DNA from: Saccharopolyspora endophytica
GTDB lineage: Bacteria; Actinomycetota; Actinomycetes; Mycobacteriales; Pseudonocardiaceae
Assembly: GCF_018070075.1 (NCBI RefSeq)
Contig: NZ_JAGPXE010000001.1
Coordinates: 248,001 to 312,000 of the forward strand
Direction: 5' to 3'
Length of the DNA: 64,000 bases
Shown here: in pieces, positions 1-64,000 of the stretch
Numbering within the stretch: the stretch's first letter is position 1
Layout of the letters: the number at the start of each line of letters is the position of its first letter
Translations under genes and position numbers: made by a program
Notes under the pieces: generated by a model
Databases searched by the model: none
The model's input: the letters and a program-made list of their open reading frames with translations, nothing else
What the model was told of the DNA's origin: nothing

Positions 1-1062
1 GTGGTCGGTGGCGTCGCCATCGGCATCGCCTCGGTGATCGCCCCGGCCTACATCGCCGAGGTCGCGCCCGCCGAGTACCGAGGCCGGCTCGCCTCGTTGC
101 AGCAGTTGGCGATCGTGCTCGGCATCGCCCTGTCCCAGCTGGTCAACTACGCCCTGGCGGCGTTCGCGGGCGGCAGCGCGTCCGGGATGCTGGGGCCGAT
201 CCAGGCTTGGCAGTGGATGCTCGGCGTGGCCGCGATCCCGGCCGTGGTCTACCTCGTGGTGGCCTCCGCGATCCCGGAGTCGCCGCGTTACCTGGTCGCC
301 GCCGGCAAGCTCGACCGGGCGCGCGAGGTGCTGAACAAGATCGAGGCGGGTGACGCCGACGCCAAGATCGCCGAGATCCAGGGTGCCCTGGGCGGCGAGC
401 GCAAGCCGAAGCTGAGCGACCTGCGAGGCAAGTTCGGCGTGCTGCCGATCGTGTGGGTCGGCATGGCGATCGCCGCGTTGCAGCAGTTCGTCGGCATCAA
501 CGTGATCTTCTACTACTCGTCGTCGCTGTGGCACTCGGTCGGCATCAACGAGGAGAGCTCGCTGCTGCTGAGCCTGTTCACCTCGATCGTGAACATCATC
601 GGCACCCTCGTGGCCATCGCGCTGGTCGACAAGATCGGCCGCAAGCCGCTGCTGGTGATCGGTTCGGTCGGCATGACGGTCTCGCTGGCCGTGACCGGCT
701 GGGCGTTCAGCTTCGCGCGGGTCGTCGGAGAGGACGCCATGCTGCCCGCGCAGTGGGGTGTCGTCGCGCTGATCTCGGCGAGCGCGTTCGTGCTGTTCTT
801 CGCCGCCTCCTGGGGCGTGGTGATGTGGGTGCTGCTGGGCGAGATGTTCCCGGCGCGCATCCGCGCCGCCGCGCTGGCCGTCGGCACGGCGACCAACTGG
901 GTGGCGAACTGGCTGGTGACGGTGAGCTTCCCGAGCATGCGGGACTGGAACCTGCCGGTCACGTACTTCATCTACGCGGCCTTCGCGGCGCTGTCGGTGG
1001 TCTTCGTGGTCAAGTACCTGAAGGAGACCAACGGCCGCTCCCTGGAGGAGATGGGCAGCTGA
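1..1062 (+). CDS. Sugar porter family MFS transporter, 5' end outside window
   Basis: The visible 353 residues are the C-terminal three quarters of a major facilitator sugar porter (glucose/xylose type), which imports a sugar by cation symport or facilitated diffusion. Family hallmarks: the RG motif after the fourth helix (APAEYRGRLASLQQ, residues 22-35), PESPRYL before the central loop, QQFVGINVIFYY in helix 7, GRKPLL between helices 8 and 9, and the C-terminal GRSLEEM. Family members are about 450-480 residues, so roughly 100 N-terminal residues lie upstream; the GTG at base 1 is in mid-protein and is not the start. A strong hairpin terminator follows 18 bases after the stop. The exact sugar cannot be read from the sequence. 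Confidence 0.9.
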   Translation: MVGGVAIGIASVIAPAYIAEVAPAEYRGRLASLQQLAIVLGIALSQLVNYALAAFAGGSASGMLGPIQAWQWMLGVAAIPAVVYLVVASAIPESPRYLVAAGKLDRAREVLNKIEAGDADAKIAEIQGALGGERKPKLSDLRGKFGVLPIVWVGMAIAALQQFVGINVIFYYSSSLWHSVGINEESSLLLSLFTSIVNIIGTLVAIALVDKIGRKPLLVIGSVGMTVSLAVTGWAFSFARVVGEDAMLPAQWGVVALISASAFVLFFAASWGVVMWVLLGEMFPARIRAAALAVGTATNWVANWLVTVSFPSMRDWNLPVTYFIYAAFAALSVVFVVKYLKETNGRSLEEMGS

Positions 1063-1080
1063 CCCGGCTCCCCCGCAGCC

Positions 1081-1125
1081 GCAGTCGAGGGCGTCCCCAC
1101 CCGGGCGACGCCCTCGACTGCTTTT
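1081..1125 (+). terminator. Intrinsic terminator after sugar transporter
   Basis: A perfect 15-bp stem (1081-1095 with 1107-1121) encloses an 11-base loop and runs into TTTT (1122-1125). It lies 18 bases beyond the stop of the sugar transporter and separates it from the convergent small gene. Confidence 0.85.
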
Positions 1126-1170
1126 CGGGGCCAGGACCGGCCTCATGAGCTGCGGCGACGAGGTGGGATT

Positions 1171-1190
1171 CGAATTTCGCGCGAAATTCG
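1171..1190. repeat. P1 palindrome, locus A (single intact unit)
   Basis: A perfect 20-bp palindrome, cgaatttcgc/gcgaaattcg. The same 20 bases occur as pairs at 23192/23230 and 52950/52988, there always 38 bp apart. Here the position of the expected second unit (1209-1228) holds a C followed by 19 G. It lies between two convergent genes. Confidence 0.9.
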
Positions 1191-1208
1191 ACCGCCGAAG
1201 TTCGGGCT

Positions 1209-1228
1209 CGGGGGGGGGGGGGGGGGGG
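1209..1228. other. Run of 19 G where a second P1 palindrome is expected
   Basis: Bases 1210-1228 are all G, preceded by C at 1209. The 18-base spacer 1191-1208 resembles the spacers of the two intact P1 pairs, so this tract occupies exactly the 20 positions of the missing second palindrome and keeps only its first two bases, CG. A sequencing or assembly artefact at a hairpin is more likely than a biological G tract. It is 4 bases from the stop of the neighbouring small gene and does not alter it. Confidence 0.7.
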
Positions 1229-1232
1229 ATGG

Positions 1233-1460
1233 TCAGGGGCGGTAGAGGGTGAGGTTGAAGAGGTCGCCGAAGCGGGCGTTGGCGTTCTCGGCGGTGTCGA
1301 AGACCGCGAACTGGCTCCTGCCGCGTTCGAGCCAGAACAGGACCGCTCTGGTCTCCAGCTCCATGCCCCAGATCTGGACCTTGTCCGGGTCGGGTGTTCC
1401 GTCGGTGTTCTTCTCGGCGAGGCCGAAGATCGTCGGTGTCATCGCGTTGATGGTCCGCAC
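1233..1460 (-). CDS. Small protein of unknown function, divergent from XRE regulator
   Basis: A 75-residue protein that I do not recognise. It has no signal peptide or membrane segment. It mixes charged and aromatic residues, with a central stretch ETRAVLFWLERGRSQFAVFD that looks like beta strands of a small soluble fold. It starts with ATG at 1460 and is transcribed away from the XRE regulator, 61 bp separating the two starts, so the two may share a control region. The ORF has ordinary actinomycete codon bias, which supports it being real. It could be a partner of the XRE/DUF397 module, but nothing in the sequence shows that. Confidence 0.6.
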   Translation of the reverse strand: MRTINAMTPTIFGLAEKNTDGTPDPDKVQIWGMELETRAVLFWLERGRSQFAVFDTAENANARFGDLFNLTLYRP

Positions 1461-1521
1461 GGGATTCCCCCGTTGGGATCACCGCAATCGGGAATCCCGG
1501 TCCTGGGCTCCCGCTGGGATC

Positions 1522-2358
1522 ATGGAATTCGTGCGCAGCAGCCCCACGTTCCGGCGTCGTCGGCTCGCGCGGCGGATACGGCGGTTGCGGGAGGACGCCG
1601 GGCTCACCCAGGAGCAGGCCGCCGCTTCGCTGGACATGTCGACAAGTGCCCTCAGCCGCAAGGAGACCGGCGAGGTCGCCACCTCCGTCCACGAGGTGCG
1701 CTCGATGATGGACCTCTACGACGCCTACGACCCGGAGCTCGTTGATCTGGCCAGGTCGGCGAAGGCGAAGCCGTGGTGGCACGCGTACGGCATTACTAGT
1801 CGCGGTTATTTCGACTTGGAAGAAGAGGCTGTTTCGGTTCGCGATTGGCAGTCCGCCTTCCTGCCGGGATTGCTCCAGACCGAGGACTACGCGCGCGGAG
1901 TGTTCGATGGAGTGAGCGTGCTGGCGGAGAAGGAGATCGACAAGGCGGTGGCAGCGCGGATGCGGCGGCGGCATCGGCTGCACGATGCGGATGAGCCGCT
2001 GTGCTTCTCGGCGGTGATCGATGAGTCGGTGCTGCTGCGTCCGGTGGGTGGACCGGCGGTGATCCGGAAGCAGCTCGCGGCGTTGCTGGAACTCATGGAC
2101 ATTCCGACCGTGACAGTGCAGATCATGCCCGTTGCGGCAGGCGCTCACCGCGGCCTGGAGGGCTCGTTCACGCTGCTCAGCTACGCGGATGTCGAGGAGG
2201 ACGACGTCCTGTTCGTGGAGCACGCGGTCGGCTCGCTGCACATCGACAAGCCGGAGGCGGTCGCGATGGCGGCGTCGACTTTCGAGCGGATGCGCGCCAG
2301 TGCCTTGAACGGTGAGGAATCGGCCGCGCTCATCAGTCGGTTAGTGTCCGACTGCTAA
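1522..2358 (+). CDS. XRE-family transcriptional regulator with DUF5753 C-terminal domain
   Basis: A 278-residue DNA-binding regulator. Residues about 12-65 form a helix-turn-helix (RRLREDAGLTQEQAAASLDM then STSALSRKE). The remainder matches the DUF5753 domain of actinomycete XRE proteins, with the typical LPGLLQTEDYAR and the region ending in FERMRASAL. Such proteins are paralogous, multi-copy regulators in Streptomyces and relatives (WhiJ-like) and are normally paired with a DUF397 protein, as here, 21 bases downstream. ATG 1522 is preferred because the family N terminus is short; the reading frame is open further upstream but that would overlap the divergent gene. GTG 1531 is a possible alternative. 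Target genes are unknown. Confidence 0.88.
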   Translation: MEFVRSSPTFRRRRLARRIRRLREDAGLTQEQAAASLDMSTSALSRKETGEVATSVHEVRSMMDLYDAYDPELVDLARSAKAKPWWHAYGITSRGYFDLEEEAVSVRDWQSAFLPGLLQTEDYARGVFDGVSVLAEKEIDKAVAARMRRRHRLHDADEPLCFSAVIDESVLLRPVGGPAVIRKQLAALLELMDIPTVTVQIMPVAAGAHRGLEGSFTLLSYADVEEDDVLFVEHAVGSLHIDKPEAVAMAASTFERMRASALNGEESAALISRLVSDC

Positions 2359-2379
2359 CCCGAGCGAAGGCGCGGAACC

Positions 2380-2568
2380 ATGGATCTATCGGATGCCCAG
2401 TGGCGCAAGAGCAGCCGTAGCGGCGGTGGCGGCGATGGGAATTGCGTTGAAGTCGCGTTCGTCAGCGACGCCGTGGCGGTGAGGGATTCCAAGGACCCCG
2501 CCGGTCCGGCCCTGGCCTTCCCAACAGAGTCTTGGCGGCAGTTCTTGACGTCCCTCGCCGACCGCTGA
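2380..2568 (+). CDS. DUF397 domain protein
   Basis: A 62-residue protein made entirely of the DUF397 domain: WRKSSRSGGGGDGNCVEVAF near the N terminus, then VAVRDSKDPAGPALAF and a final WRQFLTSL helix. DUF397 proteins are actinomycete-specific small proteins encoded beside XRE/DUF5753 regulators, and genetic work in Streptomyces links such pairs to developmental control. It begins with ATG 21 bases after the XRE stop, so the two are probably cotranscribed. Its biochemical role is not known; it probably acts with or against the neighbouring regulator. Confidence 0.88.
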   Translation: MDLSDAQWRKSSRSGGGGDGNCVEVAFVSDAVAVRDSKDPAGPALAFPTESWRQFLTSLADR

Positions 2569-2620
2569 TTTCAAGACGGGCGCCACCCTCGCGGGAGGCC
2601 CCCTTCTCAGCTCAGAAGCG

Positions 2621-4849
2621 TCAGCTGCTGGCGGGTTCCGCCTCGGCTGCGCCGTCCTTCTTGTCGTCGCCGCGCTTGACCGCGTTGAGCAGCAGCTGGG
2701 CGACGTCGACGACCTCGACGGACTCGTTGGCGACCTTCTCGCTCTTCCGAGCGGTCAGGCCGTCGGAGAGCATCACCTTGCAGAACGGGCAACCGGTGGC
2801 GATCTTCGAGGGGGCGGTGCCCAGGGCCTCGTCGACGCGCTCCTGGTTGATCCGCTTGCCGGTGCGCTCCTCCATCCACATGCGGGCACCGCCGGCGCCG
2901 CAGCACATGGAGCGGTCCGCGTGGCGCGGCATCTCGCGGAAGGTCGCACCCGCGGCGCCGACCAGGTCGCGCGGCGGCGTGTAGACCTTGTTGTGCCGTC
3001 CCAGGTAGCAGGGGTCGTGGTAGGTCACGTCCTCGGCGACCGGGGCGACCGGGGTCAGGCGCTTCTCGCGGACCAGCTTGTTGAGCAGCTGGGTGTGGTG
3101 CACGACCTCGTAGTCGCCGCCGAGCTCGGAGTACTCGTTGGCGAGGCTGTTGAAGCAGTGCGCGCAGGTCGCGACGATCTTGCGCTTGCCCGGCTCGCGG
3201 CCCTCGAAGACTCCGTTGAGGACCTCGACGTTCTGCTGGGCCATCATCTGGAAGATGAACTCGTTGCCCGCGCGGCGGGCCGGGTCACCGGTGCAGGTCT
3301 CCTCCGGGCCCAGCACCTTGTACTTCACGCCGGCCATGTGCAGCAGCTCGGCGACGGCCTGGGTGGTCTTCTTCGCGCGGTCCTCGAAGGCACCGGCGCA
3401 GCCGACCCAGAACAGGTACTCGTCGTCGGCGGCGAGCTCACCGTCGAAGACCGGCACCTCGAAGTCCAGGTCCTCGGTCCACGCGAGGCGGTCCTTGGCG
3501 TTCTGGCCCCACGGGTTGCCCTTGTTCTCCAGGTTCTTGAACATCCCGCCCAGCTCGGTCGGGAAGTTCGACTCGATCATGACCTGGTAGCGGCGCATGT
3601 CGACGATGTGGTCGACGTGCTCGATGTCCACCGGGCACTGCTCGACGCAGGCACCGCAGGAGGTGCAGGCCCACAGGACCTCGGGGTCGATGACGCCCAT
3701 CTCCTCCGGGCCGCCGACCAGCGGGCGCTCGGCCTCGGCCAGCGCCAGGGCGTTGATCTTGCCCAGCTTCTCCTCGGCGCCGTCACCGGTGATGCCGACC
3801 TCGTCGCCGGCCATGTCCTTGCTGCCACCGGCGAGCAGGTACGGGGCCTTGGCGTAGGCGTGGTCGCGCAGCTGGGTGATCATCAGCTTCGGCGACAGCG
3901 GCTTGCCGGTGTTCCAGGCGGGGCACTGCGACTGGCAACGACCGCACTCGGTGCAGGTCGTGAAGTCCAGCCAGCCCTTCCAGGAGAAGTCCTCGACCTT
4001 GCCGGCGCCGAAGACGTCGGTGTCGGGGTCGGCCTCCTCGAAGTCCAGCGGCTTGCCGCCCGACATCATCGGCTTGACCGCGCCCAGGGCGACGTCACCG
4101 TCGTCCTCGCGCTTGAAGTAGATGTTGAAGAACGCGCTGAACCGGTGCCAGGCCACACCCATGGTCATGGTGCGGGCGACGACGATCAGCCAGACGGTGG
4201 CGCTCATCAGCTTGATGAAGGCGAACACCGAGACCAGGTTCTCGCTGGCGGGCAGCAGCATGCCGACCGGGCCGGAGACGAACTCGGCCCACAGCGGCAT
4301 CTCGTGCACGCCCAGGGCGGCCTTCGCGGCGCGGACACCGAGGATGCCGATGCCCTCGATCAGCACCACGGCCTCGATGAAGTAGGCCCAGGCGAAGTTG
4401 GAGCCCTGGAAGCGGGAGACGCGTCCGGCCTTGCGCGGGTGGTTGGCCTGGCGGATCGCCATCAGCACGAGGATGCCGACGACCGTGCCGACGCCCAGGA
4501 TCTCCATCAGCAGGTGGTAGATCGCCAGGTGATCGAGGATCGGCCAGCCCCACGTGGGGACGAAGACCTCGCCGTAGGCCTCGAACAGGGCAAGGGAGCC
4601 GAGCAGGAAGCCCCACATGACCAGCCAGTGCCACACGCCGACGTGGCGGAACTTGTTCATCCGGGTGTGCGCGGCGAACTCCTTGACCAGTGTGGCCAGA
4701 CGCGCCAGAGCCGGACCGTTCCGGGTGCCGTCGGGTTGCCCGAGGCGGATGATCCGCACGAATCGGGCGATGGTCATGGCGAACATGCTCCACGCGACGA
4801 CGCCGAGCGCGACCGAGATCGCGCCAAGCGTGATCTGTACAGCACCCAT
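2621..4849 (-). CDS. Membrane-anchored Fe-S reductase (heterodisulfide reductase-like)
   Basis: A 742-residue redox protein. Residues 1-250 carry several membrane helices resembling the cytochrome b/NarI-type gamma domain. Two 4Fe-4S clusters follow (CTECGRCQSQCP at 299-310 and CTSCGACVEQCP at 395-406). The C-terminal half carries cysteine-rich CCG-type motifs (CAHCFN near 562, CCGAGG near 649, CPFCK near 687), as in HdrD/GlpC-type reductases. The layout matches Mycobacterium Rv0338c-like iron-sulfur reductases. It probably passes electrons between the quinone pool and a soluble partner, but its substrate is unknown. It is monocistronic, starting with ATG at 4849. An inverted repeat (GTTACC-N4-GGTAAC, 4900-4915) lies 51 bp upstream and may be an operator. 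Confidence 0.88.
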   Translation of the reverse strand: MGAVQITLGAISVALGVVAWSMFAMTIARFVRIIRLGQPDGTRNGPALARLATLVKEFAAHTRMNKFRHVGVWHWLVMWGFLLGSLALFEAYGEVFVPTWGWPILDHLAIYHLLMEILGVGTVVGILVLMAIRQANHPRKAGRVSRFQGSNFAWAYFIEAVVLIEGIGILGVRAAKAALGVHEMPLWAEFVSGPVGMLLPASENLVSVFAFIKLMSATVWLIVVARTMTMGVAWHRFSAFFNIYFKREDDGDVALGAVKPMMSGGKPLDFEEADPDTDVFGAGKVEDFSWKGWLDFTTCTECGRCQSQCPAWNTGKPLSPKLMITQLRDHAYAKAPYLLAGGSKDMAGDEVGITGDGAEEKLGKINALALAEAERPLVGGPEEMGVIDPEVLWACTSCGACVEQCPVDIEHVDHIVDMRRYQVMIESNFPTELGGMFKNLENKGNPWGQNAKDRLAWTEDLDFEVPVFDGELAADDEYLFWVGCAGAFEDRAKKTTQAVAELLHMAGVKYKVLGPEETCTGDPARRAGNEFIFQMMAQQNVEVLNGVFEGREPGKRKIVATCAHCFNSLANEYSELGGDYEVVHHTQLLNKLVREKRLTPVAPVAEDVTYHDPCYLGRHNKVYTPPRDLVGAAGATFREMPRHADRSMCCGAGGARMWMEERTGKRINQERVDEALGTAPSKIATGCPFCKVMLSDGLTARKSEKVANESVEVVDVAQLLLNAVKRGDDKKDGAAEAEPASS

Positions 4850-4899
4850 GCTCGCGGCCTCCTGTTTCGGGGGTTGTCCGTTTGGGGAGCGTACGCCCT

Positions 4900-4915
4900 G
4901 TTACCCGCTGGTAAC
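4900..4915. promoter_or_regulatory. Inverted repeat upstream of the Fe-S reductase
   Basis: GTTACC-CGCT-GGTAAC is a perfect 6-bp inverted repeat with a 4-base centre, 51 bp upstream of the reductase ATG. Position and symmetry suit a dimeric repressor or activator. I do not recognise the regulator, and the site is short enough to occur by chance. Confidence 0.35.
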
Positions 4916-5353
4916 CACGGGGGCCGGGGCGTGAATTCGGGAACAGACGGTGATTCTGCGAGACCCCAGGTCGAAAAACTACTTGGGCGTTCGTCCAGTT
5001 TTCTGCTATTTTCGGTGCGGTGACGACCAGATCGCGGTCGTCCGGGGTGCCGGGTGTTTCTGGAGTTGTCGCTGTTGAACGCCCGGGGCAGGTGTGGGCA
5101 CGTGCCGCGGTTTCACCGCCGCGGCGGTGCCGATCAAGGCAAACTGATGAGCGCTTGTGCGATTTTCGCCACGTAATTGATCGAGTGAACGTCGTCATCG
5201 ATCGATCCGCACCTGGGGGTAGGGGCATGGTGGATCCGCCATCCCGATCGTCATCCGGGCGGCGATCGCCGTGTCCATGACCATCTGGGGCCTCGGCGAG
5301 CGCGACTGATCCCGTTCGTTCCCGCCACCCGGGGACGCGCACGTCCTAAAAGT
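4916..5353. other. Intergenic region without a recognisable gene
   Basis: This stretch separates the divergent Fe-S reductase and SMR genes. I find no convincing coding region; open frames here lack start signals and family features. It presumably holds both promoters. A short hairpin (ggacg/cgtcc, 5333-5346) lies just before the SMR operator, but it lacks the ACGR loops of a guanidine riboswitch. Confidence 0.5.
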
Positions 5354-5367
5354 TGGGCGATCGCCCA
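5354..5367. promoter_or_regulatory. Palindromic operator of the SMR/TetR operon
   Basis: TGGGCGATCGCCCA is a perfect 14-bp palindrome ending 20 bp before the SMR start and just upstream of its ribosome binding site. Self-regulated TetR genes normally bind such a site in front of their own operon. Assigning it to the TetR encoded at 5708 is inference from position. Confidence 0.55.
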
Positions 5368-5387
5368 TGTTGATTCGAGGAGGTCTC

Positions 5388-5711
5388 GTGGCGTATCTGC
5401 TGCTCGTGGTGGCGATCTGCAGCGAAGTGGTGGGCACGGTGTCGCTGAAGCTGTCGGAGGGCTTCAGCAAGCCCGTCCCGTCGGTCGCGGTCGTGATTGG
5501 ATATGCGATCGCGTTCACCGCCATGAGCGCGGTGCTCAAGCTCGGGCTGCCCGTCGGCGTCGTCTACGCGATCTGGGCAGGGGCCGGCGTCGCGCTGGTC
5601 GCCGTCATCGGAGCGGTGTTCCTCGGTGAGTCGATCACGGCTGTGCAGGTCGCGGGCATCGCGCTCATCATCGGCGGGGTGGTGGCACTGGAACTGGGAG
5701 GCGCGCATTGA
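5388..5711 (+). CDS. Small multidrug resistance (SMR/EmrE-type) transporter
   Basis: A 107-residue protein with four transmembrane helices, the standard SMR size. The essential membrane-embedded glutamate is in helix 1 (LLLVVAICSEVVGTVSLKLSEG). Helix 3 carries the conserved GVVYAIWAGAG motif. SMR dimers export cationic drugs, quaternary ammonium compounds or guanidinium in exchange for protons. GTG 5388 is chosen because GAGGAGG (5377-5383) sits at proper spacing and the product then starts MAYLLLVVAI as in the family; the upstream ATG at 5367 would put the operator inside the gene. Its stop overlaps the start of the TetR gene, so expression is likely coupled. Confidence 0.92.
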   Translation: MAYLLLVVAICSEVVGTVSLKLSEGFSKPVPSVAVVIGYAIAFTAMSAVLKLGLPVGVVYAIWAGAGVALVAVIGAVFLGESITAVQVAGIALIIGGVVALELGGAH

Positions 5712-6307
5712 CAGAGGTGACCGACGGGCGGCGGCTCAAGGGAGAACGTCGCCGCCGCGCGATCGTCGACGCGGCGCTTCGGGTCGTGGCCCGCGAAGGC
5801 GTCGGCGCCGTCAGCCACCGCAACGTCGCGCGCGAAGCGGGCGTCCCGCCGGCGTCGATCGCGTACTACTTCAACGGCATCGACGACCTGCTGGTCGCCA
5901 GCCTGCTCGACGGGTGCGAAGGCCTCGTCGAGCAGATCACCACCGTCCGCGAGCAGGTCACCGACAACACCCAGTGGCCGCGCGCCATCGCCGAACTGCT
6001 CGTCCGCATGATCATCGAGCAGCGCGAGCGCACCATCGGCGAGTACGAGCTCTACCTCCTCGCCGCCCGCCGACCCGCCCTGCGCCCGGCCGCGCGCCGC
6101 TGGATCGATCTCATCCGGGGCAACATCAACAACGGCGAAGGCGCTGACGACCCGGTGATCAGCGCCTTCATCGCGGGCATGGACGGCCTGCTCATCCAGG
6201 CCCTCATCGCCGACGAACCCCCCACCGTCGACGACCTCGAACCGGTCCTCCGCTTCCTCATGCACCCCCACGACTACCTGCGCCTGGGCACCTCCACCCC
6301 AACGTGA
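5708..6307 (+). CDS. TetR-family regulator of the SMR exporter
   Basis: A 199-residue TetR repressor. Residues about 12-58 form the DNA-binding domain (RRRAIVDAALRVVAREGVGA, then SHRNVAREAGV and IAYYFNGIDDLL). The helical C-terminal part would bind the ligand. TTG 5708 is taken as the start: it overlaps the SMR stop (TTGA) and has GGGAGG just upstream, whereas GTG 5717 has no ribosome site. The arrangement implies translational coupling and autoregulation through the palindrome at 5354, with release when an SMR substrate binds. This is inferred from family behaviour. Confidence 0.87.
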   Translation: MTEVTDGRRLKGERRRRAIVDAALRVVAREGVGAVSHRNVAREAGVPPASIAYYFNGIDDLLVASLLDGCEGLVEQITTVREQVTDNTQWPRAIAELLVRMIIEQRERTIGEYELYLLAARRPALRPAARRWIDLIRGNINNGEGADDPVISAFIAGMDGLLIQALIADEPPTVDDLEPVLRFLMHPHDYLRLGTSTPT

Positions 6308-6339
6308 CCTGGTCCCTGCGGCCGGGCACGTGGTGGCCG

Positions 6340-6409
6340 GATTACTCCGGTAATCGGGTTCCCGAATACGGCGGTATTCCGTCCCCGAACCCGGATTACG
6401 GCGGTATTC
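6340..6409. repeat. P2 palindrome cluster, locus D (three units)
   Basis: Three small inverted repeats of the form 6-bp arm, 4-base centre, 6-bp arm: gattac-tccg-gtaatc (6340-6355, perfect), gaatac-ggcg-gtattc (6364-6379, perfect) and gattac-ggcg-gtattc (6394-6409, one mismatch). Arms change together between units 1 and 2. The cluster starts 33 bp after the TetR stop. Confidence 0.8.
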
Positions 6410-6529
6410 CGGGTCACCGACGTCCCGTGGTAGCCAGGTCATGCACCGAGTGCCGCGGTGGTCCGGTCATTTCCCGAACCGCTGCAACCCGGACGCCGAG
6501 TGCCGCCGTGGTCTGGTCGCGGATTCACG

Positions 6530-6569
6530 GATTACCGCCGTAATCGGGTCCCTGATTACCGCCGTATTC
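6530..6569. repeat. P2 palindrome cluster, locus E (two units)
   Basis: Two further P2 units, gattac-cgcc-gtaatc (6530-6545, perfect) and gattac-cgcc-gtattc (6554-6569, one mismatch). They are in inverse orientation to locus D, as the centres read cgcc rather than ggcg. Between the loci lies an imperfect direct repeat (ccgagtgccgc-gtggtc at about 6450 and 6495). Confidence 0.75.
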
Positions 6570-6674
6570 GGGTCGCCTTGGGCTGGGCGGGTGACGTCCC
6601 GGCGTGTCGAGTGGGTCACCCGGTGAGGGGCGCGGGAACTGATCTGGCTGGTCAGGCGTTGGACTGGCAGAAAG

Positions 6675-6695
6675 CTTGAGTGGCCCTTGCTCAAC
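6675..6695. promoter_or_regulatory. HspR-binding inverted repeat (HAIR) 1 of dnaK
   Basis: CTTGAGT-N7-GCTCAAC matches the HAIR consensus CTTGAGT-N7-ACTCAAG closely. It lies 105 bp upstream of dnaK, with a second site at 6729. HspR encoded at the end of the same operon binds such sites with DnaK as co-repressor in Streptomyces and Mycobacterium, so the operon is feedback-controlled. Confidence 0.85.
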
Positions 6696-6728
6696 CCGTT
6701 TGACGGTGCGCATGGGTAGTGGGTAAAA

Positions 6729-6749
6729 CTTGAGCGAGCAAGGCTCAAG
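6729..6749. promoter_or_regulatory. HspR-binding inverted repeat (HAIR) 2 of dnaK
   Basis: CTTGAGC-N7-GCTCAAG is a fully symmetric HAIR, 51 bp before the dnaK start and 54 bp from HAIR 1. Two sites suggest cooperative or graded repression. Confidence 0.9.
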
Positions 6750-6799
6750 AGCCGTCGGACGGCCTTGGGCGGACTGGACTAGTACTGGAGGAACCACCC

Positions 6800-8670
<1,871 letters not shown>

Positions 8671-8674
<4 letters not shown>

Positions 8675-9396
8675 CTTCGGACAGGCCCGAAATGTCGCGC
8701 AACGAAGGCGAGCAGCAGGAGCCGGTGGTCGTCCGGGATCGGCGTCGAATCGACCCCGAGACCGGCGAGCGCCGGACCCCTGCTCCGAACGGAGACGAGG
8801 CTCAGGTGGCCGAAAGCATGTCCGGCACCCTCGACGAGGAGTTCGGTCAGGCCGACGCGTCGGCCGAACAGCCCGTCGACGGTGCCTCGCCCGAGCAGGG
8901 TGGCGAGTCCACCGGCCTGCAGAAGCAGGTCGACGAGCTCACCGCCGACCTCAAGCGGGTCACCGCGGAGTACGCGAACTACCGCAAGCGGGTGGAACGA
9001 GACCGCGAATCGGTGATCGCCGCCGCGAAGGCGTCGGTGGCCGGTGACCTGCTGACCGTGCTCGACGACCTGGAGCGGGCCGAGGCGCACGGCGACCTCA
9101 ACGGCGCGTTCAAGGCGGTGGCCGACAAGCTCATCGGCACGCTGAACTCCTCCGGTCTGGAGGCGTTCGGCGCCGAGGGCGACGAGTTCGACCCGTCGGT
9201 GCACGAGGCCGTTCAGCACACCACCTCGTCGGAGGTCTCCGGGCCCACGGTCACCACCGTGATGCGCCGCGGCTACCGGTTCGGCGAGCGGGTGCTGCGC
9301 CCGGCGATGGTCGCGGTGACCGACTACGAGGCCGACGGCGAAACCGCGTCCGAGGCCGGTGCCGGCCAGTCCGGCGAGTCCACCGAACAAGAGTGA
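8671..9396 (+). CDS. grpE: Nucleotide exchange factor GrpE
   Basis: A 241-residue GrpE, the factor that releases ADP from DnaK. An acidic, low-complexity N-terminal region (1 to about 85) precedes the long dimerising helix ([20 protein letters not shown] onward), and the C-terminal beta domain carries the family signature [20 protein letters not shown]. The GTG start overlaps the dnaK stop (GTGA), implying coupled translation. The acidic N-terminal extension is common in actinomycete GrpE. Confidence 0.98.
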
Positions 9397-9421
9397 CCAT
9401 GAGCGGAAGGAGGAGCGTCCG

Positions 9422-10615
9422 GTGAGTGCCAGGGAATGGCTCGACAAGGATTTCTACGCTGAGCTGGGCGTCTCCTCCGATGCTTCGTCCGAGGACATCA
9501 AGAAGGCGTACCGGAAGCTGGCCCGGGAGAACCACCCCGACGCCAACCCCGGCAACGCCCAGGCCGAGTCCAAGTTCAAGGCGGTCTCGGAGGCCTACGG
9601 GGTGCTGTCCGACCCCGACAAGCGCAAGCAGTACGACGAGGCCCGGCGGCTCTTCGGAGCCGGCGGGCTCGGCGGCGCCGGTGGCGGCTTCGGTGCTCCG
9701 GGCGGCTTCGGCGGTCCCGGCGGTGCCGGTGGAGGCTTCGACCTCGGTGACCTCTTCGGCGGTCAGCAGGGGGCCGGTGGCCTGGGCGACCTGTTCGGCG
9801 GGTTGTTCGGCAACCGGCGACCCGGTGGCGGCGCGGGCCCGACCACGGCCAGCAGGCCGCGGCGCGGAGCCGACGTCGAGACCGAGGTGCGCATCGACTT
9901 CTACGAGGCGGTGCGCGGTGCCACGGTGCCGCTGCGGCTGTCGAGCCCGGCGACCTGCCAGACCTGCCGGGGCTCGGGCGCCAAGCCCGGAACCCGGCCG
10001 CGCGGCTGCTCCACCTGCGGTGGAGCGGGTCTGGTCACCCGCAACCAGGGCGCGTTCGCGTTCAGCGAGCCGTGCCCGGACTGCCGGGGACGCGGCCAGA
10101 TCATCGACAGCCCGTGCGAGGACTGCGCCGGTGAGGGCATCAGCACCCGCACCCGGACGCTGACCGTGCGCATCCCGCCAGGGGTGGACGATGGGCAGCG
10201 GATCCGGCTGGCGGGACAGGGCGAGCCCGGGCGTCAAGGCGCCACTTCGGGTGATCTGTTCGTCGTGGTGCACGTCAACGGCAACAAGGTGTTCGGACGA
10301 TCCGGTGACGACCTGACGATCTCGGTCCCGGTCACCTTCCCGGAGCTCGCGCTGGGCACTACGTTGGCGGTGCCGACCCTGGACGGGAAGGTCACGTTGA
10401 AGGTTCCCGCCGGAACCAGCAGCGGGCGGACCTTCCGGGTGCGTGGCAAGGGCGTGGGCAAGAAGGCCGGTGGCAACGGGGACCTCCTGGTGACGCTGCA
10501 GGTCGCGGTGCCGTCGAAGCTCGACGGCAAGGCGGCCGAAGCGCTCGCCGAGTACGCCGAGGCCACCGCCGACCACGACCCGCGCAGCGAGCTGAACGAG
10601 TTGCTCGGGAGGTAA
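9422..10615 (+). CDS. dnaJ: Co-chaperone DnaJ
   Basis: A 397-residue type I DnaJ (Hsp40) that delivers substrates to DnaK and stimulates its ATPase. Domains in order: J domain with HPD at 38-40; a glycine/phenylalanine-rich stretch at about 76-150; four zinc-binding CXXCXGXG repeats at about 179-240 ([32 protein letters not shown]); then the C-terminal peptide-binding domain. GTG 9422 is chosen because GGAAGGAGGAG lies directly upstream and the J domain then begins at the usual place; upstream in-frame codons would run back into grpE. It is third in the operon. Confidence 0.98.
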
Positions 10616-10617
10616 GC

Positions 10618-11088
10618 ATGGCCGGCCGCATGACGGGTCCCGGTGGGATCGGACCGGAGATGGGATTCGCGTTCCCGCCCGGTTCCAACGAGGACACCCC
10701 GATGTTCGTGATCTCGGTGGCGGCGCAGCTGTCCGGTCTGCACGCGCAGACGCTGCGCAGCTACGACCGGCTCGGACTCGTCTCGCCCGGACGCACCGCG
10801 GCAGGCGGCCGACGCTACTCGCTGCGCGACATCGCGCTGCTGCGCGAGGTCCAGCGGCTCTCCCAGGAGGAGGGCGTCAACCTCGCCGGGATCAAGCGCA
10901 TCATCGACCTGGAGAACCAGGTCGACGCGCTGCAGGCCAAGGTCACCGAGCTCACCGAGGAGGTCGCCGCGGCCTACGCGGCGGCGGAATCGGCGGCGGC
11001 CCAGATCCACGCCTCCTACCGCAGGGACCTCGTCCCCGTGCGCCAGGAGACCGCGCTGGTCGTCTGGAAGCCGAACCGCAAGCGGTAG
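10618..11088 (+). CDS. hspR: Heat-shock repressor HspR (MerR family)
   Basis: A 156-residue MerR-type repressor. After about 28 leading residues comes MFVISVAAQLSGLHAQTLRS, then YDRLGLVSPGRTAAGGRRYS, the winged helix of HspR. A coiled-coil segment follows (LENQVDALQAKVTELTEE), and the C terminus ALVVWKP is characteristic of HspR. With DnaK it represses its own operon through the HAIR sites at 6675 and 6729, and presumably clpB through the site at 20486. ATG 10618 is 2 bases after the dnaJ stop. It closes the operon; LSE copy 1 and a terminator follow. Confidence 0.97.
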   Translation: MAGRMTGPGGIGPEMGFAFPPGSNEDTPMFVISVAAQLSGLHAQTLRSYDRLGLVSPGRTAAGGRRYSLRDIALLREVQRLSQEEGVNLAGIKRIIDLENQVDALQAKVTELTEEVAAAYAAAESAAAQIHASYRRDLVPVRQETALVVWKPNRKR

Positions 11089-11106
11089 GGCGGTGTTGTG
11101 GTCGTT

Positions 11107-11275
11107 TTGCTCAGCGGTGCCAGTGGCGGAACCTGAGGTGGCCCTCCTGCTCCGGGCGCGCCGACTCATGTATGCCAATACACCACGTCGACACGTCCTC
11201 ACAGGAGAACCACCTCAGAACCCGCGGCGGTGCGAGCTGCTCAGGCGGTGAAGGAGAAAGCGGCTACGCCGCTTG
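11107..11275 (-). repeat. LSE copy 1 (long structured intergenic element)
   Basis: An intergenic element of the eight-copy LSE family, between convergent hspR and flavohemoglobin genes and starting 18 bases after the hspR stop. Long stem: 11133-11149 pairs with 11202-11218, with two non-Watson-Crick pairs that are G.T on the minus strand. Flanking helix gcgg/ccgc is separated by a symmetric GTT/GTT internal loop when read on the minus strand. Terminal hairpin aagcggc/gccgctt is at 11259-11275. Strand is given as that on which the odd pairs are G.U. Confidence 0.85.
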
Positions 11276-11284
11276 TGAAGGCAA

Positions 11285-11322
11285 CGAAAAGGCACCTCCC
11301 CGTCGTGGGAGGTGCCTTTTCG
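11285..11322. terminator. Bidirectional intrinsic terminator between hspR and flavohemoglobin
   Basis: A perfect 16-bp stem (11285-11300 with 11307-11322) with a 6-base loop. It has A runs on one side and T runs on the other, so it can terminate both the heat-shock operon and the convergent flavohemoglobin gene. Confidence 0.88.
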
Positions 11323-11372
11323 TGTCAGGCGAGCGGCGAAGACGGTTCGCACCGCTGATCAGGACGAGCGAC

Positions 11373-12545
11373 TCAGTCCAGCGTAAAAGGGTCGTAGCGG
11401 ATGTTGTCGAGGGTGGTGCCTGCTACGAGCATCTTCGAGACGGTGGCTCGGATCATCGCCGGGGAGCCGGAGACCAGCACGTCCCAGCCCTCCCAGGCGC
11501 CGTAGCGGGAGACGACGTCGGCGATCGTGCCGTGCTCGACCCCGTCGACGTTCGGGTCGTTCTCCAGCACGGCCGTGATCGTCAGCCACGGGTTGTGCAT
11601 CGCGATGCGGCGGAGGTTCTCCAGGTCGTAGAGGTCGTCGCGGGTGCGTCCGCCGTAGAAGAGCTGCACGCGCGGGTTCTCGCCGTACTGGGCGAGGTCG
11701 TCGATGATCGCGCGCAGCGGCGTGACGCCGGTGCCGCCGGCGACCATCAGGACGTCCGGCGAGTTCTCCCGGTCGACCGTCAGCCGACCCATCGGCGAGC
11801 CGATCCGCCACTGGTCACCGGGCTGCGCGTGGCCGACCACGGCACGGCTGACCCAACCGCCCTCGACGGAGCGGACGTGGAACTCCATGACGCCGTCGTC
11901 GCTGGGCGCGTTCGCCGGTGACAGGTACCGCCACATCCGGGGCCGCTGGGGGACCTCGACGCTGACGTACTGGCCGGGCAGGTAGGGCACCGGGTGATCG
12001 GTCTGCACGCGGACCACGGCGAGATCCCAGCTCAACCGCTCGTGGTGCAGGACCTGGCCGGTGTACCAGGCGGGGCCGTCGTCGGCGGCGGCCGCTTCGG
12101 TCATCGCCGAGGCCATGACCGTGTAGGCCTCCGCCCACGCGCGTTCGACCTGGTCGGTCCAGGAGTCACCGGCGTAGCGCTTGATGGACGCCAGCAGCGC
12201 GGTGCCGACCGCCTCGTAGTGCTGGGTGACGACACCGAACTTGCGGTGGTCGCGACCCAGCTGCTGCAGGAACGGCAGCAGCTCGTCGGGCTTGTCGACC
12301 ATCTGGATGACGTGCACGAGCGCCCGAAGCAGGCGGCTGCGCTGCACCTCCATGTTGGCGGCGAACAGCTCGCGGGTGTGCGGCGCGATGCTGAACAAGG
12401 TGCCGTAGAAGAACTTGGCCACCTCGTCGGCATGCGGTTCGACCACCGCGTAGCTCTCGCGGATGAGTCGAACCATCTTGCTCACACCGGAGTTGGACGG
12501 TTCGTTGTTCGGGGGCGGACCGGGGCTCAGTACGGCGTTCGTCAT
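11373..12545 (-). CDS. Flavohemoglobin-type oxidoreductase (globin-FAD-NAD)
   Basis: A 390-residue flavohemoglobin-like protein. Residues about 20-160 form the globin domain, with FYGTLFSIAPHTRELF containing the B10 tyrosine region and KFGVVTQHYEAVG containing the proximal histidine. An FAD-binding domain follows (PGQYVSVEVP, RMWRYLSPAN), then an NAD(P)-binding domain (MVAGGTGVTPLRAI). Classical members oxidise nitric oxide to nitrate; divergent actinomycete ones may have other roles. ATG 12545 is preferred; GTG 12569 and TTG 12599 lie in frame upstream, and none has a clear ribosome site. It diverges from a PPOX flavoprotein gene, with an inverted repeat at 12625 between them. Confidence 0.87.
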   Translation of the reverse strand: MTNAVLSPGPPPNNEPSNSGVSKMVRLIRESYAVVEPHADEVAKFFYGTLFSIAPHTRELFAANMEVQRSRLLRALVHVIQMVDKPDELLPFLQQLGRDHRKFGVVTQHYEAVGTALLASIKRYAGDSWTDQVERAWAEAYTVMASAMTEAAAADDGPAWYTGQVLHHERLSWDLAVVRVQTDHPVPYLPGQYVSVEVPQRPRMWRYLSPANAPSDDGVMEFHVRSVEGGWVSRAVVGHAQPGDQWRIGSPMGRLTVDRENSPDVLMVAGGTGVTPLRAIIDDLAQYGENPRVQLFYGGRTRDDLYDLENLRRIAMHNPWLTITAVLENDPNVDGVEHGTIADVVSRYGAWEGWDVLVSGSPAMIRATVSKMLVAGTTLDNIRYDPFTLD

Positions 12546-12624
12546 CGTTTCGGGCGCAGTCTTCTCCACGTTGGCGGCAGGCACCTGGGGTGGGCGCAAC
12601 CGCTACCTGCAAACGTCCCCCGAC

Positions 12625-12649
12625 ATCAGGGGCGACCCTAACCCCTGAT
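12625..12649. promoter_or_regulatory. Inverted repeat between flavohemoglobin and PPOX genes
   Basis: atcagggg-N9-cccctgat is a perfect 8-bp inverted repeat in the divergent promoter region. It is 80 bp from the flavohemoglobin start and 115 bp from the PPOX start. It could be the operator of a stress regulator; it does not match an NsrR or HAIR site that I know. Confidence 0.45.
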
Positions 12650-12764
12650 CGGACGTACGTCTGCCTTGATGGCACTTTCGAGTGCTTCGTAACTACTTCA
12701 CGTAGATAATCCATCAATCGGTCGGGGGAAAGCTAGTGGCGAACCTGTTACCGGACGGGGCTAC

Positions 12765-13544
12765 ATGACACTGTGGTCCGCCGTGACCCCCGATCACATC
12801 AACCCGGTCGGCGTGGCTCCCGATGCCATGCTGGACCTGGAGCTGTCCGACAGCACAACGCCCCCCGTCCCGATCCCCGCCCGATTATCCGAGCCGCAGC
12901 TCACCGACCCGTTCTGGCAGGAATCCCCGACTCTGCCCGGATCGGCCGGTGAGCACCTGCTCCAGAGCGCCTACGGCACCGAGAAGCGGGCCCGCCGCTT
13001 CTACGACGACCAGGTGCTCGACCGGCTCAACGACGAGATGAAGGAGTTCATCGGGCGCATGGAGCTGGCCTTCGTGGCGACCTCCGACGCCCGAGGCGAG
13101 TGCGACTCCAGCCTGCGGGCAGGCCCGCCCGGCTTCGTCGAGGTCCTCGACGACCAGCACGTCTGCTACCCCGAGTACCGGGGCAACGGAGTGATGGCCA
13201 GCCTCGGCAACATCAGCGAGAACCCGCACGTCGGCATCCTGCTGGTGGACTTCGTCACCGACCTGATCGGCCTGCACGTCAACGGCAAGGCCCGCATCGT
13301 CGAGGACGCCGACCTGCGCGGCATTTACCCCGCGCTGCCCTCGGAGTTCGACCGCGGCCGCACGCCCGAGCGCTGGGTGGTGGTGCAGGTCGAGGAGGCC
13401 TACATCCACTGCCGCAAGCACATCCCCCGGATGATGCCCGTCCTGCGGGAACGCACCTGGGGCACCGACGACGTCAAGCGCAAGGGTGGCGACTACTTCA
13501 GCGCCAAAGGCATGCCCCGCCCTTGGCACGAGGTCTCTGCGTGA
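12765..13544 (+). CDS. Pyridoxamine 5'-phosphate oxidase-family flavoprotein
   Basis: A 259-residue protein of the PPOX split-barrel superfamily. The core runs from MKEFIGRMELAFVATSDARG through DLIGLHVNGKARIVED, with FMN-binding residues expected around SSLRAGPPGFV. Such proteins bind flavin (FMN or F420) and act in small-molecule reductions; an anti-oxidative or NO-related role is suggested only by its divergence from the flavohemoglobin. About 90 residues precede the barrel. ATG 12765 is the first start after the divergent promoter region. LSE copy 2 begins 15 bases after its stop. Confidence 0.82.
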   Translation: MTLWSAVTPDHINPVGVAPDAMLDLELSDSTTPPVPIPARLSEPQLTDPFWQESPTLPGSAGEHLLQSAYGTEKRARRFYDDQVLDRLNDEMKEFIGRMELAFVATSDARGECDSSLRAGPPGFVEVLDDQHVCYPEYRGNGVMASLGNISENPHVGILLVDFVTDLIGLHVNGKARIVEDADLRGIYPALPSEFDRGRTPERWVVVQVEEAYIHCRKHIPRMMPVLRERTWGTDDVKRKGGDYFSAKGMPRPWHEVSA

Positions 13545-13559
13545 GGCTCCGTGGTTGTT

Positions 13560-13737
13560 CTGCTCAGCGGTGCGGGTGGCGGAACCTCAGACGCCGTCTG
13601 GCTCCGGGATCCGAGACTTGAGTATGAACGGATACGCGGCGCTACGGCTGCCCTCGCCAGACGACGTCTGAGAACCCGCGGCGGTGCCGGTTGCTCAGGT
13701 GGGGCAAGGAGAAAGCACCTCCGATGCTTGCCTGACG
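13560..13737 (-). repeat. LSE copy 2
   Basis: A full-length LSE lying 15 bases after the PPOX stop and before a co-directional MarR gene. Long stem ctcagacgccgtctgg (13586-13601) pairs with 13657-13672 in 15 of 16 positions; the odd pair is C.A on plus and G.T on minus. The apical mini-hairpin is gtatgaacggatac. The terminal hairpin (agcacc..gatgct, about 13715-13730) is weaker than in other copies. Confidence 0.85.
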
Positions 13738-13864
13738 GTTCTTGGTGATCGGTGCGGCGTCTTCCGGTTTGGGAATTGGGTTGACGAGTTCTCGGGCTGG
13801 TGCTCTGCGTTGCGGTCGTGCTCCCTAGAGTGGGGCGAAACGGTCGCGAGGTGCGGGGAGAGAC

Positions 13865-14329
13865 GTGAGCGAGCAGGACGACGAGATCGCGGAGGACCCC
13901 GCGCGCCGCGAAGCGGCCGAGGAGATCGAACGCGAGCTGGTGATGATGTTCCGCAACGCGCGGAACCTCTCCACGCACGTCGCCGCGCTGGTGCACCCGG
14001 ACCTGGACCCGGCCTCCTACACGATGTTGCTGATGGTGGCCAACGAAGGACCGCTGCGCGGCATGGACCTGGCCGGCCGCACCGGCCTGGACAAGTCCAC
14101 GGTCTCGCGGCAGATCGCCACCCTCGTCGACCTGGAGCTGCTGGAGCGCGCCCCCGACCCGGACGACGGCCGCGCCCGCCGCATCCAGCTCTCCGACCTG
14201 GGGCAGGAGCGCCTGGAGCGGGTGCGCGCCGAGCGCCGCAAGCACCTCCACGGCCAGTTCGCCAGCTGGAGCACGCAGGACCTCGCCGACCTCGCCCGAC
14301 TGCTCGGCAAGCTGAACCAGACCAGCTGA
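13865..14329 (+). CDS. MarR-family transcriptional regulator
   Basis: A 154-residue winged-helix MarR protein. The recognition region reads RGMDLAGRTGLDKSTVSRQI, followed by the wing ERAPDPDDGRARRIQLSDLG. GTG 13865 follows GGGGAGAG at correct spacing. It is co-directional with a second MarR gene 155 bp downstream and the large MFS gene; it could regulate that exporter, though the double operator sits in front of the second MarR. Its ligand is unknown. Confidence 0.88.
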   Translation: MSEQDDEIAEDPARREAAEEIERELVMMFRNARNLSTHVAALVHPDLDPASYTMLLMVANEGPLRGMDLAGRTGLDKSTVSRQIATLVDLELLERAPDPDDGRARRIQLSDLGQERLERVRAERRKHLHGQFASWSTQDLADLARLLGKLNQTS

Positions 14330-14423
14330 TCTGACGGTTCCGGCCCGCCTTCCCGGGTCCTGAATCGTCTCCTATCAGGCAAAACGGCCAAAACGGCCGG
14401 TGGTGCGAGTCACCCTCATTTCA

Positions 14424-14438
14424 GTTGCGTGCTGCAAC
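14424..14438. promoter_or_regulatory. MarR operator half 1: gttgc-N5-gcaac
   Basis: gttgc-gtgct-gcaac is a perfect inverted repeat. It overlaps a possible -35 (TTGCGT, 14425-14430) and is followed 29 bp later by an identical-arm repeat. Both lie within 61 bp of the MarR start at 14485. Confidence 0.65.
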
Positions 14439-14452
14439 CAAGTGGTCTTATT

Positions 14453-14467
14453 GTTGCCTAGAGCAAC
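14453..14467. promoter_or_regulatory. MarR operator half 2: gttgc-N5-gcaac
   Basis: gttgc-ctaga-gcaac has the same arms as the site at 14424, start-to-start 29 bp, and overlaps a plausible -10 (TATTGT, 14449-14454). It ends 17 bp before the MarR start. Paired sites over -35 and -10 fit autorepression of the MarR-exporter operon. Confidence 0.65.
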
Positions 14468-14484
14468 TAAAAGGATGGGCTCGC

Positions 14485-14976
14485 ATGGGACCTACACCAG
14501 AGACCTGCGGTGAGCTGCTCCGCCCGCTCCGCGCCTTGATGGGCCTCAAGCAGGTCGCGCTGCAACGGGGGTTGCAGCTCTCCGACCAGGTCCCCTACGC
14601 CGCGGCGGGGCTGCTCACCGAGCTCGTGCACCGCGGCGAATGCCGGGTCTCCGACCTCGCTCACCACCGCATCGTCGATGCGTCCGTGGTGAGCCGGCAG
14701 GTGAACCAGCTCGAACAAGCCGGGCTGATCACACGTCGGCCGGACCCCGCCGACCGCCGGGTCTCGCTGCTGCGGACCACCGAGCTCGGCGACCGGGTCG
14801 TCGCCGAGCTCGAGCAGAAGAAGTCGGAGTGGATCGGCGAGGCGCTGGTCGGCTGGGAGGACGCGAAGGTCCGCGAACTGGCCCGGTTGCTCGGCGACGC
14901 GATGTCCGACATCCGCCGCCACACGATCGAAAGCGGAGATCACTCAGACTCCGGGATGGGGGAAGGAACTCGATGA
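14485..14976 (+). CDS. MarR-family regulator, cotranscribed with MFS exporter
   Basis: A 163-residue MarR protein. Its recognition segment is RVSDLAHHRIVDASVVSRQV, and the wing TRRPDPADRRVSLLRTTELG is canonical. ATG 14485 has AAGGATGGG upstream; the frame is open further back but would cover the operators. Its stop overlaps the start of the MFS gene (ATGA), so the pair forms an operon. Two gttgc-N5-gcaac repeats over the promoter indicate autorepression, probably relieved by a substrate of the exporter. Confidence 0.9.
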   Translation: MGPTPETCGELLRPLRALMGLKQVALQRGLQLSDQVPYAAAGLLTELVHRGECRVSDLAHHRIVDASVVSRQVNQLEQAGLITRRPDPADRRVSLLRTTELGDRVVAELEQKKSEWIGEALVGWEDAKVRELARLLGDAMSDIRRHTIESGDHSDSGMGEGTR

Positions 14977-17480
14977 CCAGCTCGACGGAGACGGCGCCGA
15001 AGGTGTCGACTCAACCGAGCGCGCCGCACGAGTCGGCCCAGGACCAGGCGATGTCGCACCGCCAGATCCTGGAGGCCATGTCCGGCCTGATGTTGGCGCT
15101 GTTGGTCGCCATCCTCAGCTCGACCATCGTGTCCAATGCGCTGCCGAGGATCATCGCCGACCTGAACGGCACCCAGGGCCAGTACACCTGGGTCGTCACG
15201 GCGATGCTGCTGACCTCCACGGCCTCCACCCCGCTGTGGGGCAAGCTCTCCGACCTGTTCAGCAAGAAGCTGCTGTACCAGATCGCGATCACCATCTTCA
15301 CCGTCGGCTCCGTGGCCGGTGGTTTCGCGCAGTCGATGGAGACCCTGATCGGTTTCCGCGCCCTGCAGGGCATCGGCATGGGCGGCCTGCAGGCGCTGAT
15401 CCAGGTCGTGATCGCCGCGATGGTCCCGCCGCGCGACCGCGGTCGCTACAGCGGCTACATCGGCGCCACCTTCGCCGTGGCCACCGTCAGCGGTCCGCTG
15501 GTCGGCGGCGTCATCGTCGACACCCCGTGGCTGGGATGGCGCTGGTGCTTCTGGGTCACCGTGCCGATCGCCGTGGTCGCCTTCATCGTGCTCGGCCGGG
15601 TGCTCAAGCTGCCGGTGATCAAGCGCGAGGTCAAGATCGACTGGTTCGGCGCGCTGTTCCTGGTCGGCGGCGTGTCGCTGCTGCTGATCTGGGTCTCGCT
15701 GGCCGGCAAGAACTTCGACTGGCTCTCGCCGGAGACCGGCTACTTCGTCGGTGGCGGCATCGTCGCGCTGATCATCGCCGTGATCATCGAGTCCAAGCAC
15801 AGCGAGCCGATCGTGCCGCTGAAGATGTTCCGCAACCCCACGGTCACGATGGCCACCATCGGCACCGTCGCGGTCGGCACCGCGATGTTCGGCGGCGCGG
15901 TGTTCCTGGGGCAGTACTTCCAGATCGCGCGCAGCTTCAGCCCGACCACCGCGGGCCTGATGACGCTGCCGATGGTCGGCGGTCTGTTCATCTCCTCCAC
16001 GGTCAGCGGTCAGGTCATCTCCCGGTACACCGGCAAGACCAAACCCTTCCTCGTGGTCGGTTCGATCGTGATGATCATTGCGATGGGGCTACTGAGCACC
16101 GTCGATCACGAAACGAACCTGGTGCTGGTGGGGGTCTACCTCTTCCTGATGGGCACCGGAGTCGGCATGCTCATGCAGAACCTGGTGCTGGCGGTGCAGA
16201 ACGCCACCAGCGCCAAGGACATGGGCTCGACGACCTCCGTCGTCACCTTCTTCCGCACCTTGGGAGGTTCGGCTGGTGTGTCGGTGCTAGGCGCGGTGCT
16301 GGCCACCCGCGTTCAGGACTACATCGTGGAAGGGCTGGCGAAGATCCCCGGCGCGGCTCAGGCCGCGGCCTCCGGAGGCGGAACGGGATCGCTGGACATC
16401 GGACACCTGCCCGGGCCGATCCAGACCATCGTCCGCGCGGCGTACGGGGATGCCATCGGCGACATCTTCCTCATCTCGGCGTGCATCTCCGTGGTCACCT
16501 TCCTCGCGGTGCTGTTCATCCGCGAGAAGCCGTTGCGGACCACGATCGAAAGCAACGAGGAAATGGAGACGGCTTCAGTGGCCGCACACGAAGAGGGCCG
16601 GAACAACGGCGCGCAGATGAACTCCGCCCAGGCCGGCCCGTGGACCGAGCCGTCGATCCCGTCGTTCGCCTCCAACGGCGCGGCGCTGACCGGCCGGTTC
16701 ATGGACGGCCAGGAGCACGCCCAGCAGCGGGTCGTGCACGGGGTCGTCCACGACTCGATCGGCACCCCGGTGTCCGGCGTGGTGCTGACCCTCACCGACG
16801 CCAACGGGCGCCAGGTGGAGCGGGCGCGCACCGACAACGACGGCGAGTTCAGCTTCGCCGTCGACAACGGCGGCACCTACGTGCTGATCGCTTCCGGCGG
16901 CAGCTACCAGCCCACCGCCTCGATGGTGGTCGTGGCCGACCGCCCGGTGAGGCACGACGTGCAGCTGCTCGGCGCCGGTGAGCTCAGCGGTCTGGTGCAC
17001 GTCGGCGGTGTCGGCGTGCCGGGCGCGATGGTGGTGCTCACCGACGTGCGCGGCGAGGTCGTGGCCACCAACGCCACCGACGCCGACGGCGACTACGGCT
17101 TCTCCGACCTGGTCGGCGGCTCCTACGCGCTGACCGTCACCGCGGACGGATATCGTCCGGTGGCCCACCCGATCGTGGTCACAGACGGGGAGCGGGTGCG
17201 GCTCGACGTCGCCCTGCAGACCGGGGCGCAGCTGAGCGGCGTCATCCGGTCGGCCAACCTGGGCGTGCCGGTGCCGGACGCGCGGGTGACGCTGCTCGAC
17301 GGTTCGGGCGCGGTGGTGGCCGCGGGGACCACCGACATCGACGGCAACTACCACTTCACCGACCTGCCCGACGGCGAGTACACGGTGATCGCCAGCGGTT
17401 ATCCGCCGATCGCGGGCTCGCTGCGGCTGACGGGCCAGGAGACGTCGCACGACGTCGACCTGGGCTACCCCGAAGGCTGA
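14973..17480 (+). CDS. DHA2-type MFS multidrug exporter fused to three carboxypeptidase-regulatory/Cna-B-like domains
   Basis: An 835-residue fusion. Residues about 30-530 are a 14-helix drug:H+ antiporter of the DHA2 class (LWGKLSDLFSKK after helix 2, GFRALQGIGMGGLQALIQVV in helix 4, APPRDRGRY-like loop). The last 250 residues contain three similar beta-sandwich repeats, each with a DA.G..V....TD.DG.Y.F motif (RTDNDGEFSF, TDADGDYGFS, TDIDGNYHFT). Such Ig-like domains are usually extracellular, yet a 14-helix DHA2 protein normally has a cytoplasmic C terminus. ATG 14973 overlaps the MarR stop. The next gene begins with a related domain, so the two products may interact. Confidence 0.9.
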   Translation: MTSSTETAPKVSTQPSAPHESAQDQAMSHRQILEAMSGLMLALLVAILSSTIVSNALPRIIADLNGTQGQYTWVVTAMLLTSTASTPLWGKLSDLFSKKLLYQIAITIFTVGSVAGGFAQSMETLIGFRALQGIGMGGLQALIQVVIAAMVPPRDRGRYSGYIGATFAVATVSGPLVGGVIVDTPWLGWRWCFWVTVPIAVVAFIVLGRVLKLPVIKREVKIDWFGALFLVGGVSLLLIWVSLAGKNFDWLSPETGYFVGGGIVALIIAVIIESKHSEPIVPLKMFRNPTVTMATIGTVAVGTAMFGGAVFLGQYFQIARSFSPTTAGLMTLPMVGGLFISSTVSGQVISRYTGKTKPFLVVGSIVMIIAMGLLSTVDHETNLVLVGVYLFLMGTGVGMLMQNLVLAVQNATSAKDMGSTTSVVTFFRTLGGSAGVSVLGAVLATRVQDYIVEGLAKIPGAAQAAASGGGTGSLDIGHLPGPIQTIVRAAYGDAIGDIFLISACISVVTFLAVLFIREKPLRTTIESNEEMETASVAAHEEGRNNGAQMNSAQAGPWTEPSIPSFASNGAALTGRFMDGQEHAQQRVVHGVVHDSIGTPVSGVVLTLTDANGRQVERARTDNDGEFSFAVDNGGTYVLIASGGSYQPTASMVVVADRPVRHDVQLLGAGELSGLVHVGGVGVPGAMVVLTDVRGEVVATNATDADGDYGFSDLVGGSYALTVTADGYRPVAHPIVVTDGERVRLDVALQTGAQLSGVIRSANLGVPVPDARVTLLDGSGAVVAAGTTDIDGNYHFTDLPDGEYTVIASGYPPIAGSLRLTGQETSHDVDLGYPEG

Positions 17481-17601
17481 CCGGTCGCACCAGCACCACC
17501 CCGGAGGTCACGGTCGTGCTGCGGCGGGCGGGATCGACTGGACGTCGGCCCGCCCGCTGAGCAAGATCATGATCGAGCTCTGCTTCAAAGGAGTGTTTCA
17601 G

Positions 17602-18468
17602 ATGGATCTCGGCCAACCGCAGGCCGCGGCCGCCCACGGCGAGACCGGTGCCGCCCGGGGTGCCGGGGCGGTGACCGCCTCGGTGCGCGGCAGCGACGGC
17701 TGGCCGGTGCCGGAGGCGGTGCTCACCGTCATCGACGGTAGCGGCACCCAGGTCGCACGAGCTCAAGGCGACGCGCAGGGCTCGGTGATGGCCTCCGGCC
17801 TCGCCGCGGGCGCCTACACCGCGATCGTCACCGCGATCGGCCACGAGCCGGTCGCCCGCACCACCCTGGTGCACGAGGGAGCGACCGCCCACCTCGGTGA
17901 CGTCGAGGTCCGCCGCATCGGCGGTGCCGACCTGCCCGCCCCCGGGCTGTGGCGGATCGACCCCGTGCACTCCTCCATCCAGGTCACCGCCAAGCACCTG
18001 GGCCTGAGCAGCATCCACGGCCGCTTCAACGAGTTCTCCGGCGAGGTGCGCATCGGCACCCCGGTCGAGAAGTCGCTGGTGGAGGCCCGCATCAACGCCG
18101 ACACCATCGACACCGGCAACAAGCTGCGCGACGACCACCTGCGCACCGAGGACTTCCTCAACGTCGCCGAGTACCCGGAGATCACCTTCCGCTCCACCGG
18201 GCTGCGCCCGCGCGGCGGCGACAAGTGGGACCTGGAAGGCGAGCTCACCATGCTCGGCGTGAGCAAACCGGTCATGCTGGACACCCGCTTCGACGGAGTC
18301 GGCCCCGACCAGTGGGGCGGCACCCGGGCCTCGGCCTCGGCGGTCGCGCAGCTGCGTCGCGACGACTTCGCCGTGCGGTTCAGCCAGTCCCTCAAGAGCG
18401 GCATCGCCACCGTCGGCACCACGCTGCGCGTGCAGATCGACATCCAGGCGGTGCACGAGCAGGAATGA
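17602..18468 (+). CDS. YceI-family protein with N-terminal carboxypeptidase-regulatory-like domain
   Basis: A 288-residue protein. Residues about 22-110 form one Ig-like domain related to those of the preceding exporter (VTASVRGSDGWPVPEAVLTV). Residues about 118-285 are a YceI lipocalin-like domain (LWRIDPVHSSIQVTAKHLGL, then EARINADTIDTGN and LRDDHLRTEDFLNV), which binds isoprenoid or other amphiphilic lipids in characterised members. There is no signal peptide, unlike many YceI proteins. ATG 17602 is preceded by AAAGGAG (17587-17593). It is 121 bp downstream of the exporter and ends at a strong terminator, so it likely belongs to the same transcription unit. Confidence 0.9.
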   Translation: MDLGQPQAAAAHGETGAARGAGAVTASVRGSDGWPVPEAVLTVIDGSGTQVARAQGDAQGSVMASGLAAGAYTAIVTAIGHEPVARTTLVHEGATAHLGDVEVRRIGGADLPAPGLWRIDPVHSSIQVTAKHLGLSSIHGRFNEFSGEVRIGTPVEKSLVEARINADTIDTGNKLRDDHLRTEDFLNVAEYPEITFRSTGLRPRGGDKWDLEGELTMLGVSKPVMLDTRFDGVGPDQWGGTRASASAVAQLRRDDFAVRFSQSLKSGIATVGTTLRVQIDIQAVHEQE

Positions 18469-18512
18469 GACCAGGAGCGGTCTGCTGTGGCTGGCTCGGC
18501 CGCTCCTAGAGA

Positions 18513-18553
18513 GAAGAAGCCGTGCGCACGTCGGGGGTGCGCACGGCTTCTTC
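18513..18553 (+). terminator. Intrinsic terminator after the YceI gene
   Basis: A perfect 17-bp stem (18513-18529 with 18537-18553) and 7-base loop, followed by a T-rich stretch. It closes the MarR-MFS-YceI unit and precedes LSE copy 3. Confidence 0.88.
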
Positions 18554-18577
18554 GTTTCTTCTGTTCCGGCACTCCAT

Positions 18578-18750
18578 TTGCTCAGCGGTGCGGGTGGCGG
18601 AACCTCAGGCGCCTTCTGGCTCCGGGATCCGCGACTCATGTATGTCCAAGACACGGCGCTGCGGCTGTCCTCACCAGAAGACGCCTGAGAACCCGCGGCG
18701 GTGCCGGTTGCTCAGGTGGGGTACTGAGAAAGCGACTTCGTCGCTTGCCC
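18578..18750 (-). repeat. LSE copy 3
   Basis: Full-length LSE between convergent YceI and symporter genes, the only copy separated from the upstream stop by a terminator (109 bases). Long stem 18604-18619 pairs with 18674-18689, 15 of 16; the odd pair is G.T on the minus strand. Flanking gcgg/ccgc with GTT/GTT internal loop on minus. Terminal hairpin aagcgac/gtcgctt at 18730-18746. Confidence 0.87.
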
Positions 18751-18779
18751 GGCCCCCGCAACCGGCACCGCCACTGGGA

Positions 18780-20357
18780 TCAGACGCCGGACTTCGAGTC
18801 GACCTTGCGGACTTCGCCGGAGCGGATCTTGGCCTTGTAGTCGGCCAGCTCCCGCTTGACCACCGGGATCATGATGTAGAGGCCGATGATGTTGAACAGG
18901 GCCAGCAGGAACAGCACCGCGTCGGTGAAGTCCATGACGCTGCTCAGGCTCAGCACCGAGCCGACGATCACGAACAGGCAGAACACGACGTTGTAGATGT
19001 TGCGGCTCACCGAGGTGTTGCCGAACAGGAACAGCCACGCGCGCTGGCCGTAGTAGCCCCAGGTGATGATCGTGGAGACGGCGAAGAGCACGACCGCCAC
19101 GGTCAGCACGTACGGGAACCAGGGAAGGACCTCGGCGAAGGCCTGCGAGGTCACCGTGACGCCGTCCGGCTCCTCGCCGCCGGCCAGCACGGCCTTCTGC
19201 CCCTCGACCCACAGCTGCGGCTGCGCGATGACGATGGTCAGCGCGGTCATGGTGCAGATGATGACGGTGTCGATGAAGGGCTCCAGCAGCGCCACCAGGC
19301 CCTCGGTGGCGGGGTGCTGGGTGCGGACCGCGGAGTGCGCGATCGGCGCCGAGCCCAGACCGGCCTCGTTGGAGAACGCGGCGCGCTGGAAACCGACGAT
19401 CAGCACGCCGATGAGACCGCCGAACCCGGCCTCCGGGGTGAACGCGCCCTGGATGATCGTGACGACCGCGTCCGGCACGGCGGTGATGTTGACGCCGATG
19501 ACCGTCAGCGAGGCCAGGACGTAGATGATCGCCATCGCCGGGACGAGCTTGCTGGTCACCGCGCCGATGGATTTGATGCCGCCGACCACGACCGAGCCGA
19601 CGATGATCGCCAGGATGATGCCGAAGATCAGCGCGGCACCGTCGGAGCCGAGCAGGCCCTCCTCGCCACCGGTGACGTCGCGGACCTGGGCGAAGGTCTG
19701 GTTGGCCTGGAACATGTTGCCGCCGCCGACGCCGAACAGCAGGATCATGATCGCCGCGAGCACGGCGAGCACCTTGCCCAGGCCGCGGCCGAAGGCGTTG
19801 GGGATCTGCTCGGCGAGGCCCTTGCGCAGGTAGTGCATCGGACCGCCGTGAACGTTGCCGTTCGCGTCGATCTCGCGGTACTTCACACCGAGGGTGCACT
19901 CGACGAACTTGGTCGCCATGCCGAGCAGACCGCAGAGGATCATCCAGAAGGTGGCGCCCGCGCCGCCGACGGTGACCGCGACACCGACACCGGCGATGTT
20001 GCCCAGGCCGACGGTTCCCGACAGCGCCGACGACAGCGCTTGGAAGTGGTTGATCTCGCCCGGTTCGTCCTTGCTGGTGTACTTGCCGCGCACCAGGTCG
20101 ACCGAGAGCTTGAAGTTGCGGATCTGCACGAAGCCGAAGACCAGGGTGAACACCGTCGCGGCGATCACCAGCCAGGCAACGATCCAAGGGAAGGTCACGC
20201 CGAAGACGGTGATCTCACCGAACACGAACCCGGAGAAGGCCTCCGAGATCGGCGTGAAGACGTTGTTGATGGTGTCCTCGATGCCGGCGAGCGGGCCGGC
20301 ATCGGCCGCAAGGACGAGTTCGCCGTCCGGCGGTGGTGTCCCCAAGGTGTAGGTCAT
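18780..20357 (-). CDS. Sodium:alanine (AGCS family) symporter
   Basis: A 525-residue inner-membrane amino acid carrier of the alanine or glycine:cation symporter family, importing alanine or glycine with sodium. The AGCS signature is SGTVGLGNIAGVGVAVTVGG, with further conserved segments GFQRAAFSNEAGLGSAPIAH and LFAVSTIITWGYYGQRAW. About 11 hydrophobic segments are visible. ATG 20357 gives the usual N terminus; the frame extends 29 codons further but the extra residues are unlike the family. It is divergent from clpB, and a ggtc-a-gacc repeat at 20433-20441 in its leader could be a GntR-type operator (weak). Confidence 0.92.
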   Translation of the reverse strand: MTYTLGTPPPDGELVLAADAGPLAGIEDTINNVFTPISEAFSGFVFGEITVFGVTFPWIVAWLVIAATVFTLVFGFVQIRNFKLSVDLVRGKYTSKDEPGEINHFQALSSALSGTVGLGNIAGVGVAVTVGGAGATFWMILCGLLGMATKFVECTLGVKYREIDANGNVHGGPMHYLRKGLAEQIPNAFGRGLGKVLAVLAAIMILLFGVGGGNMFQANQTFAQVRDVTGGEEGLLGSDGAALIFGIILAIIVGSVVVGGIKSIGAVTSKLVPAMAIIYVLASLTVIGVNITAVPDAVVTIIQGAFTPEAGFGGLIGVLIVGFQRAAFSNEAGLGSAPIAHSAVRTQHPATEGLVALLEPFIDTVIICTMTALTIVIAQPQLWVEGQKAVLAGGEEPDGVTVTSQAFAEVLPWFPYVLTVAVVLFAVSTIITWGYYGQRAWLFLFGNTSVSRNIYNVVFCLFVIVGSVLSLSSVMDFTDAVLFLLALFNIIGLYIMIPVVKRELADYKAKIRSGEVRKVDSKSGV

Positions 20358-20485
20358 GGCGCAATAGCAAAGCGAGCAAAACCCCTGAAAGCAAGCACTG
20401 TGCGTAACAATCTGCGGAAGGTTGGTCCGATTGGTCAGACCCATGTTTACTCGGTGTGAAAAAAGAAAATTAGTGTGAAACTGGA

Positions 20486-20506
20486 CTTGAGCGGAACACG
20501 CTCAAC
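20486..20506. promoter_or_regulatory. HspR-binding inverted repeat (HAIR) of clpB
   Basis: CTTGAGC-N7-GCTCAAC is nearly symmetric and has the same arms as the dnaK sites. It is 78 bp upstream of clpB, with TTGAGC possibly serving as the -35. It places clpB in the HspR regulon, as in Streptomyces and Mycobacterium. Confidence 0.88.
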
Positions 20507-20583
20507 TTTTGTTACGTTGGACGTGTGGAGTCTGGTGCCGACGAGCGGGACGACCAGGCACGACAACCGGCACGAGGTGAGGA

Positions 20584-23169
20584 ATGGACGCGTTCAACCC
20601 GACGACGAAGACCCAGCAGGCGATCTCCTCCGCGGTCCAGGCCGCCACGATGGCGGGGAACCCGGATGTGGGCCCCGCGCACGTGCTCGGCGCCCTGCTC
20701 GCGCAAGGCGACGGGCTGACCGCACCGCTGCTCACCGCCGTCGGAGCGGACGTCGCCGACGTGCGGCGCGAGCTCGACTCGCTGACGAACTCGCTGCCCG
20801 CCGCCACCGGAAGCACGGTCGGCGCCCCGCAACTGTCGGGCGAGGCCGTCAAGGCGCTCACCCGCGCGCAACGCCTGGCCACCGAGATGGGCGATGACTA
20901 CGTCTCCACCGAGCACCTGCTCGTCGGGCTGGCCGCCGAGGGCGGCCGGGTCGCCGACCTGCTGCGCAAGCACGGCGCCACCCCCGACGCCCTGCGGGAG
21001 GCGTTCGCCCAGGTGCGCGGCTCGGCCCGCGTGACCAGCCCCGATCCCGAAGGCACCTACCAAGCGCTGCAGAAGTACGGCCAGGACCTCACCGAGCGCG
21101 CCCGCGCAGGCGAGCTCGACCCGGTCATCGGCCGCGATGCCGAGATCCGCCGCGTCGTGCAAGTGCTGTCCCGCCGGACCAAGAACAACCCGGTGCTCAT
21201 CGGTGAGCCCGGCGTCGGCAAGACCGCCATCGTGGAGGGCCTCGCGCAGCGGGTCGTCGCGGGCGACGTGCCCGAATCGCTGCGCGGCAAGCGGGTCGTC
21301 TCGCTCGACCTCGGTTCGATGGTGGCCGGCGCGAAGTACCGGGGCGAGTTCGAGGAGCGGCTCAAGGCGGTGCTCAAGGAGATCACCGAATCCGCCGGTC
21401 AGGTCATCACCTTCATCGACGAGCTGCACACCATCGTCGGCGCCGGGGCCTCCGGCGACGGTTCGATGGACGCGGGCAACATGATCAAGCCGATGCTGGC
21501 GCGCGGCGAGCTGCGCATGGTCGGCGCGACCACGCTCGACGAGTACCGCGAGCACATCGAGACCGACGCCGCGCTGGAACGCCGCTTCCAGCAGGTGCTC
21601 GTCGGCGAACCGAGCCCAGAGGACGCCGTGGCGATCCTGCGCGGGCTCAAGGAGCGCTACGAGGTCCACCACGGCGTCCGGATCACCGACGGCGCCCTGG
21701 TGGCCGCCGCGACCCTCTCCGACCGCTACATCACCGCCCGCTTCCTGCCGGACAAGGCCATCGACCTGGTCGACGAGGCGGCGTCCCGGCTGCGGATGGA
21801 GATCGACTCGCGCCCGGTGGAGATCGACGAGGTCGAGCGGGCCGTGCGCCGGCTGGAGATCGAGGAGATGGCGCTGGCCAAGGAGTCCGACCCGGCCTCG
21901 GTCGAACGGCTCGCCGCGCTGCGCGCCGAGCTCGCCGACCGGCGCGAGAAGCTCTCCGAGCTCACCGCGCGCTGGCAGCAGGAGAAGGAGTCCATCGACA
22001 AGGTCCGCGACCTCAAGACCCAGCTGGAGCAGCTGCGCGGGGAGTCCGAGCGCGCCGAGCGCGACGGCGACCTCGGCAAGGCCGCCGAACTCCGCTACGG
22101 GCGGATCCCCGCGCTGGAGAAGGAGCTCGACACCGCCACCCACGCGCAGACCGAGCGCAAGGCGATGCTGCAGGAGGAGGTCACCGCTGACGACGTCGCG
22201 GACGTCGTCAGCGCCTGGACCGGCATCCCCGCGGGCCGCCTGATGGAGGGCGAGACCACCAAGCTGCTGCGGATGGAGGACGCCCTCGGCGCCCGCGTCG
22301 TGGGCCAGTCCGAAGCGGTGCGCGCGGTCTCCGACGCGGTCCGGCGCACCCGCGCCGGTGTCGCCGACCCGGACCGGCCGACCGGATCGTTCCTGTTCCT
22401 GGGCCCGACCGGGGTCGGCAAGACCGAGCTGGCCAAGGCGCTGGCCGGGTTCCTGTTCGACGACGAGCGGTCGATGATCCGCATCGACATGAGCGAGTAC
22501 TCCGAGAAGCACTCGGTGTCCCGCCTGGTCGGCGCCCCGCCCGGCTACGTCGGTCACGACCAGGGCGGTCAGCTCACCGAATCGGTGCGCCGCAGGCCCT
22601 ACTCGGTGGTGCTGTTCGACGAGGTCGAGAAGGCCCACTCCGACGTCTTCGACGTGCTGCTGCAGGTCCTCGACGACGGGCGGCTCACCGACGGGCAGGG
22701 CCGCACGGTCGACTTCCGCAACACGATCCTGGTGCTGACCTCCAACCTCGGGTCGCAGGCCATCGCCGATCCCAACCTCGGCGAGCGGGACCGCGACGAG
22801 GCCGTGATGTCGGTGGTGCGCGGGCACTTCAAGCCCGAGTTCCTCAACCGGCTCGACGACGTCGTGGTGTTCCACCAGCTCAACACCGAGGAGCTCACGT
22901 CGATCGTGGACATCCAGGTGGACCGGCTGGCCAAGCGGCTCGCGCAGCGGCGGCTGAGCCTCGACGTCCAGCCGGCGGCGCGGGACTGGTTGGCGCTCAA
23001 CGGTTTCGACCCGGTCTACGGCGCTCGGCCGCTGCGCCGCCTGGTGCAGTCGGCCATCGGTGACCAGCTGGCCCGCAAGCTCCTCGGGGGCGACATCCGC
23101 GAGGGCGACAAGGTCCGCATCGACGTCACCGACGACAACGACGCCCTCACCGTCGAACCCGCGGAGTGA
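20584..23169 (+). CDS. clpB: Disaggregase chaperone ClpB
   Basis: An 861-residue Hsp100 that extracts polypeptides from aggregates together with DnaK. Domains in order: N domain (1-145); first AAA+ module with Walker [10 protein letters not shown] (about 208-216) and Walker [11 protein letters not shown]; coiled-coil middle domain (about 405-530, rich in E/R/K, with [20 protein letters not shown]); second AAA+ module with GPTGVGKTE (about 609-617), [11 protein letters not shown] and sensor-2 YGARPLRR. No ClpP-binding loop is expected. ATG 20584 follows a GAGGTGAGGA ribosome site. A HAIR site upstream links it to HspR control. A pair of P1 palindromes follows it. Confidence 0.98.
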
Positions 23170-23191
23170 CCTCGCGGCCGGGTGAGCGATT

Positions 23192-23249
23192 CGAATTTCG
23201 CGCGAAATTCGAGCCCGAACTTCGGCGTTCGAATTTCGCGCGAAATTCG
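23192..23249. repeat. P1 palindrome pair, locus B
   Basis: Two copies of the perfect 20-bp P1 palindrome (23192-23211 and 23230-23249), 38 bp start to start, with an 18-bp spacer containing cgaacttcg. The pair lies between the convergent clpB and MFS genes, 22 bases after the clpB stop. Confidence 0.92.
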
Positions 23250-23262
23250 AATCGCCCCGGCC

Positions 23263-24468
23263 TCAGCGGCGGATCGTGGACAGGGCTGCGATGGCGGCGA
23301 AGAGGGAGGCCGCCGCGGTGAAGACCAGGGTGGCCGTCGTCAGGTCCGTGATGGTGCTGATGTAGCCGAGCACGACCGCCGGGACCGTGGCCGAGAGGTA
23401 GGCGACGACGTAGATCATCGCCGCCGTGCCCGCGCGCTGGTGCGGGGCCGCCAAGCCGGTGAGCATCCGGAACGCGCCCATGAACATCAGTCCCCAGCCG
23501 ACGCCGAGCACGGCCGTCGCCACGAAGAACAGGTCGGCGTGGTGGGACAGCACCGCGGCCGCGATCCCCGCCATCGCGATGATCATCAGCACCGCTCCGA
23601 CGCGCACCGCTCGCTCGGCGGCCCAGCGGGCCAGCAGCAGCTGCGTGAGACCACCGACCCCGGCCAGCACCGCCACCGGAAGTCCGCTGATCAGGTTCGG
23701 CAGGTCGTGCACCATGCCCTTGACCACCGACGGGGCCAGCGACATGAACATCCCGCCGACGATCCACGAGGCCAGCACCATGGTCGACATCAGCGCGAAC
23801 CGGACTCCCTGGCCCGCCGGGACGACCGGCCTGCGAGGGCGCAGCGCCTCACCGATCGAGCTGGTCTTCGCCACCGGCTCCGGCATCGCGACCACGACCG
23901 GGATCGCCACGGCGAAACCGGCTGCGAGCAGCAGATAACTGGTCAGCGTCGGGCCCGGGACGAACTGCACCAGGACTCCCGACAGCAGTGATCCGCCCGC
24001 CATGCCCAGCGCCGCCGCGACCCCGTTGACCAGCGAGCCCTGGCTGGATCCGGGGCGCTGGAAGTCCAGCAGCGCACCGCTGATCGCGCTCGTCGCCGCA
24101 CCCGTGGCCAGGCCCTGCAGCACGCGGCCGGCGAACAGGCCGCCGACGCCGGTGGCCAGCGCGAGCACCAGCACCGCGGCGATCTCCACCACCAGCGCGC
24201 CGATCAGCACCGGGCGCCGTCCGATGTGGTCGGACAGCGACCCGCACAGCAGCAGCGCCACCAGGATCGCCACCGCGTAGGAGGCGAACACCTCCGTCAG
24301 GACGGTGTTGGTGAACCCCCACCGCTGCTGGTAGATCGAGTACATCGGGGACGGGGCGGTGGAGGCCATCAGGAACAGGGCGTAGATCCCGCCGATGAAC
24401 CAGAACGAGCCGGAACGTGACAACCCGCGCTCGCGCGTGAGGCTGGGGCGTGCCAGTTCGGTGGTCAT
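23263..24468 (-). CDS. MFS transporter (12-helix), divergent from TetR
   Basis: A 401-residue major facilitator protein with about 12 membrane segments, probably a drug or metabolite exporter. Conserved MFS loop residues after helix 2 read GSLSDHIGRRPVLIG, and GRVLQGLATGAATSAISGAL is the helix 4-5 region. ATG 24468 has a GAGGAAAT ribosome site. It diverges from a TetR gene across 90 bp holding the inverted repeat at 24520, the usual arrangement for a repressed exporter. Substrate unknown. Confidence 0.9.
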   Translation of the reverse strand: MTTELARPSLTRERGLSRSGSFWFIGGIYALFLMASTAPSPMYSIYQQRWGFTNTVLTEVFASYAVAILVALLLCGSLSDHIGRRPVLIGALVVEIAAVLVLALATGVGGLFAGRVLQGLATGAATSAISGALLDFQRPGSSQGSLVNGVAAALGMAGGSLLSGVLVQFVPGPTLTSYLLLAAGFAVAIPVVVAMPEPVAKTSSIGEALRPRRPVVPAGQGVRFALMSTMVLASWIVGGMFMSLAPSVVKGMVHDLPNLISGLPVAVLAGVGGLTQLLLARWAAERAVRVGAVLMIIAMAGIAAAVLSHHADLFFVATAVLGVGWGLMFMGAFRMLTGLAAPHQRAGTAAMIYVVAYLSATVPAVVLGYISTITDLTTATLVFTAAASLFAAIAALSTIRR

Positions 24469-24519
24469 GGATTTCCTCTGCGGTCGGGTTCGGGGACGTC
24501 CGGCAACGACAACCTCTTA

Positions 24520-24538
24520 GCGGAACGAACCATTCCGC
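24520..24538. promoter_or_regulatory. Inverted repeat operator between MFS and TetR
   Basis: gcggaa-N7-ttccgc lies 20 bp before the TetR start and 51 bp before the divergent MFS start. Placement suits simultaneous repression of both genes by the TetR product. Confidence 0.6.
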
Positions 24539-24558
24539 GCGGGCGTAGCCTTGTGTCC

Positions 24559-25182
24559 ATGGCCACAGCAACGACCGCTCGGCACGACGACGCCGTCATC
24601 CGAGCCGCCCGGGAGGTCTTCGCCGAGCACGGGATGGCCGCTCCGATGGCCGAGGTCGCCAAGCGCGCCGGGGTCGGCGTGGCCAGCATCTACCGCCGCT
24701 ACCCGAGCAAGGCCGAGCTCGTCGAGCAGGTGCGCATCGCGGCGTTCCGCCTGGTCATCGACGAGGCCGAGGCCGCGCGCGCCGAGGAGCGAGATCCGTG
24801 GCGGGCGCTGAGCCGCTTCATGCACCGCTGCCTGCGGGAGGGGTCGGGCATCGGAACGGTGCTGCCGCAGCTGGAGAAGCGGCACACCTTCTCGGTCGAG
24901 TTCCGCGACCTGCAGCAGCGCGTCGCCGAGGTGATCGAGTCCCTGGTCGACGATGCCAAGCTGGCCGGAGAGCTCCGCGCCGACGTCGACTGGACCGACG
25001 TCCTGCTGCTGTTCAAGCACCTCAACCCGTCGCTGCCGACCACCGAAGCCCGTCGCGCCGAACTCCGCGCTCGCTACCTCGGTCTGGTCCTGGAGGGCCT
25101 CCGCGCAGACGGTGCCGCCCTGCGCGGTCCTGCGCCCGACACGGCCGAGTGGCGGGCGCTGTGCGACAACCGCGCCGATTGA
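24559..25182 (+). CDS. TetR-family regulator, probable repressor of adjacent MFS
   Basis: A 207-residue TetR protein. The DNA-binding domain covers residues about 10-55 (IRAAREVFAEHGMAAPMAEV, then AKRAGVGVASIYRRYPSKAEL). No ribosome site precedes ATG 24559, but a -10-like TAGCCT (24546-24551) lies 7 bases upstream, so the message is probably leaderless; GTG 24553 is the alternative start. The inverted repeat at 24520 between it and the divergent exporter is the likely binding site. Confidence 0.88.
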   Translation: MATATTARHDDAVIRAAREVFAEHGMAAPMAEVAKRAGVGVASIYRRYPSKAELVEQVRIAAFRLVIDEAEAARAEERDPWRALSRFMHRCLREGSGIGTVLPQLEKRHTFSVEFRDLQQRVAEVIESLVDDAKLAGELRADVDWTDVLLLFKHLNPSLPTTEARRAELRARYLGLVLEGLRADGAALRGPAPDTAEWRALCDNRAD

Positions 25183-25291
25183 TCCGGCCGGATCAGGGTT
25201 TTCGCACGTCAAGGTCAGCCGAACGAGCGGTTCGGATTCCGATGCCCAGGTGATCTTCGAGTTCCGCGATGTTCGGACTACCCTGCCCGGT

Positions 25292-25990
25292 GTGGGCATA
25301 CCTGCGTGGCTCTGGTTCCTCGTCGCCGTCGTCGCGATCGTCGCCGGCGTCGCGCTGCTGATCTCCGACCGATCGCAGCGCACCTCCAACAACCGGGAGC
25401 GGCGCCGCTGGGCGGCGCTGCGCGGTTGGCAGTTCGCCGAAGTGGACCGCGTCCTGCCGACGCGGTGGGAGCGCGGCGTGCTCGCCCAGTACGGCGCGAC
25501 GACCGCGATGGACGTGGTGGCGGGCTCGACGTTCACCGCCGACGGCCGTCGCCAGGTCTACGTGCTGGACCTGGAGGCCGGGGGCAAGAACGTCGCCGTC
25601 CTGGTGGGCGTCCGCTGCCGCCGCACGACCCCGGCGACCATCGAGCTGTGGCTGCCGGACGTGCCGGTGCCCCAGGACTCCGGGCTGGACCTGCTCGGAC
25701 CGGTCGGTTCGCGCTACGCCTTCGTCACCGAGGTCGCCTCGGCCCGCCCGCTGGTCACCGCCGACCTCGTTGACGCCACCGAGGAGATCGGCCAGGACGT
25801 CACCGTGGTCTGGCTGGAGAACGACTGGGTGCTGGCCGCGATGCACCCAGCCGACGCCGACCCGGCGCGCCTGGAACGCCTGCTGCGCGATCTCGGCGAC
25901 CTCGCCGACCTGGTCGACCCGTTCGACAGCGACCCCAACACCGCTCCGGCCGAAACCGAAGCCGAAGAGCCCTCGGAACACATCCAGTAG
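25292..25990 (+). CDS. Membrane-anchored protein of unknown function
   Basis: A 232-residue protein. An N-terminal membrane anchor (IPAWLWFLVAVVAIVAGVAL, residues 3-22) is followed by a charged segment and a soluble domain rich in beta structure. It occupies the position of the Rv0383c-type secreted/membrane protein near clpB and pyrE in mycobacteria, but sequence alone gives no function. The soluble domain would lie on the cytoplasmic side if the positive-inside rule holds (RSQRTSNNRERRRW follows the helix). GTG 25292 is probably leaderless: TACCCT at 25279-25284 is 7 bases upstream. LSE copy 8 begins 13 bases after the stop. Confidence 0.75.
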   Translation: MGIPAWLWFLVAVVAIVAGVALLISDRSQRTSNNRERRRWAALRGWQFAEVDRVLPTRWERGVLAQYGATTAMDVVAGSTFTADGRRQVYVLDLEAGGKNVAVLVGVRCRRTTPATIELWLPDVPVPQDSGLDLLGPVGSRYAFVTEVASARPLVTADLVDATEEIGQDVTVVWLENDWVLAAMHPADADPARLERLLRDLGDLADLVDPFDSDPNTAPAETEAEEPSEHIQ

Positions 25991-26003
25991 CCGCACCGTC
26001 GGG

Positions 26004-26098
26004 CGAGCGGCGAAGCCGCTTCCTCCCTCACCACCTGAGCACCTGGCACTGCCGGGGGTTCTTCGGTGGCGAGGAGCGGTTCAGGTTCCGCCGAGCAA
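26004..26098 (+). repeat. LSE copy 8, internally deleted
   Basis: A 95-bp remnant. The terminal hairpin (agcggc-gaa-gccgct, 26006-26020), the adjacent conserved tract and both outer flanks of the long stem remain, but the central part is reduced to about 25 bases and the long stem is lost (gggg faces ccgc, not compensated). Orientation matches copies 5 and 7. Confidence 0.75.
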
Positions 26099-26141
26099 AC
26101 CGACCACGACCCCGGATCCACGAGACCGGTAGGTTCGGCGT

Positions 26142-26915
26142 ATGCCTACCGCACTCGTCACCGGTGCCACCGCGGGTATCGGCCGCACCTACGCTCGTCG
26201 GCTGGCCGCTGAAGGTCACGACATGGTCCTGGTCGCGCGCGACACCGAGCGGCTCGAAGAGCTCGCCGACCGGCTCCAGACCAGGCACAACGTGCGGGTC
26301 GAGATCCTCCCGGCGGACCTGTCCGACGCCGCGCAGCGGGCGAAGGTCGCCGAGCGGCTCAGCGACGCGTCCAGGCCGGTGGACGTGTTGGTCAACAACG
26401 CCGGGTTCGGCACCGGCGGGGCCTTCTGGGACCTCGCGCCCGAGGTGCTGCGGCAGCAGCTGGACGTCAACGTCGCGGCGGTGCTGGAGCTCACCCACGC
26501 GGCCGTGCGGACGATGCGCGAGCGCGGGCGCGGCGACGTGATCAACGTGGGCAGCGTGGCCGGGTTCTTCACCGTCTCCGGCTCCACCTACGCGGCGACC
26601 AAGGCGTACGTGATCGCCTTCTCCGAGGGCCTGGCGACGTCCCTGGCGGGCACCGGGGTGCGGGTCATGGTGCTGTGCCCCGGGTTCACCCGGACCGAGT
26701 TCCACGAGCGCGCCGGCCTGGAGATGAGCAAGCTGCCGCGGGCCTTCTGGCTGCAGGCCGACCAGGTCGTGCACGAGTCGCTGGCCGACCTCCGCGCGGG
26801 CAAGGCGGTGTCGATCCCGGGCGCCCAGTACAAGGCGCTGGTCGCCATCGGACGGCTGATCCCGAAGAAGCTGCAGCGCATGGTGGTCACCCGCACCGTT
26901 CCCGGCCGGACCTGA
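26142..26915 (+). CDS. Short-chain dehydrogenase/reductase (SDR)
   Basis: A 257-residue classical SDR. The NAD(P)-binding motif is TGATAGIG (residues 7-14), the NNAG motif is VNNAGFGTGG, the active-site serine lies in INVGSVAGFFTVSGSTYAAT and the catalytic Y-x3-K is YAATK. NADP preference is suggested by basic residue R34 after the second strand. It resembles actinomycete oxidoreductases of the KR/DltE type; the substrate is unknown. ATG 26142 is probably leaderless, with TAGGTT at 26130-26135 six bases upstream. Codirectional with pyrE 18 bp downstream. Confidence 0.88.
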   Translation: MPTALVTGATAGIGRTYARRLAAEGHDMVLVARDTERLEELADRLQTRHNVRVEILPADLSDAAQRAKVAERLSDASRPVDVLVNNAGFGTGGAFWDLAPEVLRQQLDVNVAAVLELTHAAVRTMRERGRGDVINVGSVAGFFTVSGSTYAATKAYVIAFSEGLATSLAGTGVRVMVLCPGFTRTEFHERAGLEMSKLPRAFWLQADQVVHESLADLRAGKAVSIPGAQYKALVAIGRLIPKKLQRMVVTRTVPGRT

Positions 26916-26933
26916 GAACTATCCTCGGGTCTC

Positions 26934-27476
26934 GTGGTGAACGAGAAGCAGCGCTCCGAACTGGCCCGTCTGGTCAAAGAGCTCGCGGTGGTGCACGGCA
27001 AGGTGACGTTGTCCTCCGGCAAGGAGGCCGACTACTACGTGGACCTGCGCCGGGCGACCCTGCAGCACCAGGCGGCCCCGCTGATCGGGAGTCTGCTGCG
27101 GCAGATCACCGCTGACTGGGACTACACGGCCGTCGGCGGGCTGACCCTGGGCGCCGACCCGGTCGCCGCGGCCATGATGCACGCCGACGGTCCCGCGCTG
27201 GACAGCTTCGTGGTGCGCAAGTCCGCGAAGGCCCACGGCATGCAGCGCCAGATCGAGGGACCGGACATCACCGGCAGGCGGGTGCTGGCCGTGGAGGACA
27301 CCTCGACCACCGGCGGCAGCGTGCTCATCGCCGTGGAGGCGCTGCGCGAAGCGGGCGCCGAGGTGGTCGGCGTGGCGACCGTCGTCGACCGCGACACCGG
27401 GGCTCGCGAGGCCATCGAGGAAGCGGGACTGCCCTACCGCACGTTGCTGGGGCTGTCCGACCTCGGACTGGCGTGA
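26934..27476 (+). CDS. pyrE: Orotate phosphoribosyltransferase
   Basis: A 180-residue PyrE, which joins orotate to PRPP to make OMP in pyrimidine biosynthesis. The type I phosphoribosyltransferase PRPP loop is VLAVEDTSTTGGS, and the family N-terminal motif is SSGKEADYYVDLR. A K-A-H-G loop (RKSAKAHGMQRQIEG) matches the mobile catalytic loop. GTG 26934 has TATCCT (26920-26925) 8 bases upstream, so it may be leaderless; GTG 26937 is equally possible. It overlaps the next gene by 4 bases (GTGA). Confidence 0.95.
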   Translation: MVNEKQRSELARLVKELAVVHGKVTLSSGKEADYYVDLRRATLQHQAAPLIGSLLRQITADWDYTAVGGLTLGADPVAAAMMHADGPALDSFVVRKSAKAHGMQRQIEGPDITGRRVLAVEDTSTTGGSVLIAVEALREAGAEVVGVATVVDRDTGAREAIEEAGLPYRTLLGLSDLGLA

Positions 27477-28117
27477 GCGAGGACGTCGGGCCCACCGAGT
27501 GGGGCACCAGCGTCGGCGTCGGCCCGTGGGAGGGCCCCTGGCCGGACGACGAGCGCTACGACCCGGAGCTGCTGGAGCACGGTGACCGGCGCAACGTCGT
27601 CGACCACTACCGGTACTGGAAGCGGGAGGCGATCGTCGCCGACCTGGACCAGCGGCGGCACGACTTCCACGTGGCCATCGAGAACTTCCAGCACGACCAC
27701 AACATCGGCACGGTGGTGCGCACCGCCAACGCGTTCCTTGCGGAGGCGGTGCACATCGTGGGTCGCCGCCGCTGGAACCGTCGCGGCGCGATGGTGACCG
27801 ACCGCTACCAGCACGTCCACCACCACCCGGACGTCGAGTCGCTGACCGCGTGGGCGCGGGAAGCGGGCCTGGCGATCGTGGCGGTGGACAACACGCCGGG
27901 GGCGATCCCGGTGGAGCGCGCGGAGCTGCCGCGACGGTGCGTGCTGCTGTTCGGCCAGGAGGGGCCCGGGCTGCACGAGGAGTCCCGCCGCGAGGCCGAC
28001 CTGGTGGTCTCCATCGCGCAGTTCGGCTCCACCCGGTCGATCAACGCCGGCGTCGCCGCGGGCGTGGTCATGCACACCTGGGTGCAGCAGCACGCGGACC
28101 TCGGCCTGGCGTGGTGA
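27473..28117 (+). CDS. SpoU/TrmH-family RNA 2'-O-methyltransferase
   Basis: A 214-residue methylase of the SPOUT class, which methylates ribose in tRNA or rRNA using S-adenosylmethionine. The three family motifs are visible: FQHDHNIGTVVRTANAF (about 79-95), LLFGQEGPGL, and SIAQFGSTRSINAGVAAG that forms the knotted cofactor site. It starts with GTG overlapping the pyrE stop, so the two are cotranscribed, an arrangement also seen in mycobacteria. The modified nucleotide is not predictable. A bidirectional terminator follows. Confidence 0.92.
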   Translation: MSEDVGPTEWGTSVGVGPWEGPWPDDERYDPELLEHGDRRNVVDHYRYWKREAIVADLDQRRHDFHVAIENFQHDHNIGTVVRTANAFLAEAVHIVGRRRWNRRGAMVTDRYQHVHHHPDVESLTAWAREAGLAIVAVDNTPGAIPVERAELPRRCVLLFGQEGPGLHEESRREADLVVSIAQFGSTRSINAGVAAGVVMHTWVQQHADLGLAW

Positions 28118-28156
28118 GCTGCGGGCGGTTCGGACCCGAACCGACCCCGGACGCGA

Positions 28157-28192
28157 AAGAAGAGCCGGACCCGATGGGTGCCGGCTCTTCTT
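28157..28192. terminator. Bidirectional terminator between TrmH-type and DedA genes
   Basis: A perfect 12-bp stem (28157-28168 with 28181-28192) flanked by A-rich and T-rich ends. It lies between two convergent genes and can serve both. Confidence 0.82.
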
Positions 28193-28204
28193 CCGAGGGT
28201 TCCG

Positions 28205-28876
28205 TCAGGCCGCTTCGCGGGCCTTCTCGCGGCGTCCCTTGATGTACTCGATGATGATCGGCACGATCGAGATCACGACGATGATGATGGCCATGGCCTC
28301 GATGTTGTTCCGGATCCACGGGATGTTGCCCAGGAAGAACCCGAGCAGCGTCATGCTCAGGGTCCAGGCCACACCGCCGATGGCCGAGTAGCTGAAGAAC
28401 TTCCTCTGGTCCATCTGCCCGATGCCGGCCACCGCCGTGATGAACGTGCGGACGATCGGCACGAAGCGGGCCAGGATGATCGCGCGGGCGCCGTACTTCT
28501 CGAAGAACGCGTGCGTCTTGTCGACGTGCTCGCGCTTGAACAGCTTCGAGTCGGGCTTGTTGAACATCGCCGGGCCGACCTTGCGCCCGATCCAGTACCC
28601 GGTCACGTTGCCGACGAAGGCGCACACCGCCAGCAGCACGCAGACCAGCCAGATCGGCGTGTTGATCGCGCCGATGGCGACGAACATGCCGGTCACGAAC
28701 AGCAGCGAGTCACCCGGCAGGAAGAAGCCGATGAGCAGACCGCATTCGGCGAAGATGATCAGGCAGACGCCGATCAGCGCGAACGGGCCGAGACCAGAGA
28801 CGATGTTCTCCGGATTCAGCCAATCCGGAAGCAGAGCGAGCGCGGGCTGTGCCGCGGCGGCGAATTCGGACGTCAC
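28205..28876 (-). CDS. DedA-family membrane protein
   Basis: A membrane protein of about 223 residues from the DedA/SNARE-associated family, whose members act in lipid carrier recycling and membrane homeostasis. The family core is visible: ECGLLIGFFLPGDSLLFVTG (an E followed by GFFLPGD), then FGNVTGYWIGRKVG-like segment VGNVTGYWIGRKVG and RFVPIVRTFITAVAGIGQM. Start is uncertain: GTG 28876 is used, TTG 28885 lies 3 codons upstream, and neither has a strong ribosome site. It is single and convergent with the TrmH-type gene. Confidence 0.9.
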   Translation of the reverse strand: MTSEFAAAAQPALALLPDWLNPENIVSGLGPFALIGVCLIIFAECGLLIGFFLPGDSLLFVTGMFVAIGAINTPIWLVCVLLAVCAFVGNVTGYWIGRKVGPAMFNKPDSKLFKREHVDKTHAFFEKYGARAIILARFVPIVRTFITAVAGIGQMDQRKFFSYSAIGGVAWTLSMTLLGFFLGNIPWIRNNIEAMAIIIVVISIVPIIIEYIKGRREKAREAA

Positions 28877-28955
28877 GCTTGCCAACGGTACCGTGACGCC
28901 GCTTCGCCCGGATTTCGGGAGAGCTGCGGGACATCAACGCAGCGCACACCCACGA

Positions 28956-29141
28956 TCACCCAATGGGGTAAAGGACTGTGACGCCCGCCGCGAGCAATCC
29001 GGACAGGAGTCCCAGAACGATCACGAAGAGCAGCACTCCCGTGGGAGTGGCTCGCAGCGTGCGCTGCGACGAGGAGGGCCGACCGCCCGCTCGCGCCCGT
29101 AACGCGGCGGACAGCGCGTCCTCGGTTTCCCGGCCGTTCAT
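28956..29141 (-). CDS. Small single-span membrane protein
   Basis: A 61-residue protein with a hydrophilic, arginine-rich N-terminal half and one transmembrane helix (GVLLFVIVLGLLSGLLAAGV, residues 35-54). The N half would be cytoplasmic by the positive-inside rule. I do not recognise a named family. ATG 29141 has no strong ribosome site. It lies between DedA and nagA genes on the same strand. Confidence 0.6.
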   Translation of the reverse strand: MNGRETEDALSAALRARAGGRPSSSQRTLRATPTGVLLFVIVLGLLSGLLAAGVTVLYPIG

Positions 29142-29197
29142 CCCCCGACCCTAACCAGCCGCCCGGCCGAACGGCTGCAGATCGGCGATGCAGCAGG

Positions 29198-30343
29198 TCA
29201 CGAGGGTTGGGTGAGCCAACGGCCGCCGTGCATGACGCCCTGCAGGTCCAGGTCGTCACCGAGCACGACCATGTTCGCCTCCGCGCCCGGGCGGATCTCG
29301 CCCACGTCGGCCAGCCCGAGCCGCCGCGCCGGGTTCGTCGAGGTGGCCGCGACCGCGGCGGGCACGGACAGCCCGCAGCTGCGCACCAGGTTGCGGAACG
29401 CGGCGTCCATGGTCAGCGTGCTGCCGGCCAGCGAGCCGTCGGCCAGGCGGGGCTCGCCGTCGACGACGGTCACCGGCAGCGCGCCCAGCTCGTAGGTGCC
29501 GTCACCGGCTCCGGTGGCGCTGATGGCGTCGGTGACCAGGATCGTCCGGTCGGTTCCGGCGTGGGTGGCGGCCAGCCGGGCGACGGTCGGGTGCAGGTGC
29601 ACCAGGTCGCAGATCAGCTCCACACTGACCCGCTCGTCGTCCAGCAGCGCGCCGACCGGTCCGGGTTCGCGGTGGTGCAGCGGGCGCATGCCGTTGAACA
29701 GGTGCGTCGCCACGGTCGCTCCGGCGTCCACGGCCTCCAGCACCTGGTCGGCGACCGCGTCGGTGTGCCCGACGGCCGCGATCGCACCGCCGTCGACCAG
29801 CTGCCGGACCGCGTCCCGCGAACCGGGCAGCTCGGGCGCGAGGGTGACCATCCGGACCGCGCCGCGGCCGGCGTCGAGCAGCTGGCGGACGTCGTCGGCC
29901 TCCGGCGCGCGCAGCGCCTCCGGAGCGTGCGCGCCGCAGCGGGCGTGCGAGAGGAACGGTCCTTCCAGGTGAACTCCGGCCAGCAGGCCGTCGGCGGTCA
30001 GCTCGGCCAGCGTGGCGATCTGCTTGACCAGCTCCGGCACCGGCGCGGACACCAGGCTCGCCAGCATCGTGGTGGTGCCGTGCGCGCGGTGGTGGGCCAC
30101 CGCGGTCTCGGTCTGCTCGGGTTCGAGGGAGGTGAACGAACCGCCGCCACCGCCGTGGCAGTGGATGTCCACGAAGCCCGGCACCAGCCAGCGCCCGGAC
30201 AGCTCGATCGCCGGGCCCTGGGGGACGGCGCCGTCGCCGACGGCGGCGATCTTGCCCGCGGACACCCGCACCCAGCCCGGTTGCGCGACTCCGCCCGGGG
30301 TGACGACCCGCGCGCCGGTGAGGATCAGTTCGGCAGTGTTCAC
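29198..30343 (-). CDS. nagA: N-acetylglucosamine-6-phosphate deacetylase
   Basis: A 381-residue amidohydrolase that converts GlcNAc-6-phosphate to glucosamine-6-phosphate plus acetate in aminosugar catabolism. Metal and substrate motifs: HCHGGGG (about residue 61), HLEGPF, GHTDA, THLFNGM and the catalytic aspartate in VTDAIS. GTG 30343 opens the gene (reads MNTAELILTG). A DasR-like site 28 bp upstream (30371-30386) indicates repression lifted by glucosamine-6-phosphate. It is monocistronic apart from the small membrane gene 56 bp downstream. Confidence 0.95.
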   Translation of the reverse strand: MNTAELILTGARVVTPGGVAQPGWVRVSAGKIAAVGDGAVPQGPAIELSGRWLVPGFVDIHCHGGGGGSFTSLEPEQTETAVAHHRAHGTTTMLASLVSAPVPELVKQIATLAELTADGLLAGVHLEGPFLSHARCGAHAPEALRAPEADDVRQLLDAGRGAVRMVTLAPELPGSRDAVRQLVDGGAIAAVGHTDAVADQVLEAVDAGATVATHLFNGMRPLHHREPGPVGALLDDERVSVELICDLVHLHPTVARLAATHAGTDRTILVTDAISATGAGDGTYELGALPVTVVDGEPRLADGSLAGSTLTMDAAFRNLVRSCGLSVPAAVAATSTNPARRLGLADVGEIRPGAEANMVVLGDDLDLQGVMHGGRWLTQPS

Positions 30344-30370
30344 AACGACGATCCTCCGCCAAACGCGAGC

Positions 30371-30386
30371 AGTGGTCTACACCAAA
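30371..30386. promoter_or_regulatory. DasR-responsive element upstream of nagA
   Basis: AGTGGTCTACACCAAA agrees with the DasR consensus AGTGGTCTAGACCACT at 13 of 16 positions, counting left to right. It is 28 bp before nagA, a known DasR target in Streptomyces and Saccharopolyspora, so the match to site and target agree. Confidence 0.8.
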
Positions 30387-30477
30387 ATCGGTGTTTTACG
30401 GCTCAGCCGAACCCGCTGAACCGGTCACGGACGGTGAGACCGGAGGGAATGTCTGATTCGCCGAATATAGACCGTCG

Positions 30478-31047
30478 TCAGCTCGCGATGTGCTTCTGCA
30501 ACGCCTCCAGGGCGCGGCTCGCCGTCGACTTGACGGTGCCCTTGGAGACGCCGGTCGCCTCGGCGATCTCGGCCTCCGACAGGTTGCCGTAGTAGCGCAG
30601 CACCAGCACCTCGCGCTGCCTGCGCGGCAGCTTGCCCAGCGCGTCCACCACCGCCTGGTGCTCGGCGGTGAGCATCGCCAGCGACTCCGCGGAACGCGCG
30701 TTGGCCTGGTGCGGCGGCTGGTACTCGCGGGCGGTCTTGCGGCGGCGCAGCATCGAGCGGGAACCGTTGACGACCGCCGTGCGCAGGTAGGCGATCGCGG
30801 CGTTGGCGTCGCGCAGCCCGGACCAGTTCCGGTAGAGCCCGGTGAAGGCCTCCTGGACCACGTCCTCGGCGCTGCTGATGTCGTCGACCAGCAGGATCGC
30901 CAGCCGGACCATCCGCATCCGCTGCTGCTTGTAGATGTCCTCCAGGGACAGCGGTTGCTGAGTCTCCCGGTGGACTCCGTCCAACTTGCGCAGGGTGCCG
31001 AAGGTCTTCTCGACGCTGCGCTCGATCCCTTCCGAATCACCGCCCAT
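30478..31047 (-). CDS. ECF sigma factor (SigE-like family)
   Basis: A 189-residue extracytoplasmic-function sigma factor. Region 2 is at about 38-105 (MRMVRLAILLVDDISSAEDV, then VQEAFTGLYRNW). Region 4 is at about 135-185 (LPRRQREVLVLRYYGNLSEA and the DNA-binding EIAEATGVSKGTVKSTASRA). A 35-residue N-terminal extension precedes region 2. ATG 31047 is the start. No anti-sigma gene lies beside it: the neighbours are nagA and a divergent YciI protein, so control may be transcriptional or the partner is elsewhere. Confidence 0.87.
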   Translation of the reverse strand: MGGDSEGIERSVEKTFGTLRKLDGVHRETQQPLSLEDIYKQQRMRMVRLAILLVDDISSAEDVVQEAFTGLYRNWSGLRDANAAIAYLRTAVVNGSRSMLRRRKTAREYQPPHQANARSAESLAMLTAEHQAVVDALGKLPRRQREVLVLRYYGNLSEAEIAEATGVSKGTVKSTASRALEALQKHIAS

Positions 31048-31141
31048 GATCGAAGAACTTACCGGGCGAGGATGGGTTCGCGGGGCGGGTTCGGGTTAGC
31101 GTCCATGACGATCGTTGAATCCGCCGCTAGGGAGGCAGAAC

Positions 31142-31420
31142 ATGGCGAGGTTCGTTGTCGAGCTGGTCTACGGGCCCGACGAGGACAAGAGGCTGGAGGT
31201 CCGCCCGGAGCACCGCGAGTACTCGCGAGGACTGGCCGAGCGGGGCACGCTGCTGGCCGGCGGGCCCTACACCGACGGCAAGGGCGCGCAGATCATCTAC
31301 GAGACCGCCGACGAGGCCGAGCTCCAGGACGTCCTGGCCGCCGACCCGTACACCAAGGCCGGGGTGATCGCCTCGACCACCATCCGCCAGTGGGAAGTCG
31401 TCACCGGCGCTTGGCTGTAG
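31142..31420 (+). CDS. YciI-family protein
   Basis: A 92-residue alpha/beta ferredoxin-like protein of the YciI family. The signature is LAERGTLLAGGPYTDGKGAQ, followed by DPYTKAGVIASTTIRQW, with conserved H (EHREYSRGL) and D residues that line the presumed active site. Characterised YciI members are rare and include a dehalogenase-like activity, so no reaction is assigned. ATG 31142 has GGGAGG upstream. Divergent from the sigma factor. Confidence 0.82.
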   Translation: MARFVVELVYGPDEDKRLEVRPEHREYSRGLAERGTLLAGGPYTDGKGAQIIYETADEAELQDVLAADPYTKAGVIASTTIRQWEVVTGAWL

Positions 31421-31628
31421 GCGGCGGGTGCTCCAGCGTGTGAGTATGTGCACAGGATCGTTTTCTGAATCCTTGCACCAACTTTTCAAAACAACACCGC
31501 TGGGGCACTGTGACGCGCGAAAGAGTGGTATGTGCCCCGACGCGCCGCGGACGGTGCGCTGGGGTTCCTAGGATGCTGCGCGATCTCGCGTCACTTCACG
31601 ACCGAACTCCATCTGAGGAGGATGACCG

Positions 31629-32663
<1,035 letters not shown>

Positions 32664-32685
32664 CGTTTCCTGTTCCTGCTGCTCG

Positions 32686-32863
32686 TTCTGCGTGGCGGTG
32701 CGGGTGGCGGAACCTGACACGCCTTCTGGCTCCGGGATCCGCGACTTGAGTATGTCGAATACGCGGCGCTGCGGCTGTCCTCCCCAGAAGACGTGTCAGA
32801 ACCCGCGGCGGTGCCGGTTGCTCAGGTGGTGAAGGAGGAACCGGCTTCGCCGGTTGCCTGACG
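32686..32863 (-). repeat. LSE copy 4
   Basis: Full-length LSE 22 bases after fba, before the co-directional DUF3151 gene. Long stem ctgacacgccttctgg (32714-32729) pairs with 32784-32799, 15 of 16; the odd pair is G.T on minus. Terminal hairpin aaccggc-gaa-gccggtt (minus strand) differs from other copies in both arms together. The plus strand carries a perfect Shine-Dalgarno-like aaggagg, with no start codon after it. Confidence 0.87.
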
Positions 32864-32886
32864 TTTGTTGGCTTGGTTGTTGTTCT

Positions 32887-32921
32887 GACGGTCCGTCTGC
32901 CCTGTGGGTGGACGGACCGTC
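32887..32921. terminator. Hairpin downstream of fba and LSE copy 4
   Basis: An 11-bp stem (32887-32897 with 32911-32921) and 13-base loop in the fba-DUF3151 gap. It can act as the fba terminator but has only a modest T-rich tail. Confidence 0.6.
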
Positions 32922-32952
32922 GTCGTCTTGGGTGAAGTGCGAGGATGAGGGC

Positions 32953-33363
32953 ATGACGAGGAATCTGTTGGAGCCGCCGGAGACGCTGCTGCCGGAGAGC
33001 CCGGAGGCGCAGGGCGCCCTGGACGCAGGCACCGACCCCGCCGAGGTCGCCGCGCAGCACCCGGCGTTCAGCGCCGCTTGGGCCGCGCTCGCCGACAACG
33101 CGCTGAACAGCGGGGAGAACATCGCCGCGTACGCCTACGCGCGCACCGGGTACCACCGCGGCCTGGACGCCCTGCGCCGCTCGGGCTGGAAGGGCTTCGG
33201 CCCGGTCCCGTGGCGCCACGAGCCCAACCGCGGCGTGCTCCGCTCGATCGCGGCACTGGCCAAGGCGGCTCGCGCCATCGGCGAGACCGAGGAGTTCGAC
33301 CGCTGCCGCCAGCTCCTCGAGGACAGCGACCCGGCCTCCCTGGAAGCCAACGACCTCGCCTGA
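32953..33363 (+). CDS. DUF3151 family protein
   Basis: A 136-residue conserved actinobacterial protein of unknown function. The family pattern is visible: an N-terminal LLEPPETLLPESPEA, then ALADNALNSGENIAAYAYAR and YHRGLDALRRSGWKGFGPVP. It is predicted soluble and mostly helical. Its location just after fba mirrors Rv0360c beside Rv0363c in Mycobacterium. ATG 32953 has a GAGGAT stretch just upstream. A hairpin with one bulge follows at 33370-33415. Confidence 0.85.
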   Translation: MTRNLLEPPETLLPESPEAQGALDAGTDPAEVAAQHPAFSAAWAALADNALNSGENIAAYAYARTGYHRGLDALRRSGWKGFGPVPWRHEPNRGVLRSIAALAKAARAIGETEEFDRCRQLLEDSDPASLEANDLA

Positions 33364-33369
33364 CGACCG

Positions 33370-33415
33370 CGAACCCGGCCCCGCGCGAACCCGCTGTCCG
33401 CACGGGGCCGGTTCG
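33370..33415 (+). terminator. Hairpin after DUF3151 gene
   Basis: A 13-bp stem with one bulged base (33370-33383 with 33403-33415), 6 bases after the DUF3151 stop. The T tail is poor, so strength is uncertain. Confidence 0.55.
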
Positions 33416-33449
33416 TCGTGCCCGGGTCCCGCACGTCCCGGGTGGACCG

Positions 33450-33489
33450 GATATCAGTGGAATTCCGGACCCCGATTTCCACTGAGATC
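33450..33489. repeat. P3 palindrome cluster, locus G (two units)
   Basis: gatatc-agtg-gaattc (33450-33465) and gatttc-cact-gagatc (33474-33489), both imperfect. They lie between the DUF3151 and FUSC genes. The 4-base centres are each other's reverse complement, so the two units point in opposite directions. Confidence 0.7.
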
Positions 33490-33536
33490 CGGGACCGCCC
33501 GGCGGGCGCGGGCGTTCGGTGGCGGAGGATGGTGTC

Positions 33537-34625
33537 GTGCTGCGTTTGCGTGAGGAGTTGACCCGCCGGCTCCGGCGGTTGCTGCGCACCGGTGTGCCGA
33601 TCGTCCAGTGCGCGCTGGCCGCCGGCGTGGCCTGGTTCCTCGCGCACGACATCGTCGGGCACGTCGCGCCGTTCTTCGCCCCCATCGCCGCGGTGATCTC
33701 GCTGGGCGTCTCGCTCGGGCAGCGGATGCGGCGAGCCCTGGAACTCGTCGTCGGCGTGAGCATCGGCGTCGGCGTCGGCGACGTCCTGATCTCGGTGATC
33801 GGCACCGGGACCTGGCAGATCGCGCTGGTCGTCGCGCTGGCGATGTCCACCGCCGTGCTGCTGGACAGCGGCGGCGTGATCGTCCTGCAGGCCGCGTCAT
33901 CGTCCGTGCTGGTCGCGACGCTGCTGCCGCCCGCCACGGCCGGCGGGCTGACGCGGATGCTCGACGCCGCGATCGGCGGGCTGGTCGGCTTCGCCGTCGC
34001 CGCGCTGCTGCCCGCCAACCCCCTCGCGGTCGCGCACCGCAACGGTCGCGTCGTGCTGGGGGCGCTCGCCGACGCGCTGCGCGGGGTCGCGAGCGCGGTC
34101 GCGCACCGCGACGTGTCCATGGCCGCCGACGTGCTGGCCGACGCCCGCAAGAGCCACAAGTCCGTCGAGGAGTTCCGCGCAGCGCTGGAGGCCGGGGCCG
34201 AGATCGCCCGGTTCGCGCCGATCCGCTGGCGCAGGCGCGGCGACCTGGATCGCTACGAAACCGCCGCCACACCCGTCGACCGCGCGCTGCGCAACACGCG
34301 CGTGCTGGCCCGGCGGGCGCTGGCCGCGCTGCGCGACGAAGAACCCGTTCCACGCCCGCTACCGGGCATGCTGGAGGAGCTCGCGGGAACCGTGGTGCTG
34401 CTGCGCGACGAGCTGGCCAGCGGCAAGGATCCGCTGCAGGCCAGGGAAGCCGCGCGCTCGGTCGCCAAGAAGTCCACAGTGGAACTGCTGGGCGAGGGCG
34501 ACTTCTCGATGCAGGTCGTGGTCCTGCAGGTGCGCTCGATCGCCGTCGACCTGCTGCAGGCCTCCGGCCTGACCCGCACCGAAGCCGTCGCGGCCCTGCC
34601 GCCACTCCACCCGGACGAGGGCTAA
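33537..34625 (+). CDS. FUSC-family membrane protein
   Basis: A 362-residue protein. The N-terminal 150 residues hold several membrane helices (VQCALAAGVAWFLAHDIVGH, then ALVVALAMSTAVLLDSGG) of the fusaric acid resistance/aromatic acid exporter-like family, often involved in efflux or in cell-envelope transport. The rest is a cytoplasmic helical region. GTG 33537 is chosen since GGAGG at 33524-33528 sits 8 bases upstream; GTG 33519 is in frame but lacks a ribosome site. Transported compound unknown. LSE copy 5 begins 9 bases after the stop. Confidence 0.82.
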   Translation: MLRLREELTRRLRRLLRTGVPIVQCALAAGVAWFLAHDIVGHVAPFFAPIAAVISLGVSLGQRMRRALELVVGVSIGVGVGDVLISVIGTGTWQIALVVALAMSTAVLLDSGGVIVLQAASSSVLVATLLPPATAGGLTRMLDAAIGGLVGFAVAALLPANPLAVAHRNGRVVLGALADALRGVASAVAHRDVSMAADVLADARKSHKSVEEFRAALEAGAEIARFAPIRWRRRGDLDRYETAATPVDRALRNTRVLARRALAALRDEEPVPRPLPGMLEELAGTVVLLRDELASGKDPLQAREAARSVAKKSTVELLGEGDFSMQVVVLQVRSIAVDLLQASGLTRTEAVAALPPLHPDEG

Positions 34626-34634
34626 GAGCTGCTT

Positions 34635-34808
34635 GAGTATGCGGCGGAGCCGCATACTCTTCCACCACCCGAGGCGCTGGCAGCGCCGCGGGTTCGCCAG
34701 CGCCTTCGTGGCGAGTTCGCCGGGACGCCGCGTATTCGAATACTCAAGGAGCGGCGCACGGAGTCCACGGAGGCGCTCAGGTTCCGCCACCCGCACCGCC
34801 ACGCAAAG
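34635..34808 (+). repeat. LSE copy 5
   Basis: Full-length LSE 9 bases after the FUSC stop, between convergent genes. Terminal hairpin is the longest in the family: gagtatgcggc-gga-gccgcatactc (34635-34659). Inner stem agcgccttcgtgg (34699-34711) pairs with 34765-34777; one pair is G.T on plus. The outer three pairs are disrupted (gcc opposite cag). The apical loop is the palindrome gtattcgaatac. Confidence 0.85.
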
Positions 34809-34827
34809 CGTTTCCCCACAGCTCCGC

Positions 34828-35070
34828 TTAGGGACGGTTCAGCACCGCTGCGAGGCTGGCGTGCAGCGGCTCGTGGTCGCGGGGGTCGTGCAGCTCGCAG
34901 TCGGCTGTTGAGAGGCGGTACCACTCCTCGGCTCCGGAGTAGCGGATCCACACCTTCACCGCGCTCTGCTCGCAGGAGGTCGCCAGCTCCAAGTCGCCGG
35001 TGATCACGCCGACCTCATCGGTCATCACCCCGCCCGGGGGCGCGGTCAACGTCGTGCGCAACTCAGCCAT
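34828..35070 (-). CDS. Small protein of unknown function
   Basis: An 80-residue soluble protein without motifs that I recognise. The sequence has two cysteines (SCEQSA, DCELHD) and reads like a small beta domain. ATG 35070 begins a frame of normal codon bias. It is convergent with the FUSC gene across LSE copy 5 and codirectional with the secreted nuclease upstream. It may be lineage-specific. Confidence 0.6.
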   Translation of the reverse strand: MAELRTTLTAPPGGVMTDEVGVITGDLELATSCEQSAVKVWIRYSGAEEWYRLSTADCELHDPRDHEPLHASLAAVLNRP

Positions 35071-35095
35071 GACGGCCAGTGTGCCTTCCTTGCGA

Positions 35096-35133
35096 GAAGA
35101 AAGCGGGCACCTCCACGCCGGGAAGTGCCCGCT
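35096..35133 (-). terminator. Terminator of the secreted nuclease gene
   Basis: On the minus strand a 9-bp stem (35133-35125 with 35110-35102) is followed by TTTCTTCT. It lies 14 bases after the stop of the nuclease gene. Confidence 0.75.
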
Positions 35134-35146
35134 GCTCCGAAGACGA

Positions 35147-35779
35147 TCAGCAGCCGTCCAGGGCGGTCTGCAGGGCGCCCTTCTCGGCTTCGGTGATGGT
35201 CAGCTGGTACTTGTGCTTGGTGCCGACCCACATCGAGGCGTAGGTGCAGTGGTAGTCGGTCGCCGGCGGCATCCAGGTGTCCGGGGTCTGGTCGCCCTTC
35301 TCCTGGTTGACGTTGTCGGTGACCGCGATGAGCTGCGGGCCCTCCAGGTCGTTGGCGAACGCCTGGCGCTGGTCCTGGGTCCACTCGGCGGCACCGGAGC
35401 GCCACGCGGCGGCCAGCGGCACGATGTGGTCGATGTCCACGTCGGACGGCTGGGTCCAGGTCTCGCCGTCGTACGGGCTGACCCAGCTGCCGGCGGTCGG
35501 GTAGCAGTCGGAGCCGACCTCGACGCCGTCGCCGTCCCGCTTGAGCACCGCTTCGCGGGTGTTGCAGTTGTCCGGCCCGTCGATCCAGTGCGGGAACTTC
35601 TCCCGGCTGTAGCCGTCCATCGAGCCCTCGGCGGCGACGGTCAGCTCAGCGAGCTCGGCCTTGGCGGTGGCCGGGTCGGGGACGCCCGGCGGCTCGGCGG
35701 CGGCCGGGATGGCGAGCCCGATGCTGATCAGTCCGGCCAGCGGCAGGGCGGTCAGGGTCGCGCGCAACGAACGTGTCAT
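35147..35779 (-). CDS. Secreted HNH-family nuclease (DUF1524 type)
   Basis: A 210-residue exported protein. Signal peptide: MTRSLRATLTALPLAGLISI and on to AAA-E at about residue 29. The mature part carries the DUF1524/HNH nuclease motif DVDIDHIVPLAAAWRSGA, with the DH pair as metal and general-base residues, and a C-terminal HCTYASMWVGTKHKYQLT segment with further catalytic residues (H, N in DNVNQEKGDQ). Cysteines (CNTR, CYPT, HCTY, GC) probably form disulfides. It would hydrolyse extracellular DNA. ATG 35779 is followed by a tidy signal peptide. It ends in its own terminator. Confidence 0.88.
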   Translation of the reverse strand: MTRSLRATLTALPLAGLISIGLAIPAAAEPPGVPDPATAKAELAELTVAAEGSMDGYSREKFPHWIDGPDNCNTREAVLKRDGDGVEVGSDCYPTAGSWVSPYDGETWTQPSDVDIDHIVPLAAAWRSGAAEWTQDQRQAFANDLEGPQLIAVTDNVNQEKGDQTPDTWMPPATDYHCTYASMWVGTKHKYQLTITEAEKGALQTALDGC

Positions 35780-35931
35780 GGCTTCCTCCGCAGTGGGCTA
35801 GATCGCCTGCTTCGTGATGACGATTGCCCACGTGGGTGGCCGATTCAATGCCGAAGAGTGGCCGGAAGGTGACATGGCGTGAAGTCGCCACCGATCGTGG
35901 TAGCAAAATGTGAATTCCACACACCCGGTGA

Positions 35932-38023
<2,092 letters not shown>

Positions 38024-38026
38024 TCC

Positions 38027-39640
38027 TCACCGGTTCCGCCAGGAACCTTCCAGGGCGGCTTCCTGCAGGTCCAGTTCGCGGAGGACGCGGCGCAGCACCT
38101 CGTCGTCGAGGTGGCCCGCGTCGCGTTCGTCCGCGATCGCCGAGCGCTGCACCGCGATGATGTTGCGGCGCAGCTCGGAGAACGTCCGGGTCGAGGTGTC
38201 GGCGCGCTCCGCCGGAGTGCGCCCCACCTGCTCGGCGGCCGCCAGGCCCTGGTGCTCGACCATGTCCCGCATCCTGGCGACCATCCGGTCCAGCGCGGAG
38301 CGCTCGCACTCCGCCTCCCCCGGCGTGAGGCCGTCCAGGTAGGCCAGGGCCGCGTTCGTGGCGGTCCGGCGGGCCTCCGCCTCGGCCTGGTCGTCGATGC
38401 GCGCTTCCTCCGGGTCGGTGATGCCCAGACGCCGGATCAGCGGCGGCAGCGTGGTGCCCTGCAGCAGGATCGTGCCGACCGTGACCACCGCGGCGACGAA
38501 CTGGATCACCTCGCGGCCGGGCAGCGGAGCTCCGCTGTCGGTGGTGAACGGGATCGCGCCCGCCGCCGCCAGCGTCACCACGCCGCGCATCCCCGCCCAG
38601 GACAGCACCGTCGTGCGCCGCCACCGGCTCCCGCGCCGCCTGCCGCTGCCGATCAGGTGCGACACCCCGGGCAGGTAGTTCGAGGCGAACATCCACAGCA
38701 CCCGGAACGCCATCGCCGACAGCAGGATCAGCAGCGTGGCCAGCAGGATCCCGCCCATCGGCCGCCCCGAGCCCAGCAGTTCGGCGACCACGGACTTCAG
38801 CTGCAGACCGATGTAGGCGAACACCAGGCTCTCCAGCAGCAGGTTGATCGAGGCCCACACGGTGTGCTCCTGCAACCGCCCGGCGGCGCGCGCACGCGGC
38901 AGGTTGTGGCCGACGTACAGCCCGGCGGTGACCACCGCGAGCACTCCCGACCCGTCGAGCTCCTCGGCCGTCAGGTAGGCGATGAACGGCACCAGCACGC
39001 CCAGCAGCGTCGCGACCTGCACGTCCGGGATGTGCTGGCGGGCCAGCTGGGCGAGCATCCCGAATGCCAGGCCCAGCACCACTCCGACCGCCACGGCCAG
39101 CGCGAACACCCCGAGACCTTCTCCCAGGGTCGGGGTGGTGCCGACCGCGGCGGTGACCGCCATCCGGTAGATCGTCAGCGCCGCCGCGTCGTTGATCAGG
39201 CTCTCGCCGCCGAGCACCGTCATCACCCCGCGCGGCAGCTTCAGCTGGCGGCCGATCGCCGCCGCCGTCACCGCGTCCGGTGGTGCGATCACCGCGCCCA
39301 GCACGATCGCCGACGCCAGCGGCAGGTCCGGGATCAGCAGGAACGCGATCCAGCCCAGCACGAACGACGTGGCGACCACCTGCAGCACGCCGTGGTGCGC
39401 GATCGGCCGGATCCGCGCCCGGAAGTTGGTGAACGAGCTCTCCAGCGCCGCCGCGTGCAGCAGCGGGGGCAGCACGACCGTGAGCAGCAGTTCGGGTTCG
39501 ATGTTCAGCTCGTCGAGGCCGGGCACCAGCGACACCGCCAGGCCGACGGCCACCAGCAGCAGCGGCGCCGCGATCTCCCGGCTCCGCGCCAGCGCCGTGA
39601 CCAGCAGCGCCCCGATCAGGACCAGGATCAGCTGGACCAA
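38027..39640 (-). CDS. Na+/H+ antiporter (CPA1 type)
   Basis: A 537-residue cation:proton antiporter. About 12 membrane helices fill residues 1-400; the conserved ND pair of CPA1 proteins is in GGESLINDAAALTIYRMAV, preceded by IAPPDAVTAAAIGRQLKLPR. The last 130 residues are a charged cytoplasmic tail. It would extrude sodium and control pH. TTG 39640 is taken as start because GGAGG sits 6-7 bases upstream. It is convergent with purA (3-base gap). Confidence 0.92.
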   Translation of the reverse strand: MVQLILVLIGALLVTALARSREIAAPLLLVAVGLAVSLVPGLDELNIEPELLLTVVLPPLLHAAALESSFTNFRARIRPIAHHGVLQVVATSFVLGWIAFLLIPDLPLASAIVLGAVIAPPDAVTAAAIGRQLKLPRGVMTVLGGESLINDAAALTIYRMAVTAAVGTTPTLGEGLGVFALAVAVGVVLGLAFGMLAQLARQHIPDVQVATLLGVLVPFIAYLTAEELDGSGVLAVVTAGLYVGHNLPRARAAGRLQEHTVWASINLLLESLVFAYIGLQLKSVVAELLGSGRPMGGILLATLLILLSAMAFRVLWMFASNYLPGVSHLIGSGRRRGSRWRRTTVLSWAGMRGVVTLAAAGAIPFTTDSGAPLPGREVIQFVAAVVTVGTILLQGTTLPPLIRRLGITDPEEARIDDQAEAEARRTATNAALAYLDGLTPGEAECERSALDRMVARMRDMVEHQGLAAAEQVGRTPAERADTSTRTFSELRRNIIAVQRSAIADERDAGHLDDEVLRRVLRELDLQEAALEGSWRNR

Positions 39641-39701
39641 CTCGCACCTCCGTCCACGATGGACACCCTAGGTGCGCTGCGCGCCGATCACCCGAAACGA
39701 C

Positions 39702-39735
39702 GAAACCGCCGCCCCCGAACGGGGACGACGGTCTC
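39702..39735 (-). terminator. Hairpin after the phosphodiesterase gene
   Basis: On the minus strand 39735-39721 pairs with 39715-39702, about 14-15 pairs including three G.T, loop GTTCG, then GTCGTTT. Located downstream of the phosphodiesterase, between it and the antiporter gene. Confidence 0.6.
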
Positions 39736-39763
39736 ATTCGTCTCACTCCACCCCGGGGAACCC

Positions 39764-39803
39764 GATTTCAGTGGAACTCAGAGCACCGATTTCCACTGAA
39801 ATC
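39764..39803. repeat. P3 palindrome cluster, locus H (two units)
   Basis: gatttc-agtg-gaactc (39764-39779, one mismatch) and gatttc-cact-gaaatc (39788-39803, perfect), 24 bp apart start to start, as in locus G. Located between two minus-strand genes. Confidence 0.78.
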
Positions 39804-39827
39804 CGGTCATCCCGGTGGGGCAGGGGG

Positions 39828-40928
39828 TCAGTGCTGGTCTCGGGCGGTGATGGCGAGGTCCGGCATGTCGCTGAAGATGCCGTCGATGCCCTGGTCGAAC
39901 AGGGCGTGGAAGAAGCCGAGGGCGTCGCCCCACTGCGCTGGGTCCTGCGAGGACTGGAAGTCGGCCGGCAGGAAGGTGTTCTCGGCGCGGACGGTGTAGG
40001 GCACGACCTGCAGACCGGCGGCGTGCGCGTCGGCGACGACCGCGGTCGGCTCGGTGAGGTGGTTGCTCTCGTCGACCGGCAGGATCACCTTGGTGTCGGG
40101 GCCGATCACGTCCGCGTAGGTCGAGATCTCCTTCAGCCCCTCCGGCGTGACCATGTCGGCGTAGGTGCGCGGGTCACCGGACTCGATGAAGTCCTGCGGC
40201 GCGCCGCTGTTGCTGATCAGCTGCACCAGCCGCACCTGGAGCTGTCCGCGCAGCTCCTGGAGGTTGCCGACCTCGAAGGACTGCACGACGACCTTCGCGC
40301 CCCGCTTGTTCAGGCCGTTGGCGTCCAGCGCCTCGACCACGCCGGGCTCCAGCGCCAGGTCCAGTTCGCGGAAGTAGCTGGGGTGCTTGGTCTCCGGAGC
40401 CACGCCGATGTCGCGGCCGAGCTCCTTCGACAGCCGCGCCCGCAGGTCCAGCACCTCCTGGAAGGTCGGCACCTCGTAGAGGCCGTCGTAGACCGTGTTG
40501 TGCTGGCGGATGTCCGGGATGCGCTCCTTGGCCCGCAGCGTCTTGAGCTCGGCGAGCGTGAAGTCCTCGGTGAACCAGCCGGTCATCTCGGTGCCGTCGA
40601 TGACCTTGGTGGTCTTGCGGGAGGCGAACTCCGGGTGCTCGGCGACGTCGGTGGTGCCGCCGATCTCGTTCTCGTGCCGGGCGACCAGCACGCCGTCCTT
40701 GGTGGGAACCAGGTCGGGCTCGATGTAATCGGCGCCCATCCGGGCCGCCAGCTCGTAGGAGGCGAGCGTGTGCTCCGGCCGGTAGCCGGAGGCGCCGCGG
40801 TGGCCGAACACCTCGATCTGCGCGGTGTCCGGGGCCGGCTCAGCGGCAGCGGGCCCCACCGAGGTGATCACCCCGAGCGCGGCGGTGCCCGCAACGGACA
40901 AAGCGATCAACCGTCCCCGAATCGTCAT
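39828..40928 (-). CDS. Secreted glycerophosphodiester phosphodiesterase
   Basis: A 366-residue exported enzyme. Signal peptide at residues 1-29 (LIALSVAGTAALGVITSVGP then AAAEPA). The GDPD TIM barrel shows HRGASGYRPEHTLASY (two catalytic histidines flank the turn), YIEPDLVPTKDGVLVARHE (metal-binding E and D, substrate H), and ETKHPSYF. It hydrolyses glycerophosphodiesters from phospholipids, releasing glycerol-3-phosphate, probably for phosphate supply. ATG 40928 follows GGGGAGA; upstream in-frame codons would cross the purD promoter. It diverges from purD. Confidence 0.93.
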   Translation of the reverse strand: MTIRGRLIALSVAGTAALGVITSVGPAAAEPAPDTAQIEVFGHRGASGYRPEHTLASYELAARMGADYIEPDLVPTKDGVLVARHENEIGGTTDVAEHPEFASRKTTKVIDGTEMTGWFTEDFTLAELKTLRAKERIPDIRQHNTVYDGLYEVPTFQEVLDLRARLSKELGRDIGVAPETKHPSYFRELDLALEPGVVEALDANGLNKRGAKVVVQSFEVGNLQELRGQLQVRLVQLISNSGAPQDFIESGDPRTYADMVTPEGLKEISTYADVIGPDTKVILPVDESNHLTEPTAVVADAHAAGLQVVPYTVRAENTFLPADFQSSQDPAQWGDALGFFHALFDQGIDGIFSDMPDLAITARDQH

Positions 40929-41113
40929 GCGTTCTCCCCGTTCCGACTGTGGCGACTTCACCCAACTCCCCGCAACCGACGCCCGGGGCACACCAGTGCG
41001 ACGAGCGGCCGACCGCCGGGTGAACGCCTCGCGACCTGCGATGCGCCATCCGGCGGCAACACTTCCCGGGGGCAACCGCCAAGTGGCCCACCGCACGCTC
41101 TACGCTGCGTTTT

Positions 41114-42376
<1,263 letters not shown>

Positions 42377-42432
42377 CTCGAAGTGGCTCCCGGTCTTCGG
42401 GATCCGCGCCGACATCTGGCACGCTGGCTCGC

Positions 42433-43596
42433 ATGGTGAAGCCCGCCGCGCTGGCCGCAGCTCAACGCGCGAACGTCGACCCGTTCCAGGTCATGGAGGT
42501 CCTCACGGCCGCAGCCGCCCGCCAGCGGGCGCGCGGCGACGTCGTGTCGCTGGCCGCCGGTCAGCCCTCCACCCCGGCACCGAAGGCGGTCCGCGAGGCC
42601 GCCGCGCGGGCGCTGGAGAGCAACGCGCTCGGCTACACCGAGCAGCTGGGCGTCCTGGAGCTGCGGGAAGCCATCTCCGGGCACTACGAGAAGGCTTACG
42701 GCCGCTCGGTACCGGTCGACGAGGTCGTGGTGACCACCGGCGCCTCCGGCGCGTTCCTGCTGGCGTTCCTCGGCGCCTTCGACGCCGGTGACCGGGTCGC
42801 GCTGGCCAGCCCCGGATACCCGGCCTACCGCAACATCCTGTCCGCGCTGGGCTGCGAGGTCGTGGAGCTGCCCTGCGACGCGTCCACCCGGTTCCAGCCG
42901 ACCGTCGAGATGCTCGAAGCCCTCGACGAGCCGGTGCGCGGGCTGATCGTCGCCAGCCCCGCCAACCCGACCGGCACCGTGCTCTCCCGCGACGAGCTCG
43001 CCGGGCTCGCCGGCTGGTGCGAGGCCAACGGGGTGCAGCTGATCAGCGACGAGATCTACCACGGCCTCAGCTACGGCGAACCGCTGCACACCGCCCGGGA
43101 GTTCTCCGCCGAGGCGATCGTGGTCAACAGCTTCTCCAAGTTCTGGTCGATGACCGGGTGGCGGCTCGGCTGGATGCTCGTGCCACCGCGCCTGCTGCGC
43201 GCGGTCGACTCGCTGACCGGCAACTTCACCCTCTGCCCGCCCGCGATCTCGCAGCAGGCGGCCGTCGCGGCGTTCAGCCCGGAGGCCTACGACGAGGTGG
43301 AGGCCCACGTCGAGCGCTACCGGCAGAACCGGACGCTGCTGCTCGACGGCCTGGCCGAAGCGGGCATCACCAAGGTCGCCCCGGCCGACGGCGCCTTCTA
43401 CGCGTGGGTGGACATCAGCGATCACACCGACGACGCGGCGTCGTTCTGCCGGCGTCTCCTCGACGACACCGGCGTGGCGCTGGTCCCCGGCGTCGACTTC
43501 GACCCGGACCGCGGCCACCACTACCTGCGCCTGTCCTTCGCGGGCGATCCCCGCGACATCACCGAGGCCGTCCAGCGGCTCGGAGCCTGGCTGTAG
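42433..43596 (+). CDS. Pyridoxal-phosphate-dependent aminotransferase, class I/II
   Basis: A 387-residue fold-type I aminotransferase. The cofactor lysine is in VVNSFSKFWSMTGWRLGWML; other motifs are VTTGASGAFLLAFLGAFDAG, NPTGTVLSRDEL (Asn contact) and SDEIYHGLSY (Asp contact to the ring nitrogen). The overall type resembles AspC/AlaA-like enzymes, transferring amino groups between amino acids and 2-oxoglutarate; specificity is not clear. ATG 42433 is chosen; a CACGCT box 7 bases upstream may be a -10 for leaderless message. A gene for a small membrane protein follows. Confidence 0.92.
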   Translation: MVKPAALAAAQRANVDPFQVMEVLTAAAARQRARGDVVSLAAGQPSTPAPKAVREAAARALESNALGYTEQLGVLELREAISGHYEKAYGRSVPVDEVVVTTGASGAFLLAFLGAFDAGDRVALASPGYPAYRNILSALGCEVVELPCDASTRFQPTVEMLEALDEPVRGLIVASPANPTGTVLSRDELAGLAGWCEANGVQLISDEIYHGLSYGEPLHTAREFSAEAIVVNSFSKFWSMTGWRLGWMLVPPRLLRAVDSLTGNFTLCPPAISQQAAVAAFSPEAYDEVEAHVERYRQNRTLLLDGLAEAGITKVAPADGAFYAWVDISDHTDDAASFCRRLLDDTGVALVPGVDFDPDRGHHYLRLSFAGDPRDITEAVQRLGAWL

Positions 43597-43719
43597 GCCC
43601 GGCTCCGGGACTCAGGGGCACCCTGATGTTTCCCGGAACCGGGCCTTCGACCTGCCGATTTCCGCGTTCCCTCTGGCACGCTGGACGTGCGGGACGCTCC
43701 CGGTGAAGAGGTGGTCGTG

Positions 43720-43884
43720 ATGGTGTGGAAGGTGATCGGCGGTCTGCTGGTCCTGTGGCTGGTGGTCTCCGTCGCCGGAGTGCTGATCAAGGGCCTGTTC
43801 TGGCTCGCCGTGATCGGCGGGATCCTGTTCGTCGCCACCGCCGCCCTGGGCTGGGCCAAGGACAAGAAGGAAATAAAGCCCTAA
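43720..43884 (+). CDS. Small hydrophobic membrane protein
   Basis: A 54-residue, almost entirely hydrophobic protein with two probable membrane segments (VIGGLLVLWLVVSVAGVLIK, LFWLAVIGGILFVATAALGW) and a charged C-terminal tail (AKDKKEIKP). No family function is known to me. ATG 43720 follows AGAGGTGG. Genes this small and hydrophobic are easy to miss but recur in actinomycetes. LSE copy 6 begins 24 bases downstream. Confidence 0.65.
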   Translation: MVWKVIGGLLVLWLVVSVAGVLIKGLFWLAVIGGILFVATAALGWAKDKKEIKP

Positions 43885-43908
43885 GCCCATCGTTTGACAG
43901 TGGTCGGC

Positions 43909-44073
43909 TTGCGTGGCGGTGCGGGTGGCGGAACCTGACGCGCCGCCTGGCCTCCGGCCGCCACGACTGATGTATGCCAATACGCGGCGTCGCGTCGTCC
44001 TCACCCAGGCGACGCGTCAGAACCCGCGGCGTGCGAGCTGAGTCCCGCACCTGGAACAGCGGCTCCGCCGCAT
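43909..44073 (-). repeat. LSE copy 6
   Basis: Full-length LSE 24 bases after the small membrane gene, before the convergent HAD gene. Long stem ctgacgcgccgcctgg (43935-43950) pairs with 44005-44020, 15 of 16; the odd pair is G.T on minus. Apical part gtattggcatac as in copy 1. Terminal hairpin gcggc-tcc-gccgc at 44059-44071 is present; the tract before it is diverged (tgagtcccgc). Confidence 0.82.
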
Positions 44074-44125
44074 CCCTCAACAGCTCCTGGGCACCCCGGT
44101 CGGTTGCGGGAGACGTGTTCGGTGC

Positions 44126-44722
44126 TCAGGCGGCCAGTTGTTGGTGGAGGAGGTCTCGGGCGTGGTCGGCTGAGTGCCAGAGCTCGGCGTTGAGGCCTGC
44201 TTGCCGGGCGCCTGCGATGTTCTCCGCGCGGTCGTCGAAGAACAGGCACTCCGCGGGCTCGGCGCCGAGGGTGTCGAGCAGGATCCGCCAGATCTCCGGC
44301 GCGGGTTTGGTGACGCGCAGGTCGCCGGAGAACAGCAGGTGGTCGAAGAACCGCGCCCAGGGCTTGCTCTCACCGGCGCGAGCGAACGTCGTGGAGGCGT
44401 TGGACAGCAGCGCCAGCGGCACCTCGCGCCGGTGCAGGTCTTCCAGCAGCGCCAGCGAATCCGGGTCCGCGGACATCCAGCCGTCGACGTCGACGCTGGT
44501 CAGGCGGTGGATCAGCGAGTCGTCCAGCTCGCGGTCCAGCCGTGCCGCCACCGCGCGCCAGTAGCCGGCGTCGGACAGGCCCGCGTCGTAGTCACGGCGC
44601 TCGGCCCAGTAGGCGTCCTCGAAGTCCGCGGGATCGGTGTCCAGCAGCGCGGCCATCTCGGGCAGTGCGCGGGTGCGTCGGCTGATGACCTCGCCGTAGT
44701 CGAACACGATCCACCGCAGCAC
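44126..44722 (-). CDS. HAD-family hydrolase
   Basis: A 198-residue haloacid dehalogenase-superfamily enzyme, probably a phosphatase. Motif I is divergent: VFDYGEVIS, with the usual DxD reading DYG; motif II is ALLSNAS, the conserved lysine lies in RVTKPAPEIWR, and motif IV is LFFDDRAEN. The cap inserts are of the small C1 type. GTG 44722 has GGAGG upstream and lies 14 bases beyond the stop of the threonine aldolase gene, so the two are an operon. Substrate unknown. Confidence 0.87.
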   Translation of the reverse strand: MLRWIVFDYGEVISRRTRALPEMAALLDTDPADFEDAYWAERRDYDAGLSDAGYWRAVAARLDRELDDSLIHRLTSVDVDGWMSADPDSLALLEDLHRREVPLALLSNASTTFARAGESKPWARFFDHLLFSGDLRVTKPAPEIWRILLDTLGAEPAECLFFDDRAENIAGARQAGLNAELWHSADHARDLLHQQLAA

Positions 44723-44736
44723 GCGGGCCTCCGCTC

Positions 44737-45759
44737 CTAGATCCCGGCTTCGCCGATCCGGCGCAACGCCTCTTCCACGTCCGACTTGGACACGTCCCGG
44801 TGCGTGACGAACCGGACCTGCCCGTTCATCGGCACCGCCAGCACGCCCACCGAGCGCAGCCGCTGCAACGTCAGCTGCACGTCCGGGACCGCCGCCAGCA
44901 GCATGTTCGTCTGCGGCGCGGTCACCTGCCACCCGCGCTCGGTCAGGCCGTCGGCGAGCACCCGCGCGTTGTCGTGATCACCCGCCAGCGCGTCGAGGCG
45001 GTCCAGCGCGATCAGCCCGGCCGCGGCCAGCACGCCGCCCTGCCGGACGCCGCCGCCGAGCATCTTGCGAATCCGCCGCCCGGCCTTGATGAACTCCGCT
45101 TCTCCGGCCAGCACCGAGCCGACCGGCGCGCCGAGACCCTTGCTCAGGCAGACCTGCACGCTGTCCACGCCCACCGTCAGCGCCGCGGGCGGCACCCCGA
45201 GCGCCACCGAGGCGTTCCACAACCGGGCGCCGTCGAGGTGGACCTTGAGGCCGAGCTCCTTGGCCGCGGCCGCCAGCCGTGCGTGCTCGTGCGGCGGCAG
45301 GACCGCGCCACCCGCGCCGTTGTGGGTGTTCTCCAGGCACAGCAGCGTGGTGTGCAGGGCGTCGTAGGCCATGGTCAGGTTCGCCTGCGTGCGCACCGCC
45401 TCGGCCGTGGGCGCGCCCGGACCGCCGTCCCACTCCAGCGGATCCGGCATCCCGCCCGCCAGCCACGCCGCCGAACCGAGCTCGTGGTTGAGCACGTGCG
45501 CACCGCGCGGCGCGAGGAACCGGTCGCCGCGCTTGAGGTGCAGCATCAGCGCGATCAGGTTGCCCATCGTGCCGCTGGGCACCCACAACGCCGAGGCGGT
45601 GCCCAGAAGCTGGGCCACCCGTTCCTCGAGCGCGCGCATGGTGGGATCGTGGTCGAGTACGTCATCGCCGACTTCGGCGGCGGCCATCGCGGCAAGCATC
45701 TGCTCGTCGGGACGAGTCACCGTGTCGGAGCGGAGGTCGATGGGCGCCGGAGTGGTCAC
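44737..45759 (-). CDS. Low-specificity L-threonine aldolase
   Basis: A 340-residue pyridoxal-phosphate enzyme of the threonine aldolase/beta-eliminating lyase family, cleaving threonine to glycine and acetaldehyde. The cofactor lysine is in VQVCLSKGLGAPVGSVLAG, with the family N-terminal DLRSDTVTRPDEQMLAAMAA and the HLDGARLWNASVALG segment. GTG 45759 opens the gene. It precedes the HAD gene by 14 bases on the same strand, and is divergent from a sigma factor. Confidence 0.92.
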   Translation of the reverse strand: MTTPAPIDLRSDTVTRPDEQMLAAMAAAEVGDDVLDHDPTMRALEERVAQLLGTASALWVPSGTMGNLIALMLHLKRGDRFLAPRGAHVLNHELGSAAWLAGGMPDPLEWDGGPGAPTAEAVRTQANLTMAYDALHTTLLCLENTHNGAGGAVLPPHEHARLAAAAKELGLKVHLDGARLWNASVALGVPPAALTVGVDSVQVCLSKGLGAPVGSVLAGEAEFIKAGRRIRKMLGGGVRQGGVLAAAGLIALDRLDALAGDHDNARVLADGLTERGWQVTAPQTNMLLAAVPDVQLTLQRLRSVGVLAVPMNGQVRFVTHRDVSKSDVEEALRRIGEAGI

Positions 45760-45926
45760 GAACAGATCACATCACACCTGCACGGGGTCGAGGCAATGGC
45801 CCTGTGGGACGTGATCTCACCGCTGCGGTATCAATCACAGGTGGATCGGCTCGAAACAGCGTGCAACGGTTCGGGCACGCGATCCCGTCATAGCAGTGCA
45901 GGCAACGAACGAGCGGAGAGTTCCGC

Positions 45927-46442
45927 GTGGACCAGCGCGAAGAGCAGGAGTTCGCGGAGTACTTCGTGGCTCGGCGGGAGGCGGTGCGTCGGATGGCGTA
46001 CATGATGTGCGGCGACTGGCACCGCGCGGACGATCTCGCCCAGACCGCGTTCATCGCCCTGCACCGCCACTGGCGAAAGGTCCGGGACAAGGGCGCGCTC
46101 GACGCGTACGTGCGCCGGACCTTGACCCGGGCGGTGATCGACGAGTCGAGGCGGCCCTGGCGACGGGAGAGGGCTGCCGAGACTCTGCCCGACAGTCCGG
46201 TCGACGACCCGGACGTGGACGACTCGGTGTCCACCAGGCAGACCCTCATCGCGGGGTTGCGCAAGGTGCCGCCGAAGCAGCGCGCCGTGCTGGTCCTGCG
46301 GTTCCTCGAGGGGCTGGACGTCGCGGGAGTGGCGGCGGTGATGCGATGCAGCGAAGGAACCGTGAAGAGCCAGTGCGCCCGGGGGTTGGCGACGCTGCGA
46401 GAGGTGCTGGGAGACGAGCTCGGGGATCTGAGGTCCGCGTGA
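45927..46442 (+). CDS. SigE-family ECF sigma factor
   Basis: A 171-residue sigma factor. Region 2 at about 15-80 (RRMAYMMCGDWHRADDLAQT), region 4 at about 112-165 (LRKVPPKQRAVLVLRFLEGL, then the DNA-binding helix around CSEGTVKSQCARGLATL). GTG 45927 follows GGAGAG. It is followed 12 bases later by a membrane protein gene, the usual sigma/partner arrangement. Target promoters are not evident here. Confidence 0.9.
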   Translation: MDQREEQEFAEYFVARREAVRRMAYMMCGDWHRADDLAQTAFIALHRHWRKVRDKGALDAYVRRTLTRAVIDESRRPWRRERAAETLPDSPVDDPDVDDSVSTRQTLIAGLRKVPPKQRAVLVLRFLEGLDVAGVAAVMRCSEGTVKSQCARGLATLREVLGDELGDLRSA

Positions 46443-46454
46443 AGGGGGTGCGGG

Positions 46455-47111
46455 TTGGACGAGCGCAAGCTCGAAGAGCTTTTCCGTGACTCGGTGCGAG
46501 CCGTTCCGCCGGCGTCGTTCGACGAAGGTGACATCTCGACGGCGTCGCGGCGGATCACGGCCCGGCGCCGGATGACCGCGACCGCCGGTGGGACGGCGGT
46601 GGCGGCCGCGGTGCTGGTCGGCGGGATCGGTGTGGGAGCCGGTTGGTTCTCGTCGACGACCGAGACGGTGGCGAGCCCGCCGCCGGTGGTACCGCTGACG
46701 GTGGCGCCCGGCCCGCAGGTCGAGTCCGGCGGGATCACCCCGCGCTCGGCCGGCTGCCAGCCGGACGCGTCGCTGGTCGAAGCGGTCGAGGCGACGCTGC
46801 CCGAAGCCGGGAGCACCACGCCGACATCGGTGCGCACGTGCCCGACCGGCGCGAAGGCCGCGGCGTTCTCGCTGCGCGACGGTGCCGCGGCCGGGCGGGT
46901 GACGGTGATGATCAGCCCGGCGGGCGCGGCGCAGGCGGGCCAGTCGGCCCCGGGTGACGTGCAGCGTCCCGACGGTGCGCAGCAGTCGGTGCGCAAGGCG
47001 CGCAGCGGCAAGCTCGTGGTGGTGCTCAGCGAGCCCGAGGCCGGTTCGCCGGGGGCTCCGTTCGTCGCGCGGGTCGGCAGCATCGCCGGGGATCTCGCCA
47101 CCCGGTTCTGA
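46455..47111 (+). CDS. Membrane protein paired with sigma factor
   Basis: A 218-residue single-span protein. Residues 1-39 are cytoplasmic and basic (RITARRRMTAT), a helix follows (GGTAVAAAVLVGGIGVGAGW, 45-64), and the long external region has two cysteines (GCQPD, RTCPTG) and is rich in P, S and T. Position suggests an anti-sigma factor, but no HxxxCxxC zinc motif is present and the cytoplasmic part is short, so it may be a different partner. TTG 46455 is the start, with GAAGGGGG upstream. It is cotranscribed with the sigma gene. Confidence 0.72.
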   Translation: MDERKLEELFRDSVRAVPPASFDEGDISTASRRITARRRMTATAGGTAVAAAVLVGGIGVGAGWFSSTTETVASPPPVVPLTVAPGPQVESGGITPRSAGCQPDASLVEAVEATLPEAGSTTPTSVRTCPTGAKAAAFSLRDGAAAGRVTVMISPAGAAQAGQSAPGDVQRPDGAQQSVRKARSGKLVVVLSEPEAGSPGAPFVARVGSIAGDLATRF

Positions 47112-47166
47112 TCGGTGAAGCGGTTGGTCGGCCGTGCTGCGGGGGCTTCTCCGCAGCGGCGATCAA

Positions 47167-47179
47167 CCGGACGTTCCGG
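47167..47179. promoter_or_regulatory. Inverted repeat upstream of TetR gene
   Basis: ccgga-cgt-tccgg is a perfect 5-bp inverted repeat 8 bp upstream of a likely -10 (TAGGAT, 47188-47193) and 22 bp before the TetR start. It may be the TetR's own operator. Confidence 0.5.
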
Positions 47180-47201
47180 ACACGGCATAGGATCGCGGGT
47201 C

Positions 47202-47786
47202 ATGACAGCGGCCAGCACACCGAAGGGCGAGCGGCGGCGGCAGGCGTTGGTGGCGGCTGCGGCGCAGCTGCTCGTCGAGGGCGGGTTCGACGCGGTGCGG
47301 CACCGCGCCGTGGCCGAGCGCGCCGCGCTCCCCCTGGCGTCGACCACCTACTACTTCTCCTCGCTGGAAGACCTGATCACCGCAGCGGTGGAGCACAACG
47401 CGAGGGAGGAGCTCGCCGCCGGGCGAGCCCGCCTCGCCGATCTGTCCGAGCAGCAGCGCAGCACCGACGCGGTGATCGAACTCCTGCTGGACCTGCTCCT
47501 GGGCGTCGACTCCCGGCACGGCGGTGTCGAGCCGGTGCTGCTGCGCTACGAGCGGCTGGTCGGCTCGCCGCGCCGCCCTTACCTGGCCCCGCTGATGCGC
47601 GAGATGGCCGTCGAGCTGCAGAAGCTGCTCGCGGAGATCTTCTACCGCAGCGGCGTGGAGGTGGGTGCGGAGCGGCTCACCGAACTGGTCGCGCTGGTCG
47701 ACGGAGCCGTGGTGAACGCGCTGATCGAGTCCGATCCCGATCCGCGCGGAGTGGCCCGCAGAATGTTGCGAACGCAGCTTTCCTGA
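47202..47786 (+). CDS. TetR-family regulator
   Basis: A 194-residue TetR repressor. DNA-binding domain at about 10-58 (RRRQALVAAAAQLLVEGGFD, then VRHRAVAERAALPLASTTYYFSSL). The C-terminal domain is the variable ligand pocket. ATG 47202 has no ribosome site but TAGGAT (47188-47193) 8 bases upstream, consistent with a leaderless message. It is not beside an obvious transporter, so its regulated gene is unclear. An upstream inverted repeat may serve for autoregulation. Confidence 0.87.
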   Translation: MTAASTPKGERRRQALVAAAAQLLVEGGFDAVRHRAVAERAALPLASTTYYFSSLEDLITAAVEHNAREELAAGRARLADLSEQQRSTDAVIELLLDLLLGVDSRHGGVEPVLLRYERLVGSPRRPYLAPLMREMAVELQKLLAEIFYRSGVEVGAERLTELVALVDGAVVNALIESDPDPRGVARRMLRTQLS

Positions 47787-47841
47787 TTCGCGTGCAAGAA
47801 CGCCGCTCGGTCATCTGGCGAACCGAGAACGTTTTTTCACA

Positions 47842-48108
47842 TTAAAAGTCCCAACACGTTTCCGCGTAATTCTTGACCTCGGCGATTCCTTCGCACGCTG
47901 GGCACTTTCTCGTGACTTTCTTCGTCTGCGGATCGCGTCCGAGCGGGGTTGACTGCGGAATCTTGATCTGAACGTCGCAGAGCGCCGCTACGCATTGCCC
48001 GGCATATACCGCTCCTGGTCGCATGGTTGTGGCGTGGCGTTCGGCCTGACCTGTGCCCACGATCCAGAACACGTCCTGCCGATCTTCGGCGAACCTGGTG
48101 ATGTTCAT
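47842..48108 (-). CDS. Small Cys-rich protein of unknown function
   Basis: An 88-residue protein that I do not recognise. It has CPACEG and a late cysteine (ETCWDF) plus CVAAL and CDVQ pairs, so a zinc ribbon is plausible. The first part (FAEDRQDVFWIVGTGQAERH) is well conserved in style with small Pseudonocardiaceae proteins. Base composition is lower in GC than its neighbours, which hints at acquisition. ATG 48108 has GGGAG upstream; an overlapping frame of similar length is treated as non-coding. Divergent from the threonine synthase gene. Confidence 0.6.
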   Translation of the reverse strand: MNITRFAEDRQDVFWIVGTGQAERHATTMRPGAVYAGQCVAALCDVQIKIPQSTPLGRDPQTKKVTRKCPACEGIAEVKNYAETCWDF

Positions 48109-48293
48109 CCGCTCCCGTTCCTGTGCACAGCCGCGAATGCGTCGGCCAACGATAAGATCGCGCCGTTGTATTAGTCCAGAATCCCACACCTGATCGAGCG
48201 CAATTGATGATTTCGCCGAACCAGTGATTGACTGGAAAGTTTCACGACGTGAACACCCTGGACCGGGCGGGTTCGGCGGGTCAGGATTCGCTC

Positions 48294-49520
48294 ATGGTGA
48301 ACTCCACGGGCAGCACCCTCAGCCACCTCGAGTGCACGGCGTGCGGGCGGACCTTCGACGCCGACGTCCTGCACCGGTTGTGCGAGGAGTGCGGCAAGGT
48401 CCTGTACCCGCGCTACGACCTGGCGAACGTCCGCCTGCGGCCGTCGGACCTGCTGACCCGGGAGCCCTCGATGTGGCGGTACCGGGAGGTGCTGCCGATC
48501 CGCGACGCCGAGCACATCGTCAGCCTCGGCGAGGGGTTCACGCCGCTGCTGGCCGCGCCGCGGCTGTCCGATCGGCTGGGCATCTCCGACGTGCGGATCA
48601 AGGACGAGGGGCAGAACCCGACCGGCAGCTTCAAGGCGCGCGGCATGTCCGCCGCCGTGTCGCGAGCCCGGGAGCTGGGCGCCAAGTCCGTCGCCGCGCC
48701 GTCGGCGGGCAACGCCGGTGGGGCGCTCGCCGCCTACGCGGCGCGCGCCGGGCTGGCCGCGGGAGTGGTGATGCCCGAGGACTGCCCGCGCATCAACCAG
48801 GTCGAAGCCGTCGTCTCGGGTGCCGACACGTGGCTGGTCGAGGGTCTGATCGACGACGCCGGACGCCTGGTGCGCACCACCTCCGAGGCGCGCGGCTGGT
48901 TCGACGTCTCCACGCTCAAGGAGCCCTACCGCGTGGAGGGCAAGAAGACGCTCGGCTACGAGCTGGCCGAGCAGCTCGGCTGGGAGCTGCCGGACGTGGT
49001 GATCTACCCGACGGGCGGCGGCACCGGGCTGGTCGGCATGTGGAAGGCGTTCGCCGAGATGACCGAGCTCGGCTGGATCGGCGAGCAGCGCCCGCGCATG
49101 GTCGTCGTCCAGGCCGAGGGCTGCGCTCCGATCGTCCGCGCCCACGACCAGGGCGAACGGCACGCGCCGCGCTGGGAGGACGCCACCACCGACGCCAGCG
49201 GCCTGCGGGTTCCCGTTGCCGTCGGCGATTACCTGATTCTCGACGCCGTCCGCGATTCCGGCGGCACGGCGGTGTCGGTGAGCGAGGACGAGATGCGCGA
49301 GGCCACCAGGGAGCTCGCCGCCGCCGAGGGCATCTACCCGGCGCCCGAAGGGGCCGCGACGCTCGCCGCGCTCCACCGGCTCCGCGACACCGGCGCGGTC
49401 ACCGACACCGACCGAGTCGTGCTCTTCAACACCGGCGCCGGCCAGAAGTACCCGGACTTCGTCCCGGCCACGCCGGAGGTGGTCCCAGCGAACTCCCCAG
49501 CCTGGAAAACCGGACTCTGA
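48294..49520 (+). CDS. Threonine synthase-like PLP enzyme with N-terminal zinc ribbon
   Basis: A 408-residue fold-type II PLP enzyme. It starts with a rubredoxin-like zinc ribbon (CTACGRTF and CEECGKVL), then the synthase core: the cofactor lysine in GSFKARGM, the asparagine loop SAGNAGGALAAY, and the phosphate-binding glycine loop PTGGGTGLVGMWKAF. Threonine synthases of this class convert O-phosphohomoserine to threonine; related enzymes have other substrates. ATG 48294 is used; CAGGAT 6 bases upstream may be a leaderless -10, and GTG 48249 or TTG 48228 are alternatives. It precedes LSE copy 7. Confidence 0.9.
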   Translation: MVNSTGSTLSHLECTACGRTFDADVLHRLCEECGKVLYPRYDLANVRLRPSDLLTREPSMWRYREVLPIRDAEHIVSLGEGFTPLLAAPRLSDRLGISDVRIKDEGQNPTGSFKARGMSAAVSRARELGAKSVAAPSAGNAGGALAAYAARAGLAAGVVMPEDCPRINQVEAVVSGADTWLVEGLIDDAGRLVRTTSEARGWFDVSTLKEPYRVEGKKTLGYELAEQLGWELPDVVIYPTGGGTGLVGMWKAFAEMTELGWIGEQRPRMVVVQAEGCAPIVRAHDQGERHAPRWEDATTDASGLRVPVAVGDYLILDAVRDSGGTAVSVSEDEMREATRELAAAEGIYPAPEGAATLAALHRLRDTGAVTDTDRVVLFNTGAGQKYPDFVPATPEVVPANSPAWKTGL

Positions 49521-49532
49521 ACCCAGAACACC

Positions 49533-49709
49533 CGTCAGGCAAGCACCGAAGGTGCTTTCTCCTTCACCACCTGAGCAGCTGGCACCGCCGGGGGTTCTGA
49601 GCGGCTTCGTGGCGAGCACGCCGCGACGCCGCGTATTCACATACTCAAGGAGTGGCGCGCGGAGACCACGGAGCCGCTCAGGTTCCCCCACCCGCACCGC
49701 CACGCAAAA
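49533..49709 (+). repeat. LSE copy 7
   Basis: Full-length LSE 12 bases after the threonine synthase stop, ending 23 bases before the purB -10. Terminal hairpin aagcacc-gaa-ggtgctt at 49541-49557. Long stem ctgagcggcttcgtgg (49597-49612) pairs with 49666-49681, 15 of 16, the odd pair being G.T on plus. The flanking helix is gggg/cccc instead of gcgg/ccgc of other copies, a double change that keeps pairing. Confidence 0.88.
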
Positions 49710-49743
49710 CGACCACGGAGAACGCGCTGGTTATCCTGGGCGG

Positions 49744-51177
49744 GTGACGGACAAGCCCAGCATTCCGAATGTTCTCGCCGGTCGCTACGCCTCTCCGGAG
49801 CTGGTCGAGCTGTGGTCGCCGCAGCACAAGATCGTTCTCGAGCGGCGCCTCTGGCTGGCCGTGCTGCGCGCCCAGGCCGACCTCGGCATCGAGGTGCCGG
49901 AACAGGCCGTGGCCGACTACGAGCGGGTGCTGGAGCAGGTCGACCTCGACTCCATCGCCGCGCGCGAGCGCGTGACGAGGCACGACGTGAAGGCCCGGAT
50001 CGAGGAGTTCAACGCCCTCGCCGGTCACGAGCAGATCCACAAGGGCATGACCTCGCGGGATCTGACCGAGAACGTCGAGCAGCTGCAGGTCCGCCGCAGC
50101 CTGGAGCACGTCCGCGACCGCACGGTCGCCGTGCTCGCCCGGCTGGCCGCGCTCGCGGGGCAGAACTCCGAGCTGGTCATGGCCGGTCGTTCGCACAACG
50201 TCGCCGCGCAGGCGACCACGCTGGGCAAGCGCTTCGCCACGGCCGCCGACGAGCTGCTGGTGGCCTTCCGCCGCCTCGAAGAGCTCCTCGACCGCTACCC
50301 GCTGCGCGGCATCAAGGGCCCGGTCGGCACCGCTCAAGACATGCTCGACCTGCTCGGCGGCGACACCGACAAGCTCACCGAGCTGGAGCGCCGCGTCGCC
50401 GGTCACCTCGGCTTCGCCAGCACGCTCACCAGCGTCGGCCAGGTCTACCCGCGGTCGCTGGACTTCGAGGTGCTGAGCCTGCTCTCGCAGCTGGCCGCCG
50501 CGCCCTCCAGCGTCGCCAAGACGATCCGGTTGATGGCCGGGCACGAGCTGGTCACCGAGGGCTTCAAGCCCGGCCAGGTCGGCTCCAGCGCCATGCCGCA
50601 CAAGATGAACACCCGCTCCTGCGAGCGCGTCAACGGTCTCGCGGTGATCGTGCGCGGGTACGTCTCGATGAGCGCGGAACTGGCCGGTGACCAGTGGAAC
50701 GAGGGCGACGTGTCGTGCTCGGTGGTCCGCCGGGTGGCGCTGCCGGACGCGTTCTTCGCCTTCGACGGCCTGCTGGAGACGTTCCTGACGGTGCTCGACG
50801 AGTTCGGCGCGTTCCCGGCCGTCGTGGCCCGCGAGCTCGACCGCTACTTGCCGTTCCTGGCCACCACCAAGGTGCTCATGGGCGCGGTGCGCGCGGGAGT
50901 GGGCCGGGAGGTCGCGCACGAGGCGATCAAGGAGAACGCCGTCGCGGTCGCCCTGGACATGCGCGAGCAGGGCGCCGAGCGCAACGACCTCCTCGACCGG
51001 CTCGCCGCCGACGAGCGGCTGCCGCTCGACCGCGAGCAGCTGGAAGCCCTGCTGGCCGACAAGCTGGCCTTCACCGGCGCGGCGTCGTCCCAGGTCAGCG
51101 ACGTCGTCGCCGCAGTGGAGAAGGTCGCGACCCAGTACCCCCAGGCCGCGGCCTACTCCCCGAGCGACATCCTCTGA
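49744..51177 (+). CDS. purB: Adenylosuccinate lyase
   Basis: A 477-residue enzyme with two steps in purine synthesis: SAICAR to AICAR and adenylosuccinate to AMP. The fumarase-superfamily signature is GSSAMPHKMNTRSCER; the catalytic histidine lies in GRSHNVAAQ, and MTSRDLTENVE is also typical. GTG 49744 is preceded by TATCCT (49732-49737) six bases upstream and by no ribosome site, so the message is probably leaderless. In-frame codons further upstream lie inside LSE copy 7. TenA is convergent downstream. Confidence 0.97.
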   Translation: MTDKPSIPNVLAGRYASPELVELWSPQHKIVLERRLWLAVLRAQADLGIEVPEQAVADYERVLEQVDLDSIAARERVTRHDVKARIEEFNALAGHEQIHKGMTSRDLTENVEQLQVRRSLEHVRDRTVAVLARLAALAGQNSELVMAGRSHNVAAQATTLGKRFATAADELLVAFRRLEELLDRYPLRGIKGPVGTAQDMLDLLGGDTDKLTELERRVAGHLGFASTLTSVGQVYPRSLDFEVLSLLSQLAAAPSSVAKTIRLMAGHELVTEGFKPGQVGSSAMPHKMNTRSCERVNGLAVIVRGYVSMSAELAGDQWNEGDVSCSVVRRVALPDAFFAFDGLLETFLTVLDEFGAFPAVVARELDRYLPFLATTKVLMGAVRAGVGREVAHEAIKENAVAVALDMREQGAERNDLLDRLAADERLPLDREQLEALLADKLAFTGAASSQVSDVVAAVEKVATQYPQAAAYSPSDIL

Positions 51178-51225
51178 CCCCACCCCTCACCAGCTCCGAC
51201 CCTCCCGACCCGTCGGCGAGCTCCG

Positions 51226-51289
51226 GATTTCAGTGGAAATCAGGTCCCGGACTTCAGTGGAAACCCGTGCGCGGATTTCCACTGAAGTC
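51226..51289. repeat. P3 palindrome cluster, locus I (three units)
   Basis: gatttc-agtg-gaaatc (51226-51241, perfect), gacttc-agtg-gaaacc (51250-51265) and gatttc-cact-gaagtc (51274-51289). Units are spaced exactly 24 bp. Located between the convergent purB and TenA genes. Confidence 0.82.
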
Positions 51290-51327
51290 CGAAACCCGGC
51301 CGGTGACGAGCGGATCTCCAGCGACCC

Positions 51328-51975
51328 TCAGTCCCAGTGGGCGTTGAAGAAGTCGATCTCGCACCGGGTGGCCTGCTGGAAGAGGCGCAGGCAGCGGGCG
51401 CGCTCGCGTTCGTCGAGGTCGGCGCCGACGCGGTCGAGCTCGGAGCGCAGCCAGCTCACCCACTCCTGGAAGTCGGGGTTGGCGTGCAGCTCGATCCACT
51501 CGGCGTGGACGAAGTTGTCCGGCTTCGCCGGTGCGCGCACCGCCCACTCCAGGTAGGTCCACTCGGCGACGGTGAGCACCGTCAGGATCTCGGCGTAGCC
51601 GCCGTTGTCGCGGGTGTCGCGCATCAGGTCGCGGAACGCCACGGTCGCCGGGTCCAGCTCCGGGTTGACCCGGTCGGACTCACCGATGCCCAGCGCGTCG
51701 AAGGAGCGCTGGAAGTAGGTGTTCTCCTCGCTGGTGACGACCGCGATGCTGCCCGCCAGCGCGAGCCGCGAGGAGTACCGGTCGGCCCGGGCGACGGCGG
51801 CGCCGAGCAGCGCCAGGAAGTCGTCCACGAACTGGTAGTCCTGCACCAGGTAGGAGCTCATGTACTCGTCGGGCATCGACCCGTCGAACAACGCGTCGGT
51901 GAACGGGTGCTCCACGACCTGGGTCCAGTCGGGTTCGCTGCGACCGCGCAGCCAGTCGGTGAAATTCTCGGTCAC
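51328..51975 (-). CDS. tenA: TenA-family protein (thiamine salvage)
   Basis: A 215-residue all-helical protein of the TenA/Thi-4 family, which hydrolyses thiamine breakdown products (aminopyrimidines) for salvage. Conserved regions: [25 protein letters not shown], and [11 protein letters not shown]. In classical TenA_C enzymes a catalytic cysteine lies in the helix before YxE; here that helix reads [12 protein letters not shown], with no cysteine, which is the pattern of the TenA_E subgroup. GTG 51975 has a strong GGAGGAG. No TPP riboswitch is seen. Divergent from purC. Confidence 0.88.
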
Positions 51976-52047
51976 GATCTCCTCCTCCTGATCCCCTCAA
52001 TCCCACCACGTGCGAGCCGCCAACCTGCGGTGGGAGACAATCGCGTC

Positions 52048-52938
52048 GTGGTTGCACTCGCCGATTACCCCCAGATCGCGGCAGGCAAGGTTCGCCAGCT
52101 GCACGCCGTTGACGACGAACACCTGCTGCTGGTCGCCTCGGACCGCATCTCGGCCTACGACCACGTGCTGGACACGCCGATCCCGGACAAGGGCGCCGTG
52201 CTCACCGCGATGAGCGTGTTCTGGTTCGAGCTGCTGGCCGACGAGCTGCCCAACCACCTGGTGGCCTACGACGACCCGCGCATCCCCGCCGAGGTTCGCG
52301 GCCGCGCGCTGCTGGTCAAGCGGCTGAGCATGGTGCAGGTCGAGTGCGTGGCCCGCGGCTACCTGACCGGTTCCGGGCTGATCGACTACCAGCGCACGGG
52401 TTCGGTGTGCGGCGTGGCGCTGCCGGACGGGCTGGTCGAGTCGTCGCGCCTGCCGGAGCCGATCTTCACCCCGGCGACCAAGGCCGAGCTCGGCGAGCAC
52501 GACGAGAACGTGAGCTTCGAGGCCGTCGCCGCGAAGGAGGGCGCCGAGCTCGCCGCCGAGCTGCGCGACCTGACGCTGCGCGTCTACGCCCGCGCGGCGG
52601 AGCACGCGCGCGAGCGCGGCGTGATCCTGGCGGACACGAAGTTCGAGTTCGGCCGCAACGCCGCCGGTGAGCTGGTGCTCGGCGACGAGGTGCTCACCCC
52701 GGACTCGTCCCGCTACTGGCCGGTCGACGGCTACGAGGCGGGCAAGGTGCAGCCGTCCTTCGACAAGCAGTTCGTCCGCAACTGGCTGACCTCGGAGGAG
52801 TCCGGCTGGGACCGTCACTCCGACACCCCTCCGCCCGCGCTGCCGGACCACATCGTCGAGGCGACCCGGGCCCGCTACGTCGAGGCGTACGAGCGCATCA
52901 CGGGCCGCTCCTTCGCGGACTGGCTCCAGGGCTCCTGA
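52048..52938 (+). CDS. purC: SAICAR synthetase
   Basis: A 296-residue ligase that joins CAIR and aspartate with ATP. Motifs: [20 protein letters not shown] (N-terminal ATP loop), [27 protein letters not shown] and [15 protein letters not shown] 52048 has no ribosome site and GACAAT (52036-52041) six bases upstream, so it may be leaderless. It is divergent from TenA with only 72 bp between the starts. A pair of P1 palindromes begins 11 bases after the stop. Confidence 0.96.
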
Positions 52939-52949
52939 CCGCGGTCTTT

Positions 52950-53007
52950 CGAATTTCGCGCGAAATTCGAGTCCGGAAGTTCGGGGTCGAATTTCGCGCG
53001 AAATTCG
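52950..53007. repeat. P1 palindrome pair, locus C
   Basis: Two perfect 20-bp P1 palindromes (52950-52969 and 52988-53007), again 38 bp start to start. The 18-base spacer (agtccggaagttcggggt) is different in sequence from locus B but has the same length. Confidence 0.92.
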
Positions 53008-53161
53008 AATGCTTCACCCGGTAGCGGGATTGGGCGGCGTGTCGCGGGGTGGACCTGGCCTGCGCGTTTGATGGTTGCGGGGTGGAGGTTCGCCGGATTT
53101 GCGCCGGGGGGACACCTGGCTTTCAGGTAACGGTCACCCGCGCCAGGCCGAATGGGTGTTT

Positions 53162-53905
53162 GTGAGCACGCCGCTCGTGGTGTCGTTGTCGGGGCTGGAG
53201 CACCGGTCGCTGGACAGCTGCGCGGATTTCGCCGCGGAGCTGGACCGCCGGAACGTCCCGCTGTCCTTGTTGATCTCTCCGAGCCCGACCGATCTCGACT
53301 CCCGCGACCGCAGGTCGCCGCTGCTCGGCTGGGTGGCCGATCGGCTCCAGCACCGGGACACGGTGAGCCTGCACGGCTTCGCCCGCACCTCACCCGGTCT
53401 GCGCTCGCGGCTCGCACCCGCGGCGCGGCTCCCCGCGCACGAAGCGGGTTTGCGGCTGGTGGCGGCTTCGGCGGTGCTGGAGCAGGCCGGGCTGCGCACG
53501 CACACGTTCATCCCGCCGCGCTGGCTGGCCTCGCCGGGCACGGTCCTGGCCGCGCAGCGGCGCGGCTTCGCGGTGTGCGCGGACGCCATGGGCGTGCGCG
53601 ACCTCAGCACCGGCAGCGTGCTGCGGTCCCGCATCCGGATCCTGGGCCCGGGCGAGGTCGCGGAGCCGTGGTGGTGCCGGGCGCTGGTGCTGGGCGCCGG
53701 TCGCGCGGCTCGCCGGGGACGCGCCGTCCGCCTCGCGCTGGAGGCGCAGACGCTGGCGAAACCGGCGGTGCGGCACGCGATCCTGGACGCGGTGGACCTG
53801 GCGCTGCACCACGGCGCCGAGCCGGTCACCTACGCGTCGTTCGCCACGGTCCGCTCGGAGCTGGACCGGATCCCGAAGCCGCGAATCCCGCACGAGGCCT
53901 GGTGA
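53162..53905 (+). CDS. DUF2334/polysaccharide deacetylase-like protein
   Basis: A 247-residue protein with the distorted TIM-barrel style of polysaccharide deacetylases (DUF2334 type). Visible: the substrate-binding region LVVSLSGLEHRSLDSCADFA, RRNVPLSLLISP, the family loop SLHGFARTSPGL with the H that could bind metal, and FIPPRWLASPG. The usual second metal histidines are not obvious, so activity is doubtful. GTG 53162 is selected; GTG 53156 is in frame. It lies between P1 locus C and a convergent MBL protein. Confidence 0.72.
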   Translation: MSTPLVVSLSGLEHRSLDSCADFAAELDRRNVPLSLLISPSPTDLDSRDRRSPLLGWVADRLQHRDTVSLHGFARTSPGLRSRLAPAARLPAHEAGLRLVAASAVLEQAGLRTHTFIPPRWLASPGTVLAAQRRGFAVCADAMGVRDLSTGSVLRSRIRILGPGEVAEPWWCRALVLGAGRAARRGRAVRLALEAQTLAKPAVRHAILDAVDLALHHGAEPVTYASFATVRSELDRIPKPRIPHEAW

Positions 53906-53911
53906 CCGGGC

Positions 53912-54547
53912 CTAGACCTCCGTCGCCGAGGCCCGGGGCAGCACGTCGACGGTGGTCTCCGAGGGGCTGAGCTCTTCGAACCTGCGGTAGTGCATCGCGG
54001 GCATCGCCAGGACCGCTTCGTGGATCGGAACGGCGGCGCGCGGCGCGACGGCGCGGAGGAAGTCCACGGCCTCGGAGAGCTTGAGCCAGGGCGCGCCGGT
54101 CGGCAGGCCCAGCACGTCGACCCGCTGCTCGGGGACGTGGAACGCGTCGCCGGGGTGGTAGAAGGCGCCGTCGTCGACGAGGTAGCCGATGTTGTCGATG
54201 TTCGGGATGTCCGGGTGGATCACGGCGTGCTGCCCACCGACGATGTCGATCGAGGATCCGCCCAGCTCAAGGGCGTCGCCGGGTCGAGCCGTGGTGGCGG
54301 TGAGCCCCTTCTCGGCGACGGCGGGAGCGCTGCCCGGGTCGACGACCAGCCGGGCGTCCGGGTTGGCGGCCAGCAGTCCCGGGAGCCGGTCGAAGTCGAG
54401 GTGGTCGGGGTGCTGGTGGGTGATCAGCACGGCGTCGAGGTCGCGCAGGTCCTCGAAGTCGGTCGAGAACGAGCCCGGGTCGAGCAGCAGCCTGGCCGAA
54501 CCGGTCTCCAGCAGCACGCACGCATGTCCGAAGTGGGTGATGTGCAC
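53912..54547 (-). CDS. MBL-fold metal-dependent hydrolase
   Basis: A 211-residue metallo-beta-lactamase-fold protein of the UlaG-like type. Metal ligands: the HxHxDH motif in VLITHQHPDHLDFDRLPG, a later H in GGQHAVIHPDIPN, and D in FYHPGDAFHVP, followed by H of AAVPIHEAV. Such proteins hydrolyse phosphoesters or lactones; the substrate is unknown. GTG 54547 follows GAGGAG; codons upstream are unlike the family. Convergent with the deacetylase-like gene. Confidence 0.88.
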   Translation of the reverse strand: MHITHFGHACVLLETGSARLLLDPGSFSTDFEDLRDLDAVLITHQHPDHLDFDRLPGLLAANPDARLVVDPGSAPAVAEKGLTATTARPGDALELGGSSIDIVGGQHAVIHPDIPNIDNIGYLVDDGAFYHPGDAFHVPEQRVDVLGLPTGAPWLKLSEAVDFLRAVAPRAAVPIHEAVLAMPAMHYRRFEELSPSETTVDVLPRASATEV

Positions 54548-54652
54548 GCGAGTCCTCCTCAGCGGCGGGCGAAATCCGCGCCCCACTCTGCCACCACCCG
54601 CGCGAGGGCGAAGACCGGCGGACCCCCGAGCCCCGCCGGTCCTCGCCTCCTG

Positions 54653-55060
54653 TCACCGGACGGTGATGGTGACGCCCGGAACGGAGCCGCCACCCACGCG
54701 CGCGTGCACGACGTACTGGCCCGGCGGGACGTCGCCGATGGTGGCGACCGCGTCGGCGCTGCCGCCGGAGTCGCGGACCACGTGGGCGACGCCCTCGTCA
54801 GCGCCCATCGGGTGCTCGGAGTCGCGGACGAACGAACCGGAGGAGATCCAGCTCAGCGCCTCCGACCCGTGGTCGAGGTGGATCTTCAGCTGCTCACCCG
54901 GGCGCACCACGGTGTGGTCGACGGTCAGTCCGCCCTGTGCGGTGACCGCGGCCGGCGCGGTGCCGGGGGTGGCTGGAACGGCGGTGGCGATGGGCGCGGC
55001 GGCGGTCAGCGCGAGGCCGGCGAGTGCGGCCCCGGCGAGCGCGGTCTTCAAGCTGCGCAT
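54653..55060 (-). CDS. Small secreted protein of unknown function
   Basis: A 135-residue exported protein. Signal peptide over residues 1-27 (KTALAGAALAGLALTAAAPI, cleavage around ATA). The mature part is a beta-rich domain with a VVRPGEQLKIHLDHG segment, ending in PGQYVVHARVGGGSVPGVTI, suggestive of an Ig-like or peptidoglycan-facing domain. No known family assigned. ATG 55060 follows GAGGGGAT. Confidence 0.75.
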   Translation of the reverse strand: MRSLKTALAGAALAGLALTAAAPIATAVPATPGTAPAAVTAQGGLTVDHTVVRPGEQLKIHLDHGSEALSWISSGSFVRDSEHPMGADEGVAHVVRDSGGSADAVATIGDVPPGQYVVHARVGGGSVPGVTITVR

Positions 55061-55293
55061 CGTGAAATCCCCTCAGTGCGAGCGATGTCGTTGATGTCCT
55101 GAAGACGTCCAACCCGCGAACAGGTTCAGACAACTACCGGTTTTCGTGATGCGGGACACAGTCGATGGGTGAGCTGCGACGCACGTCAGACCCCTGCTCG
55201 GAGGGGTGAACGCCCAGCTCAGTTACGCTGCGCACGTACTGCTGGCCATCCGCCGGTACCGGCGGATCTGCACGGAAACCGGGAGCAGCACCC

Positions 55294-55533
55294 GTGGCCC
55301 GAGTCGTTGTCGACGTCATGCCGAAGCAGGAGATCCTCGACCCGCAGGGACAGGCGGTGGCCAACGCGCTGCCCCGTCTCGGGTTCGACGGCATCACCGA
55401 AGTCCGCCAGGGAAAGCGGTTCGAGCTGGAGGTCGCCGACGACGTCGACGACGCCACGCTCGCCAACATCGCTGAAACGTTGCTGGCCAACCCCGTCATC
55501 GAGGACTTCGTCGTGCGCCGGGCGGAAGCATGA
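55294..55533 (+). CDS. purS: Phosphoribosylformylglycinamidine synthase subunit PurS
   Basis: A 79-residue subunit of the PurSQL complex (FGAM synthase), which channels ammonia from PurQ to PurL. Family features: VVVDVMPKQEILDPQGQAVA, VRQGKRFELEV and CE-less C-terminal ETLLANPVIEDFVV. GTG 55294 starts the frame. It lies 134 bp before purQ, co-directional, and probably belongs to one transcript purSQL. Confidence 0.95.
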   Translation: MARVVVDVMPKQEILDPQGQAVANALPRLGFDGITEVRQGKRFELEVADDVDDATLANIAETLLANPVIEDFVVRRAEA

Positions 55534-55666
55534 TCAGCATGTGGCCAACTTCAGCCCTGGTCAACCGCACCTCAGGGGAACGTGACGCGAGCCGGCCACA
55601 AGAAACCGCGGGACGCGAGATTCGGCTGGACGCAACCACCAGTGTGAATCGCGGAGAGGCGGACTA

Positions 55667-56338
55667 GTGAAGATCGGCATCATCACCTTCCCCGGCACGC
55701 TGGACGACGTCGACGCCGCGCGGGCGGTCCGCCGCGCCGGTGGCGAGGCCGTCGCCCTCTGGCACGCCGACCACGACCTCAAGGGCGTCGACGCCGTGGT
55801 CGTGCCCGGTGGCTTCTCCTACGGCGACTACCTGCGCTGCGGCGCGATCGCCAAGTTCGCGCCGGTGATGACCGAGGTCATCATCGCCGCGGGCAAGGGA
55901 ATGCCGGTGCTGGGCGTGTGCAACGGCTTCCAGATCTTGTGCGAGTCCGGGCTGCTGCCCGGCGTGCTGACCCGCAACGCGGGCCTGCACTACGTGTGCC
56001 GCGACCAGTGGCTGAAGGTGGAGAACAACTCCAGCGCCTGGACCACGCGCTACGACGCCGGCGCCGAGCTGCTCGTCCCGATCAAGCACGGCGAGGGCAA
56101 CTACGTGGCCGACGAGGCCGTGCTCGACCAGCTCGAAGGCGAAGGTCGCGTGCTGTTCCGCTACGCCGGTGAGAACCCGAACGGGTCGCGGCGCGACATC
56201 GCGGGCATCACCGACGCGCGCGGGCGGATCGCGGGCATGATGCCGCACCCCGAGCACGCGATCGACCCGCTGACCGGGCCCACCGACGACGGCCTCGGCA
56301 TGTTCCTGTCCGTTCTGGATTCTTTGGTGGCAGCGTGA
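55667..56338 (+). CDS. purQ: Phosphoribosylformylglycinamidine synthase, glutaminase subunit PurQ
   Basis: A 223-residue class I glutamine amidotransferase, the glutaminase of FGAM synthase. The nucleophile cysteine is in [18 protein letters not shown]; the catalytic His/Glu lie in [11 protein letters not shown] 55667 follows GGAGAGGCGG. It overlaps purL (GTGA), so translation is coupled. Confidence 0.97.
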
Positions 56339-58644
56339 CCGACACGATCGACACGGCCGGTGGACCCGGCCACATCGACTCCGTCGACCGGGCGAAGACC
56401 TCTCCGGACGTCGACCAGCCGTTCCGCGAGCTGGGCCTGAAGGACGACGAGTACCAGCGGATCCGCGAGATCCTCGGCCGCCGTCCCACCGAGGCCGAGC
56501 TGGCGATGTACTCGGTGATGTGGAGCGAGCACTGCTCCTACAAGTCCTCGAAGGTCCACCTCAAGTACTTCGGCGAGACCACCACCGACGAGATGCGCGC
56601 CAAGATGCTCGCCGGCATCGGCGAGAACGCCGGTGTGGTCGACATCGGCGACGGCTGGGCGGTCACCTTCAAGCTGGAGAGCCACAACCACCCGTCCTAC
56701 GTCGAGCCCTACCAGGGCGCGGCCACGGGTGTGGGCGGCATCGTCCGCGACATCATGGCGATGGGCGCCCGCCCGGTCGCCGTCGCCGACCCGCTGCGCT
56801 TCGGCCCCGCCGACGCCCCGGACACCAAGCGCGTCCTGCCGGGCATCGTCGCCGGAGTCGGCGGCTACGGGAACTGCCTGGGTCTGCCCAACATCGGCGG
56901 CGAGGTCGTCTTCGACGAGTCCTACGCCGGGAACCCGCTGGTCAACGCCATGTGCGTCGGCGTGATGAAGACCGAGGACCTGCACCTCGCGCACGCCTCC
57001 GGCAAGGGCAACAAGATCATCCTGTTCGGCGCGCGCACCGGCCTCGACGGCATCGGCGGCGTGTCCGTGCTGGCCTCGGAGACCTTCGACGGCGACGAGA
57101 GCGGGGGCGGCCGCAAGAAGCTGCCCAGCGTGCAGGTCGGCGACCCGTTCGCCGAGAAGGTGCTCATCGAGTGCTGCCTGGACCTGTACCACTCCGGCCT
57201 GATCGTGGGCATCCAGGACCTCGGCGGCGCCGGGCTGTCCTGCGCGACCTCCGAGCTGGCCGCGGCCGGTGACGGCGGCATGCGCGTCGACCTGGACCAG
57301 GTCCCGCTGCGCGCCGCCGGCATGAACGCCGCGGAGATCCTCTCCAGCGAGTCCCAGGAGCGCATGTGCGCCGTCGTGGATCCGTCCAAGGTGGACGAGT
57401 TCATGAAGGTCTGCCAGAAGTGGGACGTCACGGCCAACGTCATCGGTGAGGTCACCGACGGCGAGAACCTCGAGATTTACTGGCAGGACGAGCTCGTCGT
57501 CGACGTGCCGCCGCGGACCGTGGCCCACCACGGCCCGGTCTACCAGCGTCCCGTCGAGCGGCCGGGCGAGCAGGACCTCATCGCCGCCGACAACGCCAAC
57601 ACCCTGGCCCGTCCGTCCACTCCGGACGAGCTGCGGGAGACCATCCTGACGATGGCCGCCTCGCCGAACCTGTGCTCGCGCGCGTGGGTCACCGACCAGT
57701 ACGACCGCTACGTGCGGGGCAACACCGTGCTGGCCCAGCCGTCCGACGGCGGCGTGCTGCGCATCGACGAGGAGACCGGTCGCGGCATCGCGATCGCCAC
57801 CGACTGCAACGCCCGCTACACCCGGCTCGACCCGTACACGGGCGCGCAGCTGGCGCTGGCCGAGGCGTACCGCAACGTGGCCACCACCGGTGCCACGCCG
57901 ATGGCCGTCACCAACTGCCTGAACTTCGGTTCGCCGGAGGACCCGGGCGTGATGTGGCAGTTCCAGCAGGCGGTGCGCGGCCTGGCCGACGCCTGCGCCG
58001 AGCTGGGCATCCCGGTCACCGGCGGCAACGTCAGCTTCTACAACCAGACCGGTCAGCAGGCGATCCTGCCGACTCCGGTCGTCGGCGTGCTCGGCACGAT
58101 CGACGACGTCACCCGCCGCATCCCCACCGGCATCGGTGGCGAGGAGGGCGAGACGCTGATCCTGCTCGGCGAGACGCGCGAGGAGTTCGGCGGTTCGGAG
58201 TGGGCCCGCGTGGCGCACGACCACCTCGGCGGCACGCCGCCGAAGGTCGACCTGGCCCGCGAGAAGCTGCTGGCCGAGATCCTGCTCGCGGGTTCCCGCG
58301 ACGGCATGATCTCCGCCGCGCACGACCTCTCCGAGGGCGGTCTGGCGCAGGCGCTGGTCGAGACGGCGCTGGTCGGCGAGTGCGGTGCCCGCGTGGTGCT
58401 GCCGGAGGGCGCGGACCCGTTCGTCCAGCTGTTCTCCGAGTCGGCCGGTCGCGTCCTCGTCGCGGTCCCGCGTTCCGAGGAGCTGCGCTTCACCGACATG
58501 TGCACCGCCCGCGGCCTGCCGTGGGCCAAGGTCGGCGTCGCCGACGCGGGCTCGAACTCCCTGGACATCCAGGACGTCACCGAGATCCCGCTGCCGGAGC
58601 TCCGCGAGGCGTGGGAAGGAACCCTGCCGAAGCTGTTCGGCTGA
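56335..58644 (+). CDS. purL: Phosphoribosylformylglycinamidine synthase, synthetase subunit PurL
   Basis: A 769-residue small-type PurL that needs PurS and PurQ, using ATP and ammonia to make FGAM from FGAR. The AIRS/PurM-type repeat fold shows [43 protein letters not shown], and the second half motif [15 protein letters not shown] 56335 overlaps the purQ stop. A strong hairpin (58656-58688) ends the purSQL transcript within the 3' end of the next gene on the other strand. purF and purM are expected beyond, but not in this window. Confidence 0.98.
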
Positions 58645-58650
58645 GTCCGC

Positions 58651-59634
58651 TCACTCAGGAGCCCCGACCGCGATGGTCGGGGCTCCTGTCGTTCCGGTCA
58701 GGTCCGGGGTCTGCTCGAAGACGACGCCGTCGAAGTCCGACCGCCCTTCGAACGTCGAACCGGCCAGCGTCACCTCGTCGGCGAAGGTGCTGTCGGAGAA
58801 CTTCACGGGCCCGTGGAACGTGCTGCGCCGGCAGCGCATCGGCCCGCCGAAGTGCACGCCGCTGAACCAGGCGCGGCGGTGGAACACCGCGTCGTCGCAG
58901 CGGAACCTGCCGCTGAGCCTGCCGGTGCCGAAGGCGCTGCCGGTGAAGTAGACGTCGCCGTGGAAGACGCTGCGGCTGAGGTTGTTGCTGCTGAACAGGT
59001 GCGCGTAGCGCAGCAGGACGGTGCCGACCTTGCGGTCGGAGAGCTCGAAGTACTCCAGCGTCGCCCCGGTCAGATCGAGGTCGAAGGCGGGTTCGTCGGC
59101 GTCGTCCGCACCGGGCAGCAGCTCGGTGATCAGGCGCTGCGCGGTCAGCCGCACCTGCAGCTGGCGCTCGGCGTCGTCGGACTCCTCAGGCGTCCAGCGC
59201 TGCGACGACGAGTAGCGCGGGTGCTGGAAGGGGCGTCGCAGGTAGGAGCAGAGCACGTCGAGGACGGTCTGGGTGTAGTCGCGGTTGCTGCGAGCCAGGC
59301 CGGCCAGCGCGTGCAGCGCGCCCACCCTGACCTGGTCGGTCTCGTGCCCCAGCAGCTCGACCGCGCGGGCGAAGCGCTCGTCGGCGACGCGGTCGCGGTC
59401 CAGTTCGGTGCGGCGGCTCTCCAGGCTCTGCCGCTGCTCCTCGATGCGCCGCCGCCGATCGTTGAGCCACAGCGCGTACAGCGCGACCACCGATCCGGCC
59501 GCGAGCCCTCCGGTCCGCAAGGCGTCCGCCCCGGTGATCCGCGGGTCGAACACCAGCAGCCCGGCGCTCACGCCGCACAGCACGAGGATCGCCAACGAGA
59601 TCGTCAGAACCAACCCGACCTTGCGTTCACCCAT
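58651..59634 (-). CDS. Pentapeptide-repeat-like membrane protein
   Basis: A 327-residue protein. Two N-terminal membrane segments (VGLVLTISLAILVLCGVSAG and GGLAAGSVVALYALWLND), then a basic coiled region (RRRRIEEQRQSLESRRTELD), a helical section of unknown role (ARAVELLGHETDQVRVGALH), and a C-terminal quadrilateral-helix region with A(D/N)Lxx-type pentapeptide-like strands (FDLDLTGATLEYFELSDRKV, FHGPVKFSDSTFADEVTLAG). The repeats are degenerate. It resembles actinomycete pentapeptide proteins of unknown role. Its last codons contain the purL terminator. Confidence 0.8.
   Translation of the reverse strand: MGERKVGLVLTISLAILVLCGVSAGLLVFDPRITGADALRTGGLAAGSVVALYALWLNDRRRRIEEQRQSLESRRTELDRDRVADERFARAVELLGHETDQVRVGALHALAGLARSNRDYTQTVLDVLCSYLRRPFQHPRYSSSQRWTPEESDDAERQLQVRLTAQRLITELLPGADDADEPAFDLDLTGATLEYFELSDRKVGTVLLRYAHLFSSNNLSRSVFHGDVYFTGSAFGTGRLSGRFRCDDAVFHRRAWFSGVHFGGPMRCRRSTFHGPVKFSDSTFADEVTLAGSTFEGRSDFDGVVFEQTPDLTGTTGAPTIAVGAPE
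58656..58688 (+). terminator. Terminator of purSQL, inside the end of the pentapeptide gene
   Basis: A perfect 14-bp stem (58656-58669 with 58675-58688) and 5-base loop, 11 bases after the purL stop. It overlaps the last codons of the opposite-strand gene, so it doubles as coding sequence and can act in both directions. Confidence 0.82.
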
Positions 59635-59693
59635 GCCGGTGATTGTCCACGAAGACGATCACCGGCACGGTGCCCTTCCGCGCCGGGAGGGAC

Positions 59694-59734
59694 GGATTAC
59701 TCCAGTTTTCCGTTCCCTGATTACGGCGGTAATC
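59694..59734. repeat. P2 palindrome cluster, locus F
   Basis: gattac-tcca-gttttc (59694-59709, decayed), gattac-ggcg-gtaatc (59719-59734, perfect) and a further decayed unit (gagaac-ggtc-gtgatc) after it. Located between two minus-strand genes. Confidence 0.7.
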
Positions 59735-59776
59735 CGTCCCCTGAGAACGGTCGTGATCCGGTTTCCGGCGGCCGGG

Positions 59777-60559
59777 TCAGCCGTGGGCGAGGGCTTGGAG
59801 GCCGGAGAGGGGGCCGTTGAAGGTGTTCTGGTCGAGGGGGTCCGAGGTGTGCTGCCAGAAGGTCCACAGCAGCCAGCCGCGGGGGAGTTCGCCGGGGCTG
59901 TCGGCGTAGCGGGCGATCCACAGCGGGTTGGTGGTGCCGAAGGTGCCGGAGACGCACTGGTTCCACCAGTTCGTGCTCGTGTAGATGACCGGGTAGCGGC
60001 CGGTGCGCGCGTGGTACGTATCGCTGAAGTCCTTGATCCACGCGGTGAGCGCGTCGCCGCTCATGTCGTAGCAGACCTGGCCGTACGGGTTGTACTCCAC
60101 GTCGAGCGCGCCGGGCAGCGTCCGGCCGTCGGCCGACCAGCCGCCGCCGTTGTCGACGAAGTAGTTCGCCTGTGCGGCTCCGCTGGAGGCGTTGGGGATC
60201 GCGAAGTGGTAGGCGCCCCGGATCATGCCGACGTCGTAGGACCCGTTGTACTGCTGCGCGAAGTACGGGTTGGTGTAGCTGTGGGACTCGGTCGCCTTGA
60301 CGTAGGCGAACCGCTTGCCCTGCCCGTACCAGGACGCCCAGTCCACGTTGCCCTGGTAGCTGGCGACGTCCATGCCCGGCACGGTTGCCAGCGGGTCGAG
60401 GTTCAGCTCCGGCAGCGGGTCGAGGGGCTCGAACTTGCGGATCTGCGATCCCAGCGTCGCGTTGTCCTCGTCGGTGGGACTCGCCTGAGCCGGGGCGGTG
60501 AGCACCGAGCACGCCAGTGCGACCATCATGACCAGGGCTGAGCGACCGCGTGCAGTCAT
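59777..60559 (-). CDS. Secreted lysozyme, glycoside hydrolase family 25
   Basis: A 260-residue exported muramidase. Signal peptide at 1-27 (SALVMMVALACSVLTAPAQA). The GH25 barrel shows MDVASYQGNVDWASWYGQGK with the first catalytic Asp, the DxE pair in GALDVEYNPYG, and the C-terminal WTFWQHTS. It cleaves the N-acetylmuramic-N-acetylglucosamine bond of peptidoglycan, for wall remodelling or lysis of competitors. ATG 60559 has GCGAGG upstream; the longer frame would extend over the EAL promoter. It stands alone, downstream of P2 locus F. Confidence 0.93.
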   Translation of the reverse strand: MTARGRSALVMMVALACSVLTAPAQASPTDEDNATLGSQIRKFEPLDPLPELNLDPLATVPGMDVASYQGNVDWASWYGQGKRFAYVKATESHSYTNPYFAQQYNGSYDVGMIRGAYHFAIPNASSGAAQANYFVDNGGGWSADGRTLPGALDVEYNPYGQVCYDMSGDALTAWIKDFSDTYHARTGRYPVIYTSTNWWNQCVSGTFGTTNPLWIARYADSPGELPRGWLLWTFWQHTSDPLDQNTFNGPLSGLQALAHG

Positions 60560-60977
60560 CGTGGCCTCGCATTCACGGGGAGTCGTGGAGCATGTCGAGC
60601 GGCTACGCATCGTGCCCCGAAAGTGTGGCGAACGCTTTCCGAAAGCTGAAGATGTTGTGTTAGCTTTTGACCGGATCGGCTCAATCCGTACAGCTGCGGG
60701 GCACCCGAACAGGGGTTTTGGCGAAGAATTGCCAGCGCAACCTCTAGGGGTGGGTTGAGCGTCTAATAGTGGGGGGTTCGAACTCCGTCGCCGTTCATCG
60801 ATGAACTGATCGCGGACGGTTGCGGTATTTGTCTCTCGGCCACGCGGATGGCCGCCCGACACAGGTGTCGCGACTGCTCCGGGTGCCGTACATGATGTTC
60901 GACCGCCAGGCTCAACCGGTCGTATGCTCCGACGAGATACGGCCCAGGCTAGGACGACGAGTGGAGGGCGCCCAGGC
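60560..60977. other. Intergenic region with divergent promoters
   Basis: No convincing gene. It holds the start regions of the lysozyme (minus) and GGDEF-EAL (plus) genes. A perfect 14-bp palindrome GTTCATCGATGAAC lies at 60793-60806 and gctttc-c-gaaagc at 60634-60646. The segment around 60640-60680 is less GC-rich than the surroundings. Confidence 0.6.
60793..60806. promoter_or_regulatory. Perfect palindrome upstream of the GGDEF-EAL gene
   Basis: GTTCATCGATGAAC, a 14-bp perfect palindrome 172 bp before the GGDEF-EAL start. It may be an operator; no assigned regulator. Confidence 0.4.
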
Positions 60978-63143
60978 ATGACTGGCTGGACCGCGCCGGT
61001 GCCCAGCGCTCACGAGGTGGCCGCCAAGGTGAACCGAACGGACCGACGACGCTTCGCCGCGGTCTGGGCGCAGGCGCTGATGGGAACCAGCTACGTGCCG
61101 ATGACCAGCGCCGAGGTCGAAGGCCGTCTGCACGGCTACACCGACCGCCTGGTCGACGCGCTGGTCGGTGAACCCTTCGACGCCTCGCCCGCCCGCGCGG
61201 TGGGCGCCGACCTGATCGGTGTGCACTTCACCAGCTCCGAGTCGCTGGCGCGCACCGTCGAGCTCATCGGTGACGAGATGCTCGACGTGCTGCGGCTCGG
61301 CGACGACCCGGTGTGGCGCAAGCGCGTCGCCGCGCTGCAGGCCGCGCTGTGCTCCGGGTTCGTGCAGGCCGCGCGCAAGCGCACGCTCGACGAGCAGGAG
61401 GCCATCCGGCAGGCCGTGCTCGACGCGCGCGACGCCGTCGAGCTGGCCCTGCGCACCAGCGAGGCCCGCTTCCGGGCGATCTTCTCCGAAGCCGCCATCG
61501 GCATCGGCATCGCCGACATCGAGGGCCGGATCCTGGAGGTCAACGCGTCGCTGGCGCGCATCCTGGGCCGCTCCGCCGACGACATCCGCCGGATGCACGT
61601 CCCGGACATGGTGCACCCCGCCGACTCGGAGCGGATCTGGCGGCTCTACGAGGAGCTGATGCGCGGCGAGCGCGAGCAGTTCCGCGTGGAGAAGCAGTTC
61701 TCCCGGCCCAGCGGCAAGACGGTGTGGACCGAGCTGTTCGTGTCGCTGATCCGCGACGACGACGGCAAACCGCTCTACCAGGTCGCCCTGATCGAGGACG
61801 TCACCGACCGCCGCGAGCTGCAGGAACGGCTCCGCTACCAGGCGATGCACGATCCGCTGACGACGTTGCCGAACCGGGCGCTGTTCCTCGACCGGCTGGA
61901 GTCGATCCTCAAGCGCCACGATCCCGACGACCGGATCGCGCTGTGCTACATGGACCTCGACGGCTTCAAGGTCATCAACGACAGCCTCGGCCACCACGTC
62001 GGCGACGAACTGCTGGTGACCGTCGCCGAGCGGCTCGCCGCGGCGGTGCAAGGCGACGACCGGCTGGTCGCGCGGATGGGCGGGGACGAGTTCGTCATCC
62101 TGCTGCAGAACTCCAACGGAACCGAGCAGGCGGTCGAGATCGCCGAGCAGGTGCTGTCGGCTATCGACGAGCCGATCCGCATCGACGGCCACGAGCTGAC
62201 CGTCTCGGCCAGCGTCGGCATCGTCGAGCGCAACGTCGACGGGCAGACCGCCGCCGAGCTGATGCGCGACGCCGACGTGACGCTGTACTGGGCGAAGTCC
62301 GACGGCAAGGGCCGCTGGGCGCAGTTCGACCCGGAGCGCAACGCCAACGAGGTCGCCCGGCTGCGGCTGGCCGCCTCGATGCCCGCGGCCCTGGAGCGCG
62401 ACGAGTTCTACGTGGACTACCAGCCGCTGATCGGGCTGCGGGACAGCTCGGTGGTCGGGGTAGAGGCGCTGGTGCGCTGGGCGCATCCGGACCTCGGCAG
62501 GCTGGGGCCGGACAAGTTCATCGGGCTCGCCGAGGAGACCGGGCTGATCGTCCCGCTCGGCCGGTGGGTGCTGCACAAGGCGTGCGAGCAGGCCAAGCGG
62601 TGGCAGGACCGGTTCGGCGATTCGGCGCCGTTCGTCAGCGTCAACCTCGCGGTCCGGCAGTCGCGCGACCCGAACCTGGTCCGCGACGTCGCCGAGATCC
62701 TGGAGGACACGGGACTCGCGCCGCACCGGCTCCAGCTGGAGCTGACCGAGAGCACGATCATGTCCACCGCCGACGAGCCGCTGGACAAGCTGCGCGCGCT
62801 GTCGCGGATGGGCGTGCGCATCGCCATCGACGACTTCGGCACCGGCTACTCCAACCTCGCCTACCTGCGGCACCTCCCGGTGCACGAGCTCAAGATCGCC
62901 GGCTCGTTCATGGAGGGCCTGCGCGACGCCGAACGCGCCGATCCGGTCGACGCCCGCATCGTCGGCACCCTCGTCGACCTCGCCCACACGCTCGGCCTCA
63001 CGGTCACCGCCGAGGGAGTGGAGACCCAGGCCCAGGCCCGACGGATGGCCGAGATCGGCTGCGAGACCGGGCAGGGCTACCTCTGGGCCAAACCGGGCGA
63101 TCCCCAGACGGTCACCGACTACATCTTCTCCCACCTGGACTGA
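60978..63143 (+). CDS. PAS-GGDEF-EAL cyclic-di-GMP protein
   Basis: A 721-residue second-messenger enzyme. Order: unassigned helical N-terminal region (about 1-155), PAS sensor (about 160-275, FRAIFSEAAIGIGIADIEGR), GGDEF domain (about 285-450; motif at 368-372, RMGGDEFVIL) and EAL domain (about 460-710; EAL at 496-498, DDFGTGYSNLAYLR later). Both catalytic signatures look intact, so it could make and degrade c-di-GMP, with one usually dominant. The RxxD inhibitory site expected five residues before GGDEF is absent. ATG 60978 follows GGAGGG. It has no membrane anchor. It overlaps the convergent GH15 gene by 25 bp. Confidence 0.93.
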   Translation: MTGWTAPVPSAHEVAAKVNRTDRRRFAAVWAQALMGTSYVPMTSAEVEGRLHGYTDRLVDALVGEPFDASPARAVGADLIGVHFTSSESLARTVELIGDEMLDVLRLGDDPVWRKRVAALQAALCSGFVQAARKRTLDEQEAIRQAVLDARDAVELALRTSEARFRAIFSEAAIGIGIADIEGRILEVNASLARILGRSADDIRRMHVPDMVHPADSERIWRLYEELMRGEREQFRVEKQFSRPSGKTVWTELFVSLIRDDDGKPLYQVALIEDVTDRRELQERLRYQAMHDPLTTLPNRALFLDRLESILKRHDPDDRIALCYMDLDGFKVINDSLGHHVGDELLVTVAERLAAAVQGDDRLVARMGGDEFVILLQNSNGTEQAVEIAEQVLSAIDEPIRIDGHELTVSASVGIVERNVDGQTAAELMRDADVTLYWAKSDGKGRWAQFDPERNANEVARLRLAASMPAALERDEFYVDYQPLIGLRDSSVVGVEALVRWAHPDLGRLGPDKFIGLAEETGLIVPLGRWVLHKACEQAKRWQDRFGDSAPFVSVNLAVRQSRDPNLVRDVAEILEDTGLAPHRLQLELTESTIMSTADEPLDKLRALSRMGVRIAIDDFGTGYSNLAYLRHLPVHELKIAGSFMEGLRDAERADPVDARIVGTLVDLAHTLGLTVTAEGVETQAQARRMAEIGCETGQGYLWAKPGDPQTVTDYIFSHLD

Positions 63144-64000
63144 GCGGGTGCCGCCGTCCCGTTGCGGCGGGACTTCTGCTCCCGAGTGCGGCCGCCGTAG
63201 AGGACCGACGCCGAGTTGACCAGCGCGAGGTGGCTGAACGCCTGCGGGAAGTTGCCGGTGAAGCAACCGCTCTCGGCGTCGAACTCCTCGGAGTAGAGGC
63301 CGACGTCGTTGGCCATCTCGACGAGTTCGGCGAACATCCGCTCCGCCTCGTCGCGCCGACCGCAGTAGACCATCGCGTCGACCATCCAGAACGAGCAGGC
63401 CAGGAACGAACCCTCCCGCCCGCTCAGGCCGTCGACCTCGCTCGGCTCGTCGGTGGTGGTGTAGCGGTCGACGAGCACCCCGTGCTGGAGCTCGCGCCGG
63501 ATCGCCTCGACGGTGCTGCGCATCCGCTCGTCGTCGCCGGAGAGGAAGCCGACCGCGGGCAGCAGCAGGACCGAGGCGTCCAGCGAGGTTCCGCCGTAGA
63601 ACTGGGTGAACGCGCGGATCTCGGGGTTCCACGCGCGCCGCAGCACCTCCTCGCGAACCTCGTCGCGCAGCTCCCGCCAGTGCTCGACCGGTCCCGGCAG
63701 CCCGTCCTCCTCGGCTCCGCGCACCGCGCGGTCGAAGGCGACCCACACCATCACCTGCGAGTGCGTGAAGTGCCGGTCCGGCCCGCGCACCTCCCACAGC
63801 CCGCGATCGGGTTCCCGCCAGATCCGCTCCAGGTGGGCGAGCATGCCGCGCTGCACCGCCCACGAGTCCTCGCTCTCCACCAGCCCGCGTTCGCGAGCCA
63901 GGTGCAGCGCGTCCATCACCTCGCCGTAGACGTCCAGCTGCCGCTGCCGGTAGGCGGCGTTGCCGACCCGGACGGGGCTGGAGTCCCGGTACCCGCGCAG
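63119..64000 (-). CDS. Glycoside hydrolase family 15 protein, 5' end outside window
   Basis: The visible 293 residues are the C-terminal half of a GH15 glucoamylase/trehalase-type enzyme. The frame continues unbroken to base 64000; residues at the edge, GYRDSSPVRVGNAAYRQRQL, are a typical GH15 segment preceding DVYGEVMDALH. Later motifs: FTHSQVMVWVAFDRAV and EGSFLACSFWMVDAMVY with the catalytic Glu region. Actinomycete members act on trehalose or maltooligosaccharides. The stop at 63119 lies 25 bp inside the convergent GGDEF-EAL gene, so their 3' ends overlap. Confidence 0.9.
   Translation of the reverse strand: MRGYRDSSPVRVGNAAYRQRQLDVYGEVMDALHLARERGLVESEDSWAVQRGMLAHLERIWREPDRGLWEVRGPDRHFTHSQVMVWVAFDRAVRGAEEDGLPGPVEHWRELRDEVREEVLRRAWNPEIRAFTQFYGGTSLDASVLLLPAVGFLSGDDERMRSTVEAIRRELQHGVLVDRYTTTDEPSEVDGLSGREGSFLACSFWMVDAMVYCGRRDEAERMFAELVEMANDVGLYSEEFDAESGCFTGNFPQAFSHLALVNSASVLYGGRTREQKSRRNGTAAPAQSRWEKM

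Follow-up and report, generated by a model that had tools for sequence, protein, structure and literature searches.

The window, the whole 64-kb stretch of Saccharopolyspora endophytica DNA that was analysed, carries eight copies of a structured intergenic repeat. A scan with the covariance model R1 returned matches at all eight places that a preliminary description had assigned to such a repeat, one of them truncated, with bit scores of 46–207 and E-values of 1.5e-6 to 7.7e-37; these scores are partly high by construction, because seven of the eight window copies were among the 34 from which R1 was built. In what follows, the plus sign marks the strand that runs in the same direction as most of the upstream genes, and terminator-like inverted repeats, to which no strand is assigned, were recognized by eye. 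The core of copy 1 (11108–11277, plus; 150.8 bits, E 2.6e-26) lies 19 nt past the TAG of an hspR-like gene, an assignment that scores above the NCBIfam cut-off, and is followed directly by a terminator-like inverted repeat (11287–11321) similar to hairpins behind the stop in relatives with an empty site. Copy 2 (13561–13732, plus; 193.2 bits) is found 16 nt past a TGA. Copy 3 (18579–18749, plus; 206.6 bits, E 7.7e-37), which a terminator-like inverted repeat precedes (18519–18547), is 110 nt past the stop of a YceI-like gene (score below the NCBIfam cut-off). The truncated copy 4 (26002–26109, minus; 46.2 bits, E 1.5e-6) is antisense, about 11 nt past a plus-strand TAG. Copy 5 (32689–32858, plus; 195.6 bits) is 25 nt past the TGA of a class II fructose-bisphosphate aldolase gene, whose terminator-like hairpin lies 3′ of the copy (32887–32921) and in empty relatives, too, comes soon after the stop. 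Copy 6 (34636–34805, minus; 121.8 bits) sits between two convergent stop codons; copy 7 (43910–44076, plus; 127.3 bits), which has the other tail subtype (AGTCCCGCACCTG), is 25 nt past a TAA; and copy 8 (49538–49706, minus; 156.0 bits) is antisense, about 17 nt past the TGA of a threonine synthase gene (assignment above the NCBIfam cut-off).

These matches bear out the eight-copy structured repeat first described, with copy 4 truncated. The spacing given for it also stands, at about 10–25 nt from a plus-strand stop in seven copies; for the one at 18578 it is about 110 nt, and the terminator said to intervene there corresponds to the terminator-like inverted repeat at 18519–18547. Orientation is split 5:3 as reported, with three copies antisense to the plus-strand neighbour gene, but the signs are reversed: five plus and three minus here, rather than five minus and three plus. 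The earlier choice appears to have been read from the terminal hairpin, that is, from the opposite strand.

A covariance-model search of the genome and its relatives, the check that the preliminary description had proposed, recovered very many further copies. The genome of the window holds at least 149 R1 matches with E ≤ 1.3e-8 (at least 150 were scored). Every one of the 19 same-genus (Saccharopolyspora-type) genomes searched has R1 matches, as do 12 of the 46 Pseudonocardiaceae genera sampled, and none of 12 genomes from other families has any; matches per same-genus genome numbered 65 to at least 90 in 17 of the 19, and 7 and 4 in the remaining two. Rfam gave no match, either for the window at gathering thresholds or for eight loci up to an E-value of 1, in keeping with the earlier description, whose author knew of no named element with this layout. 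A blastn search of plasmids and phages with one copy gave no match (records of this or near genomes were possibly excluded), nor did a search of viral contigs with one exact sequence pattern.

The core, of about 170 bp, consists of a long interrupted hairpin and a terminal hairpin. The long stem covaries: among 92 copies at other loci, 28 of the 38 pairs carried changes in both partners (mean after shuffling 18.1; none of 500 shuffles as high). The core is under strong pairing constraint, and this covariation and the genome-wide count exclude chance as the source of the repeat. In the unique arms, non-Watson–Crick pairs were A·C rather than G·U at ratios of 61:11 and 43:6 in two copy sets, from which 36 of 119 and 43 of 92 copies, respectively, were left out because their stem arms could not be anchored. 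Counted as events, with 75 of 206 copies left out, the ratio was 41:13 (P = 1.8e-4), and further sets that partly overlap with these data gave 24:7, 7:1 and 10:2. These pairs, read as G·U, indicate that the folding strand is probably the one complementary to gene-sense. When one copy was folded, the two strands gave z = −2.89 (0 of 200 shuffles) versus −1.53 (18 of 200). In absolute folding energy the other strand is slightly better than the constrained one (mean −83.0 versus −81.3 kcal/mol), the constrained strand being lower in 44 of 114 copies. The drawn strand carries a conserved AAC...AAC. Integron attC sites have AAC...GTT core sites around a hairpin, and the element, with AAC...AAC instead, is not an attC site.

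Placement was assessed for 114 copies in the genome of the window, what remained of 123 R1 matches after 9 had been set aside as weak, truncated or duplicated on the opposite strand. Gene calls came from a short codon-usage script rather than a published gene finder, so that stops and distances depend on these calls, and the gap-type background was drawn from the same loci. Ninety-three of the copies (about 81%) are co-directional with the gene upstream, and 72 of these 93 start 5–30 nt past its stop codon, compared with 30 expected. The same spacing was seen in Actinopolyspora/Halopolyspora (20 of 24 within 5–30 nt of a stop versus 3.6 expected) and in named Saccharopolyspora genomes (24 of 42 versus 7.2), 12 of 92 matches in the named genomes having been dropped for want of a called gene on one side. 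The preliminary description had the element always 3′ of a plus-strand gene, which holds within the window and fails genome-wide: the rule there is to follow the stop of a gene on either strand, and nothing sets plus-strand genes apart. Forty of the 114 copies lie within convergent gene pairs, with no start nearby. The stops before the 72 close sense copies are TGA in 47, TAG in 18 and TAA in 7 (background 318, 58 and 24), and a plain TGA target is ruled out because TAG and TAA are more frequent at copies than in the background.

The ends of the element do not have the layout of a simple intrinsic terminator, a GC hairpin followed by a U-run, and this identity was rejected. Of the 48 best copies in the window's genome, 32 have a terminal hairpin followed by a stretch ending in TGACG rather than by a U-run (by eye, not with a terminator program); in the alignment on TGACG, which took in only copies with this motif near the end and left out 16 of the 48, no later position exceeds 0.66. 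The subfamily ending in GCCTGACG has no U-run after its terminal hairpin. The terminator role that had been put forward is further contradicted by the terminator-like hairpins that remain downstream of copies, seen by eye 3′ of copy 32689 and behind copy 11108.

Comparison with relatives shows orthologous sites that hold a copy in some species and are empty in others, the stop and the terminator-like hairpin being intact. The aldolase site is filled in genome G000 and empty in G016, G001 and G011, and in G007 and G009 the same position carries a shortened copy; whether the site is filled or empty, the aldolase stop lies at the identical place (22 of 22 genomes). The site of copy 6 (34636) is empty in G016, G009 and G007, in which the convergent stops abut. 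Behind g25250_25990 the copy is antisense in G000, G016 and G009 and sense in G008, and behind g33537_34625 it is antisense in G000 and sense in G001; the element has used these two sites repeatedly and independently. Relatives about 90–95% identical differ in their copies.

Unit ends were obtained in S. hirsuta from 54 places matching a search pattern, of which 30 were retrieved and 5 of these were unusable, leaving 25. The unit measures 249–252 bp in 18 of the 25 and 149, 240 or 263–268 bp in the others; it is short, far below 1 kb, as expected of a MITE, and putatively non-coding, judged by its length alone. Left and right flanking 4-mers are identical at 17 of the 25 (shuffled mean 11.5, P = 0.002) and differ at 8, the right 4-mer being limited by the pattern, which fixed the right end plus CARTG with one mismatch allowed. 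On the left, where the search imposed no constraint, the 4-mer is CANT in 23 of 25. Seven S. hirsuta copies located through their core have the common left end, and in three of them the right end was different; the 4-mers match in three of six such core-found copies from S. elongata and S. shandongensis (by eye). Eighteen of the 25 S. hirsuta copies lie in palindromes (a raw count, without control), and the core-found S. hirsuta copies in palindromes are mostly away from stops. AG..TTTTTC-like ends occur in S. hirsuta and S. shandongensis units, and several automatic terminal-inverted-repeat matches in S. hirsuta proved to be arms of the host palindromes. In the genome of the window, direct repeats of at least 7 nt were found at 24 of 114 copies, against 11% by chance, and terminal inverted repeats were no more common than in shuffled pairs. 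A closing stem common to all copies was rejected, there being striking single cases (L187 and L215) and no overall excess.

With the origin assumed at base 1, 32 of 38 copies in the complete genome G081 point with the presumed direction of replication, as do 55 of 101 genes in 30 of these loci, taken as a control; in G003, 71 of 104 copies are so oriented. This bias, strong in G081 and weaker in G003, suggests that insertion is coupled to the replication fork. Three transposase families were sought in the genome of the window: PF01797 gave one match, PF01609 one weak match and PF13340 none, and no autonomous relative of the element was found among them. The sole Y1 locus in this genome, which is IS605-like (L323), has no R1 match in or beside it and is unsupported as the parent of the element.

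The filled and empty sites, the near-constant S. hirsuta unit and the 4-bp repeats make a MITE-like mobile element the best of the three options raised earlier, and we consider it likely that the element is mobile and non-autonomous, its core of about 170 bp lying in a unit that in S. hirsuta mostly measures 249–252 bp. It may, tentatively, be a MITE dependent on a DDE transposase whose autonomous partner is absent from the genome or lies outside the families tested. The unit length, flanking repeats and AG..TTTTTC-like ends of S. hirsuta are consistent with this form, whereas the window's genome has no excess of terminal inverted repeats and a MITE has no need of a covarying, strand-specific fold. 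That fold, the terminal hairpins and the orientation with replication would suit an element with palindromic ends, of IS200/IS605 or REP/RAYT type, that a Y1 transposase moves in single-stranded form. If the folded strand is the mobile strand, however, IS200/IS605-type insertion would be expected to give the other replication orientation. Although one end, CGTCAGGC, resembles the CGTC-tagged REPs in the part of PMC3733652 available to us, we regard this form as rather unlikely, given the 4-bp target repeats in S. hirsuta, a size and stem unlike those of 20–40-bp REPs, and a single Y1 gene in the window's genome with no R1 match beside it. It is also conceivable, if unlikely, that the mobile principle is a structured nucleic acid, the strand opposite gene-sense as RNA or single-stranded DNA, placed at stops during replication by undescribed machinery that needs the core fold and tolerates varied left and tail ends.

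Two rival readings bear on the same observations. The tight stop spacing, the sense orientation of about 81% of copies, the strong covariation and the site between stop and terminator-like hairpin could reflect a functional 3′-UTR RNA module, a stabiliser or a processing or termination signal selected at a fixed distance from the stop and spread by recombination. We consider such a module improbable, since the structural constraint falls on the strand antisense to the gene in front, terminator-like hairpins are retained, copies vary among relatives about 90–95% identical, and many S. hirsuta copies lie in palindromes, the core-found ones mostly away from stops. A DNA binding site of a protein that organises the chromosome, set in the direction of replication and also among the earlier proposals, is compatible with the high copy number and with the co-orientation of 32 of 38 copies in G081. 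It leaves the filled and empty sites and the 4-bp repeats unexplained, and the turnover of copies and their widely varying numbers (65 to at least 90 in 17 of 19 genomes versus 7 and 4) make it very improbable.

Several known systems share features with the element. HEARO, or IscB ωRNA, is a mobile element that bears a structured RNA and is said to insert beside ATGA or GTGA; the element probably differs from it, eight loci having given no Rfam match up to an E-value of 1. The target of MIRUs is DTGA. In the available text of PMC12548453, MIRUs are short mobile actinobacterial repeats at gene boundaries that affect expression little, inserted at start codons and with an ORF inside the unit. 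The element shares with them its short length, probable mobility and place at gene boundaries, but it has a covarying fold and lies behind stops, sometimes before a terminator-like hairpin; with 40 of 114 copies in convergent pairs, start-codon insertion of the MIRU type does not describe it. CGTC-tagged REPs and REPINs are likewise dispersed palindromic repeats, mostly 3′ of genes, and the element's end CGTCAGGC precedes a hairpin as in these. CGTC-tagged REPs, however, are about 20–40 bp with 8–9-bp stems and 4–5-nt loops, in five named phyla among which a word search of the accessible part found no Actinobacteria (PMC3733652), whereas the element spans 170–250 bp with a conserved multi-loop stem, and its core, about 170 nt in length and built on a long interrupted stem, argues against REP identity. 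Insertion sequences reported to target REP palindromes (PMC1525189) have palindrome insertion in common with the element, but the latter is a unit of about 250 bp and they are insertion sequences. No paper on the element was found in mostly openly accessible texts, supplements excluded: the available portion of PMC3610266 reports long inverted repeats and antisense transcription enriched at gene 3′ ends and no such short element, and that of PMC3827479 makes no mention of one. As far as we found in the literature and Rfam covered, the element has no name.

For a non-autonomous mobile element, the placement could be explained as follows. Insertion would occur after the T of the stop (between T and GA, AG or AA), and the two bases with which the element begins (GA in S. 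hirsuta) would restore the codon, so that proteins would remain unchanged. Insertions inside genes would be lost, and survivors would consequently concentrate at stops, 3′ regions and palindromes. The strand opposite gene-sense, as single-stranded DNA or RNA, may be what a trans-acting enzyme recognizes. If this is correct, the Saccharopolyspora group harbours a very abundant family that manages in a gene-dense genome by inserting into stop codons and leaving proteins unchanged, which would offer a natural, testable case of stop-codon-proximal insertion. It would be an orphan non-autonomous element with a separate mover, its strand-specific fold maintained through mobility and not through host function, and many 3′ untranslated regions of these bacteria would contain a structured sequence of about 170–250 nt.

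A covariance model of the structured intergenic element (R1), trained on 34 copies from the Saccharopolyspora endophytica genome, seven of them in the window, recovered all eight copies reported in the preliminary description. They lie at positions 11108–11277, 13561–13732, 18579–18749, 26002–26109 (truncated), 32689–32858, 34636–34805, 43910–44076 and 49538–49706. These copies are members of a far larger family: the genome (7.17 Mb, 34 contigs) contains at least 150 scored R1 matches, and among the matches listed 149 have E ≤1.3e-8. No match to the element was found in Rfam, and no paper describing it turned up in a literature search that could not reach most subscription papers or any supplementary file.

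Read on the gene-sense strand, which is co-directional with most upstream genes, the element begins with a left end of ~20 nt, TTGC, a GC-rich tract containing GGCGGAACCT and a 16-bp stem. Next come an upper stem, capped by an apical GTAT..ATAC hairpin, a returning arm ending in GAACCCGCGGCGGTGC and a tail with a terminal hairpin, which ends GCCTGACG in the best-scoring subfamily; at least two tail subtypes occur in this genome. The complete chromosome of genome G003 (104 matches) carries, in addition to copies of ~175 nt, weaker matches that score mostly 50–80 bits, several of 223–231 nt and many of ~168 nt; these suggest a second, distinct subfamily.

Covariation of the fold is strong. Across 92 copies from other loci, in an alignment that favours structure because it was fitted to the R1 model, 93.2% of cells are paired, compared with 77.3% after shuffling. 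Both sides have changed in 432 cells of the same copies, compared with 147 when shuffled (0/500 shuffles reach this value). When the partners are shifted by 1–3 columns, the covariation score falls from 0.331 to ≤0.083. In an unfitted MAFFT alignment of 34 copies, RNAalifold identified compensatory changes in 17 of 38 pairs.

Mismatches in the 16-bp stem, counted without alignment gaps, indicate which strand folds. On the gene-sense strand, A.C outnumbers G.U by 61:11 in 55 unique arm pairs from the window's genome and by 43:6 in 36 such pairs from named loci. When events were counted by parsimony on a 131-copy tree, the ratio was 41:13 (P = 1.8e-4), and further sets, whose species partly overlap with those above, gave 24:7, 7:1 and 10:2. 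Because an A.C mismatch on one strand corresponds to G.U on its complement, this excess means that foldability has been kept on the reverse complement of the gene-sense strand. In one copy compared with its own shuffles, the reverse complement also folded better (z = −2.89, 0/200) than the gene-sense strand (z = −1.53, 18/200). Mean absolute folding energies tilt slightly to the gene-sense strand (−83.0, against −81.3 for the complement, which is lower in 44/114 copies), and a strand difference likewise appears in simple shuffles of 60 copies (−71.0 and −64.5); the energy evidence is therefore weak, and the mismatch counts carry the case.

With genes called by a simple codon-usage gene caller, the contexts of 119 copies in the window's genome are tandem-sense (54), convergent (42), antisense (21) and divergent (2). 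Among 114 complete copies, 93 run in the direction of the upstream gene; 72 of the 93 start 5–30 nt behind its stop codon (30 expected under even placement in the gap), and none starts at 31–68 nt. The same 5–30-nt spacing is found in 24/42 copies of named Saccharopolyspora (7.2 expected) and 20/24 of Actinopolyspora and Halopolyspora (3.6 expected). It also occurs in 3/4 Amycolatopsis copies (1.6 expected), which are too few, and, as a count without a computed expectation, in 15/27 sense copies of G081, a genome from another genus of the family. The stops used in the window's genome are TGA (47), TAG (18) and TAA (7), against a background of 318, 58 and 24. In S. rosea, one copy was placed within a called gene.

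The ends were examined in S. hirsuta (G004), where a pattern fixing the right end and the following CARTG, with one mismatch allowed, found 54 places; 30 were fetched, and both ends were available for 25. The unit starts GAGG in 24/25 loci and GGGG in one, and spans 249–252 bp in 18/25, the rest being 149, 240 or 263–268 bp. The left 4-mer, which the pattern leaves free, is CANT in 23/25 and equals the right 4-mer in 17/25 (shuffled mean 11.5, P = 0.002). Flanks resemble palindrome arms, such as TTTCAATGGAAA, in 18/25, a count made without a control; insertion into palindromes has a precedent among insertion sequences (PMC1525189). Copies found through the core agree only in part with this set: among seven from S. 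hirsuta with the same left end, four share the right end and three have another, and three of six from S. elongata and S. shandongensis have matching 4-mers, judged by eye. With a target ending in T and a unit starting GA, the insertion junction reads TGA; at S. indica locus L056 this TGA reads as the gene's stop, and the right flank still carries CAGTGATCC. Extra partial right ends (CTTGCCTGA) directly behind the element at loci L005, L191 and L210 suggest repeated insertion beside older copies. Five S. hirsuta contigs (C6, C8, C12, C18 and C25) start ~103–113 bases before the element's right end; the assembly thus breaks within the element, as would fit near-identical recent copies.

Other repeats occur in the window: a second dispersed palindrome, TTCGAATTTCGCGCGAAATTCGA, single or paired (1169–1210, 23190–23269 and 52948–53027), palindromes of the CCGGATTTCAGTGGAAATC type (33447–33496, 39761–39810 and 51223–51296), similar to those bordering the element in S. 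hirsuta, and CGGATTACCGCCGTAAT-type repeats as an inverted pair (6528–6572 and 59716–59760).

Filled and empty sites were compared across genomes. The class II fructose-bisphosphate aldolase gene upstream of copy 32689–32858 has its stop in the same place in 22/22 genomes searched. Behind it, the window's genome has a complete element, G007 and G009 have shortened ones, and G016, G001 and G011 have none; all six have a terminator-like hairpin downstream of the gene; G008 and G015, from another clade, are also filled. The site behind the hspR-like gene (copy 11108–11277) is filled in 6/22 genomes: the window's, S. hirsuta, G015, G017, G003 and, in antisense, G008. Among 12 genomes compared, the window's sites are mostly unshared, and a few 3′ ends are reused in distant clades, sometimes in reversed orientation. 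With base 1 assumed to be the origin and the half-way point the terminus, 71/104 copies in G003 and 32/38 in the complete genome G081 run along the presumed replication direction, as do just 55/101 genes in 30 fetched G081 loci.

A non-autonomous mobile element is the most economical account of these observations. A host function in the 3′-UTR is hard to reconcile with the fold, since in 93/114 copies the strand under constraint is antisense to the gene upstream; the fold is more readily understood as the form that a trans-acting enzyme would recognize. The element may survive where it is harmless, at stop codons, in 3′ regions and in palindromes. It resembles MIRUs, whose insertion, in the accessible text of PMC12548453, likewise spares translation, but it lies away from start codons. 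Like REPs, as far as the accessible text of PMC3733652 describes them, it is a palindromic repeat downstream of genes, and one end reads CGTCAGGC, akin to the CGTC tag, but its size and architecture differ.

Y1 and DDE transposons as movers are forms of the mobile-element account, and their odds do not add to it. Of the families searched in the window's genome (Y1, DDE_Tnp_1 and DUF4096), Y1 has a single match, locus L323 (C29:536085), adjoined by an IS605-type tnpB-like reading frame; DDE_Tnp_1 has one weak match and DUF4096 none. In G003 and G081, with complete match lists, no R1 match exceeds 231 nt, and hence none of the copies seen there carries a gene within its core. Plasmids and phages, searched with one copy, and viral contigs, searched with one pattern, had no match.

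R1 found the element in 30/120 genomes and 12/46 genera of the family; 12 genomes sampled from the order's other families lack it. In named genomes, the 80 matches listed by a pattern scan fall only in Saccharopolyspora, Actinopolyspora, Halopolyspora and a few Amycolatopsis. The element occurs in every one of 19 genomes searched from the same genus, counting the window's, with at least 90 matches in 12 and 65–89 in five. The remaining two, G010 (seven matches) and G018 (four), are nearly without copies, and comparison with them should be useful for finding the mover of the element.
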